A stretch of DNA of 64,000 nucleotides from Sulfuritalea sp. GTDB lineage: Bacteria; Pseudomonadota; Gammaproteobacteria; Burkholderiales; Rhodocyclaceae. Location of the stretch: NCBI RefSeq assembly GCF_017302275.1, contig NZ_JAFLDR010000019.1, positions 1-64,000 on the forward strand, read 5' to 3'. Position 1 is the first letter of the stretch. Every line of letters starts with the position of its first letter. The notes under the pieces were generated by a model. The model searched no databases, was not told where the DNA came from, and saw nothing but the letters and a program-made list of their open reading frames with translations. Made by a program: the position numbers and the translations under genes. Of the stretch, positions 1-64,000 are shown in pieces.

Positions 1-407
1 GGCGCGGCGGCCGATCCTGCGGGCGCGGACGCCACGGCGGCGGCGGCGGCTGGCGCCGGTGTCGGTGCGCCCGGAGTGGCGACGGTCTTGCCTTCGAGAA
101 TGTTGTAGAAGTCGAAGCGCTGCCGCTCGGCGGGCTTGTCGCCGGGCTTGCCCGGCAGCGCTACCGGCGGCGCCTTGGGATTGGCTCCGTTGGCGGCCTT
201 GTCCGCCTTGGGCGCGCCTTCGTACTTGTTCTGGAAGGGCAGCGGCGACTTGTTGAGGTACCAGACCACGCCGAAGGCGATGCTGACCCCGATCACCAGG
301 CCGACGAACACGCCGAGCAGGGTGCCGCCGCCGCTCTTGTTCCGCGGCGCCCCGGGTTTCACCGCAGGGCGCACGCCCTGGTCACCCGTCTTGTCGAACT
401 TGCCCAT
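1..407 (-). CDS. SPOR/FtsN-like membrane protein, N-terminal part (cut by window edge)
   Basis: The reading frame starts at an ATG at 407 and runs off the left edge, so only about 135 residues are visible. It begins MGKFDKTGDQGVRP, followed by a glycine-rich stretch, one membrane segment (about residues 28-50, LLGVFVGLVIGVSIAFGVVW) and then a proline/alanine/lysine-rich periplasmic linker. This is the plan of bitopic FtsN-like proteins that end in a peptidoglycan-binding SPOR domain; that domain would lie beyond the window and is not seen. The start lies 2 bases past the argS stop, and argS followed by a SPOR protein is a common betaproteobacterial order, which supports the call. Confidence 0.7.
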   Translation of the reverse strand, partial: MGKFDKTGDQGVRPAVKPGAPRNKSGGGTLLGVFVGLVIGVSIAFGVVWYLNKSPLPFQNKYEGAPKADKAANGANPKAPPVALPGKPGDKPAERQRFDFYNILEGKTVATPGAPTPAPAAAAAVASAPAGSAAA

Positions 408-409
408 GG

Positions 410-2176
410 TCACATGCTCACCGGTTGCGATACGCCCAGCAGGGAAAGGCCGTTCTGCAGCACCTGGCGCGTCGCCAGGGCCAGCGCCAGGCGCGCGCGG
501 CGGACTGCCGGATCGTCGACCAGCACCCGCTCGGCGTTGTACCAGCTGTGGAAGTCGCCGGCCAGGTCCTTGAGATAGAAGGCCAGCGCATGCGGCGCAT
601 GGTCGCGCGCCGCCTGCAGGATCAGGTCGGGGAATTCGGCCAGGCGCGCGCAGAGGGCGAACTCGCGTTCGTTCTGCAGCGGCGACAAGTCGGCGCCCGC
701 CAGTTCGGCGGCATCGCCGTCCCACTGTGCCAGCACCGAGCAGATGCGGGCGTGGGCGTACTGCACGTAATAGACCGGGTTGTCGTTGCTCTGCGACTTG
801 GCCAGGTCGAGGTCGAAGTCCAGCGCCTGGTCGCACTTGCGCAGCATGTAGAAGAAGCGGCAGGCGTCGTTGCCGACTTCCGCGCGCAACTGGCGCAACG
901 TGACGTAGTCGCCGGAGCGGGTGGACATCGAGACTTTCTGCCCATCGCGAAACAGGCTGACGAACTGCACCAGCGTAACTTCGAGGCGGCTCGCATCGGC
1001 GCCGGCGGCCGACAGCGCGCCCCTGACGCGCGGGATGTAGCCGTGGTGGTCGGCGCCCCAGACGTCGATCACCTTGTCGAAGCCGCGCTCGAACTTGTTG
1101 AGGTGGTAGGCGACGTCGGACGCGAAATAGGTGTAGATGCCGTTCTCGCGCTGCACGACGCGGTCCTTCTCGTCGCCGAAGGCGGTGGACTGGAACCACT
1201 TGGCGCCGTCCTGGACGTAAATGTGGCCGGATTTTTCCAGTTTCTCCACCGCACGCGCCACCATGCCTGTGTCGTAGAGGCTGCGCTCGGAGAACCAGAC
1301 GTCGAAATGCACGCCGAATTCTTCGAGGTCAGCGCGGCAGTCGGCCAGTTGCTCGGACAGCACGTGGCTGTGCACGTAGGCCCAGTCCTCACCCAGCAGG
1401 TCCTTGCCGGCGAGGATCAGGCCGTCGAGGCGTGCCTCGATGTCGTCGGTATCGGGTAAGCAGGCCAGCACGGCCTCGGCCGGATGCACGTAGCGGTCGC
1501 CGTGGGCCTGCCTGATCTGTTCGGCCATCTCGCGCACGTAGCCGCCCTGGTAGGCATTGGGCGGAAAGGGCAGCGGCTCGTCGAAAAGTTCCAGGTAGCG
1601 CAGCCATGCCGACAGCGCCAGGATGTCCATCTGGCGGCCGGCGTCATTGACGTAATACTCGCGCGTCACCTCGTAACCGGCGAAGGCCAGCAGCGAGGCC
1701 AGGCTGGCGCCGAAGGCAGCGCCGCGGCCGTGGCCGACGTGCAGCGGGCCCGTGGGGTTGGCGGAAACGAACTCGACCTGCAGGCGGCGCGCGGCGCGGC
1801 CGTTGCGCACCGGGCCGCGGCCGAAATCATGTCCGTTGGCCAGCACGGCGTCGACCACGGCGCAGCGGGCGGCGGCGGTCAGCGTGAAATTGATGAAGCC
1901 GGCACCGGCGATCTCGACCTTCGCCAGGGCCGACGAGGCGGGCAGCTCGCGCACCAGGCGCTCGGCGATCTGGCGCGGATTGGTCTTCAATTCGCGCGCC
2001 AGCTGCATCGCGACGTTGCTGGCAAAATCGCCGTGGCTGGCCTGCTTGGGACGTTCCAGGAGTATTTCGGCAAGTCCCTGGCCGGGAGCCACGCTGGCCA
2101 GTGCCGCACGCAGCAGGCCGGCGAGATGCTGGCGGGCGTCGAAGCCGCTACTGATTTTTTCGCTGGATGCAGCCAT
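410..2176 (-). CDS. argS: arginyl-tRNA synthetase
   Basis: 588-residue class I aminoacyl-tRNA synthetase that charges tRNA-Arg in the cytoplasm. Visible are the N-terminal Add1 domain (about 20-110), the HIGH-type motif in PTGPLHVGHGRG (about 140), a KMSKS-equivalent KVSMSTRSGDYV (about 400) and the C-terminal DALR anticodon-binding domain ending in a leucine-rich helix (LSLLGVSQPVSM). Length is normal for bacterial ArgRS. The ATG at 2174-2176 is the first in-frame start and gives the expected N-terminus. It is immediately followed by the SPOR gene, likely one transcript. Confidence 0.97.
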   Translation of the reverse strand: MAASSEKISSGFDARQHLAGLLRAALASVAPGQGLAEILLERPKQASHGDFASNVAMQLARELKTNPRQIAERLVRELPASSALAKVEIAGAGFINFTLTAAARCAVVDAVLANGHDFGRGPVRNGRAARRLQVEFVSANPTGPLHVGHGRGAAFGASLASLLAFAGYEVTREYYVNDAGRQMDILALSAWLRYLELFDEPLPFPPNAYQGGYVREMAEQIRQAHGDRYVHPAEAVLACLPDTDDIEARLDGLILAGKDLLGEDWAYVHSHVLSEQLADCRADLEEFGVHFDVWFSERSLYDTGMVARAVEKLEKSGHIYVQDGAKWFQSTAFGDEKDRVVQRENGIYTYFASDVAYHLNKFERGFDKVIDVWGADHHGYIPRVRGALSAAGADASRLEVTLVQFVSLFRDGQKVSMSTRSGDYVTLRQLRAEVGNDACRFFYMLRKCDQALDFDLDLAKSQSNDNPVYYVQYAHARICSVLAQWDGDAAELAGADLSPLQNEREFALCARLAEFPDLILQAARDHAPHALAFYLKDLAGDFHSWYNAERVLVDDPAVRRARLALALATRQVLQNGLSLLGVSQPVSM

Positions 2177-2221
2177 ATCGGTGGTTGGGGGCTTTCGAAA
2201 GGCTGTGGATTATACTTCCCG

Positions 2222-2281
2222 TTTTAGCTACGGCCGCTTCGCTTAACGTCGATGAGGCCAACGTTAGCCTGCACTGAAATT
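2222..2281 (+). repeat. Dispersed intergenic repeat, family B, copy 1
   Basis: First of two tandem copies in the argS/ubiB divergent gap. It shares TTTTAGCTACGGCCGCTTCG, then CTTAACGTCGATGAGGCC, then an ACGTTAGCC box and a CACTGAAATTTTC end. TAACGT and ACGTTA can pair as a short hairpin. Another copy lies before nnrS at 20036. Confidence 0.75.
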
Positions 2282-2285
2282 TTCA

Positions 2286-2345
2286 ATTTTAGCTACGGCC
2301 GCTTCGCTTAACCTCGATAATGCCGGCGTCGGCCCCCCACTGAAT
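2286..2345 (+). repeat. Dispersed intergenic repeat, family B, copy 2
   Basis: Second tandem copy, 5 bases after the first, nearly identical over its first 30 bases (AGCTACGGCCGCTTCGCTTA) and then reading CTCGATAATGCCGGCGT. It ends about 20 bases before the ubiB start, so the two copies fill most of the region that must hold the ubiB promoter. Confidence 0.75.
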
Positions 2346-2366
2346 CCAGGTTCCTCGCCCGCCCCC

Positions 2367-3908
2367 GTGCGCCTCTTCCGCCTGATCCGAATCGCCCGCG
2401 TCGCGTACCTCTACGGACTCGACAGCCTGGTCCTCGAACACGAGGTCGAACCGGGCATGCGCACGCGCCTGCTGCTTGCTGCGCAGCGCCTGATGTTCTG
2501 GCGCGACCTGTCCGCACCGCGCGCCGTGCGCCTGCGCCAGGCACTGGAAGACCTGGGGCCGATCTTCGTCAAGTTCGGCCAGTTGCTGTCGACCCGACGC
2601 GACTTGCTGCCGTTGGACATCGCCGACGAACTGGCGAAGTTGCAGGACCGCGTGCCGCCCTTCCCGTCGGAACTGGCCATCGCCGAACTCGAGAAGGCCT
2701 ACGGCAAGCCGGTAGACCAGATCTTTGCGCGGTTCGAACGGCAACCGGTCGCCTCCGCTTCGGTGGCGCAGGTGCATTTCGCGGTGCTGCCGGATGGCCG
2801 CGAGGTCGCGGTCAAGATTCTGCGTCCCGGCATCCAGCCGGTGATCGAGCATGACATCGCGCTGCTGCAGGTCGCAGCGAACCTGCTGGAAACGGTCTGG
2901 GCCGATGGGCGGCGCCTCAAGCCGCGGGAGGTGGTGGCGGAGTTCGACAAGTACCTGCATTACGAACTCGACCTGATGCGCGAAGCGGCCAACTGCTCGC
3001 AGTTGCGGCGCAATTTCGAAGGCTCCGACCTGTTGGTCCTGCCCGAGGTGCATTGGGACTGGTGCAGCACCAGCGTCATGGTCATGGAGCGCATGCACGG
3101 TACGACCATTTCGCAGATCGACGCCCTGCGCGACAAGGGCGTGGACATACCGCGCCTGGCGCGCGCCGGCGTCGAAATATTCTTCACCCAGGTGTTCCGC
3201 GACGGCTTCTTCCACGCCGACATGCATCCGGGCAACATCTTCGTCGCCACGGAGGGGCCGCGCAAGGGCAGCTACATCGCGCTCGATTTCGGCATCGTCG
3301 GCACGCTGTCGGACGTCGACAAGAACTACCTGGCGCAGAATTTCCTGGCCTTCTTCAAGCGCGACTACAAGCGCGTGGCCGAGGCGCACATCGAATCCGG
3401 GTGGGCGCCCAAGGAAACCCGCGTCGACGAGTTCGAGGCGGCGATCCGCTCGGTCTGCGAACCCTTCTTCGACCGCCCGCTGAAGGAAATTTCGCTCGGC
3501 CGCGTGTTGCTGCGGCTGTTCCAGACCTCGCGCCAGTTCAACGTCGAAGTGCAACCCCAACTCGTGCTGCTGCAGAAGACCCTGCTCAACGTCGAGGGCC
3601 TCGGCCGCGAACTCGACCCCGACCTCGACCTGTGGCAAACCGCCCTGCCCTTCCTCGAGCGCTGGATGAGCGAACAGCTGGGCTGGCTGGCGCTGGAGAA
3701 CAACATCAGGCGCGAGGCAACCAACTGGGCCCGGCTGCTGCCGACACTGCCGCGCCTGGTGCACCAGGCGCTGACCGCTACGGCGACGCCCGCGCCCAAC
3801 CTGGAATTGGAAAACCTCGCCGCCGAAGTACGCAGCCTGCGGCGACTGCTCTGGCTCGCATTCGCGGTCGCCGCGGGTGCACTGGCGTTCGCTTTCCTGC
3901 GCGCCTGA
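2367..3908 (+). CDS. ubiB: UbiB/ABC1-family atypical kinase for ubiquinone biosynthesis
   Basis: 513-residue member of the UbiB/ADCK family, a membrane-associated atypical kinase/ATPase needed for ubiquinone synthesis. The family KxGQ motif is seen in [16 protein letters not shown] (about 70), the alanine-rich loop in [12 protein letters not shown] (about 130), the ATP-binding lysine in [11 protein letters not shown], and the DFG-type metal site in [12 protein letters not shown] (about 310). A C-terminal hydrophobic anchor ([17 protein letters not shown]) ends the protein, as in UbiB. The start is GTG at 2367; no better ATG lies upstream. Divergent from argS. Confidence 0.93.
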
Positions 3909-3975
3909 GGAGAGGGATTTACGCGGGATCGGCGCCACATTTATACTTTTGGCTCACTGACTACTGCTCACTGAC

Positions 3976-5472
3976 ATGCTGCTCTGGTTCGTCGTCCTCT
4001 ATCTGATGGTCTCGGTCGGCATCGGACTGTTCGCCGCCACCCGGGTCCATAACGCCAGGGACTTCGCCGTCGCCGGCCGCAGCCTGCCGCTTCCGGTGGT
4101 GACCGCCACGGTGTTCGCCACCTGGTTCGGCGCAGAGGCCGTGTTCGGCGTCTCCGCCACCTTCGTCAAGGACGGCCTCGGCGGCGTGGTGGCCGACCCC
4201 TTCGGCTCCTCGATGTGTCTGATCATCGCCGGCCTGATCTTCTCGCGCTACCTCTACAAGCTCAACATCATCACCCTCGGCGACTTCTACCGAATGCGCT
4301 ACAACCGCGCGGTCGAAGTCATCACCACCATCTGCATCGTGCTCTCCTACCTGGGCTGGGTGGCGGCGCAGATCAAGGCCCTGGGGCTGATCTTCTACGT
4401 CGTCACCGACGGCGCCGTGTCGCAGGAGGCCGGCATGATCCTCGGTGCCGGCATCGTGCTGACCTACACCGTGTTCGGCGGCATGTTCTCGGTGGCCATC
4501 CTCGATTTCGTGCAGATGGCGGTGTCGATGGGCGGCCTGCTGTTCATCGCCTGGACAGTCAGCGGAAAAGTCGGCGGTGGCGCCACGGCGGTGATCGACC
4601 ACGCCGCGGCGGCCGGCAAGCTGGAATTCTTCCCGGCGCCCGACCCCTGGCTGTGGCTGACCTTCCTCGGCACCTGGATGACCATGATGCTGGGCTCGAT
4701 CCCGCAGCAGGACGTGTTCCAGCGCATCACCTCGGCGAAGACGGCGAACATCGCGCTGTGGGGTTCGGTGCTCGGCGCCTCGATCTATTTCTGCTTCACC
4801 TTCGTGCCGATGTTCATCGCCTATTCGGCGACGCTGATCGACCCCGCGCTGTTCAACGAGCTGCTGGCCAAGGACACGCAGCTGGTGCTGCCGACCCTGG
4901 TGCTGCAGCACACGCCGCTGTTCGCCCAGGTGCTGTTCTTCGGCGCGGTACTGTCGGCCATCATGAGCTGCTCCTCCGCGACGCTGCTGGCGCCCTCGGT
5001 CACTTTCGCCGAGAACGTGGTGCGCGGTTTCTACCCGAACATGGGCGACCACCAGTTCCTGCGGGTGATGCGCCTGTGCCTGGTGGTATTCACCTGCATC
5101 GTGCTCGGTTTCGCGCTGAAGTCCGAAGCCTCGATCTTCAAGATGGTGGAGAACGCCTACAAGGTGACGCTCGCCGGCGCCTTCGTGCCGCTCGCCGCCG
5201 GCATCTTCTGGCGCCGCGCGACGACGCAGGGCGCGCTGGCGGCGACCTTCGGCGGCCTGCTCTCCTGGGTGCTGGTCGAAGTGCTGATCGGCGAAGCGAG
5301 CCTTGTGCCGCCCCAACTGATCGGACTGGGCGTGTCCATCCTCGGCATGGTCGTCGGCTCGCTGCTGCCGCAGTGGGTAGGCCACCGCCTGCCTGACCAC
5401 GACCCGCACGCGATATTGCACCACCACGCCGCGTCGCAGACCCATCACGCCGACCCGGAACACCGACACTGA
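3976..5472 (+). CDS. Sodium:solute symporter (SSS family) with His-rich tail
   Basis: 498-residue polytopic inner-membrane transporter of the SSS family, with about 13 hydrophobic segments. The N-terminus (MLLWFVVLYLMVSVGIGLFA), the RSLPLPVVTATVFATWFGAE segment and the conserved SCSSATLLAPSVTFAENV region are typical. Substrate cannot be read from sequence. The last 30 residues are unusual for the family: after the final helix comes a cytoplasmic tail rich in histidine (HAILHHHAASQTHHADPEHRH). The gene stands between ubiB and a decayed J-like segment that overlaps its stop codon. Confidence 0.9.
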   Translation: MLLWFVVLYLMVSVGIGLFAATRVHNARDFAVAGRSLPLPVVTATVFATWFGAEAVFGVSATFVKDGLGGVVADPFGSSMCLIIAGLIFSRYLYKLNIITLGDFYRMRYNRAVEVITTICIVLSYLGWVAAQIKALGLIFYVVTDGAVSQEAGMILGAGIVLTYTVFGGMFSVAILDFVQMAVSMGGLLFIAWTVSGKVGGGATAVIDHAAAAGKLEFFPAPDPWLWLTFLGTWMTMMLGSIPQQDVFQRITSAKTANIALWGSVLGASIYFCFTFVPMFIAYSATLIDPALFNELLAKDTQLVLPTLVLQHTPLFAQVLFFGAVLSAIMSCSSATLLAPSVTFAENVVRGFYPNMGDHQFLRVMRLCLVVFTCIVLGFALKSEASIFKMVENAYKVTLAGAFVPLAAGIFWRRATTQGALAATFGGLLSWVLVEVLIGEASLVPPQLIGLGVSILGMVVGSLLPQWVGHRLPDHDPHAILHHHAASQTHHADPEHRH

Positions 5473-6204
5473 ACCGGACAGCCGACAAGCAGACCCTCTA
5501 CGAGCTTCTCGGCCTCGGCGACAAAGCCTCCCCGGCGGACATGCAGCAGACCCATGGCGTCCTTCGACTGACGCTGGACGCACAGTCCGAGAACGAGCAA
5601 GAGTACGAGCGCATTGCGATCCTGACGGACGCCCGCGATCTGCTGCTCGACCGGCCGAACCCATGGCCGTCGCAGCGACCGTGGCGCCAGCGCCGACTTT
5701 CCCCGTTCCGCCCGCAGCGGAAAGCCGGGATGCCGAAACCCCTGCCGCAAACATCGCCACCCAGAATGTCGCCATCGAACGCGCCAAGCGGCTCCCCAAT
5801 GTGCACCCCATCCCCCCGATATGCACGAGGGGCCCCCGCGTGAGATCATTTCCACCACCGGAGCGTCGTCGAGAATCACCCTTGCCCCTGGACTCGATGC
5901 CAAACCGATCTGCCTTGGAAACGCCGGACGCATGGCGCGTGGAAGCCGGACATACAAGCCCGGATTTGCCAAAGGCCGCTTGATCCTTGCGCGGGGCACC
6001 ATGCTCGGTGCAGCCAATCCCCGCGGCCAGCACCGACGCATCTCGAACAACCACTGTAACCACGGCGCCTCGGGTGGAGCGCGCGACCGAAGCCTCGGCG
6101 CGTCACTCACCGTGGAATCCGCGTGCCGGGCGCTCGACCGGACCTTGATCGTGATCGACGCCTTCCCGACCGACTGCCTGACCAACCTCCAGCGCAACCG
6201 GTAG
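5469..6204 (+). pseudogene. Decayed open frame, J-domain-like at its start
   Basis: About 790 bases (5473-6263) hold no intact gene. One frame from about 5469, overlapping the symporter stop, reads TLYELLGLGDKASPADM and then ARDLLLDRPNP, resembling the first helices of a DnaJ-type J-domain but with QQTHG where the HPD motif would be and no ATG, GTG or TTG start near. Beyond about 5660 coding character passes to a second frame (MAVAATVAPAPTF, made by a copy of the 21-bp repeat) and then to a third, which ends at 6204. The pattern suits a gene broken by indels, one of them at the repeat; a non-genic spacer is also possible. Confidence 0.4.
5678..5698 (-). repeat. 21-bp dispersed repeat (family A), copy 1
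   Basis: Read on the minus strand it matches AGTCGGCGCTGGCG-CC-ACGGT. It lies where the reading frame of the decayed J-like gene changes. Confidence 0.8.
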
Positions 6205-6263
6205 CGTCGCATCGCCGCTGGCGAGGCTTGTCGCTCCTGCATGAAGGGGGCAGAATCCTGTTC

Positions 6264-7331
6264 GTGGCAATCGGCTCGCGCACCCACCTGACGCTCTACC
6301 TGACCGGCGGCTACCTGCTGCTGATCGTCTATGCCAGCCTGTATCCCCTTGCCGGCTGGCGCGACAGCGGCGGCAATCCGCTGGACTTCCTGTACGCCGC
6401 CTGGCCGCGGTATTACACCGACTTCGACCTGGCGACCAATGTCGCGGTATACCTGCCCTTCGGCCTCCTCTGTGCCGCCGCGCTGCGCCGCCGGTTGCCC
6501 GCCGTTCCGGCGGGGCTGTTGGCGACCCTGCTCGGCAGCGCCGTGAGCCTGTCGATGGAATTGCTGCAGAACTACCTGCCCGACCGCGTCCCCTCCAACC
6601 TGGACCTGGCCTGCAACGCCGCGGGCGCATTGCTCGGTGCCTGGCTGGGCGCCAGCAAGGCAAGCTACCTGCTGGACGAGGGACGCCTCGCCGACTGGCG
6701 GCGAAAAAACCTGATGCGCGGCTATGGCGTCGACCTGGGCGTGATGCTGGTGGCGGCCTGGTTGCTGACCCAGCTCTCGCCGGAATCGCTGCTGTTCGGC
6801 AGCGGCAACCTGCGCCTGATGCTCGACCTGCCCCCGGTACAGCCCTTTCTCGCGGAACGTTTCATCAGCGTCGAAACCACCATCGCCGCCTCCGGCCTGC
6901 TAGCGGCCGGACTGATCGTCACCCTGCTGTTGCGGCGCCATGCGCGACCGCTGACGATCGGCCTGCTGCTATTCGCCGTATTGGTCAAGGCGGCCACCCA
7001 CGGCGTTCTCATGGGCCAGGCGGCGGCACTGGCCTGGATCACGCCCGGCAACAGCACCGGCATGGCGATCGGGCTGCTGCTGTGGTGGAGCGCCACCTTC
7101 CTCGGCATCGAATTGCAGCGCGCGGTGGCCGCGCTGGCGCTGCTGTTTGCCACCGTCATGGTAAATGTCGCGCCGGACAATCCCTACCTGCAGAATACGC
7201 TGAATATCTGGAACCCCGGCCAGTTCCTCAACTTCAACGGCCTGACGCGCCTGATTTCCTCGCTCTGGCCCTTCCTGGCGCTGCCATGGCTGATGTCCTA
7301 CCGACCGAGAACAAATGACTCCGATTACTGA
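6264..7331 (+). CDS. VanZ-like family membrane protein
   Basis: 355-residue polytopic membrane protein. The first 130 residues form a VanZ-like domain: helix, short loop with DLATNVAVYLPFG, then SMELLQNYLPDRVPSNLDLA and CNAAGALLGAWLG, the signature of this family. Six or so further helices of unknown role follow. VanZ-like proteins are of unclear function outside glycopeptide resistance clusters; no resistance genes lie here. The GTG at 6264 (VAIGSRTHLTLYLTGGYLLL) was preferred because the frame upstream codes for an arginine/proline-rich stretch unlike a signal. Its 3' end overlaps the next gene by 17 bases. Confidence 0.75.
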   Translation: MAIGSRTHLTLYLTGGYLLLIVYASLYPLAGWRDSGGNPLDFLYAAWPRYYTDFDLATNVAVYLPFGLLCAAALRRRLPAVPAGLLATLLGSAVSLSMELLQNYLPDRVPSNLDLACNAAGALLGAWLGASKASYLLDEGRLADWRRKNLMRGYGVDLGVMLVAAWLLTQLSPESLLFGSGNLRLMLDLPPVQPFLAERFISVETTIAASGLLAAGLIVTLLLRRHARPLTIGLLLFAVLVKAATHGVLMGQAAALAWITPGNSTGMAIGLLLWWSATFLGIELQRAVAALALLFATVMVNVAPDNPYLQNTLNIWNPGQFLNFNGLTRLISSLWPFLALPWLMSYRPRTNDSDY

Positions 7332-7641
7332 CCTCACCACCCTGCGCGATGCGCTGCGGGCGTTCTGCGCCGCACGCGACTGGCATCGCTACCACACACC
7401 GAAGAACCTGGTCATGGCGCTCAGCGTCGAGGCGGCGGAACTGGTCGAACATTTCCAGTGGGCGACGCCCGAGGAAAGCCTGGCACTGGCGCCGGAAAAA
7501 CACGCCGAGGTCGCCGACGAGATCGCCGACGTGCTGATCTACCTGACCGAACTGGCCGACGTGCTGGGCATCGACCCGATCGCCGCGGCACGCCACAAGA
7601 TCGTCAAGAATGCGGCCAAGTATCCCGCGCCGGCCCGGTAG
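7315..7641 (+). CDS. MazG-like nucleotide pyrophosphohydrolase
   Basis: 108-residue all-alpha NTP pyrophosphatase of the MazG/dCTPase group, which hydrolyses (d)NTPs to monophosphate and pyrophosphate with Mg2+. The EXXE...EXXD metal motif is seen as VEAAELVEHFQW and EVADEIADVLIYL. The single-domain length fits the iMazG/RS21-C6 type rather than full-length MazG. The frame overlaps the VanZ-like gene end, so the two are probably co-transcribed. The exact substrate is not predictable; a house-cleaning role is inferred. Confidence 0.88.
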   Translation: MTPITDLTTLRDALRAFCAARDWHRYHTPKNLVMALSVEAAELVEHFQWATPEESLALAPEKHAEVADEIADVLIYLTELADVLGIDPIAAARHKIVKNAAKYPAPAR

Positions 7642-7676
7642 AATTCGCCCTCCGTCCCCCGCCCGGAACCCAAGCC

Positions 7677-7988
7677 ATGAGCCACTTCACGCACCACGTT
7701 TTCTTCTGCACCAACCAGCGCGCGGCGGGCGAGGCCTGCTGCAACAACCACGGTGCCGGCGACATGCGCGCCTACGCCAAGGACAAGGTCAAGTCGCTGG
7801 GTAGCAAGCTGCCGGGCAGGGTGCGCATCAACGCGGCGGGCTGCCTCGATCGCTGCGAGAAGGGCCCGGTGATGGTGATCTATCCCGCGGCGGTCTGGTA
7901 CACCTATGTGGACCAGGAGGACATCGACGAGATCATCGACCAGCACCTGGTCAATGGCCGCGTGGTCGAGCGGCTCATGGTGGACTGA
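7677..7988 (+). CDS. Thioredoxin-like [2Fe-2S] ferredoxin
   Basis: 103-residue protein of the thioredoxin-fold (2Fe-2S) ferredoxin family. The four cluster cysteines are visible: HVFFCTNQRAAGEACCNNHG carries the first pair and INAAGCLDRCEKGPVMVIYP the second. The C-terminus (YTYVDQEDIDEIIDQHL) matches the family end. The partner is unknown. The ATG at 7677 lies 35 bases after the MazG-like gene and the stop is 2 bases before the next start, so it sits in a four-gene run. Confidence 0.88.
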   Translation: MSHFTHHVFFCTNQRAAGEACCNNHGAGDMRAYAKDKVKSLGSKLPGRVRINAAGCLDRCEKGPVMVIYPAAVWYTYVDQEDIDEIIDQHLVNGRVVERLMVD

Positions 7989-7990
7989 AG

Positions 7991-8647
7991 GTGTCGCGCC
8001 ACGAACGCGTGCTGCTGGACGGCCCCGACGGCAAGATCGAGGTCTTCGTCGAGGACCATGAAAGCCCAAGCGGCATTGCTCTGATCGCGCATCCGCATCC
8101 GCTGTTCGGCGGCACCGCCGACAACAAGGTGGTGACCACGCTGGCGCGCGCCTTCCGCGAGCGAGGCTGCATCACGCTGCGGCCCAGCTTTCGCGGCGTC
8201 GGCGGCAGCGAGGGCGCGCACGACCACGGCGACGCCGAGACCGACGACGTACTGGCGGTGCACGATTGGGCCCGCGCACGCTTCGCCAGCCGGCTTACCC
8301 CTGCCGGCACGCCGCTGCCCCTCTATCTGGCCGGATTTTCCTTCGGCGCCTACGTCACCACGCGGCTGGCGAAACGCCTTGCCACCGCCGGCGATCCGGC
8401 GCGCTGGCTGGTACTGGTGGGCACGGCGGCCGGTTTCGTCGAAGGCATGCGCCGTTACGAAACCGAGGCGGTGGCGCCCGACACGCTGGTCATCCACGGC
8501 TCGGAAGACGAAACCGTGCGCCTGGCCAATGTCCTGGCCTGGGCCACGCCGCTCGATCTGCCGGTGGTGGTGATACCCGGCGCCGACCATTTCTTCCATC
8601 GCCGCCTGCACCTGATCCGCGACTTGATCCAGCGCGCCTGGCACTGA
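7991..8647 (+). CDS. Alpha/beta hydrolase of the serine hydrolase type
   Basis: 218-residue hydrolase of the family annotated as CocE/NonD-type or KANL3-like. The oxyanion-side motif LIAHPHPLFGGTADNKVV, the strand-turn SFRGVGGSEGAHDHG, the nucleophile elbow GFSFGAYV (serine about 118), the acid in VIHGSEDETV and the base histidine in PGADHFFH are all visible, so the catalytic triad is intact. Substrate unknown. GTG start at 7991, two bases after the ferredoxin stop, indicates translational coupling. Confidence 0.85.
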   Translation: MSRHERVLLDGPDGKIEVFVEDHESPSGIALIAHPHPLFGGTADNKVVTTLARAFRERGCITLRPSFRGVGGSEGAHDHGDAETDDVLAVHDWARARFASRLTPAGTPLPLYLAGFSFGAYVTTRLAKRLATAGDPARWLVLVGTAAGFVEGMRRYETEAVAPDTLVIHGSEDETVRLANVLAWATPLDLPVVVIPGADHFFHRRLHLIRDLIQRAWH

Positions 8648-8712
8648 CGTCGATCACACGGGCGAGGCGGCGCTCTCCAGTGACGAAACCTGCTGTTTCG
8701 CGCAACCCGGTG

Positions 8713-10476
8713 TCAGTGCGGCATGGCCTCCCAGGTCTTGCGGATCTGCTCCAGCCGGTGGTTGCCGACGTCGCGCAGGGCGACGAAATTCAGGTAGCCC
8801 TGCATGCGGTTGTTGAGCCGCTTGCGCGTGTCGCCATCAATCGCCAGGCGGCCGGCGGCGAGCTCCTCGAAGCACTTGACGATGCAGGTCGCGGCATTGA
8901 GGTAGACCGCGACGTTCTTGTTCGACTCGGCCAGCCGGGCGAATTCCTCCACGGCACCGAGCAACTGGCCGTGCTTGGCCATGTTGGCGGCGGCGACGTT
9001 TAGCTGCCGCAGGTTTTCGCTGGCACCCTCGGCAATGCGCGTCGCGTGGGCCTCCCAGCCGCCTTTGGCCATCATGGTCATGATGCGCGCCTCGATCGAC
9101 TGGTTGCCGATGTGGTCCTGGTACAGGGCCTGCGCCATCTGGCACGCCGTGTCTTCGTCGCCCATTTCGACCGCGGCTTCGAGCACGAACATCGACTCCT
9201 CGCGATCCAGCTCGTGCCCCCCCGCCGTGGTCGCGCCAAGGGCCTGGCGCATCTTCTGGTAGGCGTCGTCGACCGCCTTGCGGTCGCCCTTGGCCACGGC
9301 AGCGGCATAGGACACCGTCTTGCCGGAAAGCGCATAGGCGGGGTCGCTCTTGTGGAAGTCGGCGAGGTTGGCGGAGAGTCCTTCGAGTCGTTCCAGCGCC
9401 GCCTTGCTGCCGCTCTTGATCAGCATGCCGGCATAGGTGCTGAAATCGCCGGGGCGGATGAAACTCGAACCGCGCCCGTGCCGGTGCATCATCGCATAGG
9501 CATCGATCGCCGTCAGGGGGTCGTCGGTGGCCACCGCGATGCGCGCTATCTCGCGCTGGCGCTGGAGCGACTTGGGGTTCTTCTCCAGCACCAGCTTGAG
9601 CAGCACCTTGGTGGCTTCGAGGTCGCCCTTGCGTTCGTGCACCTTGGCCAGCAGGTCGTGCGCGTGCAGGTAATCCGGATTGTCGTGGATCAGTTCCTCG
9701 ATGATGGCCGCGGTCTCGTCGTAGCGATCGAGGTGGAAGAAGGCGCGCGCCTTGCCCAGCTTGGCCCATGGCAGCACCGGGCGATCGGTCAGGATGGACT
9801 CGAAATGGTCGTAGGCTTCCTGGAAATGCTCCATCTGCAACATGCATTCGCCCGCGATGCGCTGGAATCCGGACGAATGACGCGGGTTGTCCAGCGAACT
9901 GCGCCGGCACACCTCCAGCGCCTCGCCGAAACGGCCGGCATCGAACAGGTCCGTCGCCCCCTTCAGCGCCTGGCGACGATCCCAGGCCTTGCCCAACCGT
10001 ACGTGCAGCATGTCCGGCGAGATGGGCTTGATCAGGTAGTCGTCGGGGGCAAGTTCCACCGCCGAAAATACCTGCTCGTATTTGCGCTCGCCGGTGATCA
10101 TGATCCAGATGGTCGACTGCGGCAGCAGCTTCTGTCGCCTGACTTCTTCGAGCAACTGCTGGCCGTCGCGGGTGTCGGAGAGGATGTAGTCGCACAATAC
10201 GACATCGTAGTTGCCGCGATTCCGTATCCGGTAGAGCGCGTCGTGGTAGCTGTCGGAGACGTCGATCTTGGTGCCGCCCGCGTTCGCTATGGTGTTGCGC
10301 AACCAGACGCGCATGGTCTGCGAGTCCTCGATCAACAGGTAGGACAGAGTGCCGTAGGGGCAGGGCAGGAGCTGCGCGGCGGGCCGCCGCAACGGGGTCG
10401 TGCCAGGCTTGGCGTCGCCACCACCGTCGTCGTCAAACAGTCCATCCAGATCCGTAAGTCCAGCCATCGCCGACAT
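8713..10476 (-). CDS. Response-regulator receiver protein with long TPR region
   Basis: 587-residue cytoplasmic protein. Residues about 45-165 form a CheY-like receiver: acidic pair in [10 protein letters not shown], phospho-acceptor Asp in [14 protein letters not shown], Thr in WIMITGERK and Lys in [13 protein letters not shown]. The rest (about 170-587) is helical TPR-like repeats such as [20 protein letters not shown] and [19 protein letters not shown]. No DNA-binding or enzymatic output domain is seen, so it probably acts by protein contact. No histidine kinase is adjacent. It is convergent with the hydrolase run and divergent from the nodI homologue. Confidence 0.85.
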
Positions 10477-10649
10477 CGCCTCCCGGCAAGCACTACGCCC
10501 ACACCAAGCCCCGATATGCCCAGCGGCCCGCCGCCATTCGGCCGCGCGCCGTCATCGCATGGTACGCCCGCACGAACGGGTCGATGCGGGCTGTTAGAAT
10601 TTTACCTTCAGCGACGGAACAGGAATATGTGCTGCATCACGGATCGCCC

Positions 10650-11561
<912 letters not shown>

Positions 11562-11599
11562 ACCTGCGCCGCATCCGGCTCGCGCAGCGGAATACGAAA

Positions 11600-11620
11600 A
11601 GTCGGCGCCGGCGCGACGGC
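11600..11620 (+). repeat. 21-bp dispersed repeat (family A), copy 2
   Basis: Reads AGTCGGCGCCGGCG-CG-ACGGC, 39 bases after the nodI stop and just beyond the end of the convergent PAS-GGDEF gene. It marks the left edge of the accessory segment between nodI and nodJ. Confidence 0.85.
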
Positions 11621-11646
11621 AAGCAGACATCGGAAACCACGGACGA

Positions 11647-12687
11647 TCAGGTACCCATGGCGACAACCGGGTCGCCCGTGGCGACCCGGTTGCGCCCTTG
11701 CTGCTTGGCTCGATACAAGGCTTGGTCCGCGATGCCGACCAGTTGCGTCGGCACGGCTTGCATGGAAACGGCCATCGAGGCGACCCCAATGCTGATCGTG
11801 ACATGGTCGGCAATCGCGGACCTCGCGTGCGGCATGGCGAGCTCCTCGACGGCGACGCGAATGCGCTCGGCGACGATGCAGGCCCCCGGCTGGTCCGTGG
11901 TGGGCAGGAGGATGGCGAACTCCTCGCCGCCATACCGGGCGACCTCGTCGCTGGATCGCTTGACGACACTCGACAGGGCGCCGGCGACGCGCCGCAGGCA
12001 TTCGTCGCCCCCCTGGTGCCCGTAGGTGTCGTTGTAAAGCTTGAAGAAGTCCACGTCGATCATGAGCAGTGACAACGCACGGGACTCCCGAGTGGCGCGG
12101 CGCCACTCGGCATTCAGGGTGCTGTCGAAGCTGCGGCGGTTGGCCACGCTGGTCAGTCCGTCGCGCAAGGCCAGGCGTTCGAGCTCGGCCTGGGCCTCCT
12201 TCTGCTCCGTCATGTCGCGCAGTGTTTCCACCACGGCGACCACCTTGCCATGGCTATCGTAGATGGGCCCCGCATCGACGGCCAGGTACAGTCGCGCGCC
12301 CATGCGCGGCATGACGCACCAGTTTTCCGCCTTGCGCCCGTGCGCGGCGGCGGCCTCCCCGCCGACGTGGTCATGCGTGACGTAGAGCGCGTCGATTTCC
12401 CCGGTGCGACCCAGCGCGACCAGGTCGGCCAGGCAGGGACGCGGCTCGTCGTAGAAACCGCGCCAATGTTCCCGGGTGCCGATCACCTCGGCGGCCTTGA
12501 TGCCGGTAAGGCGTTCGCAGGCACGGTTCCAGATGATGACCCGGCACCCGGCGTCGATGACAAAGGTCGGCACCACCAGTTGTTCCATGAGTCGAACGGA
12601 AAAATCCAGCTCGTCGACGCCTTGATGGCTCGCCGGAACGGTTTGCCTGCCGGTCATGCCTGCCTCCATTTGGTCGATATTATCCAT
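11647..12687 (-). CDS. PAS-domain diguanylate cyclase
   Basis: 346-residue soluble sensor enzyme that should make cyclic di-GMP from two GTP. A PAS domain (about 25-150) begins at VRLMEQLVVPTFVIDAG and includes VIIWNRACERLTGIKAAEVI; a GGDEF domain (about 180-340) has the active motif ARYGGEEFAILLP and an RxxD inhibitory site (RSSD) five residues before it, so it should be active and product-inhibited. The start at 12687 (MDNIDQMEAGM) was chosen because the longer frame upstream is only the antisense of a nodI fragment. It lies in the nodI-nodJ gap, opposite in direction. Confidence 0.9.
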   Translation of the reverse strand: MDNIDQMEAGMTGRQTVPASHQGVDELDFSVRLMEQLVVPTFVIDAGCRVIIWNRACERLTGIKAAEVIGTREHWRGFYDEPRPCLADLVALGRTGEIDALYVTHDHVGGEAAAAHGRKAENWCVMPRMGARLYLAVDAGPIYDSHGKVVAVVETLRDMTEQKEAQAELERLALRDGLTSVANRRSFDSTLNAEWRRATRESRALSLLMIDVDFFKLYNDTYGHQGGDECLRRVAGALSSVVKRSSDEVARYGGEEFAILLPTTDQPGACIVAERIRVAVEELAMPHARSAIADHVTISIGVASMAVSMQAVPTQLVGIADQALYRAKQQGRNRVATGDPVVAMGT

Positions 12688-12769
12688 GCAAGTGTAATGG
12701 CTAATCGACGGTATGGGGCTAACTTTCGGCATAGTGGCGAGGCGGCTGCCGGCGCGGTTGGCGCGACGA

Positions 12770-12898
12770 GTCGCCGTTTGCAGTTCCGTGCCACTGCTGG
12801 TCCACCTCGCCGCCCGAACCAGCCGGCGCACCCTGCACCGGCTGGCGAATCTGAAGGACATGTTCCGCAAGCTAACCGGACGCGAGTTGCGCGACTGA
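12770..12898 (+). pseudogene. Degraded 3' end of a second nodI-like gene
   Basis: About 129 bases whose translation ends [22 protein letters not shown], against [22 protein letters not shown] at the end of the intact nodI; the DNA is similar but clearly diverged. Nothing upstream codes for the ATPase core, so it is a remnant. It is followed, like the intact gene, by a copy of the 21-bp repeat within 25 bases of the stop. It lies in the 305-base gap between the PAS-GGDEF gene and the XRE gene, which otherwise holds nothing that I recognise. Confidence 0.8.
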
Positions 12899-12921
12899 TT
12901 CGGGACTATTTGACAAACAAT

Positions 12922-12942
12922 AGTCGGTGCTGGCGATACGGC
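12922..12942 (+). repeat. 21-bp dispersed repeat (family A), copy 3
   Basis: Reads AGTCGGTGCTGGCG-AT-ACGGC, 23 bases after the nodI remnant; one base of the core differs from consensus. Confidence 0.8.
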
Positions 12943-12992
12943 GATATTGCAATCAGGCGCCAGTCTGTAGAAGGCTCGCTGCACCGAACGTA

Positions 12993-13235
12993 TCACAGCT
13001 CTCTCAACCGTTCTTCAACTAACCCCATTAGCTGTGCTGCCGGAATCTTCAGTGCTTCAGCCAAGCCCAATATTGTTGCAAGCGTTGGGCCTTTTTCCGC
13101 GCGCTCAAGAGCGCTGATATGGCTGCGTTCGGTGCCCGCGCGTTCGGCAAGTTGATCCTGTGTGAGCGCCTGTTGCAAGCGCAATTCCTGCAACACCTCA
13201 CCAAAGATCTTCGTCGGTAGCTTCTTGTCCCGCAT
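12993..13235 (-). CDS. XRE-family HTH regulator
   Basis: 80-residue single-domain DNA-binding protein. The Cro/C1-type helix-turn-helix spans about residues 12-70: FGEVLQELRLQQALTQDQLA, ERAGTERSHISALERAEKGP, TLATILGLAEALKIPAAQL. Small stand-alone XRE proteins often control neighbouring accessory genes. It is divergent from a lipoprotein gene, and a perfect inverted repeat lies between them, suggesting it regulates that pair and itself (inferred). Confidence 0.85.
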   Translation of the reverse strand: MRDKKLPTKIFGEVLQELRLQQALTQDQLAERAGTERSHISALERAEKGPTLATILGLAEALKIPAAQLMGLVEERLREL

Positions 13236-13272
13236 AAGCGGGCAAGGTTTGCCTATACACTCCGGCTTGTCT

Positions 13273-13288
13273 GCATACCGTTGTATGC
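13273..13288. promoter_or_regulatory. Candidate operator: GCATAC inverted repeat
   Basis: GCATAC-CGTT-GTATGC, 6-bp perfect arms, in the 104-base gap between the divergent XRE gene and the lipoprotein gene. Position and symmetry suit an operator of the XRE protein; there is no direct proof. Confidence 0.5.
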
Positions 13289-13339
13289 GCTATCCTGCAA
13301 ACATACTCAAATCGCAAGATGATTGTTCAGGGGGACTTT

Positions 13340-14026
13340 ATGACCGGAATCCGATTTGCCACCGCCCTACTCTGCATTCCAGCCCTTGTGGGTTGCTCCC
13401 AGTTGGCAGGGATGCCCAGCGCAGAACCTTTTCCAGACGCGACGCTGCGGAAAGCAAAGTCCGCCGAGCACTGGAATATCATCGCCGGCGACGTCGCCGT
13501 GCAGACGACTGGATTGAGGAGTCGCCCGGAGCTTCAGGGAAAGGCGCTCTATGTCTCGCCCTCGGGGGACAACAGTGATTTCTCTCGTGGATTTCATTCG
13601 ATGCTGATTTCCAAACTCGTCAATGGCGGGCTGAACGTCGCGACGAGGCCCGAGGGAGCCGTTCAAGTCACATATGAGGCGCAGGTCGTCCGGCATCTGG
13701 CGGGCCAAGGCGACTATCAGCCCGGCAGTGTGGCGGCTCTTGCTGGCGGCATAATCGTTGCGCGCGAAATAGCGGTAGGAGGCGCATCGTCCACAGCCAA
13801 GGCGGTCGGTGTTGCCGCGCTTGTTGCCGGTGCGGATCTATTGGCGGCAAATGCCCGGCTACACAGCGCAACGAATACCGAGGTGATCGTCACAACTTCC
13901 TTGGTCGACAACAACAGGTACTTGATGCGGAAGACCGATGTCTATTACATCGAAGACGCCGAAGGAATCATGTTCGAGGCACCGTTCCGTCCGCGGATCA
14001 AAACCTTGGGGGTAACCGGACAATGA
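13340..14026 (+). CDS. Uncharacterised outer-membrane lipoprotein
   Basis: 228-residue predicted lipoprotein: signal peptide MTGIRFATALLCIPALVGC with the lipobox cysteine at about 19, then a mostly beta-rich globular part (AEHWNIIAGDVAVQTTGLRS; ALYVSPSGDNSDFSRGFHSM) and a small hydrophobic patch around VGVAALVAGADLLAANARL. The ATG at 13340 has a GGGGGA ribosome-binding site 4 bases upstream and gives the signal peptide. The stop overlaps the start of the next lipoprotein gene (ATGA). The pair resembles FlgO-type two-gene lipoprotein sets, but I do not recognise this first protein. Base composition is lower in GC than the flanks, suggesting acquisition. Confidence 0.75.
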   Translation: MTGIRFATALLCIPALVGCSQLAGMPSAEPFPDATLRKAKSAEHWNIIAGDVAVQTTGLRSRPELQGKALYVSPSGDNSDFSRGFHSMLISKLVNGGLNVATRPEGAVQVTYEAQVVRHLAGQGDYQPGSVAALAGGIIVAREIAVGGASSTAKAVGVAALVAGADLLAANARLHSATNTEVIVTTSLVDNNRYLMRKTDVYYIEDAEGIMFEAPFRPRIKTLGVTGQ

Positions 14027-14556
14027 GATAAATTGCCGCACTCATATGTGCCGTTGTCTTGAGCGCTGCTTGTGCCACGGGGCCAACCTATCAAGCTGCG
14101 GAAACCAGCGAGTTCACCCAGGCGAACTACTCCGCAGTCGATAAACTTGTCGCGGCCACTGCGGTGCCCATTGCAAAAAGTGCTCCATTGCTCGTGGCCA
14201 CGATGGTCAATATCGACTCACTGAACCAGAGTTCGCGCTTTGGACGCCTGATCTCAGAACAAATCGCAACAAGATTGACCCAGCTGGGTCATGGCGTCGT
14301 GGAAATGAAGTTGCGAAACGACGTGTACATTCGAGAAGGAACCGGCGAACTGCTGTTGTCCCGCGACGTGAGGACTTTGTCCAAGAACCACAATGTCCAA
14401 GTGGTTGTGGTCGGCAACTATGCCGTTGCCGCCGGCTATGCGTATCTGACACTGAAGATGGTTACCGTCACGGACAATCGCGTTGTCGCGGCCGTCAACT
14501 ACCTGTTGCCGCTTACGGAAAACAACAAGGCTTTGCTGATGCAGCCGAGGGAATAG
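14023..14556 (+). pseudogene. FlgO-like lipoprotein gene with a stop at codon 3
   Basis: An ATG at 14023 overlaps the previous stop codon as ATGA, the usual coupled arrangement, but the third codon is TAA: M-R-stop-IAALICAVVLSAACATG. If that codon were AAA, the product would have a perfect lipoprotein signal peptide with lipobox LSAAC. The rest (to 14556) is an intact 160-residue FlgO-like domain: LLVATMVNIDSLNQSSRFGR, LISEQIATRLTQLGHGVVEM, SRDVRTLSKNHNVQVVVVGN. Other starts in frame are ATT at 14032 or TTG at 14059; the TTG start would lose the signal peptide. Either a nonsense mutation, a sequence error, or a non-standard start. Confidence 0.6.
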
Positions 14557-14676
14557 AGGGCCGCAGGGATAGCCGGTTGCTTCAGTCGAAGAACTGCGCC
14601 TACCAAGTCCTATGTAGTGAATCTCGGCCGGAACAGCTTGGCTCTGGATCGAAGTGGATTTCCGGCCACTCGAATC

Positions 14677-14697
14677 GCCGTACCACCAGCGCCGACT
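14677..14697 (-). repeat. 21-bp dispersed repeat (family A), copy 4
   Basis: Minus-strand reading AGTCGGCGCTGGTG-GT-ACGGC, between the FlgO-like gene and the higB operator. Confidence 0.8.
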
Positions 14698-14716
14698 ATT
14701 GACAGGCACACGCCGT

Positions 14717-14735
14717 TGATACCAATTTGGTATCA
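14717..14735. promoter_or_regulatory. higBA operator candidate
   Basis: TGATACCAATTTGGTATCA is a perfect 9-bp-arm palindrome around one central base, 15 bases before the higB start. Toxin-antitoxin operons are normally repressed by the antitoxin bound to such a site overlapping the promoter. Confidence 0.75.
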
Positions 14736-14749
14736 TGCTACAGTGGCGC

Positions 14750-15043
14750 ATGCGGATCATTGCGCTATCCACCTTGCGGACCTTCTGGGAAAAGCACCCG
14801 GATGCCGAAACACCTTTGCGGTCCTGGTATGCCTTGGCGGGCCGGGCACACTGGAAAACACCGGCAGACATCAAGGCGGAGTATCGCAATGCCAGCTTCG
14901 TCGCCGATCGCAGGGTGGTATTCAACATCAAGGGCAATGACTATCGGCTGGTGGTGGCGGTTCGCTACGATCGGGGTCTGATGTATGTTCGTTTCGTCGG
15001 CACGCATCGGCAGTACGACAGGATCGACGTGGAAACAATCTAG
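14750..15043 (+). CDS. higB: HigB-family toxin (mRNA interferase)
   Basis: 97-residue toxin of the HigB/RelE superfamily, a ribosome-dependent mRNA endonuclease. Family features: MRIIALSTLRTFWEKHPDAE, ADIKAEYRNASFVADRRVVF, NIKGNDYRLVVAVRYDRGLM and the C-terminal YVRFVGTHRQYDRID with the conserved histidine-tyrosine end. The ATG at 14750 was chosen over that at 14735 since the latter overlaps the palindrome and adds five atypical residues. Followed after 9 bases by the antitoxin gene: toxin first, as is usual for HigBA. Confidence 0.9.
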   Translation: MRIIALSTLRTFWEKHPDAETPLRSWYALAGRAHWKTPADIKAEYRNASFVADRRVVFNIKGNDYRLVVAVRYDRGLMYVRFVGTHRQYDRIDVETI

Positions 15044-15052
15044 GAGGCCGAC

Positions 15053-15445
15053 ATGGAACTCAAGCCCGTCCGCAACAAGAAGGAATATCAGGAGGCGCTG
15101 GCCGAGGTCGAGCGCCTGTGGAACGCACCGGCGAAGTCGGCCGAGGCGGACCGTCTCGACGTGTTGGCCATGCTGATCGAACGCTACGAGCGGCAGCACT
15201 TCCCGATCGCCGATCCCGATCCCATCGAATTCCTCGGCCACGTCATGGAAAGTCGTGGCCTGACACGCAAGGACATGGAAGCCTACATCGGGCCGCGTGG
15301 CCGCGTGGCCGACATCCTGAACCGCACCCGGCCGCTGACCCTGGAGATGATCCGGCGTCTCGCCGATGGCTTGCAGTTACCTGCCGAGGTGCTCATCAAG
15401 CCCTACCGCTTGCGCCGTGAAGCCGGTGAGCTGGAAGCGGCATGA
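15053..15445 (+). CDS. higA: HigA-family antitoxin with HTH domain
   Basis: 130-residue antitoxin and probable autorepressor. The N-terminal half (ELKPVRNKKEYQEALAEVER; VLAMLIERYERQHFPIADPD) matches the HigA type that neutralises HigB; the C-terminal half is an XRE-type helix-turn-helix (VMESRGLTRKDMEAYIGPRG, RVADILNRTRPLTLEMIRRL). A good GGAGG ribosome-binding site precedes the ATG. It ends 40 bases before nodJ. Confidence 0.92.
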   Translation: MELKPVRNKKEYQEALAEVERLWNAPAKSAEADRLDVLAMLIERYERQHFPIADPDPIEFLGHVMESRGLTRKDMEAYIGPRGRVADILNRTRPLTLEMIRRLADGLQLPAEVLIKPYRLRREAGELEAA

Positions 15446-15485
15446 CCGCTGGTCAGGCATCCGCCTTCCCGCTTCGACGCCTTCC

Positions 15486-16268
15486 ATGAGCGCCCAACTC
15501 CTCCTGCCGCGACTATCCCTGCGTGCCTTCGCCGTCTGGCGACGCAACTTCCTGGTCTGGAAGAAACTGGCGATCCCCTCGCTGCTGGGCAATCTGGCCG
15601 ATCCGATGATCTATCTGTTCGGCCTCGGCTACGGCCTCGGCGGGCTGCTGCCGCAGGTCGGCGGCGTGTCCTACATCGCCTTCCTCGCCGCCGGCACGGT
15701 GTGCGCCTCAACCATGAACGCGGCCTCCTTCGAGGCGCTCTACTCGGCCTTCTCGCGCATGCACGTGCAGCGCACCTGGGAGGCGATCATGAACGCGCCG
15801 GTGACGCTGGAAGACGTGATGGCCGGAGAGTTGCTCTGGGCGGCGGCCAAGGCCACGCTGTCGGGAATCGCGATCCTGCTGGTGATCTGGGTGCTGGGCC
15901 TGATCGGCTCGCCACTCGCGCTGTGGGCGCTGCCGGTGATCTTCCTCACCGGGCTGGCCTTCGCCGCGCTGGGCCTGATCGTCACCGCGCTGGCGCCGTC
16001 CTACGACTTCTTCATGTACTACTTCACCCTGTTCATCACGCCCATGGTGTTGCTGTGCGGCGTGTTCTTCCCGACCGAACAGTTGCCGCCCGCGGTGCAG
16101 GCGGTGGCGGCCTGGCTGCCGCTGACGCATGCGGTGGCGCTGGTGCGGCCGCTGCTGTTCGGCGAAATCCCTTCCGGCATCATCGGCCACATTGCCGCGC
16201 TGCTGGCGGTCGCCGCGATCGCCTTCGGCATCGCCTCGGCGCTGATCCGCCGCCGCCTGCTGAAGTAA
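15486..16268 (+). CDS. nodJ: ABC-2 type exporter permease, NodJ family
   Basis: 260-residue inner-membrane permease with six hydrophobic segments. NodJ-type features: LRAFAVWRRNFLVWKKLAIP, LLGNLADPMIYLFGLGYGLG, TMNAASFEALYSAFSRMHVQ, TWEAIMNAPVTLEDVMAGEL and CGVFFPTEQLPPAVQAVAAW. It is the natural partner of the NodI homologue at 10650. The ATG at 15486 gives MSAQLLLPRLSLRAF; the longer frame upstream overlaps higA. Substrate unknown. Confidence 0.9.
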   Translation: MSAQLLLPRLSLRAFAVWRRNFLVWKKLAIPSLLGNLADPMIYLFGLGYGLGGLLPQVGGVSYIAFLAAGTVCASTMNAASFEALYSAFSRMHVQRTWEAIMNAPVTLEDVMAGELLWAAAKATLSGIAILLVIWVLGLIGSPLALWALPVIFLTGLAFAALGLIVTALAPSYDFFMYYFTLFITPMVLLCGVFFPTEQLPPAVQAVAAWLPLTHAVALVRPLLFGEIPSGIIGHIAALLAVAAIAFGIASALIRRRLLK

Positions 16269-16291
16269 AATAAGGCCAGAGGCAAATTGGT

Positions 16292-16351
16292 CGCCCGCCC
16301 CCCTATCCCCCCTCACGGGGGGCTACTGTCTGGCTCGCTGCGCTCGATTGT
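16292..16351 (-). repeat. GC-run palindromic repeat (family C), copy 1
   Basis: CCCCCC-TCAC-GGGGGG hairpin (16307-16322) preceded by CGCCCGCC and followed by GGCTCGCTGCGCTCGATTG, i.e. the reverse orientation of the copies at 24885 and 26868. Intergenic between nodJ and thiS; may act as a terminator-like hairpin although no T-run follows. Confidence 0.65.
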
Positions 16352-16387
16352 GGCTAAGCACTCTTATTCTTGTAGTTCACGTTACGC

Positions 16388-16588
16388 ATGAACCTCATCA
16401 TCAACGGCGAAGCCCAACAACTGGCGGCACCGCTTTCCGTCGCCGCGCTGCTCGAGGCACGCGGACTGGCCGGCAGGCGCGTTGCCGTGGAGCGCAACGG
16501 CGAAATCGTGGCCAAGAGCCGCCATGCGGACACCCTGCTCGCCGACGGCGACCAGATCGAAATCGTCGTCGCCGTCGGCGGCGGCTGA
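16388..16588 (+). CDS. thiS: Sulfur carrier protein ThiS
   Basis: 66-residue ubiquitin-like sulfur carrier for thiamine thiazole synthesis. It begins [12 protein letters not shown] and ends in the required Gly-Gly ([10 protein letters not shown]), the end that is adenylated and thiocarboxylated. thiG follows after 21 bases, the usual order. I see no TPP riboswitch upstream. Confidence 0.95.
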
Positions 16589-16609
16589 AATTTTTCGGAA
16601 CCCGAAACC

Positions 16610-17407
16610 ATGAGCAACGATACCCTCGTCATCGCCGGCAAAGCCTATCGCTCGCGCCTGCTGGTCGGCACCGGCAAGTACCAGGATTTCGCCCAGACGC
16701 GCGCCGCGATCGACGCCTCCGGCGCCGAGATCATCACGGTCGCCATCCGCCGCACCAACATCGGCCAGGAACCCGGCCAGCCCTCACTGCTGGAAGTGCT
16801 GCCTCCCGCGCAATTCACCATCCTGCCCAACACCGCCGGCTGTTACACGGCGGACGACGCGGTGCGCACCCTGCGCCTCGGTCGCGAACTGCTCGATGGG
16901 CACCCCTTGTGCAAGCTCGAAGTACTGGGCGATCCGCAAACGCTGTTCCCCAACATGCCGGAAACGCTGAAGGCGGCCGCAACCCTGGTCAAGGACGGCT
17001 TCCACGTCATGGTGTACTGCTCCGACGACCCGATCCAGGCACGCATGCTGGAAGACATCGGCGTCGTCGCGGTGATGCCGCTGGCCTCGCTGATCGGCTC
17101 CGGCATGGGCATCCTCAACCCGTGGAACCTCAAGCTGATCATCGAGCAGTCGAAGGTGCCCGTGCTGGTGGATGCGGGCGTCGGCACCGCGTCCGACGCG
17201 GCCATCGCGATGGAACTCGGCTGCGACGGCGTACTGATGAATACCGCGATCGCCGCGGCGAAGGACCCGGTGCTGATGGCCGGCGCCATGAAGAAGGCGG
17301 TCGAAGCCGGCCGCGAGGCATTCCGCGCCGGGCGCATGCCGAAGAAGTTCTACGCCGCGACCCCCAGTTCGCCGGTCGGCGGAATGATCGGGCAAGGTGG
17401 CAAATGA
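16610..17407 (+). CDS. thiG: Thiazole synthase ThiG
   Basis: 265-residue TIM-barrel enzyme that builds the thiamine thiazole from deoxyxylulose 5-phosphate, dehydroglycine and ThiS-thiocarboxylate. Motifs: [72 protein letters not shown] and the C-terminal [13 protein letters not shown]. The catalytic lysine lies in the KLEVLGD strand. The gene end merges into a GC-rich stretch related to repeat family C. Confidence 0.96.
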
Positions 17408-17477
17408 GCCCCCTCGACAGTGCCGCGTCGCTCCGTTCTTCCCCCAGGGGGCCAAGAGGCACTTGGGGCGGCCCGGC

Positions 17478-18077
17478 GTGTCGCTTGTGAAACACCTCGT
17501 CGCCTGCGCACTTTGTATCCCGCTGTTCGGCCCGGTGCAGGCGGCGGACGCCACGCCGCAACCAACGCCGGCGATGGCACAGGCGGCGTCCGAACTCAGG
17601 CCGCGGCATCAGGGCTATGCCTTCGAGCAACCGCAACTGCTGCTGCGCCAGCGCCTGTTCGGCCTGGCGCACGGATTGTCGATGCTGGCGGCGGCCTGCC
17701 TCGACCTGCCGCGGCATTCGACGCCGATCCAGGATGCCTACGCGAGCTGGCATGGCAAACAGACCGGCACCATCGAGGTGCTGGTGCTCGACCTCGCCCG
17801 CTACTATTTCGGCGAGCGTGCCGACGAGGCCAGCTGGTTCGACCTGGCGCGCGCACTGGGCCTCAACGACAGCATCGAGCCTGCCTTGCGCGACGTCAGC
17901 CTGGACGATGCCTGCGCCAGCCTGCCGCAGGCGATAGTCGGGCCGCGCTACGATTTCGCGCGACTGCTGGCGGACGCCGCCGCGCCCGACAGCCCGGCGA
18001 CGGTGGCGAACGCCGTGCCGCCGGCGACCGAAGGAAGTCCTCGTGGGACGCCGACTTCCCCCAAGCCCGCCGAATGA
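17478..18077 (+). CDS. Secreted protein of unknown function
   Basis: About 199 residues. The GTG at 17478 (or 17487) gives a signal peptide, [19 protein letters not shown], cut before ADATPQP. The mature part is mainly helical ([60 protein letters not shown]) with two cysteines ([19 protein letters not shown]) that could pair. The end is a low-complexity Ala/Pro/Thr tail. I do not recognise a family. It overlaps trmB by 4 bases, so it is translated with it. The frame extends upstream to 17397, but that part is the GC-run repeat and was left out. Confidence 0.65.
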
Positions 18078-18793
18078 GCGCCGACGACGATCTCGAAACA
18101 GCGGATGGCGGCGCGCCCGGCCACGGCCACATTCGCAGCTATGTGCTGCGCCAGGGCCGCGTCTCCGACGCGCAGCGGCGCTTTCACGAACAAGGCATGC
18201 CGCGCTGGGGCATTCCCTACCAGGCGGCGCCGCTCGACCTCGATGCCGTGTTCGGCCGCCGCGCCCACCGCATCCTCGAGATCGGCTGCGGCATGGGCGA
18301 GACCACGGCCACCATCGCCGAGCTGCATCCGAGTAACGACTACCTGGGAATCGAGGTACACACCCCCGGCGTCGGCAGCCTGCTGAAGGAAATATCCACG
18401 CGCGGCATCACCAACCTGCGCGTGGTCCAGCACGACGCGGTCGAGGTGGTGCGCGACATGATCGCGCCGGGCGCGCTGTCCGGCATCCACGTTTTCTTTC
18501 CCGATCCCTGGCCCAAGAAACGCCAGCAGAAGCGCCGCCTGATCCAGCCGGCATTCGTCGCGCTGCTGGCGGAACGCCTCGCACCCAGTGGCTACCTGCA
18601 TTGCGCCACCGACTGGGAAGACTATGCCCACCAGATGCTGGATGTCCTTGCCGCCGAGCCGCGCCTGCAGAACATGGCCAACGGCTTCACGCCGCGCCCG
18701 CCCTACCGGCCGCAAACCAAGTTCGAAAGCCGCGGCCTGAAGCTCGGCCACGGCGTCTGGGACCTCGTCTTCCGCCGCTCGTCGATGCGATGA
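18074..18793 (+). CDS. trmB: tRNA (guanine-N7-)-methyltransferase
   Basis: 239-residue SAM-dependent methyltransferase making m7G46 in tRNA. Family motifs: [20 protein letters not shown] at the start, SAM-binding [37 protein letters not shown], and the signature [20 protein letters not shown], then [11 protein letters not shown] and [20 protein letters not shown]. The ATG overlaps the previous stop, and its own stop overlaps the next ATG. Confidence 0.96.
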
Positions 18794-19926
18794 GCATCGA
18801 TCCGCGCACCGTCATCCTGCTTGCGGGCGTCATGGGCGGCATGATGTCGCTGGTGCTGTTCTTCATGCGCCGCAACTACCCGACGGCGATCGCCGGGCTC
18901 GGCGAGTGGGCCGCCGCCGCGGGACTGATCTTCGTTTCGACGCTGCTGCTCGGCGCGCGCGGAGCGATTTCCGACCTGTTGTCCGTCGTCGGCGGGAATA
19001 CCCTCCTGCTAGCCGGCCTGGCGCTGTTCCACATCGGCAGCCAGCGCTTCATCGGCCTGCGGCCGTGGAAGCGAATCTGGGCCGGACTGATACTTTCCTC
19101 GCTGCCGGTGATGCTCTGGTACACCCTGGTCGAACCGCATTACGGCGTCCGCGTGTTCACCATGAGCCTGCTCATGGCCGTGCTCACCGCGGCGCATGCC
19201 TGGACCATCTCGCGCCACGGCATCCGCAGCCTGGCCAGCTACCTGTGCATCGGAGCACTCGTGGTGCAGGCCATCGCCCAGTCGGTGCGCTTGTTCTCGG
19301 CGTTCGGCACCACGCCCGACAGTTCCTTGTTCATCCTGTCGCCGGCACAGACCTACTTCGTCACCACCTATGCCCTTTGCCTGCTGGTGCTGAGCATCGG
19401 CGTGGTGCTGATGGCGACCGACAAGCTGCGCACCGAGTTCGAGCACATGGCGCGACATGACTCGCTGACCGGCGCACTGACGCGGCGCGCCTTCCTCGAT
19501 TCCTGCGCACAGGAACTGGAGCGCGACCGGCGCAAGAACCGGGTCAGCTCCCTGCTGATCATGGACCTCGACCATTTCAAGGCTGTCAACGACAGCTACG
19601 GGCACCAGGCCGGGGATCGCGTGCTGATCGATTTCGTCGACCGGGTCGGCGGCCTGCTGCGCCGGCCGGACCAGTTCGGTCGCTTCGGCGGCGAAGAGTT
19701 CGTCGCGTTGCTGCCCGAAACCACTCTCGACGAAGCGCTGGTGGTCGCCGAACGCATACGGGCCGGAGTCGAGCAGGCGCGCGCGCAACCCGGTTGCACC
19801 GTGAGCATCGGTGTCGCCACCAGCGTCCCCGGCGAAGGCGCCATGGACACCATACTCGGGCGCGCCGACGAGGCCCTGTATCGCGCCAAGGCCGCCGGCC
19901 GCAACTGCGTCCGCGCCGCGGCCTGA
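18790..19926 (+). CDS. Membrane-bound diguanylate cyclase
   Basis: 378 residues. The first 200 contain six or seven hydrophobic helices ([40 protein letters not shown] region) of a membrane sensory part with no recognised ligand motif. A GGDEF domain (about 215-378) has [14 protein letters not shown] and an RxxD inhibitory site (RRPD) five residues before it, so cyclic-di-GMP synthesis with product inhibition is expected. Translationally coupled to trmB by ATGA. Confidence 0.9.
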
Positions 19927-19974
19927 GAGTCTCAACGTGAAGCACCCTGTTCGGAGACCCCTGTGATGGACGCG

Positions 19975-20032
19975 CGCAGCGCGCCAACTGGTAACCCCCC
20001 GCGAGGGGGGAAGGGGGGCGGGCGAATAGTTG
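19975..20032 (+). repeat. GC-run palindromic repeat (family C), copy 2
   Basis: GCGCGCAGCGCGCC, then CCCCCC-GCGA-GGGGGG, then AAGGGGGGCGGGCG. It lies directly before a family B copy in the DGC/nnrS gap. Confidence 0.7.
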
Positions 20033-20035
20033 GCT

Positions 20036-20100
20036 TTTGGTTACGGCCGCTGCGCTTAACGCCGATAATGCCGGCGTTAGCCTCCACCGAAACTTCGTTT
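20036..20100 (+). repeat. Dispersed intergenic repeat, family B, copy 3
   Basis: TTTTGGTTACGGCCGCTGCG then CTTAACGCCGATAATGCC and GGCGTTAGCC. TAACGCCG and CGGCGTTA form perfect 8-bp arms around ATAATGC. It sits just upstream of nnrS as copies 1-2 sit upstream of ubiB. Confidence 0.75.
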
Positions 20101-20148
20101 TCTCGTGTTTCATCCTCGGCGAATGGCTCTCGCCGCCATTTGCGTTAG

Positions 20149-21309
20149 ATGGATTTCCTCGCACATCCGCTCTGGCTGGTCGGCTTCCGGCCCTTCTTCG
20201 CGCTGGCCTGCCTCGCCGGCCTGAGCCTGCCCATGCTCTGGGTCCTGGTCCACCTCGGTCACGTGCCGGCCGCCGCGCTGCCGGTGGCACCGCTGCAGTG
20301 GCATGCCCATGAAATGTTCTTCGGCTTCGGCTGGGCGGTGCTCGGCGGTTTCCTGCTGACGTCGACCAAGAACTGGGTCGGAATTCGCGGCTATCACGGC
20401 GCGTCTCTGGTGATCCTGGTCGCCGCCTGGCTGTTCGAGCGCGCCGGCATGTGGCTGGGCGGCAGCTGGCCGGGCTGGCTGTTCCGGCTGTCCTGTCTGG
20501 GCTTCCTCGCCGCCATCGTCGCCATGCTGCTGTGGACCCTGGTGCGCCACCACAAGGACGACAGCTACCGCGACAACTATTTCTTCCTGCTGATCCTGCC
20601 GACCTTCCTCGTGGCGAAATTCCAGATGCTTGACGCCGGGCAGTTCCAGGCCGGCATCGCCATGGCCACGGGCCTGTTCCGCGTCGCCTTCCTGGTGATG
20701 CTGGAACGTACCCTGACCCAGTTCATGAAGAACATCTACCAGGTGGACATCCTGCGCCATGCCGGGCTGGACCGCGCCATCAAGCTGCTCGGCCTGATCC
20801 TGGTCGGCGCCGGCTGGATGCCGCCGCCGCTGGCCGCCGGCCTCTCGCTCGCGCTTGCCTTGCTGCTGGCTGGGCGCCTGGCGTTCTGGCAGCCACAACT
20901 GGCATTGCGCCGGATCGACCTCGGCATCATGTACCTCGGCTATGCCGCCATCGTGCTGCAACTGGTGGTCGAATTCGTCGCCGTGGCGGCGCCGCCGAAC
21001 TGGATCGGCGCCTTTTCCACCCACATGTTCGGGCTCGGCGTGATGGGTCTGGTCATTCCCGCGATGCTGATCCGAATCGCCAAGGGCCACACCGGGCGCA
21101 AGGTGGTGTTCGAGCCCGTCGACCGGGGCGTGCTGTGGATCATGATCGGCGCCTTCCTGCTGCGCGTCCTCGCGCCGCAGCTGCTGCCGGCGTCCTACGC
21201 GCTCTGGCTGGCCTTGGCCGCCGGCGGCTGGCTGGCCGGCTTCGGCATCCTGGCCTGGCGCCTGATCCCGTTTTTGCTGCAGCCCCGGGTGGACGGCAAG
21301 GAACACTAG
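20149..21309 (+). CDS. nnrS: NnrS family membrane protein
   Basis: 386-residue integral membrane protein, about 12 helices, of the NnrS family, heme- and copper-containing proteins linked to protection from nitric oxide or nitrosative stress during denitrification. Family features: HPLWLVGFRPFFALACLAGL, LQWHAHEMFFGFGWAVLGGF, LLTSTKNWVGIRGYHGA and FSTHMFGLGVMGLVIPAMLI, with conserved histidines. Fits the nitrate-respiring outlook of the window. I see no FNR-type box upstream; the gap is filled with repeats. Confidence 0.93.
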   Translation: MDFLAHPLWLVGFRPFFALACLAGLSLPMLWVLVHLGHVPAAALPVAPLQWHAHEMFFGFGWAVLGGFLLTSTKNWVGIRGYHGASLVILVAAWLFERAGMWLGGSWPGWLFRLSCLGFLAAIVAMLLWTLVRHHKDDSYRDNYFFLLILPTFLVAKFQMLDAGQFQAGIAMATGLFRVAFLVMLERTLTQFMKNIYQVDILRHAGLDRAIKLLGLILVGAGWMPPPLAAGLSLALALLLAGRLAFWQPQLALRRIDLGIMYLGYAAIVLQLVVEFVAVAAPPNWIGAFSTHMFGLGVMGLVIPAMLIRIAKGHTGRKVVFEPVDRGVLWIMIGAFLLRVLAPQLLPASYALWLALAAGGWLAGFGILAWRLIPFLLQPRVDGKEH

Positions 21310-21324
21310 CGCGGCTAGCGACCC

Positions 21325-22134
21325 CTACCGCCCGAGTTCCAGGTCGCCGCGGTAGGGTTCGCGGGGATAGTGGAAGGCCACCGGGCCGTCCGGTTCGGCG
21401 TGGATGAACTGGTGCACCGAGGGATTCGACGAGTTCAGGAGTTCATCGGGCGTGCCGGCCGCGACCACCTTGCCGTCATGGATGAAGTAGGCATGGTCCA
21501 CCACCTTCAGCGTTTCCGAAACGTCGTAGGTGACCACGATCGAGGTGGCGCCCAGCGCGTCGTTGAGGCGGCGGATCAGCTGCGCGATGACGTTGAGCGA
21601 GATCGGGTCGAGCCCGGCGAAGGGCTCGTCGTACATGGTCAGGCCGGGGTCAAGGGCGATCGCGCGGGCCAGCGCGACGCGGCGCGCCATGCCGCCGGAC
21701 AACTCGTTGGGCATCAGCCCGCTGGAACCGCGCAGGCCGACCGCATGCAGCTTCATCAGCACCAGGTCGTGGATCAGGTCCTCGGGCAGGTCGGTCAGCT
21801 CGCGCATCGGAAAGGCAATGTTCTCGTAGACGGAAATGTCGCTGAAGAGGCCGCCGGCCTGGAACATCATGCCCATGTCGCGGCGCATGTCGTAGAGGCC
21901 GTCGTCATCGAGCTCATGCACGACGCGGCCGTCGACGCTAACGCGGCCGCGGTCGGGTCGCAACTGGCCGCCGATCAGCTTGAGCAGGGTGCTCTTGCCG
22001 GCGCCGCTGACGCCGAGGATGCCGACTACCTTGCCGCGCGGCACGGCGAGTTGGACGCCGCGCAGCACCTTGTTGCTGCCGTAGGCGAAGTGGAGGTTTT
22101 CGACCTCGATCAGGTTCCCGCTGGTGCCCTTCAC
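21325..22134 (-). CDS. mlaF: MlaF-type phospholipid ABC transporter ATPase
   Basis: 269 residues, ATP-binding subunit of the Mla/Ttg2 outer-membrane lipid asymmetry transporter. Walker A ILGVSGAGKSTLLKLI, signature LSGGMARRVALARAIALD, Walker B LTMYDEPFAGLDPIS are present. The switch position reads VVTYDVSETLK, with tyrosine where ABC ATPases normally have histidine. GTG start at 22134. No mlaE follows: the neighbour downstream is the convergent nnrS, so the permease must be elsewhere. It follows hemW on the same strand. Confidence 0.82.
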   Translation of the reverse strand: MKGTSGNLIEVENLHFAYGSNKVLRGVQLAVPRGKVVGILGVSGAGKSTLLKLIGGQLRPDRGRVSVDGRVVHELDDDGLYDMRRDMGMMFQAGGLFSDISVYENIAFPMRELTDLPEDLIHDLVLMKLHAVGLRGSSGLMPNELSGGMARRVALARAIALDPGLTMYDEPFAGLDPISLNVIAQLIRRLNDALGATSIVVTYDVSETLKVVDHAYFIHDGKVVAAGTPDELLNSSNPSVHQFIHAEPDGPVAFHYPREPYRGDLELGR

Positions 22135-22192
22135 GCCGCTGCGTCCTTGTCCGTGGTTTGCCGGGCGGTATGGTGACACAGAACGCGCGCCG

Positions 22193-23407
22193 TCAGGCGC
22201 GATCCTCGGCGAGGAAGCCGGCCAGCAGCCGATTGAGGAAACGCCGGCCCTGCATGGTCGGCCGCAGCCAGCCGTCGGCCGCTTCCAGCAGGCCCTCGCG
22301 CCGTGCCGCCAGCGCCGACTTTTCGATGGCGGCCAGCGGCAGGCCGGTGCGCTCGGTGAACAGCGCCAGCGGAAAGCCACCATTCAGGCGCAAGGCATTC
22401 ATCATGAATTCGCCGGGCAGGTCGGCGCGCTCGATGTCCTGCCGGGTGGCGACGAAATCGCCGCGCGCGGCGCCCTCCAGGTAGGCGCGCGGGCTGCGGT
22501 GGCGCGTCTCGCGCCAGATCGAGGCGTGGGTCGACAGCTTGCCGTGGGCGCCGGCGCCGATGCCGAGGTAGTCGCCGAAGCGCCAGTAGTTGAGGTTGTG
22601 CGCGCACGGCGCGCCAGGCCGGGCGAAGGCCGAGGTTTCGTAGTGCGCGAAGCCGGCGGCACCGAGCCGGGCTTCCACCATCTCCTGCATGTCGGCCGCC
22701 AGGTCGTCGTCGGGCAGCGCCGGCGGCGCGCGGTGGAACGCCGTGTTCGGCTCCAGTGTCAGGTGATAGGCCGAGATGTGGCCGACCCCGCTGCCGCTCG
22801 CCGTGGCGATGTCGGCTTCGGCCTGTGCCAGCGTCTGCCCCGGCAGCGCGTACATCAGGTCGAGATTGACGCGCTCGAAATTGGCCAGCGCCAGTTCGAT
22901 CGCGCGCCGCGCTTCGGCGCCGTTATGGATGCGGCCCAGCGCGGCGAGCTTGGCGTCGTCGAAACTCTGCACGCCGATCGACAACCGGGTCACGCCGGCG
23001 GCGCGGAAGGCGGCGAACTTGGCCGCTTCGGCGGTGCCGGGATTGGCCTCGAGCGTGATCTCGGCGCCGGGATGCAGTGGCAGTCGCATTCGGATCGCCG
23101 CCAGCAACGCTTCGGCGGTTTCGCCACGCATCAGGCTGGGCGTGCCGCCGCCGATGAAGATGCTGGACACCGGACGGTTCCAGACCTGCGGCAGGGCGGC
23201 TTCGAGATCGGCGACCAGGGCGGCGAGATAGGCGGCCTCGTCGACTTCACCACGGGCCTCATGCGAATTGAAATCGCAGTAGGGACACTTCCTGACGCAC
23301 CACGGCCAGTGCACGTACAAGGACAAGGGTGGCGGCGCGACCAGTCCGGAGGAGTCTGCAATAGTCGGCGCCGGCGGGACGGCGACCACCGGAATGATCG
23401 GAATCAC
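22193..23407 (-). CDS. hemW: HemW, radical SAM heme chaperone (coproporphyrinogen oxidase-like)
   Basis: 404 residues. HemW uses a [4Fe-4S] cluster and SAM and is thought to insert heme into respiratory enzymes; it was long annotated as a coproporphyrinogen III oxidase. The cluster motif CVRKCPYCDFNSH (CX3CX2C) is intact, followed by SIFIGGGTPSLM, SIGVQSFDDAKL and the C-terminal HemN domain. Its GTG start overlaps the rdgB stop. The first 25 residues (VIPIIPVVAVPPAPTIADSS) precede the usual start and are partly made by a copy of the 21-bp repeat. Confidence 0.92.
   Translation of the reverse strand: MIPIIPVVAVPPAPTIADSSGLVAPPPLSLYVHWPWCVRKCPYCDFNSHEARGEVDEAAYLAALVADLEAALPQVWNRPVSSIFIGGGTPSLMRGETAEALLAAIRMRLPLHPGAEITLEANPGTAEAAKFAAFRAAGVTRLSIGVQSFDDAKLAALGRIHNGAEARRAIELALANFERVNLDLMYALPGQTLAQAEADIATASGSGVGHISAYHLTLEPNTAFHRAPPALPDDDLAADMQEMVEARLGAAGFAHYETSAFARPGAPCAHNLNYWRFGDYLGIGAGAHGKLSTHASIWRETRHRSPRAYLEGAARGDFVATRQDIERADLPGEFMMNALRLNGGFPLALFTERTGLPLAAIEKSALAARREGLLEAADGWLRPTMQGRRFLNRLLAGFLAEDRA
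23363..23383 (+). repeat. 21-bp dispersed repeat (family A), copy 5
   Basis: AGTCGGCGCCGGCG-GG-ACGGC, inside the first codons of hemW, read antisense to the gene as PPAPTI. Confidence 0.85.
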
Positions 23408-23994
23408 ATCCCGAGCCGCAGCCGCGCGATGAGTTGCGCCAGCGCCTGTCCGCGATGCGAGCGGCGGTTCTTCTCCTCGTGCGGCAGTTCGGCCACGGTA
23501 AGCCCCAGGTCGGGCACCAGGAAGTAAGGGTCGTAACCGAAACCGCCCTCGCCGCGCGGCGCATCGACGATCTCGCCATGCCATTCGCCTTCGGCGACGA
23601 TGGGTTGCGGATCGTCGGCGGCACGCATCAGCACCAGCACGGCGACATAGTGCGCGCGGCGGTCGGCGACGCCGGCCAGGTCGGCCAGCAGTTTGGCGTT
23701 GTTCTTCGCGTCCGATTTCGGCTCGCCGCCATACCGTGCCGACCAGACGCCCGGCGCGCCGCCCAGCGCCTCCACGCACAGGCCGGAGTCATCCGCCAGC
23801 GCCGGCAGGCCGGTCAGCTGCGCCGCATGGCGCGCCTTGGCGATGGCGTTCTCGACGAAGGTGACGTGCGGCTCCTCGGCTTCCGGCACATTGAAGGCCG
23901 ACTGCGGCAACACCTCGAAATCGAAGGGCGCCAGCAGTTGCCCGAATTCGCGCAACTTGCCGGCATTGCCGGAGGCGAGGACGAGCTTTTTCAC
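23404..23994 (-). CDS. rdgB: XTP/dITP diphosphatase
   Basis: 196-residue RdgB/HAM1 enzyme that removes non-canonical purine nucleotides (XTP, ITP, dITP). Motifs: KKLVLASGNAGKLREFGQLL, FVENAIAKARHAAQLTGLPA, LADDSGLCVEALGGAPGVWS, ARYGG, GFGYDPYFLVPD and SHRGQAL. GTG start at 23994 gives the standard N-terminus. Coupled to hemW by a 4-base overlap. Confidence 0.96.
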   Translation of the reverse strand: MKKLVLASGNAGKLREFGQLLAPFDFEVLPQSAFNVPEAEEPHVTFVENAIAKARHAAQLTGLPALADDSGLCVEALGGAPGVWSARYGGEPKSDAKNNAKLLADLAGVADRRAHYVAVLVLMRAADDPQPIVAEGEWHGEIVDAPRGEGGFGYDPYFLVPDLGLTVAELPHEEKNRRSHRGQALAQLIARLRLGM

Positions 23995-24112
23995 GCCGCC
24001 ACCCCCGGGTCGCCCCAAAGTGGTGGCAAGCCACGCCCCGGAAGCCACGCCAGTGGCTGAACCGCGGTCAACCCTTGCCCTGGGCAGGGAGCTGGGGGGT
24101 TGGCTGTCCTGG

Positions 24113-24844
24113 TCACCGTAGCGCCAGCGCCGACTCTTGCGCCTTGACGATGTCGCCGATGCCGGCCGCGGCGAGTGCCAGCAGGGTGTCCAGCTCGACG
24201 CGAGAGAACGGCGCGCCCTCGGCCGTGCCCTGCACTTCGATGATGCCGCCGCCGGCGGTCATCACCACGTTCATGTCGGTGTCGCAGGCCGAATCCTCGG
24301 CGTAATCGAGATCGAGCACCGGGATGCCCTCGACGATGCCGACCGAGACCGCGGCAACCAGTTCGCGCATCACGTGCTGCGCCAGCTTGCCGCCGGCGAC
24401 CAGGCTGCCGATGGCATCGTGCAGCGCCACGCAGGCGCCGGTGATGGACGCGCAGCGCGTGCCGCCGTCGGCCTGCAGCACGTCGCAGTCGAGCGTGATC
24501 TGGCGTTCGCCGAGCGCCTTGAGGTCGGTCACGGCGCGCAAGGAGCGGCCGATCAGGCGCTGGATTTCCTGCGTGCGGCCGGACTGCTTGCCCTTCGCGG
24601 CCTCGCGCGCGGTGCGGGTGTTGGTGGCGCGCGGCAGCATGCCGTATTCGGCGGTGACCCAGCCGGCACCCTTGCCACGCAGGAAGCCGGGCACCGACTC
24701 CTCGACGCTGGCGGTACACAACACCTTGGTGTTGCCGAACTCGACCAGCACGCTGCCTTCGGCGTGGCGGGTGTAGCCGCGGGTGATGCGCAGCTCGCGC
24801 AGTTGCGCGGCGTCACGGGAAATGCGTTGCGAGGGACGATTCAT
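24113..24844 (-). CDS. rph: Ribonuclease PH
   Basis: 243-residue phosphorolytic 3'-5' exoribonuclease that trims tRNA 3' ends. Motifs: [96 protein letters not shown], and [23 protein letters not shown] at 24844 has GGAG seven bases upstream. The last seven codons (SALALR plus stop) are supplied by a copy of the 21-bp repeat, replacing the usual AQKAALA-type end. Confidence 0.96.
24115..24135 (-). repeat. 21-bp dispersed repeat (family A), copy 6
   Basis: Minus-strand AGTCGGCGCTGGCG-CT-ACGGT, forming the final codons and part of the stop codon of rph. Confidence 0.85.
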
Positions 24845-24884
24845 CAAGGAACTCCGTTGGCGTGAAATACGCTCTCCAACAATC

Positions 24885-24992
24885 GAGCGCAGCGAGCAAA
24901 TCGGTCACCTCCCCCGCGAGGGGGAGGGCGGGAGGGGGAGGGCGTTGGACAAAGACCCCTCCGGGACGGAAGTCCCGGAGGGGGCGGGCGTT
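24885..24992 (+). repeat. GC-run palindromic repeats (family C), copy 3 and a partner hairpin
   Basis: CGAGCGCAGCGAGC, then CTCCCCCGCGAGGGGGAG and more G-runs; followed by a second hairpin, CCCCTCCGGGAC-GGAA-GTCCCGGAGGGG (about 24957-24984). Both lie within or just past the 3' end of the phosphatase gene and code for its Pro/Ser-rich tail. Confidence 0.7.
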
Positions 24993-25900
24993 TGGGAATG
25001 ACCCTCCTCGGCGGCAGCCCAGGCGGTGTAGGGTATGCGGCGGCGAATGTCGGCCACGGCAAGTTCGATGTCCTCGTCGCTGATCGGCGCCAGCTGCAGC
25101 CGGTGCGGCGCGTCGGGGCGCTGGTTGATGGTGGGCGAATCGGGATTGGGCGCGTCCCAGCGCATGGCGATCACGGTCAGGTTGTCGGCGCGGGGACCGG
25201 CGGCGCGTTCCGCCGCGTCGAGCAGGTTCGGCACCGACCTGGTCAGCGGCGCGCAAGCCAGCTCATTCACCAGCCGTTCGCCCAGCGGCGACCAGGCGCC
25301 ATCGGTACACAACGCGATCAGGTCGCCGTCCTCCAGCGACACCATGCTCGCGACCTCTATGTGCGGCGCGACGCTGCCGCCCAGGCAGCTGAAGACGCGA
25401 TTGCGCATCGGATGGGATGCCGCCTCGTCTCCGCTGATGGTGCCGTCATCGACCATGCGCTGCACCACGCTGTGGTCGCGCGTGCGCAAGACGCTGGCAC
25501 CGTCCGGCGCGTGGCCGTGGATGAGGTAGAGCCGCGAATCGCCGGCATGCGCCCAGCAAGCCTGGCCGTCCTGCACCACGCAGGCGATGCAGGTGGTGCG
25601 CGGCGCGGCATGGGCGGCGATCTGGCAGGCGTGGGCGTGGTTGAGTATGTTGGCGTGGGCCCGCTCGAAAGCGGCGACCAGGAAGCGGCCCGGGTCGGCC
25701 AGGCGCGGCAGGGCCTCGCGGCGGAAGGATTCGACCACCGTATCGACCGCGAGCTGCGCCGCGATCTCGCCCTGCAAATGGCCGCCCATGCCGTCCGCCA
25801 CCACCATCAGCAGCGCGTCGTCGGTGGCCAGCCAGGCGGCGCGATCCTGGTTGATGTCGCGCCCGCCGATGCGGCTGTCATGGACGATGGTGTACTTCAT
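24905..25900 (-). CDS. PP2C-type serine/threonine phosphatase
   Basis: 331-residue metal-dependent protein phosphatase. PP2C motifs: SRIGGRDINQDRAAW, LLMVVADGMGGHLQGEIAAQ, CWAHAGDSRLYLIHG, GDLIALCTDGAWSPLGERLV and RADNLTVIAMRWDA, giving all metal-binding aspartates. The final 30 or so residues (GHSQTPAPSGTSVPEGSLSN and onward) are encoded by intergenic-type palindromic repeats, so the original gene probably ended earlier. It follows the kinase gene by 7 bases; the pair probably set the phosphorylation state of shared targets. Confidence 0.92.
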   Translation of the reverse strand: MKYTIVHDSRIGGRDINQDRAAWLATDDALLMVVADGMGGHLQGEIAAQLAVDTVVESFRREALPRLADPGRFLVAAFERAHANILNHAHACQIAAHAAPRTTCIACVVQDGQACWAHAGDSRLYLIHGHAPDGASVLRTRDHSVVQRMVDDGTISGDEAASHPMRNRVFSCLGGSVAPHIEVASMVSLEDGDLIALCTDGAWSPLGERLVNELACAPLTRSVPNLLDAAERAAGPRADNLTVIAMRWDAPNPDSPTINQRPDAPHRLQLAPISDEDIELAVADIRRRIPYTAWAAAEEGHSQTPAPSGTSVPEGSLSNALPLPPSPSRGR

Positions 25901-25907
25901 CGAGGCG

Positions 25908-26825
25908 TCAGAAGCCGAGGCGGGACAGCCAAGAGCGCGACTTGACGGCGTCCGGGTCGGCCATCAGCGAGGCGTGCAGGGCGCGTGCGTGCTGCGGCCG
26001 GCGCGGCGGATCGAGGCGCAGGCATTCGTCGATGGTGGTCAGCAGGCGCAACGAATAGTCGCGGCCCCAGCGCTGCCGGGCGGGCAGCAACTGGTCGTCG
26101 ACCAGCCGCTCGTCCGCCGCCTGCGGCGCCGAACCGGCCAGCGCCGCGTAGATGCAGGCGCCGACGGCGTAAATGTCGGTCCACGGTCCCAGCGTGTATT
26201 TGCCGTGGTACTGCTCGGGTGCGGCGTAGCCCGGCGTGTACATCGCGCGCGGCTCGGGCGGACCGATGTCGACCGCGTAGCGCGCGGCGCCGAAGTCGAG
26301 CAGCACCGGGCTGCCGTCGGTGCGCAGCCAGATGTTGGCCGGCTTGATGTCGAGATGCAGCAGGCCGTGGCCGTGCACCTCGCCGAGGCCGTCGAGCACG
26401 CCGCAAAACATGCCGCGCATGAAGGCTTCGTCCATCCGGCCGCGATGCTGGCGGATGTAGTCGCGCAGCGTCTGGCCGGTCTCGTAGCGCATCACCAGGT
26501 AGACGGTCTCGTTGGCGCGGAAGAAATTCAGCACCTGCACCACGTTGGGGTGGACGATGCCGCTCAGCGCACGGCCTTCCTCGAAAAAACACTTGAGGCC
26601 GAAGTTGAATTCCGCCTGGTATTCCGGCGGGATGACGGGCGCCACCTGGCCTTCACCGCGAAGGGTCAGCGCATTGGGCAGGTATTCCTTGATCGCCACC
26701 GGGGTACCCTGGGCGTCCTGCGCCAGGTAGACGATGGAAAAGCCGCCGACCGAAAGCTGCCGCTCGATGCGATAGCCTTCCAGCTGGTAGCCGGGAGGAA
26801 GTGCCTGATTGTTCTGCGAGACCAC
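25908..26825 (-). CDS. Serine/threonine protein kinase
   Basis: 305-residue Hanks-type kinase without a membrane anchor. It has a slightly atypical glycine loop LSVGGFSIVYLA, the ATP lysine in VAIKEYLPNAL, catalytic loop HLDIKPANIWL, metal-binding DFGAARYAVD, and YTPGYAAPEQYHGKYTLGPW in the activation/APE region. GTG start at 26825 (VVSQNNQALPPGYQLEGYRI); the longer frame upstream is repeat sequence. Paired with the PP2C gene. The targets are not shown by the sequence. Confidence 0.9.
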   Translation of the reverse strand: MVSQNNQALPPGYQLEGYRIERQLSVGGFSIVYLAQDAQGTPVAIKEYLPNALTLRGEGQVAPVIPPEYQAEFNFGLKCFFEEGRALSGIVHPNVVQVLNFFRANETVYLVMRYETGQTLRDYIRQHRGRMDEAFMRGMFCGVLDGLGEVHGHGLLHLDIKPANIWLRTDGSPVLLDFGAARYAVDIGPPEPRAMYTPGYAAPEQYHGKYTLGPWTDIYAVGACIYAALAGSAPQAADERLVDDQLLPARQRWGRDYSLRLLTTIDECLRLDPPRRPQHARALHASLMADPDAVKSRSWLSRLGF

Positions 26826-26867
26826 GATTCGACCTGAAAAAACCACCAAATAGTGCGCCGGGCAACC

Positions 26868-27002
26868 TTCGGGCGCAGCGAGCCCATCAATAACCCCCCG
26901 CGAGGGGGGATGGGGGGCGGGCGTTCCAATAGCCCTTCCGGATCCCCGGAAGGGGGCGGACGTTCCAAACAGCCCTTCCGGAAACCGGGAAGGGGCGCGT
27001 TG
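26868..27002 (+). repeat. GC-run palindromic repeats (family C), cluster
   Basis: In the 268-base divergent gap between the kinase and yicC: GGGCGCAGCGAGCCC, CCCCCC-GCGA-GGGGGG-AT-GGGGGGCGGGCG, then two tandem hairpins built on CCCTTCCGG...CCGGAAGGG (26934-26960 and about 26968-26996), each linked by GTTCCA. Little room remains for two promoters. Confidence 0.7.
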
Positions 27003-27093
27003 ATATACTGCCGCAATTTTCCTTGTTCGCCCCCTCGCTGTAAACAACTGCTTTTGGCGCCGCGAACCGGCTCCGGCACGGAGACCCCCCAAC

Positions 27094-27969
27094 ATGATCC
27101 ACAGCATGACCGGCTATGCCGCCGCCAGCCGCGACCTCGGCACGGCGGTAATCAACCTCGAAATCAAGAGCGTCAATTCGCGCTACCTGGACATCGGCTT
27201 CCGCCTGAGCGAGGACCTGCGCTTCCTCGAAATGCCGCTGCGCGAGAGGATCACCGAGCGCATCGCGCGCGGCAAGATCGAATGCCGCGGTTACCTGCAG
27301 GCCCAGCCGGCTCAGGGCCATGCCAGCCGCCAGCGCCTGCCCGACAGCGCGCTGCTGGCGGAACTGGGCAGCCTCGACGCGGCCGTGCGCAAGGCGCTGC
27401 CCCAGGCCGCGCCGCTGTCGGTGGCCGAGGTGCTGCGCTGGCCCGGCGTACTGGCGGACGACTCGCTGAGCGGCGAACAGTTGCAGGCGGCGGCCCAAGG
27501 ACTGTTCGCCACCCTGCTCGACGAGTTCGTCGCCTCGCGCGAACGCGAGGGTGCCAAGCTGGCCGACGTGCTTAGGAATCGCGCGGCACGCATGCGCGAG
27601 TGCGTGGCCGCCGCCGAGCCCCTGCTGCCGGCCGCGCTGGCGGCCTACCGCGAACGCCTGGCAACCAAATTGCGCGAAGCCGTGGCCAACCTCGACGAGG
27701 AACGCATCCGCCAGGAAGTCGGCGTCTTCGCCGCCAAGATCGACGTCGCCGAGGAAATCGCGCGGCTGGTAACCCACCTCGACGAACTCGACCGCGTCCT
27801 GAAAAAGGGCGGCGCGGTTGGCAAGCGGCTGGACTTCCTGATGCAGGAACTCAACCGCGAAGCCAACACGCTATCCTCCAAGTCGGTCTCGGCCGAGGTC
27901 ACCGCGATCGCGCTCGACCTCAAGCTGCTGGTCGAGCAGATGCGGGAACAGGTGCAGAACCTCGAGTAG
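27094..27969 (+). CDS. yicC: YicC-family endoribonuclease
   Basis: 291-residue YicC protein; the family is now known to be an endoribonuclease involved in small RNA turnover. It starts MIHSMTGYAAASRDLGTAVI, then LEIKSVNSRYLDIGFRLSED, and ends with the conserved KRLDFLMQELNREANTLSSK, SVSAEVTAIALDLKLLVEQM, REQVQNLE. Full length. Next to gmk a short way downstream, the common bacterial association. Confidence 0.95.
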   Translation: MIHSMTGYAAASRDLGTAVINLEIKSVNSRYLDIGFRLSEDLRFLEMPLRERITERIARGKIECRGYLQAQPAQGHASRQRLPDSALLAELGSLDAAVRKALPQAAPLSVAEVLRWPGVLADDSLSGEQLQAAAQGLFATLLDEFVASREREGAKLADVLRNRAARMRECVAAAEPLLPAALAAYRERLATKLREAVANLDEERIRQEVGVFAAKIDVAEEIARLVTHLDELDRVLKKGGAVGKRLDFLMQELNREANTLSSKSVSAEVTAIALDLKLLVEQMREQVQNLE

Positions 27970-27995
27970 GCGGCGCCCGTCCTCGCCCCCCTAAG

Positions 27996-28016
27996 AGTCG
28001 GCGCCAGCGACACGAC
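27996..28016 (+). repeat. 21-bp dispersed repeat (family A), copy 7
   Basis: AGTCGGCGCCAGCG-AC-ACGAC, 27 bases after yicC and just before the cysteine-cluster gene. Confidence 0.75.
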
Positions 28017-28031
28017 GATCGCACCGACCGA

Positions 28032-28352
28032 ATGCCGGCTACGCCTGCCTTCATCGCCATCCATGCCGCCGCGCCCGCCAAACCCGCGCCTGGCGCCGCC
28101 TGCAACGGCTGCGGCGTCTGCTGCTGCGCGGTTCCCTGCCCGGTCAGCCGCGTCCTGCTCGGGCATCGGCAGGGCGCCTGCCCTGCCCTGACCTGGCGCG
28201 AGGGCGACCAGCGCTATGTCTGCGGCATGATCACGCGGCCGGCCGATTTTCTGCGCTGGCTGCCGGCGCGCTGGGAGGCCGCGGCTGGTCGGCGTTCCGC
28301 GCGCTGGGTTGCGGCCGGCAGCGGTTGCGACTCGGACATCGAGCCGGAGTGA
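28032..28352 (+). CDS. Small cysteine-cluster protein, YkgJ-like
   Basis: 106 residues with a dense cysteine motif, ACNGCGVCCCAVPCPVSRVL then GACPALTW and YVCGMITRP, resembling the CxxCxxCC metal-binding cluster of YkgJ-type (zinc/iron chelating) proteins. Function unknown. ATG at 28032; a family A repeat covers the region where its ribosome-binding site would lie. Assignment rests on the motif only. Confidence 0.6.
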   Translation: MPATPAFIAIHAAAPAKPAPGAACNGCGVCCCAVPCPVSRVLLGHRQGACPALTWREGDQRYVCGMITRPADFLRWLPARWEAAAGRRSARWVAAGSGCDSDIEPE

Positions 28353-28409
28353 TCCAGTTCGCGGAGCACGTGACGGAGCGGTGACGATGTCGATCCGGAA
28401 CGCAGCAAC

Positions 28410-28898
28410 TCAATGCTTGTGCTGGTGGTCCATTTTTTCCGACGCCTTGCTCGCCGTCGCCAGGGGTTTTGCCGGCGCCTTGACCTCGATCGAGGAACGC
28501 TTCTTGTCCTTGTCCTCGACCACCAGGGTCAGCGGTACCACGTCGCCCTCCTTCACCTGCTGCTTGAGGTCCATCAGCATGACGTGATAGCCACCCGGCT
28601 TGAGCTCGACGCTCTTGCCGGCGGGCAGGGCCAGGCCTTCCGGCAGCGCACGCATTTTCATGACGTCCTTTTCCATCTTCATCTCGTGCACTTCGACCAC
28701 CCCGGCGACCGGTGATCTGGCCTCGACCAGGCGCGCGTCCTGCGCCGACGTGATTTGCATGAAGGCGCCGGTAGCCTTCTGCTGCGAAACCGTGGCGCGC
28801 ACCCAGGGATCCTTGACGGTGACCTGGGCCTGGGCGGGCAAAACGAAAGCGGCGGACAGCAGGGCGGACAGCACGGTGGAACGGGCGATGCGATTCAT
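28410..28898 (-). CDS. Periplasmic copper chaperone PCuAC
   Basis: 162-residue secreted protein of the PCu(A)C family, which delivers Cu(I) to the CuA/CuB centres of cytochrome oxidases. Signal peptide MNRIARSTVLSALLSAAFVL then PAQAQVTVKDPWVRAT; the copper motif H(M)X10MX21HXM is matched by VVEVHEMKMEKDVMKMR and GGYHVMLMDLKQ. A lysine-rich tail ends with HQHKH, a possible extra metal site. Next to a DUF2946 gene, a combination frequent in copper-related loci. Confidence 0.92.
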   Translation of the reverse strand: MNRIARSTVLSALLSAAFVLPAQAQVTVKDPWVRATVSQQKATGAFMQITSAQDARLVEARSPVAGVVEVHEMKMEKDVMKMRALPEGLALPAGKSVELKPGGYHVMLMDLKQQVKEGDVVPLTLVVEDKDKKRSSIEVKAPAKPLATASKASEKMDHQHKH

Positions 28899-28998
28899 GA
28901 CGACTCCTTGGATTGGATTTGGTCCGCGTCGGAACGCGGTTCGGATAGCGCGCGCCAAGCTATTGTGTCGCGGCGCGGACGACGGGGCGAAACGGGAT

Positions 28999-29397
28999 TC
29001 AGTCCGCAGCCGGCGGACCGCGCGGGGCGTGCGCGGTCAGCGGAGGATGGGGACGCCGCGCCAGCGGGCGCCGGTTCGGCGCGGCGTGGAAAGTCGGCGC
29101 TGGCGACACGGCAAGGCCATTGCCGGCGGCCAGCAGCGGAGCGCCGGCCGCGCAAAGCGTGCAGCAATCGTGAAGCTCGCCGGCCGGGGCGCTGCCGCCG
29201 TCCTGCCCAAGATCCACCTTGAGCACGCCGTGGCTGGTACATAGTTCGGTGACGATGCCGCCCTTGCCGCCGTCCGTCACCGCCGCACGCGCCATGCCGC
29301 TGCCAGCCAGCAAGTGCAACGCCACCGCCAGCAGGCCGAGCGCCGACCGCATCACGGGATGGCGTCGAATCGGGAACGGGCGGGCGAAGTTGCACAT
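28999..29397 (-). CDS. DUF2946-family secreted protein
   Basis: 132 residues. A signal-like segment MRSALGLLAVALHLLAGSGM-ARA follows a basic N-terminus; the CTSHG and LHDCCTLCAAGAPLLAAGNG cysteine motifs match DUF2946, small proteins often found with copper chaperones and of unknown function. The C-terminal third (GLAVSPAPTFHAAPNRRPLA and a Pro/Arg-rich end) is partly encoded by a 21-bp repeat and probably an added tail. Confidence 0.65.
   Translation of the reverse strand: MCNFARPFPIRRHPVMRSALGLLAVALHLLAGSGMARAAVTDGGKGGIVTELCTSHGVLKVDLGQDGGSAPAGELHDCCTLCAAGAPLLAAGNGLAVSPAPTFHAAPNRRPLARRPHPPLTAHAPRGPPAAD
29092..29112 (+). repeat. 21-bp dispersed repeat (family A), copy 8
   Basis: AGTCGGCGCTGGCG-AC-ACGGC, inside the 3' third of the DUF2946 gene, antisense to it (AVSPAPTF). 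Confidence 0.85.
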
Positions 29398-29461
29398 GGG
29401 CCGCGTATACTAATGCATCGATTCCTTGTCCAGCCCTGACACCCCTCAAACACCGCCAACC

Positions 29462-30079
29462 ATGATTTCCGGAACACTTTTCATCGTCTCGGCGCCGTCG
29501 GGCGCCGGCAAGACCACGCTGGTGGGACGCTTGCTGGCCGACGATCCGAAGGTAAGGCACTCGGTGTCCTTCACTACCCGCGCCCCGCGCCCGGGGGAGC
29601 AGGACGGCCGCGAATACAACTTCATCGGCGTGCAGCGCTTCCTCGCCATGCGCGAGCGCGGCGAGTTCGCCGAATGGGCGGAAGTGCACGACAATTTCTA
29701 CGGCACCTCGCGCACCTGGCTCGAACAGCGCATGCTGGAAGGCTGCGACATGATGCTGGAGATCGACTGGCAGGGCGCGCAGCAGATGCGGCGGCAGTTT
29801 CCCGAAGCCGTCAGCATATTCATCCTGCCGCCGTCGATCGCCGAACTGGAACGCCGGCTGCGCGGCCGCGGCGCCGATAGTGAAGATGTCATAGCGCGCC
29901 GGGTGGCTGGCGCCCTGGGCGAAATGCGCCACGTAGCCGAGTTCGATTTTGTTATAATCAACAATGACTTGGATGTTGCCCTCGGCGAACTCAAAGCCGC
30001 CGTGTGCGCCTCGCGCCTGCGCTTCCCGCGCCAGCGCGCACGTCATCCCGACGTATTCCGCTTTTTAGAACAGGACTGA
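29462..30079 (+). CDS. gmk: Guanylate kinase
   Basis: 205-residue GMP kinase. P-loop [22 protein letters not shown]-binding [20 protein letters not shown] and [15 protein letters not shown], and [14 protein letters not shown] are intact. The ATG at 29462 gives the standard N-terminus [10 protein letters not shown]. rpoZ and spoT follow, the classic gmk-rpoZ-spoT order linking nucleotide metabolism and the stringent response. Confidence 0.97.
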
Positions 30080-30083
30080 AACC

Positions 30084-30290
30084 ATGGCCCGTGTCACCAT
30101 CGACGATTGCATCAAGCTCATCCCCAACCGTTTCCAGCTGACCCTGGCGGCGACCTATCGCGCGCGCCAGCTGACGCTGGGCAACACGCCCCAGGTCGAA
30201 CCGGGCCGCGACAAGCCGACCGTGATCGCCCTGCGCGAAATCGCCGCCGGCAAGGTCGGCGTCGAAATCCTGACCCGCAGCAATACGTAA
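30084..30290 (+). CDS. rpoZ: RNA polymerase omega subunit
   Basis: 68 residues, [20 protein letters not shown] then [12 protein letters not shown] and [20 protein letters not shown]. Omega helps RNA polymerase assembly and forms part of a ppGpp site. Starts 4 bases after gmk. Confidence 0.96.
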
Positions 30291-30313
30291 GCAAAATGCG
30301 AACGGGGTGAATC

Positions 30314-32575
30314 GTGACGGCGGCGCAGGTTCCACTCCGGCCACATCCCGCTTCGCCCCTGATGGACCCCGGCGTGGTGCCGGGCGCCCTCGACGAACCG
30401 CCGCTGATTTCGGCGGACATGCATCCGCCGGTCGACCTGGCCGAGGATCTGGAACGGTTCAACGCCCGGCTCGCCACCTACCTCAAACCTGAAGACATCA
30501 CGCGCGTCGGCGCCGCCTACGTCTTTTCCGACGCGGCGCACCGCGGCCAGATGCGCGTCAGCGGCGGCCCCTACATCACGCATCCGCTGGCCGTCGCGGA
30601 AACCCTGGCGGGATGGCATCTGGACGCGCACGCGCTGATGGCCGCGCTGCTGCACGACGTGATGGAAGACACGTCGATCACCAAGGAACAGATCGCCGAA
30701 CGCTTCGGCAAGGTCGCCGCGGAACTGGTCGACGGCGTCTCCAAGCTCGACCGCATCGAACACCAGAGCTTCGAGGAAGCGCAGGCGGAGAATTTCCGCA
30801 AGATGCTGCTGGCGATGGCGCGCGACGTGCGCGTGATCCTGATCAAGCTCGCCGACCGCCTGCACAACATGCAGACTCTGGACGCCATGCGGCCCGAGAA
30901 GCGGCGCCGGATCGCCCGTGAAACCCTCGACATCTACGCCCCGATCGCCAACCGGCTTGGCCTCAACGCCCTGTATCGCGAACTGCAGGAACTCGCCTTC
31001 CGCCATGCGCATCCTCTGCGCTATCGGGTGCTTTCCAAGGCGGTGAAGGGCGCCCGCGGCAACCGCCGCGAAGTGGTGAGCAAGATCCTGGACGCCATCC
31101 GGCAGGCGTTGCCGGCCGCCGGCATCGACGCCGACGTCAAGGGGCGGGAAAAGCACCTGTACGGCATCTACCGCAAGATGCGCGACAAGCATCTTTCCTT
31201 TTCGCAGGTGCTGGACATCTACGGCTTTCGCATCATCGTCAAGGACCGCCCCACCTGCTACCTCGCGCTCGGCGCGTTGCACGCGCTGTACCAGCCGGTG
31301 CCAGGCAAGTTCAAGGACTACATCGCGATCCCCAAGGCCAACGGCTACCAGTCGCTGCACACCACGCTGATCGGTCCCTTCGGCACGCCGGCCGAAATCC
31401 AGATCCGCGATGCCGACATGCACCATGTCGCCGAATCCGGCGTCGCCTCGCACTGGCTGTACAAGGACGAAACGACGCTCGACCAGTTGCAGAAGAAGAC
31501 CCACAAATGGTTGCAGTCGCTGGTCGAACTGCAATCGGCGAGCGGCGACTCTTCGGAATTCCTCGAGCACGTCAAGGTCGACCTGTTCCCCGGCGAAGTC
31601 TATGTGTTCAGCCCCCGCGGCAAGATCTTTGCCCTGCCGCGCGGCTCGACGCCGGTCGACCTGGCCTACGCCGTGCACACCGACATCGGCGACCGCTGCG
31701 TCGCCTGCCGCATCAATTTCGAAACCATGCCGCTGCGCACGGAACTGCGCAACGGCGACCGCGTCGAGATCATCACCGAGCCAAACGCCGCGCCCAACCC
31801 CGCCTGGCTCGGCTATGTCAAGAGCGCGCGGGCGCGCTCCAAGATCCGCCACTTCCTCAATACCAGGCACGCCGAGGAATCCGCCGCGCTGGGCGAGCGC
31901 CTGTTGTCGCACGCCTTGCGTGACCTCGGCCTGGCCCTGGCCAAGTTGCCGGCGCAGGCATGGGAACGCTTCAAACGCGCCTCCGGGGCACGCTCGCAAA
32001 AGGCCGTGCTGGCCGAGATCGGGCTGGGCAAGCGCCTGCCGGCCATCGTCGCGCGGCGACTGGCCGAAGGCGTCGAGTCGACGAACGCCGCCACCGAAGC
32101 GCGCGGCAAGCAGGCGATCCTGATCCACGGCCCCGAAGGCGTTGCGGTCAAGCTCGGCAATTGCTGCCGTCCCATTCCCGGCGACCCGATCGTCGGCCTG
32201 ATACGCAAGGGCCAGGGCCTGGTGGTGCACACCCACGATTGCACGGCGATCGCCAAACTGCGCAGCGAGCGCGGCAACTGGGTGGACGTCGAATGGGAAG
32301 CTGACATCAAGGGCATGTTCGAAGCCAGCATCCGCGTCATCGCCAAGAACGTGCGCGGCGTGCTGGCCCGCATCGCCGCCGGCATTGCCGAGGCCGGCTC
32401 CAACATCGTCAATATCAGCATGGATGACGACAGCGGCGAAGCCACCACCCTGTTCTTCACCCTGCAGGTCACCGACCGAATCCACCTCGCCCGCATCCTG
32501 CGCTCGCTCCGTCGCGTGCCGGAAGTGGTGCGCATCACCCGTTACGTCGATGCAAAACCCAGAAAGGAAAACTGA
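30314..32575 (+). CDS. spoT: Bifunctional (p)ppGpp synthetase/hydrolase SpoT
   Basis: 753-residue RelA/SpoT protein. The hydrolase HD domain is intact (GGPYITHPLAVAETL; AALLHDVMEDTSITKEQIAE), as is the synthetase region (YGFRIIVKDRPTCYLALGAL; FKDYIAIPKANGYQSLHTTL), then the TGS domain (LFPGEVYVFSPRGKIFALPR) and a C-terminal ACT domain (ASIRVIAKNVRGVLARIAAG). An active HD domain makes this SpoT rather than RelA. Start at 30314 (an alternative GTG) gives MTAAQVPLRPHPA; exact N-terminus uncertain. Its TGA overlaps the next ATG. Confidence 0.95.
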   Translation: MTAAQVPLRPHPASPLMDPGVVPGALDEPPLISADMHPPVDLAEDLERFNARLATYLKPEDITRVGAAYVFSDAAHRGQMRVSGGPYITHPLAVAETLAGWHLDAHALMAALLHDVMEDTSITKEQIAERFGKVAAELVDGVSKLDRIEHQSFEEAQAENFRKMLLAMARDVRVILIKLADRLHNMQTLDAMRPEKRRRIARETLDIYAPIANRLGLNALYRELQELAFRHAHPLRYRVLSKAVKGARGNRREVVSKILDAIRQALPAAGIDADVKGREKHLYGIYRKMRDKHLSFSQVLDIYGFRIIVKDRPTCYLALGALHALYQPVPGKFKDYIAIPKANGYQSLHTTLIGPFGTPAEIQIRDADMHHVAESGVASHWLYKDETTLDQLQKKTHKWLQSLVELQSASGDSSEFLEHVKVDLFPGEVYVFSPRGKIFALPRGSTPVDLAYAVHTDIGDRCVACRINFETMPLRTELRNGDRVEIITEPNAAPNPAWLGYVKSARARSKIRHFLNTRHAEESAALGERLLSHALRDLGLALAKLPAQAWERFKRASGARSQKAVLAEIGLGKRLPAIVARRLAEGVESTNAATEARGKQAILIHGPEGVAVKLGNCCRPIPGDPIVGLIRKGQGLVVHTHDCTAIAKLRSERGNWVDVEWEADIKGMFEASIRVIAKNVRGVLARIAAGIAEAGSNIVNISMDDDSGEATTLFFTLQVTDRIHLARILRSLRRVPEVVRITRYVDAKPRKEN

Positions 32576-32763
32576 TGGCACTCTATGAATCCGAGCACAC
32601 CAAGTTCATGCGTGAATGGATGGAAAAGCATCCCGAGGAAAAGGCCGAGCAGCAGAAAGGGCGCGCGTTATGGTGGGACAAGGCGCCGCGTTCGCTGAAC
32701 ACGATGAAGGAAACCGAGGCCGCAAGAGTGCCGAACAAGGCCTATTACTACGACGCCAACTAA
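32575..32763 (+). CDS. DUF3460 small protein
   Basis: 62 residues, MALYESEHTKFMREWMEKHP, EEKAEQQKGRALWWDKAPRS, ending NKAYYYDAN. This matches the small betaproteobacterial DUF3460 family, of unknown function, often found near spoT or housekeeping genes. Its ATG overlaps the spoT stop by one base (TGATG). Confidence 0.85.
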   Translation: MALYESEHTKFMREWMEKHPEEKAEQQKGRALWWDKAPRSLNTMKETEAARVPNKAYYYDAN

Positions 32764-32796
32764 AAGCCGATCGCCAGCGGAGCGTACTTTCCGCCG

Positions 32797-34563
32797 ATGA
32801 ACCCCGCGTCGCCGGCCGGCAAGCCCCGGCGGGTCAAGAAGGCCTTCATGGGCGCCTTCGCGATCGCGATCATCGTCATCATGGCGGTCTTCGCGACCGC
32901 CATTTACATGGTGGAAGTCAAGGTGCGCGATCGCGATCTCGCCGAACGATCGTCGGCCGCGGCAAAACTCTTTGCCGCAAAACTGGAGAAGGACGGCAAC
33001 CTGATGCGTGCCGTCGCGCATGCCATGATGGGCAACGCGGCCATCGAGCAAGCGTTCCGCAAGGGCGACCGCGACGGACTGGAACGCAGCGCCCGCGGCT
33101 TGTTCGAGACCCTGCGCGGCGACCACCGCATCACCCATCTGTATTTTACCGGGCCGGACCGGATCAATCTCTACCGCCTGCATACGCCTGCCGAGTACGG
33201 CGACCGCATTGACCGCGCCACCATGCTGCAGGCCCATAGCCGCAAGCAGACGGTGCAAGGCCTCGAACTCGGCCCGCTGGGAACCCTGACGCTGCGGCTG
33301 GTCATGCCTTGGCGACAGCGGGAACGCAGCCTCGGTTACGTCGAACTCGGCGAGGAGGTCAAGCACCTGATCGACGAAGTGCGCGACAGTCTCGCGGTGG
33401 ATATCGTGGTCCTGATCGACAAGCGCTACCTTGAGCCGAAGCAGTGGCAGCGTGGCCAGACCCTGATGAATCGGCAGGGTGACTGGGATCGGTTCTCCAG
33501 CCATGTCGCGCTGGCGCAGACCTCGCCGTTGCCGACCGGGTTCGACGACCGAGCGCTCGCCCGTCTGCTGGGAGGTGAAGGCGTAAAGATTGCGGAGGGC
33601 GGGCGTTCACTGCACATGGCCATGGTCCCGTTGGAAGACGCCGCCGGCCATCCAATCGGCAAGCTGGCAATCGTCCGCGACGCAACGGCACTTGAAGCGA
33701 CTTTCAACAACTACATGGCCGCCGTCGTCCTGCTGAGCTTGGCGGTGGCGGCCGGGGTGCTCGGCGTGTTCTACGTCGCGCTGGAACGCGTGGAGCACGA
33801 CTACCGGCGCCAGCACGAGCTCGAGCACCGTTTGCTTCACCTCGACACCAAACACCAGCGCATGCTCCAGGTGGAGAAGCTTTCGGCGCTCGGCACGATG
33901 GTCGGCAGCATCGCCCACCAGCTCAACAATCCCCTGGTCGGTGTGGTCAACATGGCCCAGTTGGCCGAGCGCGGGGCCGAAGATCCGGGACGAACCCGCG
34001 AACTGCTGGCCGAGATTCGTCATGCCGGCGAGGACTGTCGCGGCTTCGTGCGCCGCATGCTGGAGTTCTCAAAAATTTCGTGCTTCGACAGCAAACCTAC
34101 CGCGATCGCGGCGCTGATCGACGAAACGGTGTTGATGTTTCGTCAGACCGAAGCGCGACATCTGCCGGTGGACATCCAGTTGCCGGACGAGCCGCCGCTG
34201 TTGACCATCGACCCGATCCTGATTCGCCACGCGCTGTTCAACCTTTTGCAGAACGCCGCCCAGGCCACCGAAGGCAATGCCGGCATCACCATCCACCTGG
34301 AGCCGCTGGCCGACCCGGGCACCGGCGCGCCGGGTTGGTCGCTGTCGGTGGCCGACCGGGGGCGCGGCATCGCGCCCGAGGTGATGGACAAGATTTTCGT
34401 GCCCTTCTTCACCACCCGCAGCGACGGCACCGGCCTTGGCCTGCCGGTGGTGCTTCATGTCGTGCTGCTGCATGACGGGCACGTGACGGCCGCCAATCGC
34501 CCTGACGGTGGCACATTAATTGCGATCTGGCTCCCGCAGGCAGATCAGCATCCCGTTGGATAG
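32797..34563 (+). CDS. Membrane sensor histidine kinase
   Basis: 588 residues: transmembrane helix (FMGAFAIAIIVIMAVFATAI, about 17-40), a long periplasmic Cache-like sensor part (about 45-300) with HLYFTGPDRINLYRLHTPAE and LGTLTLRLVMPWRQRERSLG, a second helix (AAVVLLSLAVAAGVLGVFYV), a HisKA domain with H in GSIAHQLNNPLVGVVNMAQL, and a GHKL ATPase with N-box LFNLLQNAAQATEG, G1 VADRGRGIAPEV and G2 GTGLGLPVV. It starts 33 bases after DUF3460 and is followed directly by its partner activator. Signal unknown. Confidence 0.92.
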   Translation: MNPASPAGKPRRVKKAFMGAFAIAIIVIMAVFATAIYMVEVKVRDRDLAERSSAAAKLFAAKLEKDGNLMRAVAHAMMGNAAIEQAFRKGDRDGLERSARGLFETLRGDHRITHLYFTGPDRINLYRLHTPAEYGDRIDRATMLQAHSRKQTVQGLELGPLGTLTLRLVMPWRQRERSLGYVELGEEVKHLIDEVRDSLAVDIVVLIDKRYLEPKQWQRGQTLMNRQGDWDRFSSHVALAQTSPLPTGFDDRALARLLGGEGVKIAEGGRSLHMAMVPLEDAAGHPIGKLAIVRDATALEATFNNYMAAVVLLSLAVAAGVLGVFYVALERVEHDYRRQHELEHRLLHLDTKHQRMLQVEKLSALGTMVGSIAHQLNNPLVGVVNMAQLAERGAEDPGRTRELLAEIRHAGEDCRGFVRRMLEFSKISCFDSKPTAIAALIDETVLMFRQTEARHLPVDIQLPDEPPLLTIDPILIRHALFNLLQNAAQATEGNAGITIHLEPLADPGTGAPGWSLSVADRGRGIAPEVMDKIFVPFFTTRSDGTGLGLPVVLHVVLLHDGHVTAANRPDGGTLIAIWLPQADQHPVG

Positions 34564-34570
34564 GCTATCG

Positions 34571-35972
<1,402 letters not shown>

Positions 35973-35974
<2 letters not shown>

Positions 35975-35988
35975 CGACACCTGTCGCT
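35973..35988. promoter_or_regulatory. Candidate enhancer site for the sigma-54 activator
   Basis: AGCGACA-CC-TGTCGCT, a perfect 7-bp-arm palindrome overlapping the activator stop codon and about 80 bases upstream of the -24/-12 promoter. Distance and symmetry fit an NtrC-type binding site. Confidence 0.55.
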
Positions 35989-36063
35989 CGACGATGACAG
36001 CACAAGTGCCGCGCGCAACGCTGGTATCGCGCGAAACTGCCGGATTGGAAGGCCCGATTGAAG

Positions 36064-36079
36064 TGGCATGAGTATTGCA
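36064..36079 (+). promoter_or_regulatory. Sigma-54 (-24/-12) promoter
   Basis: TGGCATGAGTATTGCA matches the consensus TGGCAC-N5-TTGCA, with GG and GC separated by exactly 10 bases. It lies about 37 bases before the cytochrome start and directly after the gene for a sigma-54 activator, so control of the cytochrome module by that protein is a strong inference. Confidence 0.88.
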
Positions 36080-36115
36080 TTCCCTGAAGCGAACAGTGCT
36101 TATTAGGGAGCTAAC

Positions 36116-37126
36116 GTGTTCATGTCATGGCGCAACAGTATCGCCGCTGCCGTTCTCGGCCTGATCTGTTTTCTTCCCGCCGTTCCCGTACTGGCCGCCG
36201 ATGCCGCCCCGGTCGATCAGGCCACCATAGAGCAGAACCGCAAGGCCAACGCGGAGTGCTATTCCTGCCACAGTGCCGCGGGCATCAAAAATCCGCCGAA
36301 GGCCGGGCTCGATCTGGGCAAGCTCAAGGATTCGCGTCTCGAACCCGAGGTATTCAACCCCTCCGACCACGGCGTCATGGACTGCCGCCAGTGCCACGCC
36401 AAGAACCATTACGCTGAGTACCCGCACGCGGAAGCCGGCAAGGCCGCCACCAGCCCCTGCACCGAATGCCATGCAGCCAAGTCGCTGCGCCTGGAGCCCC
36501 AGTTCAATGCCTCGGTCCATGCCAAGAACAAGGGGCTGAAGGAAAAATTCACCTGCAGCACCTGCCATAACGCGCACGTCAGCATCGTCCAGAAGCGGCT
36601 CAAGGATCCGGCCAAGATCGTGGCTCAGGACAACCACGGTTGCCTGGAATGCCATGACTCGGACCTGATATTCGCCAAGTTCGCCCCCGACGGCGAGAAG
36701 ACTCCCGGCACCAAGAAAAAGCGGCCGGACATCGACGCCATCCACGACTGGCTGCCGAATGCCAAGGCGCACTGGAACGCGGTGCGCTGCATCGAGTGCC
36801 ACACCCCGGCCGTGGCCGAAGGCAAGATGCTCTCGCACGAAATCCTCAACAAGGAAAAGGCCGAGAAGAAGTGCCTCTCCTGCCACTCCGCCAACAGCAC
36901 GCTCAAGGTCCGCCTGTATCGCCACATGGTCAAGGAGGAACAGCAGAAGTATGGCTTCACCAACAGCGTGATGCTGTCCACCTCCTACATCATCGGCGCC
37001 ACTCGCCATCCGCTGCTTGACTCGATCATCATCGCCCTGGCGGTCGCCACGCTGCTCGGGGTGCTGCTCCATGGTGCCATCCGTATCGTCATGAACGCGC
37101 GCCGCAACAAGGGGAAATCGCAATGA
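36116..37126 (+). CDS. Heptaheme c-type cytochrome, membrane anchored
   Basis: 336 residues. Signal peptide (FMSWRNSIAAAVLGLICFLP, cleaved after VLA), seven CxxCH heme sites (cysteines at about 48, 90, 115, 147, 176, 225, 253) and a C-terminal membrane helix (about 303-327, SIIIALAVATLLGVLLHGAI) with a basic cytoplasmic end. It should be a periplasmic electron carrier tied to the inner membrane. It lacks the N-terminal anchor of NapC/NirT cytochromes and is not one I can name. GTG start at 36116 is best spaced from AGGGAG; ATG at 36122 is possible. Overlaps the next gene by ATGA. Confidence 0.88.
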   Translation: MFMSWRNSIAAAVLGLICFLPAVPVLAADAAPVDQATIEQNRKANAECYSCHSAAGIKNPPKAGLDLGKLKDSRLEPEVFNPSDHGVMDCRQCHAKNHYAEYPHAEAGKAATSPCTECHAAKSLRLEPQFNASVHAKNKGLKEKFTCSTCHNAHVSIVQKRLKDPAKIVAQDNHGCLECHDSDLIFAKFAPDGEKTPGTKKKRPDIDAIHDWLPNAKAHWNAVRCIECHTPAVAEGKMLSHEILNKEKAEKKCLSCHSANSTLKVRLYRHMVKEEQQKYGFTNSVMLSTSYIIGATRHPLLDSIIIALAVATLLGVLLHGAIRIVMNARRNKGKSQ

Positions 37127-37737
37127 GCGAACGTGTCTACCTCCTGCCGCTGTGGGTCCGCCTGTGGCACTGGACCAATGCCCTGCTGATCATCACCCTC
37201 ACCATCACCGGCATCAGCCTGCATTTCGCCGATCCGAAGCTGCCCCTGGTCGAGTTCTCGCTCGCGGCGCGCATCCACGACATCGCCGGCCTCGCGCTGG
37301 TGGCGGCCTACGCCTTCTTCGCCGTCGCCAACATCGTCAGCGGCAATTGGTGGCAATACGTGCCCAAGCCGCCCGGCATCATCGATCGCTGCATGGTGCA
37401 GGCGCGCTGGTACCTGTGGGGCATCTTCCAGGGCGAACCGCACCCCTATCCGGTGACGAAGGAAGTCAATTTCAACGCGATGCAGGCGCTGGTCTATTGG
37501 TTCATCATGTACATCATGATGCCCACGCTGCTGGTTACCGGGCTGGTCTTCATGTTCCCGCAGTTTGCGCCGGAACATGTATTCGGCATGGACGGTCTGC
37601 TGCCCGTGGCCGTGCTGCACTACCTGACCGGCACCGCCATCGTCCTGTTCATGATCGCCCACATGTATCTCGGCACCACCGGCCACACCGTCACCACCAT
37701 GTTCAAGACGATGATCACCGGCTGGCACGAGCATTGA
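37123..37737 (+). CDS. Cytochrome b561-type membrane subunit
   Basis: 204 residues, four hydrophobic helices, of the di-heme cytochrome b family seen in formate dehydrogenase, Ni/Fe-hydrogenase and thiosulfate reductase. Likely heme ligands: His in VRLWHWTNALLIITLTITGI and RIHDIAGLALVAAYAFFAVA, and in LPVAVLHYLTGTAIVLFMIA plus HMYLGTTGHTVTTMFKTMI. It should take electrons from, or give them to, the quinone pool and pass them to the heptaheme protein. Translationally coupled to that gene. Confidence 0.88.
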   Translation: MSERVYLLPLWVRLWHWTNALLIITLTITGISLHFADPKLPLVEFSLAARIHDIAGLALVAAYAFFAVANIVSGNWWQYVPKPPGIIDRCMVQARWYLWGIFQGEPHPYPVTKEVNFNAMQALVYWFIMYIMMPTLLVTGLVFMFPQFAPEHVFGMDGLLPVAVLHYLTGTAIVLFMIAHMYLGTTGHTVTTMFKTMITGWHEH

Positions 37738-37780
37738 GGTTTTTCCGTCCGATTGCTTTCCCAACAAAGGAGATAACACC

Positions 37781-38836
37781 ATGAGACAAACAGTCATGTC
37801 CGTCGCGATTCTGGCTTCCCTGGCGCTGGTCGGCAACGCCTTCGCCAAGGAACCGGCGCCGAAGGAAAAACCCAAGGAAATGAAGCCGATCACCGTCACC
37901 GCCGTGATGGCCGCCGCGGCACCGAAGCTCGACGGCGACGCCGGCGACGCGATCTGGAAGACCGCCCCCGTGACCAAGCTCAAGGCAGTCAAGGGCGCCA
38001 ACTTCAACAAGGGTGCGACCGACGCCACCCTGCAAGTGGCCTACGACAAGGAAAACATCTACATGCTGCTCAGCTTCGACGACAAGACCCTGTCGGTGCA
38101 ACGTTCTCCCTACCAGAAACAGGCGGACGGCTCCTGGGCCAAGATGAAGGATCCCGAGGACAAGGGCGGCGACAACGATGTCTACTATGAAGACAAGTTT
38201 GCCGTGCAGTGGAACATGAGCGTCGTCGGCTTCGAGAGGTTCGGCTGCGCGATCAGCTGCCATGGCGGCGAGCCGGGCAAACCCTATGGCAACAAGTACA
38301 ACGAGGAAGCCGGAGAACTCTCCGACATGTGGCACTCGAAGTGGGTGCGCATGGGCCATCTCGGTCAACTCGATGACGGCTATGTTGACCACACCCGCTT
38401 TGACGCTGCCAAGGAAAAGAACGCCGGCCGCAAGACTGATCCGAAGACCGGCGGCGGCTATGAGGACAACAAGCTCGTCAACGGCAAGCCCGAGTTCATG
38501 AGCAAGGACGCCAAGCCGGCCAACAAGGGCGGCACCTACTGGTTATTGGCAGAAAACAAGGTACCGTTTGACGACAGCAAGTTCAAGGCCGGCGACGAAG
38601 TCGCTTCCATCATCGTCGCTCCCGTGGTTGGCGACCGCGCCGACGTCAAGATCGCCGGCAAGTGGGCGAAAGGCAAGTGGACCTACGAGATCACGCGCAA
38701 GCTGGTCACCGGCTCCAAGTTCGACGTCAACTTCGACGACCTGAAGAAGTCCTATAACTTCGGTATCGCCCTGTTCGACAACGCCCAGGTACGCCACGCC
38801 ATGGTCGAAGAACCGCTGGTCCTGCAGTTCAAGTAA
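37781..38836 (+). CDS. Secreted heme protein with ethylbenzene-dehydrogenase-type heme domain
   Basis: 351 residues. Signal peptide MRQTVMSVAILASLALVGNA-FA, then a beta-sandwich like the gamma subunit of ethylbenzene/DMSO-type dehydrogenases (PKLDGDAGDAIWKTAPVTKL; EDKFAVQWNMSVVGFERFGC), which binds heme b. It also has a C-A-I-S-C-H site (about 156-161), i.e. CX3CH, that could hold a covalent heme with unusual spacing. No catalytic molybdenum subunit is near. Third gene of the sigma-54 module, with its own AGGAGA ribosome-binding site, ending before a strong terminator. Confidence 0.82.
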   Translation: MRQTVMSVAILASLALVGNAFAKEPAPKEKPKEMKPITVTAVMAAAAPKLDGDAGDAIWKTAPVTKLKAVKGANFNKGATDATLQVAYDKENIYMLLSFDDKTLSVQRSPYQKQADGSWAKMKDPEDKGGDNDVYYEDKFAVQWNMSVVGFERFGCAISCHGGEPGKPYGNKYNEEAGELSDMWHSKWVRMGHLGQLDDGYVDHTRFDAAKEKNAGRKTDPKTGGGYEDNKLVNGKPEFMSKDAKPANKGGTYWLLAENKVPFDDSKFKAGDEVASIIVAPVVGDRADVKIAGKWAKGKWTYEITRKLVTGSKFDVNFDDLKKSYNFGIALFDNAQVRHAMVEEPLVLQFK

Positions 38837-38859
38837 GCGATCGCAAATACGCAGTCCCG

Positions 38860-38895
38860 ACGGCGCCCGCGGTTTCGCGGGCGCCGTTGTATTTT
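38860..38895 (+). terminator. Rho-independent terminator of the cytochrome module
   Basis: Twelve-bp perfect stem ACGGCGCCCGCG / CGCGGGCGCCGT around GTTT, then TGTATTTT. It begins 24 bases after the third gene of the module. Confidence 0.9.
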
Positions 38896-38903
38896 CCGCG
38901 CCT

Positions 38904-39668
38904 TCAGGCCTTCGCTACCGGCTTCACCGCGCGGTGGAAGCCGATCATCCCGTGGAACACCGTATCGACGCTGACCTGCACGAAACCCAGCTCACGCAGC
39001 ACGATCGACAGTTCCTCCGCCGTATAGAACAGGTCCAGCGCATCGATGAAATACTGCTTGAAGCGGGTCGCCGCCGGGCTGCTGCCGACGATCAGGCTGG
39101 TAAAGTTGAGGCAGGTCCTGAGGTAGGCGTAGTAGAGGTTCTTCACGATCGGATTGCGCGGGCGCAGCATGTCCGAATGGTGGAAGTGCCCGCCGGGCTT
39201 CAGCACGCGCAGGATCTCGCTGAACACCTCGCGCACCCGCAGGTGGCGCGAGGCGAACTGCAAGGTGACGACGTCGAAGTGGTTGTCGGGGAAGGGCAGG
39301 GTGTGCACGTCGCCGATCGTGCTCTTGATCGTGAAGCCCAGTGCCTTGGCGTTCTGCTGGCCGACCGTCTGCATCTCGGCGCTGCGATCCATGGCGTGCA
39401 CATCCAGCGTCGGTTCGCGCTTGAGCAGGGCAACGCCGATCGCATTGGTGCCGGCGCAGACGTCGAGCACCTTCTGCTGCGGCGCGATGTCCACGGTTTG
39501 CATGAAGCGCTTGAGGAAGGTGCTCCAGAGGCCGAGCGCCGCGATTTCGTTGGCTCGGTCGTAATAGCGCGCGATGTCGGCGAAGGCGTCGTTCAGATCG
39601 TTGGTCCAGAGTTCGCCGAAGCGCTGCTCGCGTACCGCCTCGCGCGAGGCCAGCGGGGGGGGTGCCAT
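38904..39668 (-). CDS. SAM-dependent methyltransferase, UbiE/COQ5-like
   Basis: 254 residues. Class I fold: AFADIARYYDRANEIAALGL, SAM loop QKVLDVCAGTNAIGVALLKR (where UbiE normally has a GGTGD-type loop), IGDVHTLPFPDNHFDVVTLQ, EILRVLKPGGHFHHSDMLRP. The general plan and C-terminal KQYFIDALDLFYTAEELSIV resemble quinone C-methyltransferases, but the altered SAM loop makes the true ubiE function uncertain. AGGAGA precedes the ATG. Convergent with the cytochrome module. Confidence 0.75.
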   Translation of the reverse strand: MAPPPLASREAVREQRFGELWTNDLNDAFADIARYYDRANEIAALGLWSTFLKRFMQTVDIAPQQKVLDVCAGTNAIGVALLKREPTLDVHAMDRSAEMQTVGQQNAKALGFTIKSTIGDVHTLPFPDNHFDVVTLQFASRHLRVREVFSEILRVLKPGGHFHHSDMLRPRNPIVKNLYYAYLRTCLNFTSLIVGSSPAATRFKQYFIDALDLFYTAEELSIVLRELGFVQVSVDTVFHGMIGFHRAVKPVAKA

Positions 39669-39781
39669 GGTTGACTCTCCTGCAGATAATTAGATGTTGC
39701 TGATATACGGCGGATTTAGCCCGTGCAGCGGCCTACTGTCAAGTCAGGTAATTCAGTTTGGCAATTTCCTGGAAAAGTTAT

Positions 39782-39802
39782 GTCTCCGGCCCGGCCGGAG
39801 AC
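39782..39802 (-). terminator. Probable terminator hairpin after pepN
   Basis: GTCTCCGG arms around CCCGG, lying about 70 bases past the pepN stop; on the pepN strand it is followed by ATAACTTTT, a weak T-run. Confidence 0.55.
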
Positions 39803-39874
39803 GGTATCCCCTGCGGACGGCGCCGATGCTGCGGCGACCAGGTCCATCCTTCGCCGGGCGCGGCCCGCGTTGCC

Positions 39875-42520
39875 TCACTTCAGCGCGTTGCCGACCACCT
39901 CCGCCACGTCGCGTGCCAGTCCGGCGCAGGCCCGGATGCGCTCCAGCGCTACGCACGCGTGGCCCTGGCGCACGGCGTCGAACTGGCGCCAGCGGTCAAA
40001 GCTACGGGCGATGCGCGAGGCCACCTGCGGGTTCATCGCCTGCAATTCGATGATGACGTCGGCGGCGAACTGGTAGCCGCTGCCGTCCAGGGCATGGAAG
40101 TGGCGTGGATTGGCGCCGCAGAAGGCGCGCACCAGAGCGTACACCTTGTTCGGGTTCGTCAGGTCGAAGGCCGGATGCCGCATCAGCGCGCGGACCCGCG
40201 CGCCGGTGCCGGGCAGCCGCGAGGTGGATTGCACCGAGAGCCACTTGTCGACCACCAGGGCCTCGCCCTGCCATTTGGAATAAAACGCGGCGAGCGCCGT
40301 TTCGCGTTCCGGCAGATCCTGGTTGGCCAGTATGCCAAGCGCGGCGATGACGTCGGTCATGTTGCCACCCTCTTGCAGCTGGACCAGCAGGCGCGGCAGC
40401 ACGGTGGCGGCATCGGCATCGGCGAGGTAGGCGAGGCAGGCATTGCGCAGCGCGCGGCGGCCGACCTGGGCGCCGTCGGGCGCGTAGGGCTCGTTCGGCG
40501 CCAGCGCCCGCCAGGTGGATTCGAACTCGACACGTAGTCCCGTGGCGAGGTGGCGGCGCAGGTTGAGCCGCGCGAGGTGGATGGCCTCGGGATCGATGAC
40601 GCCGCCGCCGGCGACGACTTCTTCGGCCAGCACTTGTTCTGCCGGCAGGGCCAGCGCTTCGGCGGCGAAGGCGGGGTCGTGTTGGCCGTCGGCGAGGACG
40701 CGGGCGTAAGCCGCGACCAGGCTGCGCGGTATCCAGGTGTCGCCATGGCCGCCGGCACCGATGCCGGCGAGCAGCACGCGGGTCGCCAGGCGCTGGCCGG
40801 CTTCCCAGCGGTTGAAGGGGTCGGAGTCGTGCGCCATGAGGTGGGCCAGTTCGGCATCCGCCTGGTCGAAGTCGAGATGCACCGGCGCCGAGAAGCCGCG
40901 CAGGATGGAGGCCACCGGCGGCCGTGCGATGCCGTCGAAGACGAAGCTCTGGGTGGATTGCGTGAGCGACAGCACGCGCGTGGGGAAGGCATCGCTGCCA
41001 TCGGGCAGCACCAGGCCGACCGCGACCGGGATGTGCAGCGGACCACCATCGGCGACGATGCCGGCTTCGGCGAGCCGGGCTTCATAGGCCGTCGGCGCCA
41101 GCGTCTGGGTCAGCGTCAGCGTGTAGCGCTTGGCGGCGGCGTCATAGGCGCCCTCCGCCTTGAGGCGCGGCGTGCCGGCGCGGGCGTACCAGCGGCGGAA
41201 CTGCGTCAGGTCCGTTACCGATGCGTCCTGCATCGCGGCGACGAAATCCTCGCAGGTCACGGCCTGGCCGTCGTGGCGCGCGAAGTAGAGGTCCATGCCC
41301 TTGCGGAAATTCTGACGGCCGATGATCGTTTCGATCATGCGGATCACCTGGGCGCCCTTCTCATACACCGTCGCCGTGTAGAAGTTGTTGATCTCGGCGT
41401 AGGAGGCGGGCCGGATCGGGTGCGCCATCGGCCCGGCATCTTCGGGGAACTGGGCGACCCGCAGCGTCCTCACCTCCTGGATGCGGGTCACCGCGCGCGA
41501 GTGCAGGTCTTCGCCGAACTCCTGGTCGCGGTAAACGGTGAGGCCTTCCTTCAGCGAGAGCTGGAACCAGTCGCGACAGGTGACGCGGTTGCCGGTCCAG
41601 TTGTGGAAGTACTCGTGGGCGACGACGCGCTCGATGCCCTGGTAGTCGGTGTCGGTGGCGGTGTCGGGGCGGGCCAGCACGTACTTGGTGTTGAAGATGT
41701 TGAGGCCCTTGTTCTCCATCGCACCCATGTTGAAGTCGCCGACGGCGACGATCATGTAGTGGTCGAGGTCCATCTCCAGGCCAAAGCGTTCTTCGTCCCA
41801 TTTCATCGACTTCTTCAGGGCCGCCATGGCGTGGTCGCACTGGTCGAGCTTGCCGGGTTCGACGTAGACGGCGAGACGCAGCTTGCGCCCCGATGCCGTG
41901 GTGAAGCTGTCCTCCAGCACGTCCAGCTTCGCCGCGACCAGGGCGAACAGGTAGGCCGGTTTGGCGAACGGATCTTCCCAGCGCGCCCAGTGGCGACCGT
42001 TTTCGGCGTCGCCAGTGGCAACCGGGTTACCGTTGGACAGCAGCTGCGGGAAGCGCGCCTTGTCGGCCTCGATGGTGCAGCTGTAGCGCGCCATGACATC
42101 GGGCCGGTCCGGGTAGAAAGTGATGCGGCGAAAGCCCTGCGCCTCGCATTGGGTGAAGTAGCCGTCCTTGGACTTGTAGAGGCCGGAGAGCTGGGTGTTG
42201 TGGTCGGGGTCGACGCGGACCAGGGTTTCCAGCGTGAAGGCATCCGGTAGCGGGCCGTGCAGTGTGAGGATTTCGTCGCCTATCGTGTAGCGCGACGGAG
42301 CCATCGCCGTACCGTCAGCGCCGACTTCCAATAACGTCAGCTCTTCGCCATCGAGCACCATGTCGGCCTGCGGGTTGGCCGGGTTGCGCCGGCAGGCCAG
42401 CCGGGCGCGCACCTCGGCATGGCCGTCCTGGATGACGACGTGGAGCTCGACCGTGTCGATCAGCCAGGCCGGCGGGGCGTAGTCCTTGAGGTAGATGGCG
42501 TGTGGAGTTTCGGTGCGCAT
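39875..42520 (-). CDS. pepN: Aminopeptidase N
   Basis: 881-residue M1-family zinc aminopeptidase of the long bacterial PepN type. Exopeptidase motif GAMENKGLN, zinc-binding HEYFHNWTGNRVTCRD with HExxH(18)E, and the catalytic tyrosine region are present; the C-terminal helical domain is complete to LARDVAEVVGNALK. Cytoplasmic; acts on small peptides. A family A repeat codes for part of the N-terminal beta domain (LLEVGADGTAMAPS). Start at 42520, MRTETPHAIYLKDYAPPAWL, is standard. Confidence 0.96.
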   Translation of the reverse strand: MRTETPHAIYLKDYAPPAWLIDTVELHVVIQDGHAEVRARLACRRNPANPQADMVLDGEELTLLEVGADGTAMAPSRYTIGDEILTLHGPLPDAFTLETLVRVDPDHNTQLSGLYKSKDGYFTQCEAQGFRRITFYPDRPDVMARYSCTIEADKARFPQLLSNGNPVATGDAENGRHWARWEDPFAKPAYLFALVAAKLDVLEDSFTTASGRKLRLAVYVEPGKLDQCDHAMAALKKSMKWDEERFGLEMDLDHYMIVAVGDFNMGAMENKGLNIFNTKYVLARPDTATDTDYQGIERVVAHEYFHNWTGNRVTCRDWFQLSLKEGLTVYRDQEFGEDLHSRAVTRIQEVRTLRVAQFPEDAGPMAHPIRPASYAEINNFYTATVYEKGAQVIRMIETIIGRQNFRKGMDLYFARHDGQAVTCEDFVAAMQDASVTDLTQFRRWYARAGTPRLKAEGAYDAAAKRYTLTLTQTLAPTAYEARLAEAGIVADGGPLHIPVAVGLVLPDGSDAFPTRVLSLTQSTQSFVFDGIARPPVASILRGFSAPVHLDFDQADAELAHLMAHDSDPFNRWEAGQRLATRVLLAGIGAGGHGDTWIPRSLVAAYARVLADGQHDPAFAAEALALPAEQVLAEEVVAGGGVIDPEAIHLARLNLRRHLATGLRVEFESTWRALAPNEPYAPDGAQVGRRALRNACLAYLADADAATVLPRLLVQLQEGGNMTDVIAALGILANQDLPERETALAAFYSKWQGEALVVDKWLSVQSTSRLPGTGARVRALMRHPAFDLTNPNKVYALVRAFCGANPRHFHALDGSGYQFAADVIIELQAMNPQVASRIARSFDRWRQFDAVRQGHACVALERIRACAGLARDVAEVVGNALK
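42306..42326 (-). repeat. 21-bp dispersed repeat (family A), copy 9
   Basis: Minus-strand AGTCGGCGCTGACG-GT-ACGGC, inside pepN in sense direction (VGADGTA). Confidence 0.75.
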
Positions 42521-42646
42521 GTTGTTTCGTGTGCTCTCGGGTTGGGATCGGCCGACCGGGCCGGTGCAGAGGCGGCAGTATTTGCGCGATGGGGCTTGCG
42601 GTCAAGCGGCGAGCTCGCCCAATTGAAACGCATGCGATCTATTTGA

Positions 42647-42731
42647 CCGTTCGCCCTGAGCTTGTCGAAGGGCTCGAGGGGCTTCGACAAGGCTCTCCTG
42701 AGCGAATTCGAAGGGCTCAGCCCGAACGGCG
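42647..42731. repeat. REP-like imperfect palindrome (TTCGCCCTGAGC type)
   Basis: CCGTTCGCCCTGAGCTTGTC, then GAAGGGCTCGAGGGGCTTCG and a disordered return arm ending GGGCTCAGCCCGAACGG. This is a form of the well-known TTCGCCCTGAGCTTGTCGAA repeat of many Proteobacteria. It fills the middle of the 328-base gap between pepN and the EamA gene, which otherwise shows no gene. Confidence 0.8.
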
Positions 42732-42848
42732 GTCTCAATTTCAGTGGTGCCGACTCAAGTACGACGCTGCAACGGCGCCTCGGACATTGGACGCCGGCGT
42801 CCCGCAGGCTTATTCTTGGTTCATCACTGATCCCCGAAAGCGCGGCAG

Positions 42849-43898
42849 ATGTCCCTGCGCAACGCCCTTCGCCATCCCGGAATCGCCGCCGCGCTCGGCG
42901 CGGCCTTGCTGTTCGGGGCCGGCACGCCGCTGGCGAAATGGCTGCTCGATGCGGTCAGCCCCTGGCTGCTCGCGGGCCTGCTCTACCTCGGCTCGGGCCT
43001 CGGACTGACGCTGTATCGCGCGCTCAGGCGGGCGCCGGCGGTGCGCCTGGCGCCGGGGGACGCGCTCTGGTTCGGCGGGGCGATACTCGCCGGCGGCATC
43101 GTCGGCCCGGTGCTGGTGATGGTCGGTCTCGCCGGCATGCCGGCTTCCGACGCGTCGCTGCTGCTGAACGCGGAAGGGGTGTTCACCGCCTTGCTGGCGT
43201 GGTTCGCCTTCCGCGAAAACTTCGACCGGCGCATCGCACTGGGAATGGCCGCCATCGCGGCCGGGGCTATCGTGCTGAGCTGGCCGGGCGAGGCGCGCTT
43301 CGCCGGACTCTGGCCGACGCTGGCCGTGCTCGGCGCCTGCCTGGCCTGGGCCATCGACAACAACCTGACGCGCAAAATCTCGGCGACCGACGCGACCTGG
43401 ATCGCCGCCATCAAGGGCTCGGCAGCGGGTGCAGTCAACCTGATGCTGGCCTGGTCGCTCGGCGCCTCCCTGCCGCCGCTGCCGGCCGTCGCCGGCGCCA
43501 TGACAGTCGGCCTGCTGGCCTATGGCGTCAGCCTGGCGCTGTTCGTGGTCGGCCTGCGCCACCTCGGCGCCGCACGCACCGGCGCCTACTTCTCGGTCGC
43601 GCCCTTCTTCGGCGCCGTGGTGGCGGTGGCGATGGGCGACGCGCTCACGCTGCGACTGCTCGCCGCCGGCGCCCTGATGGCGCTCGGCACCTGGCTGCAC
43701 CTGACCGAGCGCCACGAACACCAACACGCCCATCCGGCGCTGTTGCACGACCACGAGCACGTTCACGACGAGCACCACCGGCACCAGCACGAAGCCCCCG
43801 TAACGCCCGGCACAAGGCACCGCCATCCGCACTGGCACGAACCGCTGGCGCACAGCCACCCCCACTATCCCGACGAACTCCACCGCCATGGGCATTGA
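42849..43898 (+). CDS. EamA/DMT transporter with long histidine-rich tail
   Basis: 349 residues. Residues 1-285 are a ten-helix drug/metabolite transporter with two EamA halves (ALGAALLFGAGTPLAKWLLD; MAAIAAGAIVLSWPGEARFA; LGAARTGAYFSVAPFFGAVV). After the last helix comes a tail of about 65 residues with more than 20 histidines (HEHQHAHPALLHDHEHVHDE, RHRHPHWHEPLAHSHPHYPD), which suggests binding of zinc, nickel, cobalt or copper and a metal-related substrate or metal sensing. Substrate unproven. Confidence 0.88.
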   Translation: MSLRNALRHPGIAAALGAALLFGAGTPLAKWLLDAVSPWLLAGLLYLGSGLGLTLYRALRRAPAVRLAPGDALWFGGAILAGGIVGPVLVMVGLAGMPASDASLLLNAEGVFTALLAWFAFRENFDRRIALGMAAIAAGAIVLSWPGEARFAGLWPTLAVLGACLAWAIDNNLTRKISATDATWIAAIKGSAAGAVNLMLAWSLGASLPPLPAVAGAMTVGLLAYGVSLALFVVGLRHLGAARTGAYFSVAPFFGAVVAVAMGDALTLRLLAAGALMALGTWLHLTERHEHQHAHPALLHDHEHVHDEHHRHQHEAPVTPGTRHRHPHWHEPLAHSHPHYPDELHRHGH

Positions 43899-43923
43899 CG
43901 GAAGGATTCCTTGGGACGCAGAG

Positions 43924-43944
43924 CGTCGGCGCCGGCGACACGGC
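43924..43944 (+). repeat. 21-bp dispersed repeat (family A), copy 10
   Basis: CGTCGGCGCCGGCG-AC-ACGGC, preceded by TTGGGACGCAGAG (43911). Lies between the EamA gene and the transporter pseudogene. Confidence 0.8.
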
Positions 43945-43950
43945 AACGAT

Positions 43951-44623
43951 TCAGAGCTTGAGCCAGCCCCGCCCGGCCGCGTGGTGCAGCAGGAAGCCGA
44001 ACACCACCGCCGCGCCGACATGCCACATGGCAAAGGCCGCGGTGACGAGAACCACGGAACGACCGCCGCGCTCTTGGTCGTGCGGCCTGCCGCCGAGAGC
44101 GAGTTCGGCCCCGGCGAGAAACAGGATCACGCCCAGCACCGGGGTCGGGAACAAGGCGAGGATCGTCATCATCGAGCCGCCGAAGAACAGGGCCAAAATC
44201 AACAACAGCGCACCCAGCATGATGGCCGCGCCCCCGGTACGGGCGCCGAACCTGACGTGGCCCGCCATGCCGCCGGCACCGTGAAGGACAGCCGCTTGGC
44301 CAGGTCGCTCATGCCCAGCAGCAGCCAGAACAGCCCGGTGGCCAGCCCGCGCCGGCAACGATGGCCGGCGTCAGCACGACGGCGCCGGCCGTCTGCGTGA
44401 TCGCGGCGGTACCGATGGCTTTCATCGGCTGCACGGGAAAGGGCGTCTTGTAGTACGCCCCGACGACGACGAGCGCGACGCCGAAGCCGAGCAGGATTCC
44501 GCTCGGGTCCATCTTGGGAATGGAGACCTAGGCGACGATGAAGGGGATCAGCGTGCCGAGGTCGCCGAAGGCGCCGGCGAGTTCGGCGAGGTCGAATCGA
44601 TTCCCGGCCTGGGTTGCTGTCAT
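43951..44623 (-). pseudogene. Broken sulfate/molybdate transporter
   Basis: The start is normal (MTATQAGNRFDLAELAGAFG, DLGTLIPFIVA) but codon 32 is TAG, where related proteins read tyrosine. Coding continues as VSIPKMDPSGILLGFGVALV and VQPMKAIGTAAITQTAGAVV. Near 44345 the frame shifts (the other frame gives LATGLFWLLLGMSDLAKRLS), and near 44270 it shifts back to MAGHVRFGARTGGAAIMLGA and on to the stop. One nonsense and two frameshifts make it non-functional. It directly follows the Crp/Fnr gene on the same strand. Confidence 0.85.
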
Positions 44624-44626
44624 TGC

Positions 44627-45259
44627 TTATTCGGGCTTGGTTGGCAGGATTTGCAGCAGATCGGCGCTGCGGCGAATTCGCCTGCTTCGCTCCAGAGCCG
44701 CCATCGCACGGTAGAGCGCTTCATGGGTCAGGCCCAGTTCGGCGGCCATGTCCTTCAAGCTTCCGCTGGTGCGATAGGCCCCGCTGTCATCACAGCGCAA
44801 ACGCAGCAGTTGCAGCACCCGTTCCGGCGCGGAGCGGATCTGCTTCAGTTCGTAGCGCTGGCGCATCCCCTGGAGCCCGCGCGCGAGTCCGCCGGCGAAG
44901 TCCCACAAGCTCTCCGGATTGCCGCGCAGGCTGTCGACGAGTTCCTTCTTCGGGAAAAGCCAGACCTCGGCGTCCGTTTCGGCCAGCATGTCGCAGTGGT
45001 AGCGGCTGGAGAACAGGGACGGCTCGGCGCAGGTTTCGCCGGGCCGCACGATGTGCAAGCTCACCGTGCCGCCATCCGGCGTCACGCGCTGCATGCGCAA
45101 GCGGCCCGACTTCAGAAAGAACATGCCGACCGTCCTGTCGCCCTGGCGGAACAGGAAGGCCCCGGCGGCAAGATGTCGTGGAGCGGGGTGAACCCCGGCA
45201 ATCGAGGGAATGTCGTTGGTCGTCGAATCCGCCGCCAATCGGGAAGTATTTTTCTTCAT
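44627..45259 (-). CDS. Crp/Fnr-family transcriptional regulator
   Basis: 210 residues. N-terminal cyclic-nucleotide-binding-like fold (LAAGAFLFRQGDRTVGMFFL; GGTVSLHIVRPGETCAEPSL) and C-terminal winged helix-turn-helix (SGSLKDMAAELGLTHEALYR). It lacks the four N-terminal cysteines of FNR, so oxygen sensing by an Fe-S cluster is unlikely. ATG at 45259 (MKKNTSRLAADSTTN). Divergent from an acetolactate-decarboxylase-like gene, with a TGA(C/T)-N4-ATCA box between; overlapping neighbours suggest it once controlled a molybdate/sulfate uptake gene. Confidence 0.88.
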   Translation of the reverse strand: MKKNTSRLAADSTTNDIPSIAGVHPAPRHLAAGAFLFRQGDRTVGMFFLKSGRLRMQRVTPDGGTVSLHIVRPGETCAEPSLFSSRYHCDMLAETDAEVWLFPKKELVDSLRGNPESLWDFAGGLARGLQGMRQRYELKQIRSAPERVLQLLRLRCDDSGAYRTSGSLKDMAAELGLTHEALYRAMAALERSRRIRRSADLLQILPTKPE

Positions 45260-45260
45260 G

Positions 45261-45272
45261 TGACTGCAATCA
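45261..45272. promoter_or_regulatory. Candidate Crp/Fnr-type box
   Basis: TGACTGCAATCA, similar to the FNR half-site pair TGAT-N4-ATCA, immediately upstream of the Crp/Fnr regulator start and in the gap to the divergent lipoprotein gene. A close relative lies at 47531. Confidence 0.45.
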
Positions 45273-45365
45273 TAAATCCCGCCGGCCGGTTCGGACAGAA
45301 TTTCGCCCACGACGCGTAACAAGAAACACTTGGTCAGCCGCCGACTCAACCACCGGAGGAAACAC

Positions 45366-46118
45366 ATGAAGACTCTTTACGCCATTGGCGGCGCCTGCGC
45401 CCTGGCCGCTTGCGCTACCGCGACCATTCCCGCCGTGAAGGAGGGGCTGGTCGAATACTACGGTTCGCAGAAGACCATTTTCGACACCGGCAAGGCCGAG
45501 GCCAAAGTGCCGCTCGCCGCGATGTCGGGGCCGGAAGCCAGCTTCGGCGTCGGTGCCGTTGCCGGGCTCGACGGCGAGATCACCGTCTTCGATGGCAAGC
45601 CCTACGTGACCAAGGTGCGCGGCAAGGAATTCACCATGGATCATGGCCGCGACCACGCTGCCGTGTTCTCCGTCTGGACGAAAAACACGCAATGGCGCGA
45701 CGAGTTGGTTCCGGCCTCGGTCAAGTCGTACCTCGACCTGCAACGCCACGTCAAGGTGCGCGCCGCCGCCGCCGGCATCGACACCAACCAGCCCTTCCCC
45801 TTCCTGCTCGCCGGCACGCCGGCCGAACTGAAGTGGCACATCAACGTCGATCGCACTGAGGGCAAGCCGGTCACGCGCGAGCTTTTCGCCAAATCCAAGG
45901 TGAACTACACGATGAAGGGCACCCCGGTCGATATCGTCGGCTTCTACTCCGAGAAGCACCTGGGCGCCTTCATCGGTACCTATGTTCCGGCAATCAAGGA
46001 AAAGGACGTGAAGAACACGATCCATATCCACCTGGTAAGCAAGGACGGAAAATCGGCCGGACACATCGACGATCTGACTTTCGCCGGCGGCATGACATTG
46101 CGATTGCCGAAAAACTGA
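45366..46118 (+). CDS. Lipoprotein related to alpha-acetolactate decarboxylase
   Basis: 250 residues. The signal MKTLYAIGGACALAAC has a lipobox. The body follows the AlsD/BudA plan: VGAVAGLDGEITVFDGKPYV near the start, and VDIVGFYSEKHLGAFIGTYV then TIHIHLVSKDGKSAGHIDDL near the end, which holds the HxH...H zinc-ligand pattern of acetolactate decarboxylase. The known enzyme is cytoplasmic, or secreted in some bacteria, so a lipid-anchored form is odd. Activity on acetolactate is not proven. Divergent from the Crp/Fnr gene. Confidence 0.75.
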   Translation: MKTLYAIGGACALAACATATIPAVKEGLVEYYGSQKTIFDTGKAEAKVPLAAMSGPEASFGVGAVAGLDGEITVFDGKPYVTKVRGKEFTMDHGRDHAAVFSVWTKNTQWRDELVPASVKSYLDLQRHVKVRAAAAGIDTNQPFPFLLAGTPAELKWHINVDRTEGKPVTRELFAKSKVNYTMKGTPVDIVGFYSEKHLGAFIGTYVPAIKEKDVKNTIHIHLVSKDGKSAGHIDDLTFAGGMTLRLPKN

Positions 46119-46153
46119 CGCGTCCGCGAAAGTTTTCTTGGGACGCACAGCGC

Positions 46154-46171
46154 TGGCGCCGGCGGGACGGC
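46154..46171 (+). repeat. 21-bp dispersed repeat (family A), copy 11, partial
   Basis: TGGCGCCGGCG-GG-ACGGC, with a TTGGGACGCA box at 46138 as in copy 10; the first bases of the core differ. Lies just past the porin remnant. Confidence 0.65.
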
Positions 46172-46173
46172 GC

Positions 46174-46275
46174 TCAGAAATGGAAGCGCGCCATCAGATC
46201 CAGCTTGCGCGCGGCCTGCTTCTCCCCGAAATCCGTGCCGCTACGACCCCTGAGCCAGGTGGCGCGCACGAGACT
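46174..46275 (-). pseudogene. 3' remnant of an outer-membrane beta-barrel porin gene
   Basis: About 33 codons ending in a stop at 46174: LSLVRATWLRGRSGTDFGEK, QAARKLDLMARFHF. A final beta-strand closing in phenylalanine is the hallmark of outer-membrane barrels. No 5' part is found: the next sequence upstream is the intact secreted-protein gene. Deletion has left only the last strands. Confidence 0.65.
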
Positions 46276-46279
46276 CAGG

Positions 46280-46690
46280 CTATTTCATCCGTTCGCTCAA
46301 CACGGCCTGTACGTCGGCCGTAGTCCACTTGCCGCGCACGCCGGGCGGTGCGCCGTCGATTGCCGGAAAATTGACAAACTCCATGACGACGTCATCCTTG
46401 CGTTTCTGTCGGTATTGGCCGTCGATCAGAATCGCTATCGGGATGTGGCCGTCAAGTCCGATCGCCGCGAGGCGTTTCTCGCCCAGCGGACTTTCGACGT
46501 CGACTTCGATGACCTTGACCTTGTTGCCCTGCGCGGCCAGCCATTGGCGCAAGGGAGCCAGGGCCATCTTCACCGGCGGGTGCGCCATGGCGACGATCTC
46601 CACCGTCAGCGGCGCGGCCAGCGCGTTGCCCGCGAAGAGAGACAGGGCGGAGACGGCCAGGGCTGCGAGGAACTTCCCGCGCGTGTTCAT
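46280..46690 (-). CDS. Small secreted protein, possibly thioredoxin-like
   Basis: 136 residues with signal peptide TRGKFLAALAVSALSLFAGN-ALA. The mature part (PLTVEIVAMAHPPVKMALAP; GNKVKVIEVDVESPLGEKRL; GHIPIAILIDGQYRQKRKDD) has the strand-helix pattern of a thioredoxin fold but no CxxC, so it is unlikely to be an oxidoreductase. Function not recognised. ATG at 46690; 10 bases downstream of the DUF4395 gene, so the two form one unit. Confidence 0.65.
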   Translation of the reverse strand: MNTRGKFLAALAVSALSLFAGNALAAPLTVEIVAMAHPPVKMALAPLRQWLAAQGNKVKVIEVDVESPLGEKRLAAIGLDGHIPIAILIDGQYRQKRKDDVVMEFVNFPAIDGAPPGVRGKWTTADVQAVLSERMK

Positions 46691-46700
46691 TGTTGTTCCC

Positions 46701-47432
46701 TTACTTGCAGTTGTTGTGCAACTTCCACATTTCGCCGTGACCCATGGCCACTGCCCAGTCCGGCGGCGTGCATTTGCCGGCACCGCCCGTGGCGGCGGCT
46801 TCCGGCGCAGCGGCTTGCGCCTGGGTCGGCTGGAACCATTGCCGGCTGGTGAAGCCGATCACGGCGACGAAGATCGCGACGATCGCCGTAGCGCCGGCGC
46901 CGACTTTCTGGCTGGGGTGTGGCACGAAGACTTCGCAGGCGCCACCCGGGCAATGCCTTGCCTGTTGGCGGCTGAAGGCGTTGTAGATCTTGCAGGCGAG
47001 GCAGATGCCGAAGGCGCTCTCGAAGAACATCAGGGTCAGGCAAGTGGCGCATACGATCAGGTTGATCGGACCGACCACCTTGTTGAGCACGATCAGGTAG
47101 AACATCACCACGGCCAGCGTCCAGCCCACCGCCCAGGCAAAGCGCTTCTGCGGCGCGCCCGACCATTCCGGCACCTGATTCTTCACCGCGAGGCGGCCGA
47201 GGATCATGCTCGGCGAGTACTTAGGATTGATGAAGATGCGGATCGTGAAATCGATCAGGAAGCCGATCACGAAAATCTGCGTCAGGCGGAAATTTCCCAT
47301 CAGCCAGGAGTTCATGAACGAAACCAGGGCGAAGGCGAAGAGGATGCCGGCGGCCGCCCGCACCTCACGTTCATTCAATACCGGAACGCCGTAGTCGGGC
47401 ACTCTCTCGCCGAAGCCGAGAATTTTCTGCAT
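46701..47432 (-). CDS. DUF4395-like membrane protein
   Basis: 243 residues with about five membrane helices. The DUF4395 core is seen as VPVLNEREVRAAAGILFAFA, then FINPKYSPSMILGRLAV and the cysteine helix FESAFGICLACKIYNAFSRQ. A C-terminal extension follows: KVGAGATAIVAIFVAVIGFT, encoded partly by a 21-bp repeat, then a periplasmic end with two cysteines (GKCTPPDWAVAMGHGEMWKL, HNNCK). ATG at 47432 is 6 bases from an AAAGGA site. DUF4395 proteins are often near thioredoxin-type genes and of unknown role. Confidence 0.75.
   Translation of the reverse strand: MQKILGFGERVPDYGVPVLNEREVRAAAGILFAFALVSFMNSWLMGNFRLTQIFVIGFLIDFTIRIFINPKYSPSMILGRLAVKNQVPEWSGAPQKRFAWAVGWTLAVVMFYLIVLNKVVGPINLIVCATCLTLMFFESAFGICLACKIYNAFSRQQARHCPGGACEVFVPHPSQKVGAGATAIVAIFVAVIGFTSRQWFQPTQAQAAAPEAAATGGAGKCTPPDWAVAMGHGEMWKLHNNCK
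46885..46905 (-). repeat. 21-bp dispersed repeat (family A), copy 12
   Basis: Minus-strand AGTCGGCGCCGGCG-CT-ACGGC, in the DUF4395 gene in sense direction (VGAGATA), at a loop/helix border. Confidence 0.85.
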
Positions 47433-47530
47433 CTGCATTCCTTTCAAAAGTTCCCAATGGGACGCACCGCACTGGGGACACGGTGCCGGACCACCGCCGG
47501 CATGCTAGCCTGAAAAGGCGCTGCAGCCTA

Positions 47531-47542
47531 TGATTACAATCA
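47531..47542. promoter_or_regulatory. Candidate Crp/Fnr-type box upstream of the DUF4395 gene
   Basis: TGATTACAATCA (TGAT-N4-ATCA), about 100 bases before the DUF4395 start. Resembles the box at 45261 next to the Crp/Fnr gene, so both may be targets of that regulator. Confidence 0.45.
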
Positions 47543-47630
47543 CATGACCCTGCGCGCCCGACTCCCTCGCCACCGTCCCCGTGCTGACCGATAGCCTGCG
47601 GCTGCGCGTTGCCGGCAAGCGAGTGCCTGC

Positions 47631-48085
47631 TTACTCCGGCTTGATGACTTTGCCTGAACCATCGCGCACGGTGACAGACACCGGGAAGCCGCTCCTGACG
47701 CTTTGCGTGACGACGCAGAAGTCCTCGAACTGGGCGAGCACGCGGTCCAGGTGTTCGAGCGAATCGGCCGGCGAATCGAACTGGATCATCACATCGACGC
47801 GGCCGACGCGCAGGCGCTTTTCCGTGTTGCGCTCCATGTGCGCGGTGACCACCGCGGTGATCGGGCCGGGATTGTTCTTGAACTTGCGCAGCGCGAACAG
47901 CAGGCTGGCCGAAAGGCTTTGGCGATACTGGCGGCCAGCAGGCGCGAGGGATTGGGCCCGGCGTCATGGCCCAGCGGCGGCGGCTCGTCGGCCAGCAAGG
48001 GCGGGATGTCCTTGTCGAAGCGGATCAGGAAGGCGAAGTCTTCCTGCTGTTCGAGGGTGAAAGAGAATTGCTGGGATTCACTCAT
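47631..48085 (-). pseudogene. OsmC-family protein, frameshifted
   Basis: The first half reads MSESQQFSFTLEQQEDFAFL, IRFDKDIPPLLADEPPPLGH, DAGPNPSRLLAASIAK; at about 47914-47921 the coding frame moves by one base and goes on as LSASLLFALRKFKNNPGPIT, VVTAHMERNTEKRLRVGRVD to CVVTQSVRSGFPVSVTVRDG and the stop. Both halves fit an OsmC/Ohr-like domain, and a single lost base near the N-C active-site helix explains the break. If the base is a sequencing error the gene is intact. Confidence 0.8.
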
Positions 48086-48103
48086 GATGGGCTCCTGGTA
48101 AAA

Positions 48104-48124
48104 GTCGGCGCTGGCGGCACGGCG
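48104..48124 (+). repeat. 21-bp dispersed repeat (family A), copy 13
   Basis: AGTCGGCGCTGGCG-GC-ACGGC, between the OsmC-like gene start and the thioredoxin-like gene end. Confidence 0.85.
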
Positions 48125-48134
48125 GTTGCAGCGA

Positions 48135-48371
48135 TCATGCCTGTTTCAGCCAGCCGGCAATCTCGTCCTTGCTCGGCATGCGGCCGAAGACCGCGACTTC
48201 CTCGTCGATCACCAGCGCCGGGGTGGTGGTGATCGGGTAGGCCATGATTTCCTTCATGTCGCGCACGTGTTCAATGCTGGCGTCCATGCCCTGTTCGGCC
48301 ACCACTTCGCGCGTGAGTTGTTCGAGGCGCTGGCACTTGGCGCAGCCGGTGCCGAGGATCTTGATCAGCAT
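48135..48371 (-). CDS. Thioredoxin-like redox-active disulfide protein of the ars operon
   Basis: 78-residue protein: MLIKILGTGCAKCQRLEQLT with a CxxC active site, then SIEHVRDMKEIMAYPITTTP (cis-proline) and ALVIDEEVAVFGRMPSKDEI. This short family (redox-active disulfide protein 2) is frequently paired with DUF318 permeases in arsenic operons. Its start overlaps the permease stop, last gene of the run. Confidence 0.88.
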   Translation of the reverse strand: MLIKILGTGCAKCQRLEQLTREVVAEQGMDASIEHVRDMKEIMAYPITTTPALVIDEEVAVFGRMPSKDEIAGWLKQA

Positions 48372-49798
48372 GGGGTTCTCCTGTTTTCGATGACGTTGAG
48401 CGCGATGACCAGTGTAGCGACGAAGCCGCCGACGACCAGGATCAGGGTCAGTGCCGGCGTGCCGTCCACCCAGGCGCCGTAGGCCAGCCCGGCCAGCGTG
48501 GAGAACAGCGCCACCAGCGCGACATAGGTCCAGGCCTTGAGCTTGCCGATGATGGCCGCGGTGATCAGGATGCTTTGCAGCGAGAGTTCCGGGTCGGCCA
48601 TCAGGTAGGCGATCAGCGGGCCGGGGTGCATGCCGAGCGATAGGAACATTTTCGCGATCGGCACTTCGACCAGGGTCGGGAAATACATGAAGACGCCGAA
48701 GACGACGCCGGCGAGGTTGGCGGCGACGGTGTTGCTGCCGGCGACCGCCCTGATCCATTCCGGCTGGATGAAGACACGGATGACGCCGATCAGGAACACG
48801 CCGACCACCAGCAAGGGAAAGATCATCCTGACGAAGCGCCAGGTTTCCCACAGCCACTGCTGCATGTCCCAGACATCGAAGCGGCGCACCTGCGGCAGTA
48901 GCGCGGCGCACAGCAGGGGCACGGCCAGCGTGCGGCCGCTGACTGTGATGGCGAGTCCGGCATCCGTGACGCGCAGGCCCAGCGCGGCGAAGGCCAGCGT
49001 CAGCACGGTCAGCGCCAGGGCCGGCAGGGTCAGGCGGTTCACGCCGTTGTCGATCAGGCCGAGGCCGCGCCAGGCAGTTGCGCCGATGGCAGCGAGCAGC
49101 GCGATCAGCGCCACGCCCTGCAGGCTGATGCCCTCGGCGCCGGTGGCTTCGTTGGCGGGTACCCAGCGATCGAGCAGGGCCTGCGCGCTTGCCGCCTCGG
49201 GCCAGGCCATGCTGTGTTGCCAGAGCGTTGAGGTGAACAGATCGACCTTCAATGTGCCGGCAATCAGCAAAGCCACCAGCGTGGCGAAGAACAGCAGCGT
49301 GCGCGCCGGCACGTGGCCGTCGCCGGCGAAGGCGCGCGCGCCGCCCTGGCGCGCGGCCTCGCTCCTGCGAAAAATCATCGCCATGATCATTCCGATGCCG
49401 ATGCCGAAGGACAGCGCGAGCACGATGCGCGCGATGGCGATCTCGGCGCCGAGCGCGACGCCGGTGTAGGACAGGGCGAGGATGTTGGCGGCGGGAGCGA
49501 AGAAGAGGAAGGTGATCGCCGGCCCCAGTCCCGCACCCTTGCCGTAGATGCCGGCGAACAGCGGCTGCACGGTGCAGGAGCAGACGGCGAGCAGGCTGCC
49601 GGCGCCGGCGGCGGCCGGATAGGCCACCCAGCGCGGCGCGTCGGGGCCGAGGTAGCGCGTGATCGAGGCCTGCGGCAGCAGCGCCGAGAGCGCGCCGGCG
49701 ATGAAGAAGGCCGGCACCAGGCAAAGCAGGACGTGCGCCGCGAGGTAGGCGGCGAGGCTGGCGGCGCCGCCCTGCAGCGTGGGAATCAGGAAGTCCAT
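48365..49798 (-). CDS. DUF318/ArsP-type permease
   Basis: 477 residues, at least ten membrane helices, of the permease family (YraQ/ArsP) that includes organoarsenical efflux proteins. Family features: AGSLLAVCSCTVQPLFAGIY, GPAITFLFFAPAANILALSY, VFGVFMYFPTLVEVPIAKMF and LIAYLMADPELSLQSILITA. The CSC pair near a helix could bind As(III). ATG at 49798 overlaps the acr3 stop (ATGA). Arsenic or organoarsenic transport is inferred from family and operon. Confidence 0.85.
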   Translation of the reverse strand: MDFLIPTLQGGAASLAAYLAAHVLLCLVPAFFIAGALSALLPQASITRYLGPDAPRWVAYPAAAGAGSLLAVCSCTVQPLFAGIYGKGAGLGPAITFLFFAPAANILALSYTGVALGAEIAIARIVLALSFGIGIGMIMAMIFRRSEAARQGGARAFAGDGHVPARTLLFFATLVALLIAGTLKVDLFTSTLWQHSMAWPEAASAQALLDRWVPANEATGAEGISLQGVALIALLAAIGATAWRGLGLIDNGVNRLTLPALALTVLTLAFAALGLRVTDAGLAITVSGRTLAVPLLCAALLPQVRRFDVWDMQQWLWETWRFVRMIFPLLVVGVFLIGVIRVFIQPEWIRAVAGSNTVAANLAGVVFGVFMYFPTLVEVPIAKMFLSLGMHPGPLIAYLMADPELSLQSILITAAIIGKLKAWTYVALVALFSTLAGLAYGAWVDGTPALTLILVVGGFVATLVIALNVIENRRTPC

Positions 49799-50868
49799 CA
49801 CCCGCCCCGTTCGTACCACCCCTTGCTGGAATTAACCACCTTGACTACCAGCAGCATCACCGGCACTTCGATCAGCACGCCGACCACGGTGGCCAGCGCG
49901 GCGCCGGATTCGAAGCCGAACAGGCTGATGGCGGCGGCCACGGCGAGTTCGAAGAAATTGCTGGCGCCGATCAGCGCCGAGGGGCAGGCGACGTTGTGCT
50001 TTTCGCCGACGGCGCGGTTGAGCCAGTAGGCCAGCGCTGAATTCAAGAAGACCTGGATCAGGATCGGCACCGCCAGCAGCGCGATGATCAGCGGCTTGTC
50101 CACGATGGCCTTGCCCTGGAAAGCGAACAGCAGCACCAGCGTAGCCAGCAGCGCGCTGATCGACCACGGCCCCAGTCTGGCCATGACGGCGTCGAAGTGG
50201 ACCTGGCCTTTGTTCAGCAGCGCCTTGCGCCACAATTGCGCGAGCGCCAGCGGGATCACGATGTAGAGCACCACCGAGGTGACCAGCGTGTCCCAGGGCA
50301 CGGCGATGGCCGAGATGCCGAGCAGCAGGCCGACGATGGGGGCGAAGGCGAAGACCATGATCGTGTCGTTCACCGCCACCTGCGACAGTGTGAACAGCGG
50401 GTCGCCATTGGTCAGCCGGCTCCAGACGAAGACCATGGCCGTGCAGGGCGCGGCGGCGAGCAGGATCAGGCCGGCGATGTAGCTGTCGAGCTGGTCGGCC
50501 GGAAGATACGGCGCGAACAGCTGGCGGATGAAGATCCAGCCCAGCAGCGCCATGGAGAAGGGCTTAACCAGCCAGTTCACGAACAAGGTCACGCCGATGC
50601 CTTTGACATGCTGGCGGACCTCGTGCAGCGCGCCGAAATCCACCTTGACCAGCATCGGGATGATCATGACCCAGATCAGCAGGCCGACCGGAATGTTGAC
50701 CCGCGCCACTTCCATGCGCCCCAGCGCCTGGAAGGGTGCCGGCAGGAACTGGCCGAGCGCGATGCCGGCGACGATGCAGAGTACGACCCAGACCGTGAGG
50801 TAGCGCTCGAAGGTGGACATCGGGGCGCCGGCGGCGAGCTTGGCGGTGGTTTCACATTGCGCGGACAT
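49798..50868 (-). CDS. acr3: Arsenite efflux transporter, ACR3 type
   Basis: 356-residue ten-helix antiporter that expels As(III). ACR3 signatures: LLIWVMIIPMLVKVDFGALH, LILLAAAPCTAMVFVWSRLT (conserved cysteine), NDTIMVFAFAPIVGLLLGIS and SALIGASNFFELAVAAAISL. Placed between arsC and the permease in one leftward operon, with a 3-base gap to arsC. Confidence 0.95.
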   Translation of the reverse strand: MSAQCETTAKLAAGAPMSTFERYLTVWVVLCIVAGIALGQFLPAPFQALGRMEVARVNIPVGLLIWVMIIPMLVKVDFGALHEVRQHVKGIGVTLFVNWLVKPFSMALLGWIFIRQLFAPYLPADQLDSYIAGLILLAAAPCTAMVFVWSRLTNGDPLFTLSQVAVNDTIMVFAFAPIVGLLLGISAIAVPWDTLVTSVVLYIVIPLALAQLWRKALLNKGQVHFDAVMARLGPWSISALLATLVLLFAFQGKAIVDKPLIIALLAVPILIQVFLNSALAYWLNRAVGEKHNVACPSALIGASNFFELAVAAAISLFGFESGAALATVVGVLIEVPVMLLVVKVVNSSKGWYERGG

Positions 50869-50871
50869 GGA

Positions 50872-51393
50872 TCAGTCTCCGGTATGGATGCGCCGGGCGG
50901 CGGCGAGCGCCTCGTCGCGGCTCATGGTTTCCAGCGGCAGGGCGAGGAAGGCTTCGATGCGCTTCCTCAATGACTGGTAAGCCTCCTCGAAGGCCTCGCG
51001 CCGCGCTTCCAGCGGTTCGACATGGGCGGGGTCGGGAATGCCCCAGTGCGCCGTCGCCGGATGGCCGGGCCAGACCGGGCAGGTTTCCTGCGCCGCATTG
51101 CCGCAGACGGTGAAGATGAAATCGAAAGTTATGGGAACCGGTATCCCCTTGTGGGACGGCGCTGGCGGTACGGCGTCAGCGTTGAATTCGTCCCAGGATT
51201 TGCTGCGCGCACCGGCGCAGGGCACGCCATGCCTTGCCAGCGTTTCCAGCGCGACCGGGTTGACCGCGCCGCCGGGCTTGCTGCCGGCCGAATGCGCCTC
51301 GATGCTGCCCCGGCCGAGGTGATTGAACAGCATCTCGCCGAGGATGGAGCGCGCGGAATTGCCGGTGCACAGCACGAGTACCTTGAACGTCAT
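50872..51393 (-). CDS. arsC: Thioredoxin-type arsenate reductase (LMW-phosphatase fold)
   Basis: 173 residues. The CX5R active-site loop VLVLCTGNSARSILGEML, SKSWDEF and the resolving cysteine region FIFTVCGNAAQETCPVWPG are intact, so arsenate-to-arsenite reduction is expected. Between SKSWDEF and FDFIFTVC lies an insert NADAVPPAPSHKGIPVPIT, longer than in relatives and made by a 21-bp repeat copy. ATG at 51393. Second gene of the ars operon. Confidence 0.92.
   Translation of the reverse strand: MTFKVLVLCTGNSARSILGEMLFNHLGRGSIEAHSAGSKPGGAVNPVALETLARHGVPCAGARSKSWDEFNADAVPPAPSHKGIPVPITFDFIFTVCGNAAQETCPVWPGHPATAHWGIPDPAHVEPLEARREAFEEAYQSLRKRIEAFLALPLETMSRDEALAAARRIHTGD
51154..51174 (+). repeat. 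21-bp dispersed repeat (family A), copy 14
   Basis: GGACGGCGCTGGCG-GT-ACGGC, inside arsC and antisense to it (AVPPAP); the first three bases deviate and it is preceded by TTGTGGGA. Confidence 0.75.
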
Positions 51394-51406
51394 GAGAACT
51401 CCCGAA

Positions 51407-51754
51407 TTAGGCGGCCTGGCGCCGGCGCTTCGCCGTGGTGGCCGCGGCGGCGGTCTTCGGCAGGCATTGCCCACCCTGGCAGCAGTTGTCGGTGAGGAAG
51501 GCGATCAGGTCATCCATCGCCGCGAAGCCCGCCGCGTAGAAGATGAAGCGCCCTTCCTGGCGCGCGCTGACGAGCCCGGCACGGACCAAGTGGGCGACAT
51601 GGAAGGACAGCGTCGCCGGCGCCAGTGCCAGCGCCTCGGCGATGGCGCCAGCATGCAGGCCCAGCGGTCCCTGCTCGATCAGCAGGCGGAAGATGCGCAG
51701 GCGCGTTTCCTGGGACAACGCGGCCAGCTTGTCGACGGCTTCGGTGGTTTCCAT
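51407..51754 (-). CDS. arsR: ArsR-family arsenic-responsive repressor
   Basis: 115 residues of winged helix-turn-helix: VDKLAALSQETRLRIFRLLI, HAGAIAEALALAPATLSFHV, AHLVRAGLVSARQEGRFIFY. Cysteines in the C-terminal part (DNCCQGGQC) are likely As(III) ligands; the classical CVC pair in the DNA-recognition helix is absent, so it belongs to a C-terminal-cysteine type. ATG at 51754 sits 7 bases from the operator. First gene of the ars operon. Confidence 0.93.
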   Translation of the reverse strand: METTEAVDKLAALSQETRLRIFRLLIEQGPLGLHAGAIAEALALAPATLSFHVAHLVRAGLVSARQEGRFIFYAAGFAAMDDLIAFLTDNCCQGGQCLPKTAAAATTAKRRRQAA

Positions 51755-51760
51755 GGATCG

Positions 51761-51786
51761 CTTCCATATTTCCAGAAATATGGAAG
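51761..51786. promoter_or_regulatory. ArsR operator
   Basis: Perfect 12-bp arms CTTCCATATTTC around CA, directly upstream of the arsR start. Such long AT-rich palindromes are typical ArsR sites and would give autoregulation of the operon. Confidence 0.85.
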
Positions 51787-51839
51787 CATTGTAGGAGTGG
51801 ACCTGCCTTCCGGTCAAGCGCGACGATCCATGTGCCTGT

Positions 51840-53126
51840 TCAGGACCTCCGGGTGACCCGGGCTGCGATTGCGGTGACAAGGACCGCGACCGCCATCAGG
51901 CCGAAGGCGATCCCGACCTGGCTGACCCGTTCTGGCGCCAGCAGCAGCAATCCGCCGAGGCCCAGCATCATCACGCCCGACATCAGTTTCAGCAGGCGGC
52001 CTTCGCGCTCGCTGAGCTTTCTCGCACCCAGCGTCCCGGCGAAGGCCGCGACAATCGCCGCGAGCGGCAGCACATAGACCACGTTGTAGGCGGCGAGGTA
52101 GGCGTAGCGCCCGGCCGGGGAACTCTCGGCCAGCGTCAACAGCCGCGTATAGACCATGGGGAAGCCGGCGGTGCACAGCAGTTCGTAGAAGTTCGCGGCG
52201 ATGGCCAGCACCACCGTGGCGGCCAGCATCGCCGGCAGTCGGTCGGCGGCGAGGATGGCACGCGTGCGCCGGAATATGTCGGGCTTTTTCGCTTCGGGAA
52301 TCGACAGCGTGAGCCCCTTTTCGAACCAGAAGAAGTCCTTCACGTTCACCGCGCCGACGAATACCGCGAGGGCACCTGCCGCCAACGTCACCCAGGCGAG
52401 GTGGCCGAAAAGCTGAAAGACGTTGAGCCAGGTCGCCATGAAGGCGAAATACATGAGGCCGGAAATGGTGACGAAGACGCCGCCGATCGCCAGCATGCGG
52501 GCCCGGCTCTTCTGGTGCGCCATCATCGAGAGCAGGAACAGCAGGACGAAGAAGGCGCAGGGGTTGAAGGCGTCGAGTCCGGCCAGCACCAGGGTCAGCA
52601 TCGGTAGCGACAGGCTGCCAGGATCGACGGCGCCGACCAGCGGCAGGCGAATGGTCGCCAGGGGTGACGGGGCGGTCGTCGCCTGCGGCTCGCCGCCGAC
52701 CTTGCCGCGACACGCGTCGAGGCGCTGCCGCAGCAGGGCGCCGGTGACCTCGTCACCTTCCCAGCCGACATGCATCTCGCCGCAGAAAATCACTGCCGGC
52801 ACGGCCGCCGCCTCCTCGCCGAGCGCGCGCACCATAGTCTCGTAGCGGCGAAGGTTCTCCGGCTCGCGCGAGACCTCCAGCGCGTGCAGCGTGACCCAGG
52901 GCCGTGCCTGCGCGATGGCTGCGATGAACGGATGCGCCGCCATGCAGTGAGGGCAGGCCAACGACCAGAAGAAGTACACCGGTATCTGCACCTGCCCGTC
53001 GGCACCGGAACCGGTCGGGCCATCCTCTGCGGCTGTCGCATGTGCCGGAACGGCAAACAGCAGTGCGAGTGCGAGCACGCGGAGGAGGGCGATCACGGCA
53101 AAAGGCGGCGAACCCGGAATGTGCAT
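51840..53126 (-). CDS. Thioredoxin-like domain fused to DsbD/CcdA-like membrane domain
   Basis: 428 residues. Signal peptide (FAVIALLRVLALALLFAVPA), a periplasmic thioredoxin-like part with CPHC (YFFWSLACPHCMAAHPFIAA; AVPAVIFCGEMHVGWEG), then about eight helices with a cysteine pair like CcdA/DsbD (LVLAGLDAFNPCAFFVLLFL; VLAIAANFYELLCTAGFPMV). It would carry reducing power across the membrane to its own periplasmic domain. Upstream of the ars operon on the same strand but with the ArsR operator between them. Confidence 0.8.
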   Translation of the reverse strand: MHIPGSPPFAVIALLRVLALALLFAVPAHATAAEDGPTGSGADGQVQIPVYFFWSLACPHCMAAHPFIAAIAQARPWVTLHALEVSREPENLRRYETMVRALGEEAAAVPAVIFCGEMHVGWEGDEVTGALLRQRLDACRGKVGGEPQATTAPSPLATIRLPLVGAVDPGSLSLPMLTLVLAGLDAFNPCAFFVLLFLLSMMAHQKSRARMLAIGGVFVTISGLMYFAFMATWLNVFQLFGHLAWVTLAAGALAVFVGAVNVKDFFWFEKGLTLSIPEAKKPDIFRRTRAILAADRLPAMLAATVVLAIAANFYELLCTAGFPMVYTRLLTLAESSPAGRYAYLAAYNVVYVLPLAAIVAAFAGTLGARKLSEREGRLLKLMSGVMMLGLGGLLLLAPERVSQVGIAFGLMAVAVLVTAIAARVTRRS

Positions 53127-53161
53127 GGTGGATTCCTCAAGACTTTGCTTCGGCCGGATCG

Positions 53162-54061
53162 CTATTCGCCAAGGGTGCGTGCACAGCCATGGTCGTGCCC
53201 ACCCAGTTCGATCTGCAGGGTAGGGTGCGTGATGTGAAAGCGGTCATGCAGTTCGCCGCCGACCTGCTCGAGGAAGGCATCGCCCGGATGGCCGCCGGGC
53301 ATCACCAGGTGTGCCGTCAAGGCCGTCCCGGTGGTGCTCATGGCCCAGACATGGAGGTCGTGCACGTCATCGACGCCGGGCTGCGCGCGCAGCAGTGCAT
53401 CGACCTCCGCCAGCACGACGCTTTCCGGCACGCCGTCGAACAGCAGGTGCAGGGATTGCCGGAACAGGCGCCAGGTGCCGACGATGATGAGCAGTGCGAT
53501 CGTCATGCTGGCGACCGGGTCCAGCCAGCCCCAGCCGGTCCACAGGTAGAGCGCGCCGGCCAGCACCACGCCCAGCGAAACCAGCGCATCCCCGGCCATG
53601 TGCAGGAAGGCGCCGCGCAGGTTCATGTCGGACTTCATGCCGGACATGAACAGCGCCGCCGTGACGCCATTCACCAGCACGCCGATGGCGGCTACGACCA
53701 TCACGGTGACGGCATCCGTCGGCGGCGGCGCCTGCAGGCGTTGGCCCGCCTCCCACAGCAGCGAGCCCATCGCCACCAGCAGCAGCACCGCGTTGGCGAA
53801 TGCAGCAAGGATGGACGCGCGCTGCCAGCCGTAGGTGTGGCGCGAATCCGGCAACCGCCCGGCGGCGAGCGCCGCCACCCAGGCGAGTACCAGGCCGGCG
53901 ACATCCGACAGGTTGTGCCCGGCATCAGCCAGCAAGGCGAGCGAACCGGCCATCAAGCCGGCGGCGGCCTCGACCACGACGAAGCCGAGGTTCAGCGCAA
54001 TGCCGATGGCAAACGCGCGATTGAACGCGAACGCCGCATGCGTGTGGCTGTGCTGGTTCAT
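53162..54061 (-). CDS. Cation diffusion facilitator (CzcD/DmeF-like)
   Basis: 299 residues, six helices. CDF features: NQHSHTHAAFAFNRAFAIGI at the start, SLALLADAGHNLSDVAGLVL (HXXXD site), RLPDSRHTYGWQRASILAAF, AGDALVSLGVVLAGALY (second HXXXD-type site with H in FLHMAGDAL) and a C-terminal cytoplasmic domain with DDVHDLHVWAMSTT. Exports divalent metals such as Zn2+, Co2+ or Cd2+ by proton antiport; exact ion unknown. ATG at 54061. Confidence 0.92.
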   Translation of the reverse strand: MNQHSHTHAAFAFNRAFAIGIALNLGFVVVEAAAGLMAGSLALLADAGHNLSDVAGLVLAWVAALAAGRLPDSRHTYGWQRASILAAFANAVLLLVAMGSLLWEAGQRLQAPPPTDAVTVMVVAAIGVLVNGVTAALFMSGMKSDMNLRGAFLHMAGDALVSLGVVLAGALYLWTGWGWLDPVASMTIALLIIVGTWRLFRQSLHLLFDGVPESVVLAEVDALLRAQPGVDDVHDLHVWAMSTTGTALTAHLVMPGGHPGDAFLEQVGGELHDRFHITHPTLQIELGGHDHGCARTLGE

Positions 54062-54127
54062 GGCGACAGGAACGAAAAAAGGGCTCCCGACCAGCTTAAT
54101 ATGAAACACCCGTTGCGAAGTCCCTGG

Positions 54128-54295
54128 ACACTATCGAGCGAAGCGAGCCAGATGGTAGCCCCCGCCCTGGGGCGGGGGGCGCAGGCGGGGTTGCGCGAAG
54201 CACTGCTTCGCGCCGCCGAAGCCGGCCGGCCATGCAGGGCCGGCCGTGGATCGGGGGTGGGGGGCGATCCCTTCGCATTTCGCGTGTTCCATCTT
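54128..54295 (+). repeat. GC-run palindromic repeat (family C), cluster
   Basis: CGAGCGAAGCGAGCC, CCCCCGCCCTGGGGCGGGGG, then GCGCGAAGCACTGCTTCGCG and GGCCGGCC-ATGCAG-GGCCGGCC hairpins. Fills most of the 302-base gap between the CDF gene and the Gly/Met-rich protein gene; no gene is seen there. Confidence 0.65.
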
Positions 54296-54363
54296 CTGCG
54301 GGTGGCGCTCGGTGCCATGCGTGTTAGGCCGGGAGCCAGCCTTCCGCCATGGCGTGGGGCGGA

Positions 54364-54762
54364 CTACTTGTAGAAGCCGCGCGCCTTCATGCGGTCGCAG
54401 CCGTTGGCGCGAGGCGCCGGCAACGTGACGCCTTTTTCCTTGGCGCGCGCTTCCATGGCCTGATGGTGTTCGGCCTGCAGGGCCTTGCATTCGTCGTAGG
54501 TCTTGGTGGCGCGCATATTGCCGCTGTGGGCCGCGCGCTCCTCGGCGCTCATCAGGGTCCAGCCGGGGGTGTTGTCCTTGTTGAAGTTGAAGCGCATCGG
54601 CTTGCCGCCTCCCGGACCCATGCCGGCGCCCTGCCCCATGCCCTGGCCGGGACCCATGCCGGCGCCGCCGGCAGGCTGCGCGGCGATAGGAGCCGCTATC
54701 GCCACGCCGAGCAGCGCGACCAGTGCAATGCGTCCCAAGCCGTTGCGAAGTGTGCTTGTCAT
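54364..54762 (-). CDS. Secreted Gly/Met-rich protein of unknown function
   Basis: 132 residues. Signal peptide TSTLRNGLGRIALVALLGVA-IAAPIAAQ; then a low-complexity region MGPGQGMGQGAGMGPGGG, possibly metal-binding through methionine, and a helical C-terminal part (TLMSAEERAAHSGNMRATKT; YDECKALQAEHHQAMEARAK; ANGCDRMKARGFYK) with two cysteines. The C-terminal part recurs in secreted betaproteobacterial proteins of unknown role. ATG at 54762 is 7 bases past AAAGGA. Next to metal-resistance genes. Confidence 0.65.
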   Translation of the reverse strand: MTSTLRNGLGRIALVALLGVAIAAPIAAQPAGGAGMGPGQGMGQGAGMGPGGGKPMRFNFNKDNTPGWTLMSAEERAAHSGNMRATKTYDECKALQAEHHQAMEARAKEKGVTLPAPRANGCDRMKARGFYK

Positions 54763-54962
54763 GATCATTTCCTTTCGTTGCGAGGTTTGACTTCAGGTCG
54801 AAATCCATGCGGCCGCAATATCAGGCTAGTCCGGATTTTCGGGAAGCCAAGGCGGCAATCGTAAGATTTTGTTATTGGTCGGACTGTCGGTGCGGGGATG
54901 CCGGTTGCCGCGTTGGCCCGGCACGGGCAGAATTCGCTTCTCGATTCGATTCCCCACCTGCC

Positions 54963-55436
54963 ATGGTCAGCCGCCGCCAGTTCATGCGCGGGGACTTCAA
55001 GTCCCGCCCACCGCCTCTACGCCCACCCTGGTCGCTGGCCGAGGAACTCTTCCTCGATGCCTGCACGCGTTGCGGCGACTGCGTCCCGATTTGCCCGACC
55101 CGCGTCATCGTCATCGTGCGCGGCTACCCGGAAGTGGATTTCAAGCGCGGCGAATGCACTTTCTGCGGTGACTGCGCGGCCGCCTGCAAGGCCGGTGCGC
55201 TGCAGAACTCGGAATGCCAAGTCTGGCCGTGGGCGATCAAGGCGCAGGTGGCGAACACCTGCCTGGCGCAGCGCGGCGTGGAGTGCCGGATCTGCGGCGA
55301 CCACTGCTCGGTGGCGGCGATCCGCTTCAGTCCGCGCCGCGGCGGGCCGCCCCTGGCGGAGATCGATGCCGCCGCCTGCACGGGCTGCGGCGCCTGCGTG
55401 GCGCCCTGCCCGGTCGCGGCGATCAGCGTGGCCTGA
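54963..55436 (+). CDS. napF: NapF, cytoplasmic iron-sulfur protein of nitrate reductase
   Basis: 157 residues with four cysteine clusters for [4Fe-4S] sites: CTRCGDCVPICP, CTFCGDCAAACKAG, CRICGDHCSVAAIRF and CTGCGACVAPCPVAA. NapF helps mature NapA before export. The ATG at 54963 gives MVSRRQFMRGDFKSRPPPLR; the upstream frame lacks a good start. Unusual placement: convergent with napB instead of heading the nap operon. Confidence 0.9.
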   Translation: MVSRRQFMRGDFKSRPPPLRPPWSLAEELFLDACTRCGDCVPICPTRVIVIVRGYPEVDFKRGECTFCGDCAAACKAGALQNSECQVWPWAIKAQVANTCLAQRGVECRICGDHCSVAAIRFSPRRGGPPLAEIDAAACTGCGACVAPCPVAAISVA

Positions 55437-55449
55437 GAACTTCCACGAC

Positions 55450-55469
55450 GCACGCCGGCGCCGGCGTGC
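55450..55469. terminator. Possible bidirectional terminator between napF and napB
   Basis: GCACGCCGGCGCCGGCGTGC, a perfect 20-base palindrome in the 53-base gap between two convergent genes; no strong T-run on either side, so termination is uncertain. Confidence 0.5.
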
Positions 55470-55489
55470 CTCGCGTAAATCGCTGATGC

Positions 55490-55921
55490 TTACTTGATGT
55501 TGCCGATGAACTTGTTCTCGACCAGCGCCGGTGCATCGACCTGGCCGACATGGCAACTGGTGCAGACATGGCGCGAGGCATCGAAGCCCTTGGTGGCGGC
55601 GACGAAGTGGCTGTCGCCCATCTTCGGCGAATTCTTCTTCACGTAATTGGCCGGGCCGTGGCAATCCAGGCACTGGTTTTCGGCCAGCGTCACCTCGTCG
55701 AAATTATCCACGGCATGCGGGATCACCGGCGGCTGGGTGCTGAAGGTGCGCACCACGGAAGAGTTCGTTCCCGGCCGCTTGCCGACATATTCCTTTGCCG
55801 CCGGTGCCGGGTCGGCGGCGGCGACATCGGCACCGCGCATCGAAACCAGGGGCTCGTAACTGGCGCAACCCACGATGATGGTCAGCAGAGATGCCAGGAG
55901 GATGGTAACGGTTTTTTTCAT
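55490..55921 (-). CDS. napB: NapB, diheme cytochrome c of periplasmic nitrate reductase
   Basis: 143 residues. Export signal KKTVTILLASLLTIIVGCAS with a cysteine that could be a lipobox; two CxxCH hemes, NQCLDCHGPANYVKKN and HVCTSCHVGQVDAP, plus conserved histidines (PPVIPHAVDNF; DSHFVAATKGFDASRH). It passes electrons to NapA. Last gene of the leftward nap operon. Confidence 0.94.
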   Translation of the reverse strand: MKKTVTILLASLLTIIVGCASYEPLVSMRGADVAAADPAPAAKEYVGKRPGTNSSVVRTFSTQPPVIPHAVDNFDEVTLAENQCLDCHGPANYVKKNSPKMGDSHFVAATKGFDASRHVCTSCHVGQVDAPALVENKFIGNIK

Positions 55922-55952
55922 GATGGACTCCCCAGACGAAGTGGATGGTTGA

Positions 55953-56861
55953 TCACTTGGGCGCCGTTTGCGGGACGCCGGTTACGGGTGCGACGGTAGT
56001 GTTGAAACGGGTGCCGAAGGCGAACACATCCTTCGAGCAGACATCGATGCAACGTCCGCAGTTGGTGCAGTTGGCTTCCAGGATCACGGGTGGTGTGCCG
56101 GCTATGGCTTTCAGCGCCGGGCGGATGACCTGCGGCTCGGGACAGACGGCGAAACAGTCCATGCAGTCGTTGCAGGCGGCGCGGGCCGGCAGTTTGATCC
56201 TTGTCAGCGAGTACCTGCCGATCAGGCTGTAGAAGGCCCCGACCGGGCAAAGATGTCCGCACCAGCCGTGGCGCATGACGAACAGGTCGAAGAGGAATAC
56301 GGCGAGCAGCACCGCCCAGGCCAGGCCGAGGCCGAAGATCAGGCCGCGATGCATCATCGATACCGGATTGACCATTTCCCAGGCAATGCTGCCGGTCACG
56401 GCGGCCGCCACCAGCGTCATGCCCAGCATCCAGTAGCGCGTCGGCCGGCTTATGTGGGCGCTGCCCTTGAGCCCCAGCCGCACGCGCAGCCAGTAGGCGA
56501 AATCGGTCAGCGGGTTGACCGGGCAGACCCAGGAGCAATAGCTGCGGCCACCGACCAGAAGGTAGAACAGCACGACGATGGTCACCCCGATCAGCGCCAG
56601 TTTTTCCGGCGCCTGCCGTGCCAGCAGCGACTGGAGGATGATGAATGGATCGGTCAGCGGCAGGAAGCTCAAGGTGTAGCTGAAATTCAGATTGCCCTTG
56701 ACGATCCAGAGGCCGAACCACGGGCCGACCAGGAACAGCAGCAGGATGCCGATCTGGCTGCTGCGGCGCAGGATCAACCATTTGTGCGCGGCCAGCCAGC
56801 CCTTGGCGGCGATGGCTTCGACGCCGGGACGAGTGTCTGAGGTTTTCAAGGTGGCGTTCAC
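55953..56861 (-). CDS. napH: NapH, membrane Fe-S quinol dehydrogenase subunit
   Basis: 302 residues: four membrane helices (LLLFLVGPWFGLWIVKGNLN; WMLGMTLVAAAVTGSIAWEM) with CSWVCPVNPL and GHLCPVGAFYSLIGRYSLT motifs, and a C-terminal pair of [4Fe-4S] motifs (CNDCMDCFAVCPEPQVIRPA; CTNCGRCIDVCSKDVFAFGT). With NapG it oxidises quinol. Its ATG overlaps the napG stop by 4 bases. Confidence 0.95.
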   Translation of the reverse strand: MNATLKTSDTRPGVEAIAAKGWLAAHKWLILRRSSQIGILLLFLVGPWFGLWIVKGNLNFSYTLSFLPLTDPFIILQSLLARQAPEKLALIGVTIVVLFYLLVGGRSYCSWVCPVNPLTDFAYWLRVRLGLKGSAHISRPTRYWMLGMTLVAAAVTGSIAWEMVNPVSMMHRGLIFGLGLAWAVLLAVFLFDLFVMRHGWCGHLCPVGAFYSLIGRYSLTRIKLPARAACNDCMDCFAVCPEPQVIRPALKAIAGTPPVILEANCTNCGRCIDVCSKDVFAFGTRFNTTVAPVTGVPQTAPK

Positions 56862-57721
56862 AGCTTGCCTCCCTGGAAAGCCCTGGGCAGACCCGACGTG
56901 CTGCCGGGTGCCGAACCCGGTGCCGCATCGGCGGGAGCACTGGGCGAGAGCCCTTTGCCGCTTTCATATTTCATGCCCTCGGGCATGTTGTACCGGTGCT
57001 CGACATCCGGCGCGACCAGGCTGCCGCCGGCCTTTTCCTTTTCCACCCAGCCCAGGCGGTAGTGCGAACTGAGCTGGCCCTTGGCCATGTAGAGCGGGAA
57101 CACCTTGATCGAGGCCACTTCGGTGGGACAGGCTTTTTCGCACTTGCCGCAACCCGTGCAGTGATCCGAATGCACCACCGGGATGAAATGGGTGTGCCGT
57201 CCGGTGCGCACGTTGACCTGCCGGTCGAGCGTGATCGCCTTGTCGATCACCGGGCAGACGCGATAGCAGATGTCGCAGCGCAGGCCGAGGAAATTCAGGC
57301 AGGTCTCCTGGTCGACCAGCACCGCCAGACCCATTTTCGACTTGTTGATGTCCTTCAGGGAATGATCCAGGGCGCCGGTAGGACAGGCCTTGACGCAGGG
57401 GATGTCCTCGCACATTTCGCAGGGCAGCTGGCGCGCGACGAAGTAGGGCGTACCGGTCGACACCGGCTCTTCGGGTTTGGCCAGGTGCAGGATGTCGAAG
57501 GGACAGTCGCGCACGCACAGGCCGCAGCGAATGCAGGCGGCGGAGAACTCGGTTTCCGGCAGAGCCCCCGGGGGCCGGATGGCGGCTGGCGGCAAGGCCT
57601 TGGCGTGCCTCGCATACAGCCCGACACCAAGCCCCAGCAGGCCGACGCCGCAGGCCATGCGCGCGGTGTCGGCAAGAAACTGCCGGCGGGCCGCCGCGCT
57701 GGGCTTGTTCTCGTTGTCCAT
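56858..57721 (-). CDS. napG: NapG, periplasmic ferredoxin-type electron carrier
   Basis: 287 residues. A Tat-like signal AAARRQFLADTARMACGVGL, then four [4Fe-4S] motifs: CIRCGLCVRDCPFD, CEMCEDIPCVKACPTG, CLNFLGLRCDICYRVCPV and CTGCGKCEKACPTEVASIKV. The C-terminal part from about 260 is an Ala/Pro/Ser-rich tail. It links NapH to NapAB. Sixty bases after napA. Confidence 0.95.
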   Translation of the reverse strand: MDNENKPSAAARRQFLADTARMACGVGLLGLGVGLYARHAKALPPAAIRPPGALPETEFSAACIRCGLCVRDCPFDILHLAKPEEPVSTGTPYFVARQLPCEMCEDIPCVKACPTGALDHSLKDINKSKMGLAVLVDQETCLNFLGLRCDICYRVCPVIDKAITLDRQVNVRTGRHTHFIPVVHSDHCTGCGKCEKACPTEVASIKVFPLYMAKGQLSSHYRLGWVEKEKAGGSLVAPDVEHRYNMPEGMKYESGKGLSPSAPADAAPGSAPGSTSGLPRAFQGGKL

Positions 57722-57780
57722 GATCCTTGGCCGGGAAGCGCACGTCCCTCACGACTCCCCATGCCCTCCGCTTTGCCGGG

Positions 57781-60330
57781 TCAGGCCTTGACCACCTTGG
57801 CCGCGCACTTCTTGAAGTCCGTTTCTTTCGAAATCGGACACGTGGCGTCCAGGGTAAGTTTGTTGACCAGGCGGTGCTCGTCGAAGAAAGGAATGAAGAT
57901 CAGGCCCTCCGGCGGCTTGTTGCGGCCCTTGGTGTCGACCCGCAGGCTGATCTCGCCGCGCCGTGTCGAGACCTTGACCACGTCGTTGCGCTTGAGGCCG
58001 CGCTTCTCGGCGTCCTTCGGGTGCATCCAGACCACCGCGTCCGGGAAGGACTTGTAGAGCTCGGGCGCGCGCCGCGTCATCGAACCCGTATGCCAGTGCT
58101 CCAGCACGCGGCCGGTGCACAGCCACAGGTCATATTCCTTGTCCGGCATTTCGGCCGCCGGCTGGTAGGGCAGGGCGAAAATCTTGGCCTTGCCGTCGGG
58201 GTAGCCGTAGAACCTCACGCCCTCGCCCTTCTTCACATACGGGTCGTAGCCTTCGCGGAAACGCCACAGCGTTTCCTTGCCATCCACCACTGGCCAGCGC
58301 ATGCCGCGCACCTTGTGGTAGGTGTCGAAGGGCGCCAGGTCGTGGGCGTGCCCGCGGCCGAAGGCGGCATATTCCTCGAACAGGCCTTTCTGCACGTAGT
58401 AGCCGAAAGCCTCGGACTCGTCGTTGGTGTATCCGGCAAACGCGTGGGCGTTGACCTTCGCCGTTTCGTCCTTGGGGAACTTGTTGACCTGGCCGTTGGC
58501 ATACAGCACCTCGTACAGGGTCTTGCCCTTGTATTCCGGCGCCTTGGCCAGCACGTCCGCCGGCCAGACGTCTTCCATCTTGAATCGCTTGGAGAACTCC
58601 ATGTACTGCCAGAGGTCGGACTTGCAGTCACCCGGGGCCTTGACCTGCTGGCGCCACATCTGGCCGCGACGCTCGGCGTTGCCGAACATGCCTTCCTTTT
58701 CCATCCACATCGCGCAAGGCAGGATCAGGTCGGCCGACATCGCCGACACCGTCGGATAGACGTCGGAAACCACGACGAAGGCCTTCGGGTTGCGCCAGCC
58801 CGGATAGATCTCGCCATTGACGTTGGGGCCGGCCTGCATGTTGTTGGTGGTCGAGGTCCAGTAAAAGCCTATCTTGCCGTCCTTCAGCATGCGGCTTTGC
58901 GCCACCGCGTGATAGCCCATCTGCGCGGAAAGCGCGCCCGCCGGCAGTTTCCAGAGTTTCTCCGTCATCTCCCTATGCTTCGGATTGAAGATCACCATGT
59001 CGGCCGGCAGGCGATGGGCGAAGGTGCCGACCTCGCGCGCCGTGCCGCAAGCCGAAGGCTGGCCGGTCAGCGAGAAGGGGCTGTTGCCCGGCTCGGAGAT
59101 CTTGCCCACCAGCAGGTGCACGTTGTAGATCATGTTGTTGACCCAGGTGCCGCGCGTATGCTGGTTGAAACCCATGGTCCAGTAGGAGGTGACCTTCACC
59201 TTCGGATCGGCATAGGCCTTGGCCAGGGCTTCGAGTTTCTCCTTCGGCACGCCGGAAATCTCGTGCGCCTTGTCGAGCGTGTACTCGGAAACGAACTTGG
59301 CGAAGTCGTCGAACGTGATCGGCGTGTGCTTGTTCGGGTCGCCCTTGGGCTTGCCGTCGGCGCCGGGGTAGCCGTTGTTGTTGGCCACCTGTTCCAGCGG
59401 ATGGTTGGGCCGCAGGCCGTAGCCGATGTCGGTGACGCCCTGGAAAAAGCCGACATTCTTCTTGACGAATTCCTGATTGACCGCCTTGTTCTGGATGATG
59501 TAATTGCAGATGTAGTTGAGGATCGCCAGGTCCGACTGCGGCTTGAAGATCAGCTCGTTGTCGGCCAGTTCGCAGGAACGGTGCGAGAAGGTGGACAGGA
59601 CATGGATCTTGACGTGGTTGGCGGTGAGGCGGCGGTTGGTGATGCGCGACCAGAGGATCGGGTGCATCTCGGCCATGTTGGCGCCCCACAGGGCGAACAC
59701 GTCGGCATGCTCGGCATCGTCATAGCAACCCATCGGCTCGTCGATGCCGAAGGTGCGCATGAAACCGGCGACGGCGGAGGCCATGCAATGGCGCGCGTTC
59801 GGGTCGATGCTGTTGCTGCGGAAGCCGGCCTTCATCAGCTTGACGGCGGCATAGCCTTCCCACACCGTCCATTGGCCGGAGCCGAACATGGCAACGCCGT
59901 TCGCACCCTGGGTCGGCTCCTTCAGCGTCGCCTTGACCTTGTCGGCCATGATGTCGAAGGCGGCATCCCATGTGATCGGCGCGAATTCGCCGTTCTTGTC
60001 GAACTTGCCGTCCTTCATGCGCAGCAGCGGCTTGGTCAGGCGATCCTTGCCATACATGATCTTCGACAGGAAGTAGCCCTTGACGCAATTCAAGCCCTTG
60101 TTCACCGGCGCATCCGGGTCGCCCTGGGTGGCCACCACGCGCCCGTCCTTGACCCCGACCAGAACGCCGCAACCGGTGCCGCAGTAGCGGCAGACGCCCT
60201 TGTCCCAGCGCACGCCTTCTTCGCTCTGCGGCGTTGCGGCCAGCGCCACGCCGGGAATGCTCATGCCGGCGCTGGCGGCTGCGGCGGCTACGGCATTGGA
60301 CTTGATGAATTCACGTCGCGTCAATTTCAT
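57781..60330 (-). CDS. napA: NapA, catalytic subunit of periplasmic nitrate reductase
   Basis: 849 residues, normal length. Tat signal [20 protein letters not shown], [4Fe-4S] site [20 protein letters not shown] with the fourth cysteine in [20 protein letters not shown], and molybdopterin-binding segments with the Mo-ligand cysteine in [20 protein letters not shown]. Two bis-MGD domains run through to [20 protein letters not shown]. Reduces nitrate to nitrite in the periplasm. Second gene after napD. Confidence 0.98.
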
Positions 60331-60331
60331 T

Positions 60332-60625
60332 TCAAATCTCCTTTATTTGCGGCTCGGCCCTGCGGCCAGCCTCCACTGAAACTTCCAGGTCTGGTTCGGA
60401 TTCGATTTGGTGGTACACCATGGCGGTCGACATCACGCCCTGCAGCCGGCCGATTTCCTCGTAAATAGCGACATTGCTGCCATCGTCGGCGGATTCGATG
60501 GTGACGATCAGCTTGCCCTCGGGCGACACGGCATGCACCTCGACGCCCTCCAACCCGGCCAATCCAGCTTGAACGACCGGCAACTGGCCTGGTCCGGCGT
60601 GGACGATGGCACTTGATATGTTCAT
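60332..60625 (-). CDS. napD: NapD, chaperone for NapA
   Basis: 97 residues, [20 protein letters not shown] then [20 protein letters not shown], the ferredoxin-like fold that binds the NapA Tat signal. Start chosen at 60625, since the frame upstream has no family homology. Directly precedes napA, and its upstream region carries an FNR-type promoter. Confidence 0.93.
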
Positions 60626-60741
60626 TTCCCGGCTCCGATGACGGCAGCTCTTTGCTGCCGGACAGATTCTCGCGTCGATAACCCTTGGAAAATTAGGGTT
60701 TGTGCACATGCAACATCGTAGGCCTGCAACCAGCTGCTGCC

Positions 60742-60755
60742 TTGATGCGGATCAA
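60742..60755 (-). promoter_or_regulatory. FNR box and class II promoter for napDAGHB
   Basis: TTGAT-GCGG-ATCAA, a perfect FNR consensus. On the napD strand a -10-like TACGAT (60720-60715) follows after 21 bases, the spacing of an FNR-activated class II promoter (box centred near -41.5), so transcription would start near 60708. Confidence 0.85.
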
Positions 60756-60849
60756 CTGAAAATACGCCCGGAAAAGAATAGCCATAGAACTTTTACTCTA
60801 TGGCGATTCAACGAGCTGATCGGAATGGTGCGCCGTTGGCGGCGCGGCG

Positions 60850-62145
60850 TCAAGGTTCTGTCTGGTCTACCACGATGCGCAAACCGCTGGCTCCCGGCTT
60901 CACGGTGGTGCTCTTGCCGGTAAGGTCGCCCTTGCCCGGCGCGGCCTGGCCCGACTTCGAGACACGAACCTCGATACGCACCTGCTGCGCCGACGAAAGA
61001 TTGGATCCCGGCATCACGGCATGACTGTCGTCAAGCACGAAATCCAGCGGCAGGTCGGCCGCGCGCGCGCGCAGCGCGGCAAGCGGCATGCGCGGACCAT
61101 CGACCGCGCGGGCGAAGATGAAGACGACGTCGTCGGGACCAGCCTTGCCTTTGAGGGCGGCGGCAAGTTCGACACGTCCGCCGACCGACTTGCCCGAGGT
61201 TTTGGCCGCGGTTTTGTCGGCGCCCTTCTCCGTTCCCGGCTTCGCCACGCCGCGATGTGCATCATCCCGGGGAATGGCAGTGTCGGGCAGGGCATCGCCC
61301 CCTGCCGAGGCCTTCTTCCCGGCTTCGCTGCGCTCGCGCGCCATCGCGATGCTCGATTCGACCATCTGGGCATCTTCGCTGCCGGGTTCGAGGCGCGGCA
61401 GGAGCCGTCCCCAATATTCCGTCGCGGCGGCATAACGGCCGGCGGCGAAGGCCTCGCCGCCGCCGAGGAACAGGGCCAGCATGTTGTCGGGTTCCAGGCG
61501 CAGCGCCTTCTGCACCAGTTCACGCGAACGGGCATCGAAGCCATTGCTCTTCTGCACCTGCAGTTCCGCCACTTCGGCGAGCAGTTCGGCGCTCTTCTCC
61601 AGGTCCGGTCCGACGCGGGCATAGGCGCGTTCGGCGTCCTCCAGGCGACCGAGGGACTTGTAGGCGCGGGCGAGCATGACCCAGCCTTCAGGATTTTCGG
61701 GGTTCTGCTCCAGTTTCCGGGCCAGATTGGCCGTGAGCTGTTCCATGTCCGCCGCGACGCGCTGCGCCTGTGCCGCCTGCGGCAGCACCGCGGACGGAGT
61801 GCCGATCACGGCATACAGGGCGACCGCGAGCAGCGGCAGCACGATGGCGATCGCGATGCCGCTGCGGCGGCTGACGGCATCGACGGCGGCCACTTCGGCC
61901 GCTGCGGTGTCGTCGAGCAGTTGCCGCTGCAGTTCCTCGCGCGCCTCGGCCAGGCCGGCATCGGAGAGCGTGCCATTGTTGTGGTCGCGCTCGAGTTCTG
62001 CAAGGCGGTCGCGATGGATGGCGGCGTTCAGCGCCGGCAAAAAGTCGGCGCTGACGATACGGCGACCGGAACGCCACCACGGACGCAGCAGCAGCGCCAG
62101 GGCGACGACGACCAGCGCCGCCGCTGCAAGATAAAAATGGGTCAT
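60850..62145 (-). CDS. ccmI: Cytochrome c biogenesis protein CcmI
   Basis: 431 residues. N-terminal membrane helices (FYLAAAALVVVALALLLRPW; GIAIAIVLPLLAVALYAVIG) with a cytoplasmic loop (ALNAAIHRDRLAELERDHNN), then a periplasmic TPR part (MLARAYKSLGRLEDAERAYA) and a C-terminal beta domain. CcmI presents apocytochrome to CcmFH. A 21-bp repeat codes for RRIVSADF in the loop. Overlaps ccmH by 4 bases (ATGA). Confidence 0.9.
   Translation of the reverse strand: MTHFYLAAAALVVVALALLLRPWWRSGRRIVSADFLPALNAAIHRDRLAELERDHNNGTLSDAGLAEAREELQRQLLDDTAAAEVAAVDAVSRRSGIAIAIVLPLLAVALYAVIGTPSAVLPQAAQAQRVAADMEQLTANLARKLEQNPENPEGWVMLARAYKSLGRLEDAERAYARVGPDLEKSAELLAEVAELQVQKSNGFDARSRELVQKALRLEPDNMLALFLGGGEAFAAGRYAAATEYWGRLLPRLEPGSEDAQMVESSIAMARERSEAGKKASAGGDALPDTAIPRDDAHRGVAKPGTEKGADKTAAKTSGKSVGGRVELAAALKGKAGPDDVVFIFARAVDGPRMPLAALRARAADLPLDFVLDDSHAVMPGSNLSSAQQVRIEVRVSKSGQAAPGKGDLTGKSTTVKPGASGLRIVVDQTEP
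62043..62063 (+). repeat. 21-bp dispersed repeat (family A), copy 15
   Basis: AGTCGGCGCTGACG-AT-ACGGC, inside ccmI and antisense to it (RRIVSADF). Confidence 0.8.
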
Positions 62146-62606
62146 GGCTTGGGTTGTTCCAGCAGGGCCGCCGCGCGGCGGCGTTCTTCCTCGGAAAGCG
62201 GCGGTGCGGCACTTTCCTTCGTGCGACGCCTCAGAAAGACGATCAGCGCCGCCACTCCGCCGCCAAGCAGCAGGAACGGCCCGCCCCACAGCAGCCACGT
62301 CGTCGGCTTTACCGGCGGCCGGTAACGGACAAAGTCGCCATAACGGGCCACCATGAAATCGAGGATTTCCTTGTCCGTCTTGCCCTGGCCGATCAGGGTG
62401 CGGATCTCCCGGCGCAGGTCCTGCGCCAGGTCGGCGTGGGAACCGGCCAGGGATTCGTTCTGGCAGACCAGGCAGCGCAATTCCTCGCTGATGGCCACCA
62501 GGCGCTTTTCCACCTCGACATCGGCCGCCATCGGTGCGGCTTCCTTTGCCATCGCCGCGCCGCCGAACATCAGCATGATGCAGACCAGCCAGTCGCGCAG
62601 TTTCAT
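62142..62606 (-). CDS. ccmH: Cytochrome c biogenesis protein CcmH
   Basis: 154 residues. Signal-like start KLRDWLVCIMLMFGGAAMAK, thiol motif ISEELRCLVCQNESLAGSHA (LRCxxC, reduces apocytochrome heme cysteines), and a C-terminal helix (TWLLWGGPFLLLGGGVAALI) anchoring it in the membrane. Acts with CcmF and CcmI in heme ligation. Overlaps ccmF. Confidence 0.94.
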   Translation of the reverse strand: MKLRDWLVCIMLMFGGAAMAKEAAPMAADVEVEKRLVAISEELRCLVCQNESLAGSHADLAQDLRREIRTLIGQGKTDKEILDFMVARYGDFVRYRPPVKPTTWLLWGGPFLLLGGGVAALIVFLRRRTKESAAPPLSEEERRRAAALLEQPKP

Positions 62607-64000
62607 GCCGCAACCCCGGCGGGAATCTGCGCGCCCGCCCTGATGCGCAGGCGGTAGCGCCGATCAAGGATGGCGATGAGTCCGCCCAGCCCCATCAACA
62701 CGCAGCCGCCCCAGATCCAATTGACGAAAGGCTTGTAGTAGACCCGTACGCTCCAGGCCCCGGAGCTGTCCAGCGCTTCGCCGAGAGAAACATACACGTC
62801 GCGCGTGAAACCGGCGTCGATCGCCGCTTCGGTCATCGGCATCTCCGAGGAGAAATACTTGCGCTTCTCCGGATGCATGGTTTTCAGGACGCGGCCGTCC
62901 TTCGACAATTCCACGGTACCTCTCGCGGCACGGTAGTTGGGGCCGGGAACGCTGTCGACGCCGACGAAGCGGAAGCTGTAGCCGCCTACCTGCACGGTGT
63001 CGCCCGGCTCCATGCGCACGTCCTTCTCTTCCTGGTAGCCCCCTACCATGGCCACGCCGATGACGAATACCGCGATGCCGACGTGCGCGACATGCATTCC
63101 CCAGAATGCCGCGGGCGGCCTGCCGGTCTTCACGCGATCCATGATCTGGAACACGCTGCTGGCGGCGATCCACACCGCCAGCAGGCTGCTCATCGCCGTC
63201 AGCGGCGTCCAGGCGCCCATCAGCAGCGGCAGCGCGATGCCGGCGATGACGGCCAGCACCATGCTGACCCGCAGGCGGCGCATGATGGCCTTGAGGTCGG
63301 CGTGCTTCCAGTGCGCCAGCGGTCCGACCGCCATCAGCAGCAGCAATGGCACCATGACGGGCACAAACACCGTGTTGAAGTAGGGCGGACCGACGGACAG
63401 CTTGCCCATGCCGAGCGCATCGATCAGCAGCGGATACAGCGTCCCCAGCAGGACGCTGCCGGTGGCCACCACCAGCAGCACGTTGTTCATCAGCAGCATG
63501 GTTTCGCGCGACACCAGCCCGAAGTTGCCGCCGGCATTGACCTTGGGCGCGCGCCAGGCGAACAGCAGCAGGGAACTGCCGACGACGATGACCAGCAAGG
63601 CCAGGATGAACACGCCGCGACGCGGGTCGGTGGCGAAGGCGTGTACCGAAGTAAGGACGCCGGAGCGGACCAGGAAGGTGCCTAGCAGCGACAGGGAAAA
63701 TGCCGCGATCGCCAGCAGCACGGTCCAGTTCTTGAAAGCGCCGCGTTTTTCGGTGACGGCCAGGGAATGGATCAGCGCCGTGGCCACCAGCCAGGGCATG
63801 AAGGAGGCATTCTCCACCGGGTCCCAGAACCACCAGCCGCCCCAGCCCAGTTCGTAGTAGGCCCACCAGCTGCCCAGGGCGATGCCGAGCGTGAGGAAAA
63901 CCCAGGCCGCCGTGGTCCACGGCCGCGACCAGCGCGCCCAGGCCGCGTCCAGCCTTCCGGAAATCAGCGCCGCGATGGCGAAGGCAAACGCCACCGACAT
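62603..64000 (-). CDS. ccmF: Heme lyase CcmF, C-terminal part (cut by window edge)
   Basis: The frame is open at the right edge, so the N-terminal third is missing; 465 residues remain of about 650. The periplasmic WWD signature YYELGWGGWWFWDPVENASF is present, with many membrane helices and the large periplasmic loop (QVGGYSFRFVGVDSVPGPNY). CcmF attaches heme to apocytochromes. It is followed directly by ccmH; the usual ccmG/dsbE between them is absent. Confidence 0.95.
   Translation of the reverse strand: MSVAFAFAIAALISGRLDAAWARWSRPWTTAAWVFLTLGIALGSWWAYYELGWGGWWFWDPVENASFMPWLVATALIHSLAVTEKRGAFKNWTVLLAIAAFSLSLLGTFLVRSGVLTSVHAFATDPRRGVFILALLVIVVGSSLLLFAWRAPKVNAGGNFGLVSRETMLLMNNVLLVVATGSVLLGTLYPLLIDALGMGKLSVGPPYFNTVFVPVMVPLLLLMAVGPLAHWKHADLKAIMRRLRVSMVLAVIAGIALPLLMGAWTPLTAMSSLLAVWIAASSVFQIMDRVKTGRPPAAFWGMHVAHVGIAVFVIGVAMVGGYQEEKDVRMEPGDTVQVGGYSFRFVGVDSVPGPNYRAARGTVELSKDGRVLKTMHPEKRKYFSSEMPMTEAAIDAGFTRDVYVSLGEALDSSGAWSVRVYYKPFVNWIWGGCVLMGLGGLIAILDRRYRLRIRAGAQIPAGVAA

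What the first reader, a model, noticed from the sequence alone, without database searches (positions are those of the whole stretch)
5678..62063. A 21-bp repeat, about 15 copies in 64 kb, both between and inside genes
Seen: AGTCGGCGCYGGCG, two variable bases, ACGGC (usually preceded by AA or AT and followed by GA) occurs at 5678, 11600, 12922, 14677, 23363, 24115, 27996, 29092, 42306, 43924, 46154 (partial), 46885, 48104, 51154 and 62043. Ten copies are on the plus strand and five on the minus strand. No strong hairpin is formed. Eight copies lie in intact or broken coding frames and are read in several frames. Inference: a mobile or self-spreading short element that inserts without breaking frames, comparable to Rickettsia palindromic elements, or a DNA-uptake or segregation signal. 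I know of no description of it.
Basis: partly seen in the sequence, partly recalled or inferred. Interest (0 to 1): 0.85.

Follow-up and report, generated by a model that had tools for sequence, protein, structure and literature searches.

The report
Possible self-DNA tag in bacteria
A group of related bacteria carries the same roughly 25-letter DNA word hundreds of times per genome, with different spellings in some neighbouring lineages, which looks like a password for recognising DNA of their own kind, although that use is not yet shown.

Summary
The repeat is real. The window has 17 copies at up to 3 mismatches (0.32 expected). Its genome has 777 at up to 2 mismatches (392 +, 385 -; reversed-pattern control 8). 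All 31 genus members searched carry 73-784. In 199 family genomes, 23 from 8 of 68 genera carry 63 or more and the others 0-25. Of 273 other class genomes, 14 have 1-2.

The fuller consensus is RARAGTCGGCGCYGGCGRYACGGCGAY, asymmetric, with no replication-strand bias in the sample. The best-tested copy (pepN) arose by substitution; no clean empty site was seen. Third codon positions are more conserved inside the motif than beside it. Copies are enriched between genes and favour two reading frames.

Other lineages keep the ends, AAAAGTC-N12-ACGGCG, and change the middle: AGTC-type in the sister genus, GAC-type in another. That resembles DNA uptake sequences (DUS/USS) and their dialects in Neisseriaceae and Pasteurellaceae, not a Rickettsia-type insert.

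Best explanation: a third, longer, two-part uptake-signal system. Main points against: no ComEA passed the model's cut-off in 23 genus genomes, and neither transformation nor a receptor is shown.

The parts
   Evidence: gene; Pfam SSF
5678..5698 (-). motif copy, 1 mismatch, intergenic by my gene caller
11600..11620 (+). motif copy, exact, between converging genes, 38 bases after the stop of an ABC transporter ATPase gene
12922..12942 (+). motif copy, 1 mismatch, antisense inside called gene 11647-12996 (-), reads AVSPAPT
14677..14697 (-). motif copy, 1 mismatch, intergenic; kept in G014
23363..23383 (+). motif copy, exact, intergenic by my gene caller; kept in G014 with changed variable bases
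24115..24135 (-). motif copy, 1 mismatch, forms the last codons and part of the stop of an RNase PH gene (24113-24847 -); kept in G014
27996..28016 (+). motif copy, 2 mismatches, 26 bases after the stop of a yicC gene; G014 has the consensus here although flanks differ
29092..29112 (+). motif copy, exact, intergenic; kept in G014
42306..42326 (-). motif copy, 1 mismatch, codons 65-72 of pepN (39875-42520 -), reads EVGADGTA; origin by substitution
43924..43944 (+). motif copy, 1 mismatch, between converging called genes
46151..46171 (+). motif copy, 3 mismatches, 5' part altered
46885..46905 (-). motif copy, exact, inside DUF4395 gene (46701-47447 -), reads KVGAGATA; kept in G014
48103..48123 (+). 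motif copy, exact, intergenic by my gene caller; the G014 equivalent carries extra sequence inside the motif
51154..51174 (+). motif copy, 2 mismatches, 5' part replaced by a GGTATCCCC-type stretch
62043..62063 (+). motif copy, 1 mismatch, intergenic by my gene caller
18012..18056 (-). interrupted copy: AGTCGGCG, 24 extra bases (TCCCACGAGGACTTCCTTCGGTCG), then CCGGCGGCACGGC

Best explanation
The repeat is most likely a DNA uptake signal: a word that marks DNA of the same kind so that the cell's DNA-import machinery takes it up preferentially. Shown here: it is hugely over-represented in one clade, equally on both strands, in genes and between genes. At the best-tested site it formed by substitutions in existing codons. 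It is constrained at the DNA level. Some neighbouring lineages use different spellings built on the same two-part frame (AAAAGTC, 12 bases, ACGGCG). Inferred: a surface receptor, probably a type IV minor pilin, binds both conserved ends. DNA carrying a copy is imported through ComEC and recombined. Copies spread through the population as by-products of this biased import (molecular drive), and receptor changes create dialects. Neither uptake nor a receptor is shown.
For: Over-representation: 777 against 8 for the reversed pattern. All 31 genus members carry 73-784; 23 of 199 family genomes carry 63 or more; 14 of 273 other class genomes carry 1-2. Dialects: exact AAAAGTC-N12-ACGGCG counts are 287, 254 and 199 in three of four sister-genus (g34) genomes, with an AGTC-type middle, and 19 in G098, all 19 with GAC next and 10 of 19 with GACGCTGG; reversed controls 0-3 per genome. 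In a 25-genome RpoB tree the canonical-motif-rich genomes included fall in one clade (printed support 0.96) with g34 as sister. Substitution origin at pepN. DNA-level constraint: third codon positions 84.6% identical inside the motif (291 of 344) against 65.9% in flanks (3691 of 5598) and 67.4% at the variable bases (31 of 46). Strong consensus: 78 exact, 58 one-mismatch, 22 two-mismatch copies in 835 kb, against 0, 0, 1 in one Markov control. Placing: 81 of 158 copies intergenic against 22.6% expected (p = 7e-15); the 75 in genes fall 26/25/10/10/2/2 over six frames (p = 1e-8). Two perfect inverted pairs with 7-8-base loops, one folding at -39.9 kcal/mol. ComEC in 196 of 199 family genomes, 191 over cut-off.
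Against: No ComEA over the model's cut-off in any of 23 genus genomes; the sub-threshold hit in G000 is the Tex protein. ComEC and the ComP-type pilin model occur in nearly all family genomes, with or without the motif, so neither explains the distribution. No report of transformation in this group was found (3 papers listed, none opened; one concerns transformation of wastewater communities). The motif is longer, and its density (about one per 5.7 kb) lower, than known DUS/USS as I recall them. Copies within 100 bases of each other are no commoner than chance (4 seen, 3.8 expected). Of 54 gap-free substitution comparisons 42 are the one pepN site, and one of four independent coding sites was gapped. 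Motif-poor members sit inside the clade (G082, G166, G136), and one g34 genome has no dialect copies (G205). Some copies carry extra sequence inside them, which DUS theory does not predict. A sequence-specific chromosome-organising protein could leave many of the same marks.
Confidence: 0.6

Rival explanations
1. Binding site of a chromosome-organising or nucleoid protein. Hundreds of sites would be kept by selection, and dialects would reflect co-evolution of the protein with its site.
For: Strong consensus, DNA-level constraint, even spread in sampled G002 (variance/mean 1.25 per 20 kb), lineage dialects. No ComEA over cut-off.
Against: No replication-strand bias in the sample (33 to 40), so not a KOPS-like guide. 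Present in 19 of 20 stretches sampled round G002, so not confined to one region. About half the copies sit inside genes in several frames. Selection would have to hold about 700 separate sites, whereas uptake drive needs no per-site selection (argument, not a test).
Confidence: 0.2
2. A self-spreading short element that copies and inserts itself, as Rickettsia palindromic elements do.
For: Many near-identical dispersed copies. A 7-unit tandem array of about 24-base units lies beside pepN in G015 (L255). Intergenic origin is little tested; outside pepN one search has 12 substitution and 14 gap cases.
Against: pepN copy ungapped against 85 of 88 matches. Among 26 gapped comparisons the motif-less side is the gapped one in only 3, none a clean 21-27-base gap. 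Of three other coding sites two were ungapped, one gapped in a 36%-identity alignment. Not palindromic.
Confidence: 0.1
3. A regulatory site or transcription terminator element of a large regulon.
For: Intergenic enrichment, and copies close after stop codons between converging genes (22 of 76 placed intergenic copies against 17% of intergenic length).
Against: 75 of 158 copies are inside genes. A single copy folds weakly. Only 4 close pairs were seen, as many as chance predicts.
Confidence: 0.06
4. An insertion target or long-lived footprint of small inserted repeats: extra stretches of about 24-36 bases, of three kinds, lie inside some copies.
For: Interrupted copies in several genomes. The exact word TGCGTACCTGG occurs at 7 distinct places in the genus sequence searched, each with at least one end of the motif beside it, by eye (looser forms of the word also occur elsewhere). 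Other kinds.
Against: Interrupted forms are few beside 158 copies at up to 2 mismatches in the pool. pepN shows the intact motif arising without them. The three extra stretches tested do not fold better than shuffles.
Confidence: 0.04

Closest known systems
DNA uptake sequence (DUS) and its dialects, Neisseriaceae
   Same: Short asymmetric word in very many copies, in permissive parts of genes and between genes, sometimes as inverted pairs. Dialects follow the phylogeny and keep a common core (PMC3630211, passages read). Here also a conserved frame with a lineage-specific part.
   Different: About 25-27 bases and two-part rather than continuous and up to about 13 bases (length from PMC12616744, passages). 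The conserved parts are the two ends, the variable part the middle. Different sequence and lower density. No receptor identified.
Uptake signal sequence (USS), Pasteurellaceae
   Same: Long consensus with a core. USS in coding sequence arose by substitutions, not insertion (PMC1626085, passages), as found here for pepN. The extended Hin-USS begins AAAGTGCGG (PMC12616744, passages), faintly like AAAGTCGG; probably coincidence.
   Different: No AT-rich tracts after the core. GC-rich. ComE1, present in all eight Pasteurellaceae tabulated there, has no counterpart over cut-off here.
Rickettsia palindromic elements (recalled)
   Same: Found inside genes without breaking frames.
   Different: Not palindromic, shorter, and at the tested site formed by substitution rather than insertion.
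REP/BIME elements with RAYT transposases (recalled)
   Same: Many copies per genome. A Y1-type transposase domain is present in 6 of 8 genomes searched.
   Different: Single copies form no strong hairpin, about half are in genes, and G017 and G098 have the motif without a detected Y1 transposase.
KOPS, Chi and similar polar genome words (recalled)
   Same: Short, over-represented, chromosome-wide.
   Different: No strand bias in the sample, much longer.

Membership tests
DNA uptake signal (DUS/USS) | Great over-representation in the genome | tested here: met
   777 against 8 for the reversed pattern; 648 against 0 at up to 1 mismatch
DNA uptake signal (DUS/USS) | Both strands, chromosome-wide, no replication-strand bias | tested here: met
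   392/385; 33/40 in 20 stretches (400 of 3803 kb) of G002 with arms set roughly by GC skew, variance/mean 1.25
DNA uptake signal (DUS/USS) | Arises by substitution in existing sequence, not insertion | tested here: met
   pepN site 85 of 88 matches ungapped; of three other coding sites two ungapped and one gapped. Few independent sites, intergenic ones little tested
DNA uptake signal (DUS/USS) | Permissive placing: intergenic enrichment and biased reading frames | tested here: met
   (own rough gene caller)
DNA uptake signal (DUS/USS) | Clade-restricted, with dialects that follow phylogeny | tested here: met
   one-gene tree, motif-rich g32 and g62 not in it, the GAC dialect seen in one genome only
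DNA uptake signal (DUS/USS) | Frequent inverted pairs serving as terminators | tested here: inconclusive
   two perfect tight pairs, but close pairs in total equal chance (4 against 3.8)
DNA uptake signal (DUS/USS) | Competence machinery: ComEC channel and type IV pilins | tested here: met
   ComEC in 196 of 199, ComP-like pilin model in 185 of 199 family genomes; not specific to motif carriers
DNA uptake signal (DUS/USS) | Periplasmic DNA receptor ComEA | tested here: not met
   0 of 23 genus genomes over the TIGR00426 cut-off; G000 hit is Tex. A divergent protein is not excluded; the other motif-bearing genera were not searched. The functional definition below, not this gene, defines a DUS
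DNA uptake signal (DUS/USS) | Presence of the word raises DNA uptake or transformation | not testable with these tools
   needs an experiment; hence filed as 'works like', not as proven member
Rickettsia palindromic element | Palindromic insert with filled and empty sites | tested here: not met
KOPS-type segregation guide | Strand polarity along replication arms | tested here: not met
   33/40, p = 0.48, in a sample of 400 of 3803 kb

The most novel reading that the evidence does not exclude
A third, independent lineage of self-DNA recognition in bacteria, outside Neisseriaceae and Pasteurellaceae: a roughly 25-base two-part uptake code (AAAAGTC, 12 bases, ACGGCG) with at least three dialects among related genera, read by an unknown receptor and possibly working without a standard ComEA.
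Probability: 0.5. Interest if true: 0.88.

Novelty: new variant of a known kind. Interest (0 to 1): 0.74.

Why it matters
In the papers seen here (passages and abstracts), genome-wide uptake sequences are described from Neisseriaceae and Pasteurellaceae, so how such codes begin and diverge rests on two cases. A third with dialects, in bacteria that are probably free-living relatives of Sulfuritalea, would allow independent tests of molecular drive against selection and of receptor-word co-evolution. It would also suggest that natural transformation matters in this group, and it gives a ready-made sequence tag for spotting DNA exchanged between these genera.

Tried and rejected
Rickettsia-like insertion, polar segregation guide, region-restricted chromosome sites, REP/BIME element: set aside for the reasons given under the rivals. 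Rfam: no family over threshold in the window. tRNA: none. ComP_DUS pilin (185 of 199) and ComEC (196 of 199) do not discriminate motif carriers from others. The first RpoB tree script timed out; the next picked wrong frames for two genomes and was redone. Of 30 genomes sent, four had no rpoB match (G061, G091, G153, G032) and one (G109) only fragments; these five were left out of the tree, among them motif-rich g32 and g62. In one search the row for fen_999 used a wrong reading frame and was ignored. My notes call the extra stretches 'hairpins'; one search shows that the three tested do not fold better than shuffles, so that word is withdrawn. An over-represented word in G082 (TGGGGGTCC) lies in one recurring coding-like context and is no dialect. 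Literature by sequence: searches listed papers unrelated by title (15 of 69, and 14 of 14; none opened); by topic, searches gave none, and searches listed no paper on such a repeat in this group by title. So 'not in print' rests on these open-licence searches alone.

Caveats on counts: the same site or genome pair can be counted in both directions; pepN makes up 42 of 54 substitution and 12 of 26 gapped comparisons, so p-values there and are too small. The gene caller is a rough codon scorer of my own.
Full report
Observation. All listed sites exist, plus two missed ones (4569, 22300). The window holds 17 copies at up to 3 mismatches against 0.32 expected. The window is the first 64 kb of contig 11 of a 4.41-Mb draft genome (G000) with 777 copies at up to 2 mismatches, 392 and 385 on the two strands, against 8 for the reversed pattern. 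From 90 copies (window plus 400 kb of genus member G002) the conserved stretch is RARAGTCGGCGCYGGCGRYACGGCGAY, with nothing conserved beyond it.

Where it lives. All 31 genomes of the genus searched have it, 73 to 784 copies; 30 genomes of other genera have 0 to 7. In 199 genomes of the family (68 genera), 23 genomes from 8 genera have 63 or more (g1, g32, g43, g47, g62, g69, g70, g88) and the others 0 to 25. In 273 other genomes of the class, 14 have 1 or 2 at up to 1 mismatch. The nearest named record is L019, titled Sulfuritalea sp. SJ561, PepN 83% identical, with three copies in 7.8 kb. So the genus is probably Sulfuritalea or a near neighbour; NCBI places Sulfuritalea in Sterolibacteriaceae, Betaproteobacteria.

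Dialects. A sample of the sister lineage g34 (100 kb of G063) has no canonical copy at up to 1 mismatch, but its most over-represented 10-mer is AAAAGTCAGT (10, with 0.025 expected). Its copies read about AAAAGTCAGTCNCNGCNGNACGGCG, the same length and the same ends. A search with only the ends fixed, AAAAGTC-N12-ACGGCG and no mismatch, gave 287, 199 and 254 in three g34 genomes (0 in the fourth, G205), 584 in g32, 425 in g62, 64-280 in g70, 139-199 in g88, 141 in G000 and 20-105 in five other genus members; reversed controls were 0-3 per genome. Within g43 the counts differ widely: 174 and 255 in G177 and G236 but 1, 6 and 4 in G072, G132 and G209, although these three have 363-568 copies of the inner motif. 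In g69 (G098, the one genome sampled) all 19 matches go on with GAC and 10 with GACGCTGG; 73 kb of it hold 4 exact copies of that form, 8 at up to 1 mismatch, against 2 canonical at up to 1 mismatch. In 338 genomes from other families of the order, exact matches are at most 5 (G530, G576). A 25-genome RpoB tree puts the canonical-motif-rich genomes included in one clade (printed support 0.96) with g34 as sister; g32 and g62 could not be placed, and the motif-poor G082 (g53), G166 (g90) and G136 (g47) lie inside the clade, so loss has probably occurred.

How copies arise. In pepN the copy reads EVGADGTA where related genomes have AVGLDGTA, SVALDG and the like, with no gap. 85 of 88 matches in genomes outside the motif-bearing genera align ungapped there. 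Only 7 of 75 in-gene copies had a spanning match, 4 of them this pepN site; of the three other sites two were ungapped and one gapped, the last in a 36%-identity alignment. In 214 comparisons of copies with the same place in another genus member, 127 kept the motif, 54 differed by substitution, 26 by gaps and 7 mixed. 42 of the 54 and 12 of the 26 are the pepN site. In 3 of the 26 the motif-less side was gapped, none as a clean 21-27-base empty site; most others carry extra sequence. This is the kind of test used for Haemophilus USS, with the same outcome (PMC1626085, passages), but on few sites.

Constraint. In genes, third codon positions are 84.6% identical inside the motif (291 of 344), 65.9% in flanks (3691 of 5598), and 67.4% at the variable NN (31 of 46). 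So the DNA word, not only the protein, is conserved. Pairs are not independent. In 835 kb there are 78 exact, 58 one-mismatch and 22 two-mismatch copies; one Markov control gives 0, 0 and 1.

Placing. Of 158 copies, 75 are inside called genes, 2 overlap ends and 81 are between genes (22.6% of the sequence is non-coding by the same caller, p = 7e-15). The six reading frames are used 26/25/10/10/2/2. The two favoured frames give V-G-A-G-x-T-A and A-V-x-P-A-P-T (read from the consensus). Between genes, 22 of 76 placed copies lie between converging genes (17% of intergenic length). In sampled G002, 33 leading and 40 lagging copies, variance/mean 1.25 per 20 kb. Two inverted pairs with loops of 7 and 8 bases are perfect, including the variable bases (L234, L238); one folds at -39.9 kcal/mol. 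Close pairs in total match chance (4 against 3.8).

Mechanism. These marks are those of DNA uptake sequences: a strong consensus, in-place origin, permissive placing, clade restriction and dialects with a shared frame (PMC3630211 and PMC12616744, passages). Inferred steps: a surface receptor reads the two ends, motif-bearing DNA is imported through ComEC, and recombination spreads copies. ComEC and a ComP-type pilin are present but also in motif-less relatives. No ComEA passed the cut-off in 23 genus genomes, and the nearest hit in G000 is Tex. This is the main evidence against. The chief rival is a chromosome-organising protein; it is not excluded.

Unexplained. Some copies carry about 24-36 extra bases inside them, of three kinds, one in the window at 18012-18056. 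In pepN of five genomes an in-frame stretch of that sort sits at the motif site, and a shorter one in a sixth. G015 has a tandem array of seven units of about 24 bases.

Noticed in passing
L272 4339, L270/L242 pepN, L281 6375, L269 8271, window 18012-18056 (-), window 51123-51174, L235 17191: Extra stretches of about 24-36 bases of three recurring kinds sit inside copies of the motif, at three different points. The three tested do not fold better than shuffles.
   Followed up: partly
L255 1161-1327 (G015): Seven tandem units of about 24 bases, each a near copy of the motif, right after an apparent stop codon and upstream of pepN.
   Followed up: partly
L132 885-2238 (viral contig collection): Five motif copies spaced 316-385 bases in a repeated array whose units look, by eye and recall, like integron attC cassettes.
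   Followed up: no
G109 (24 copies), G158 (25), G530 (5 end-pattern matches, three within 5 kb): Genera outside the motif-rich set carry a few canonical copies, some clustered, as if DNA had been imported from motif-bearing relatives.
   Followed up: no
G017 (73), G205 (0 dialect), G136 (2), G072/G132/G209: Members of motif-bearing genera with few copies, or with the inner motif but few AAAAGTC ends: candidates for loss of the system or a further sub-dialect. G136 is a 79%-complete 1.7-Mb assembly.
   Followed up: no
G002, G004, G017, G023, G024: No PepN match although close genus members have it; G004, G023 and G024 are incomplete assemblies, G002 and G017 are not.
   Followed up: no
window 57781-60330 and 62603-64000 (-): Periplasmic nitrate reductase NapA and a CcmF/NrfE-family haem lyase.
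   Followed up: no
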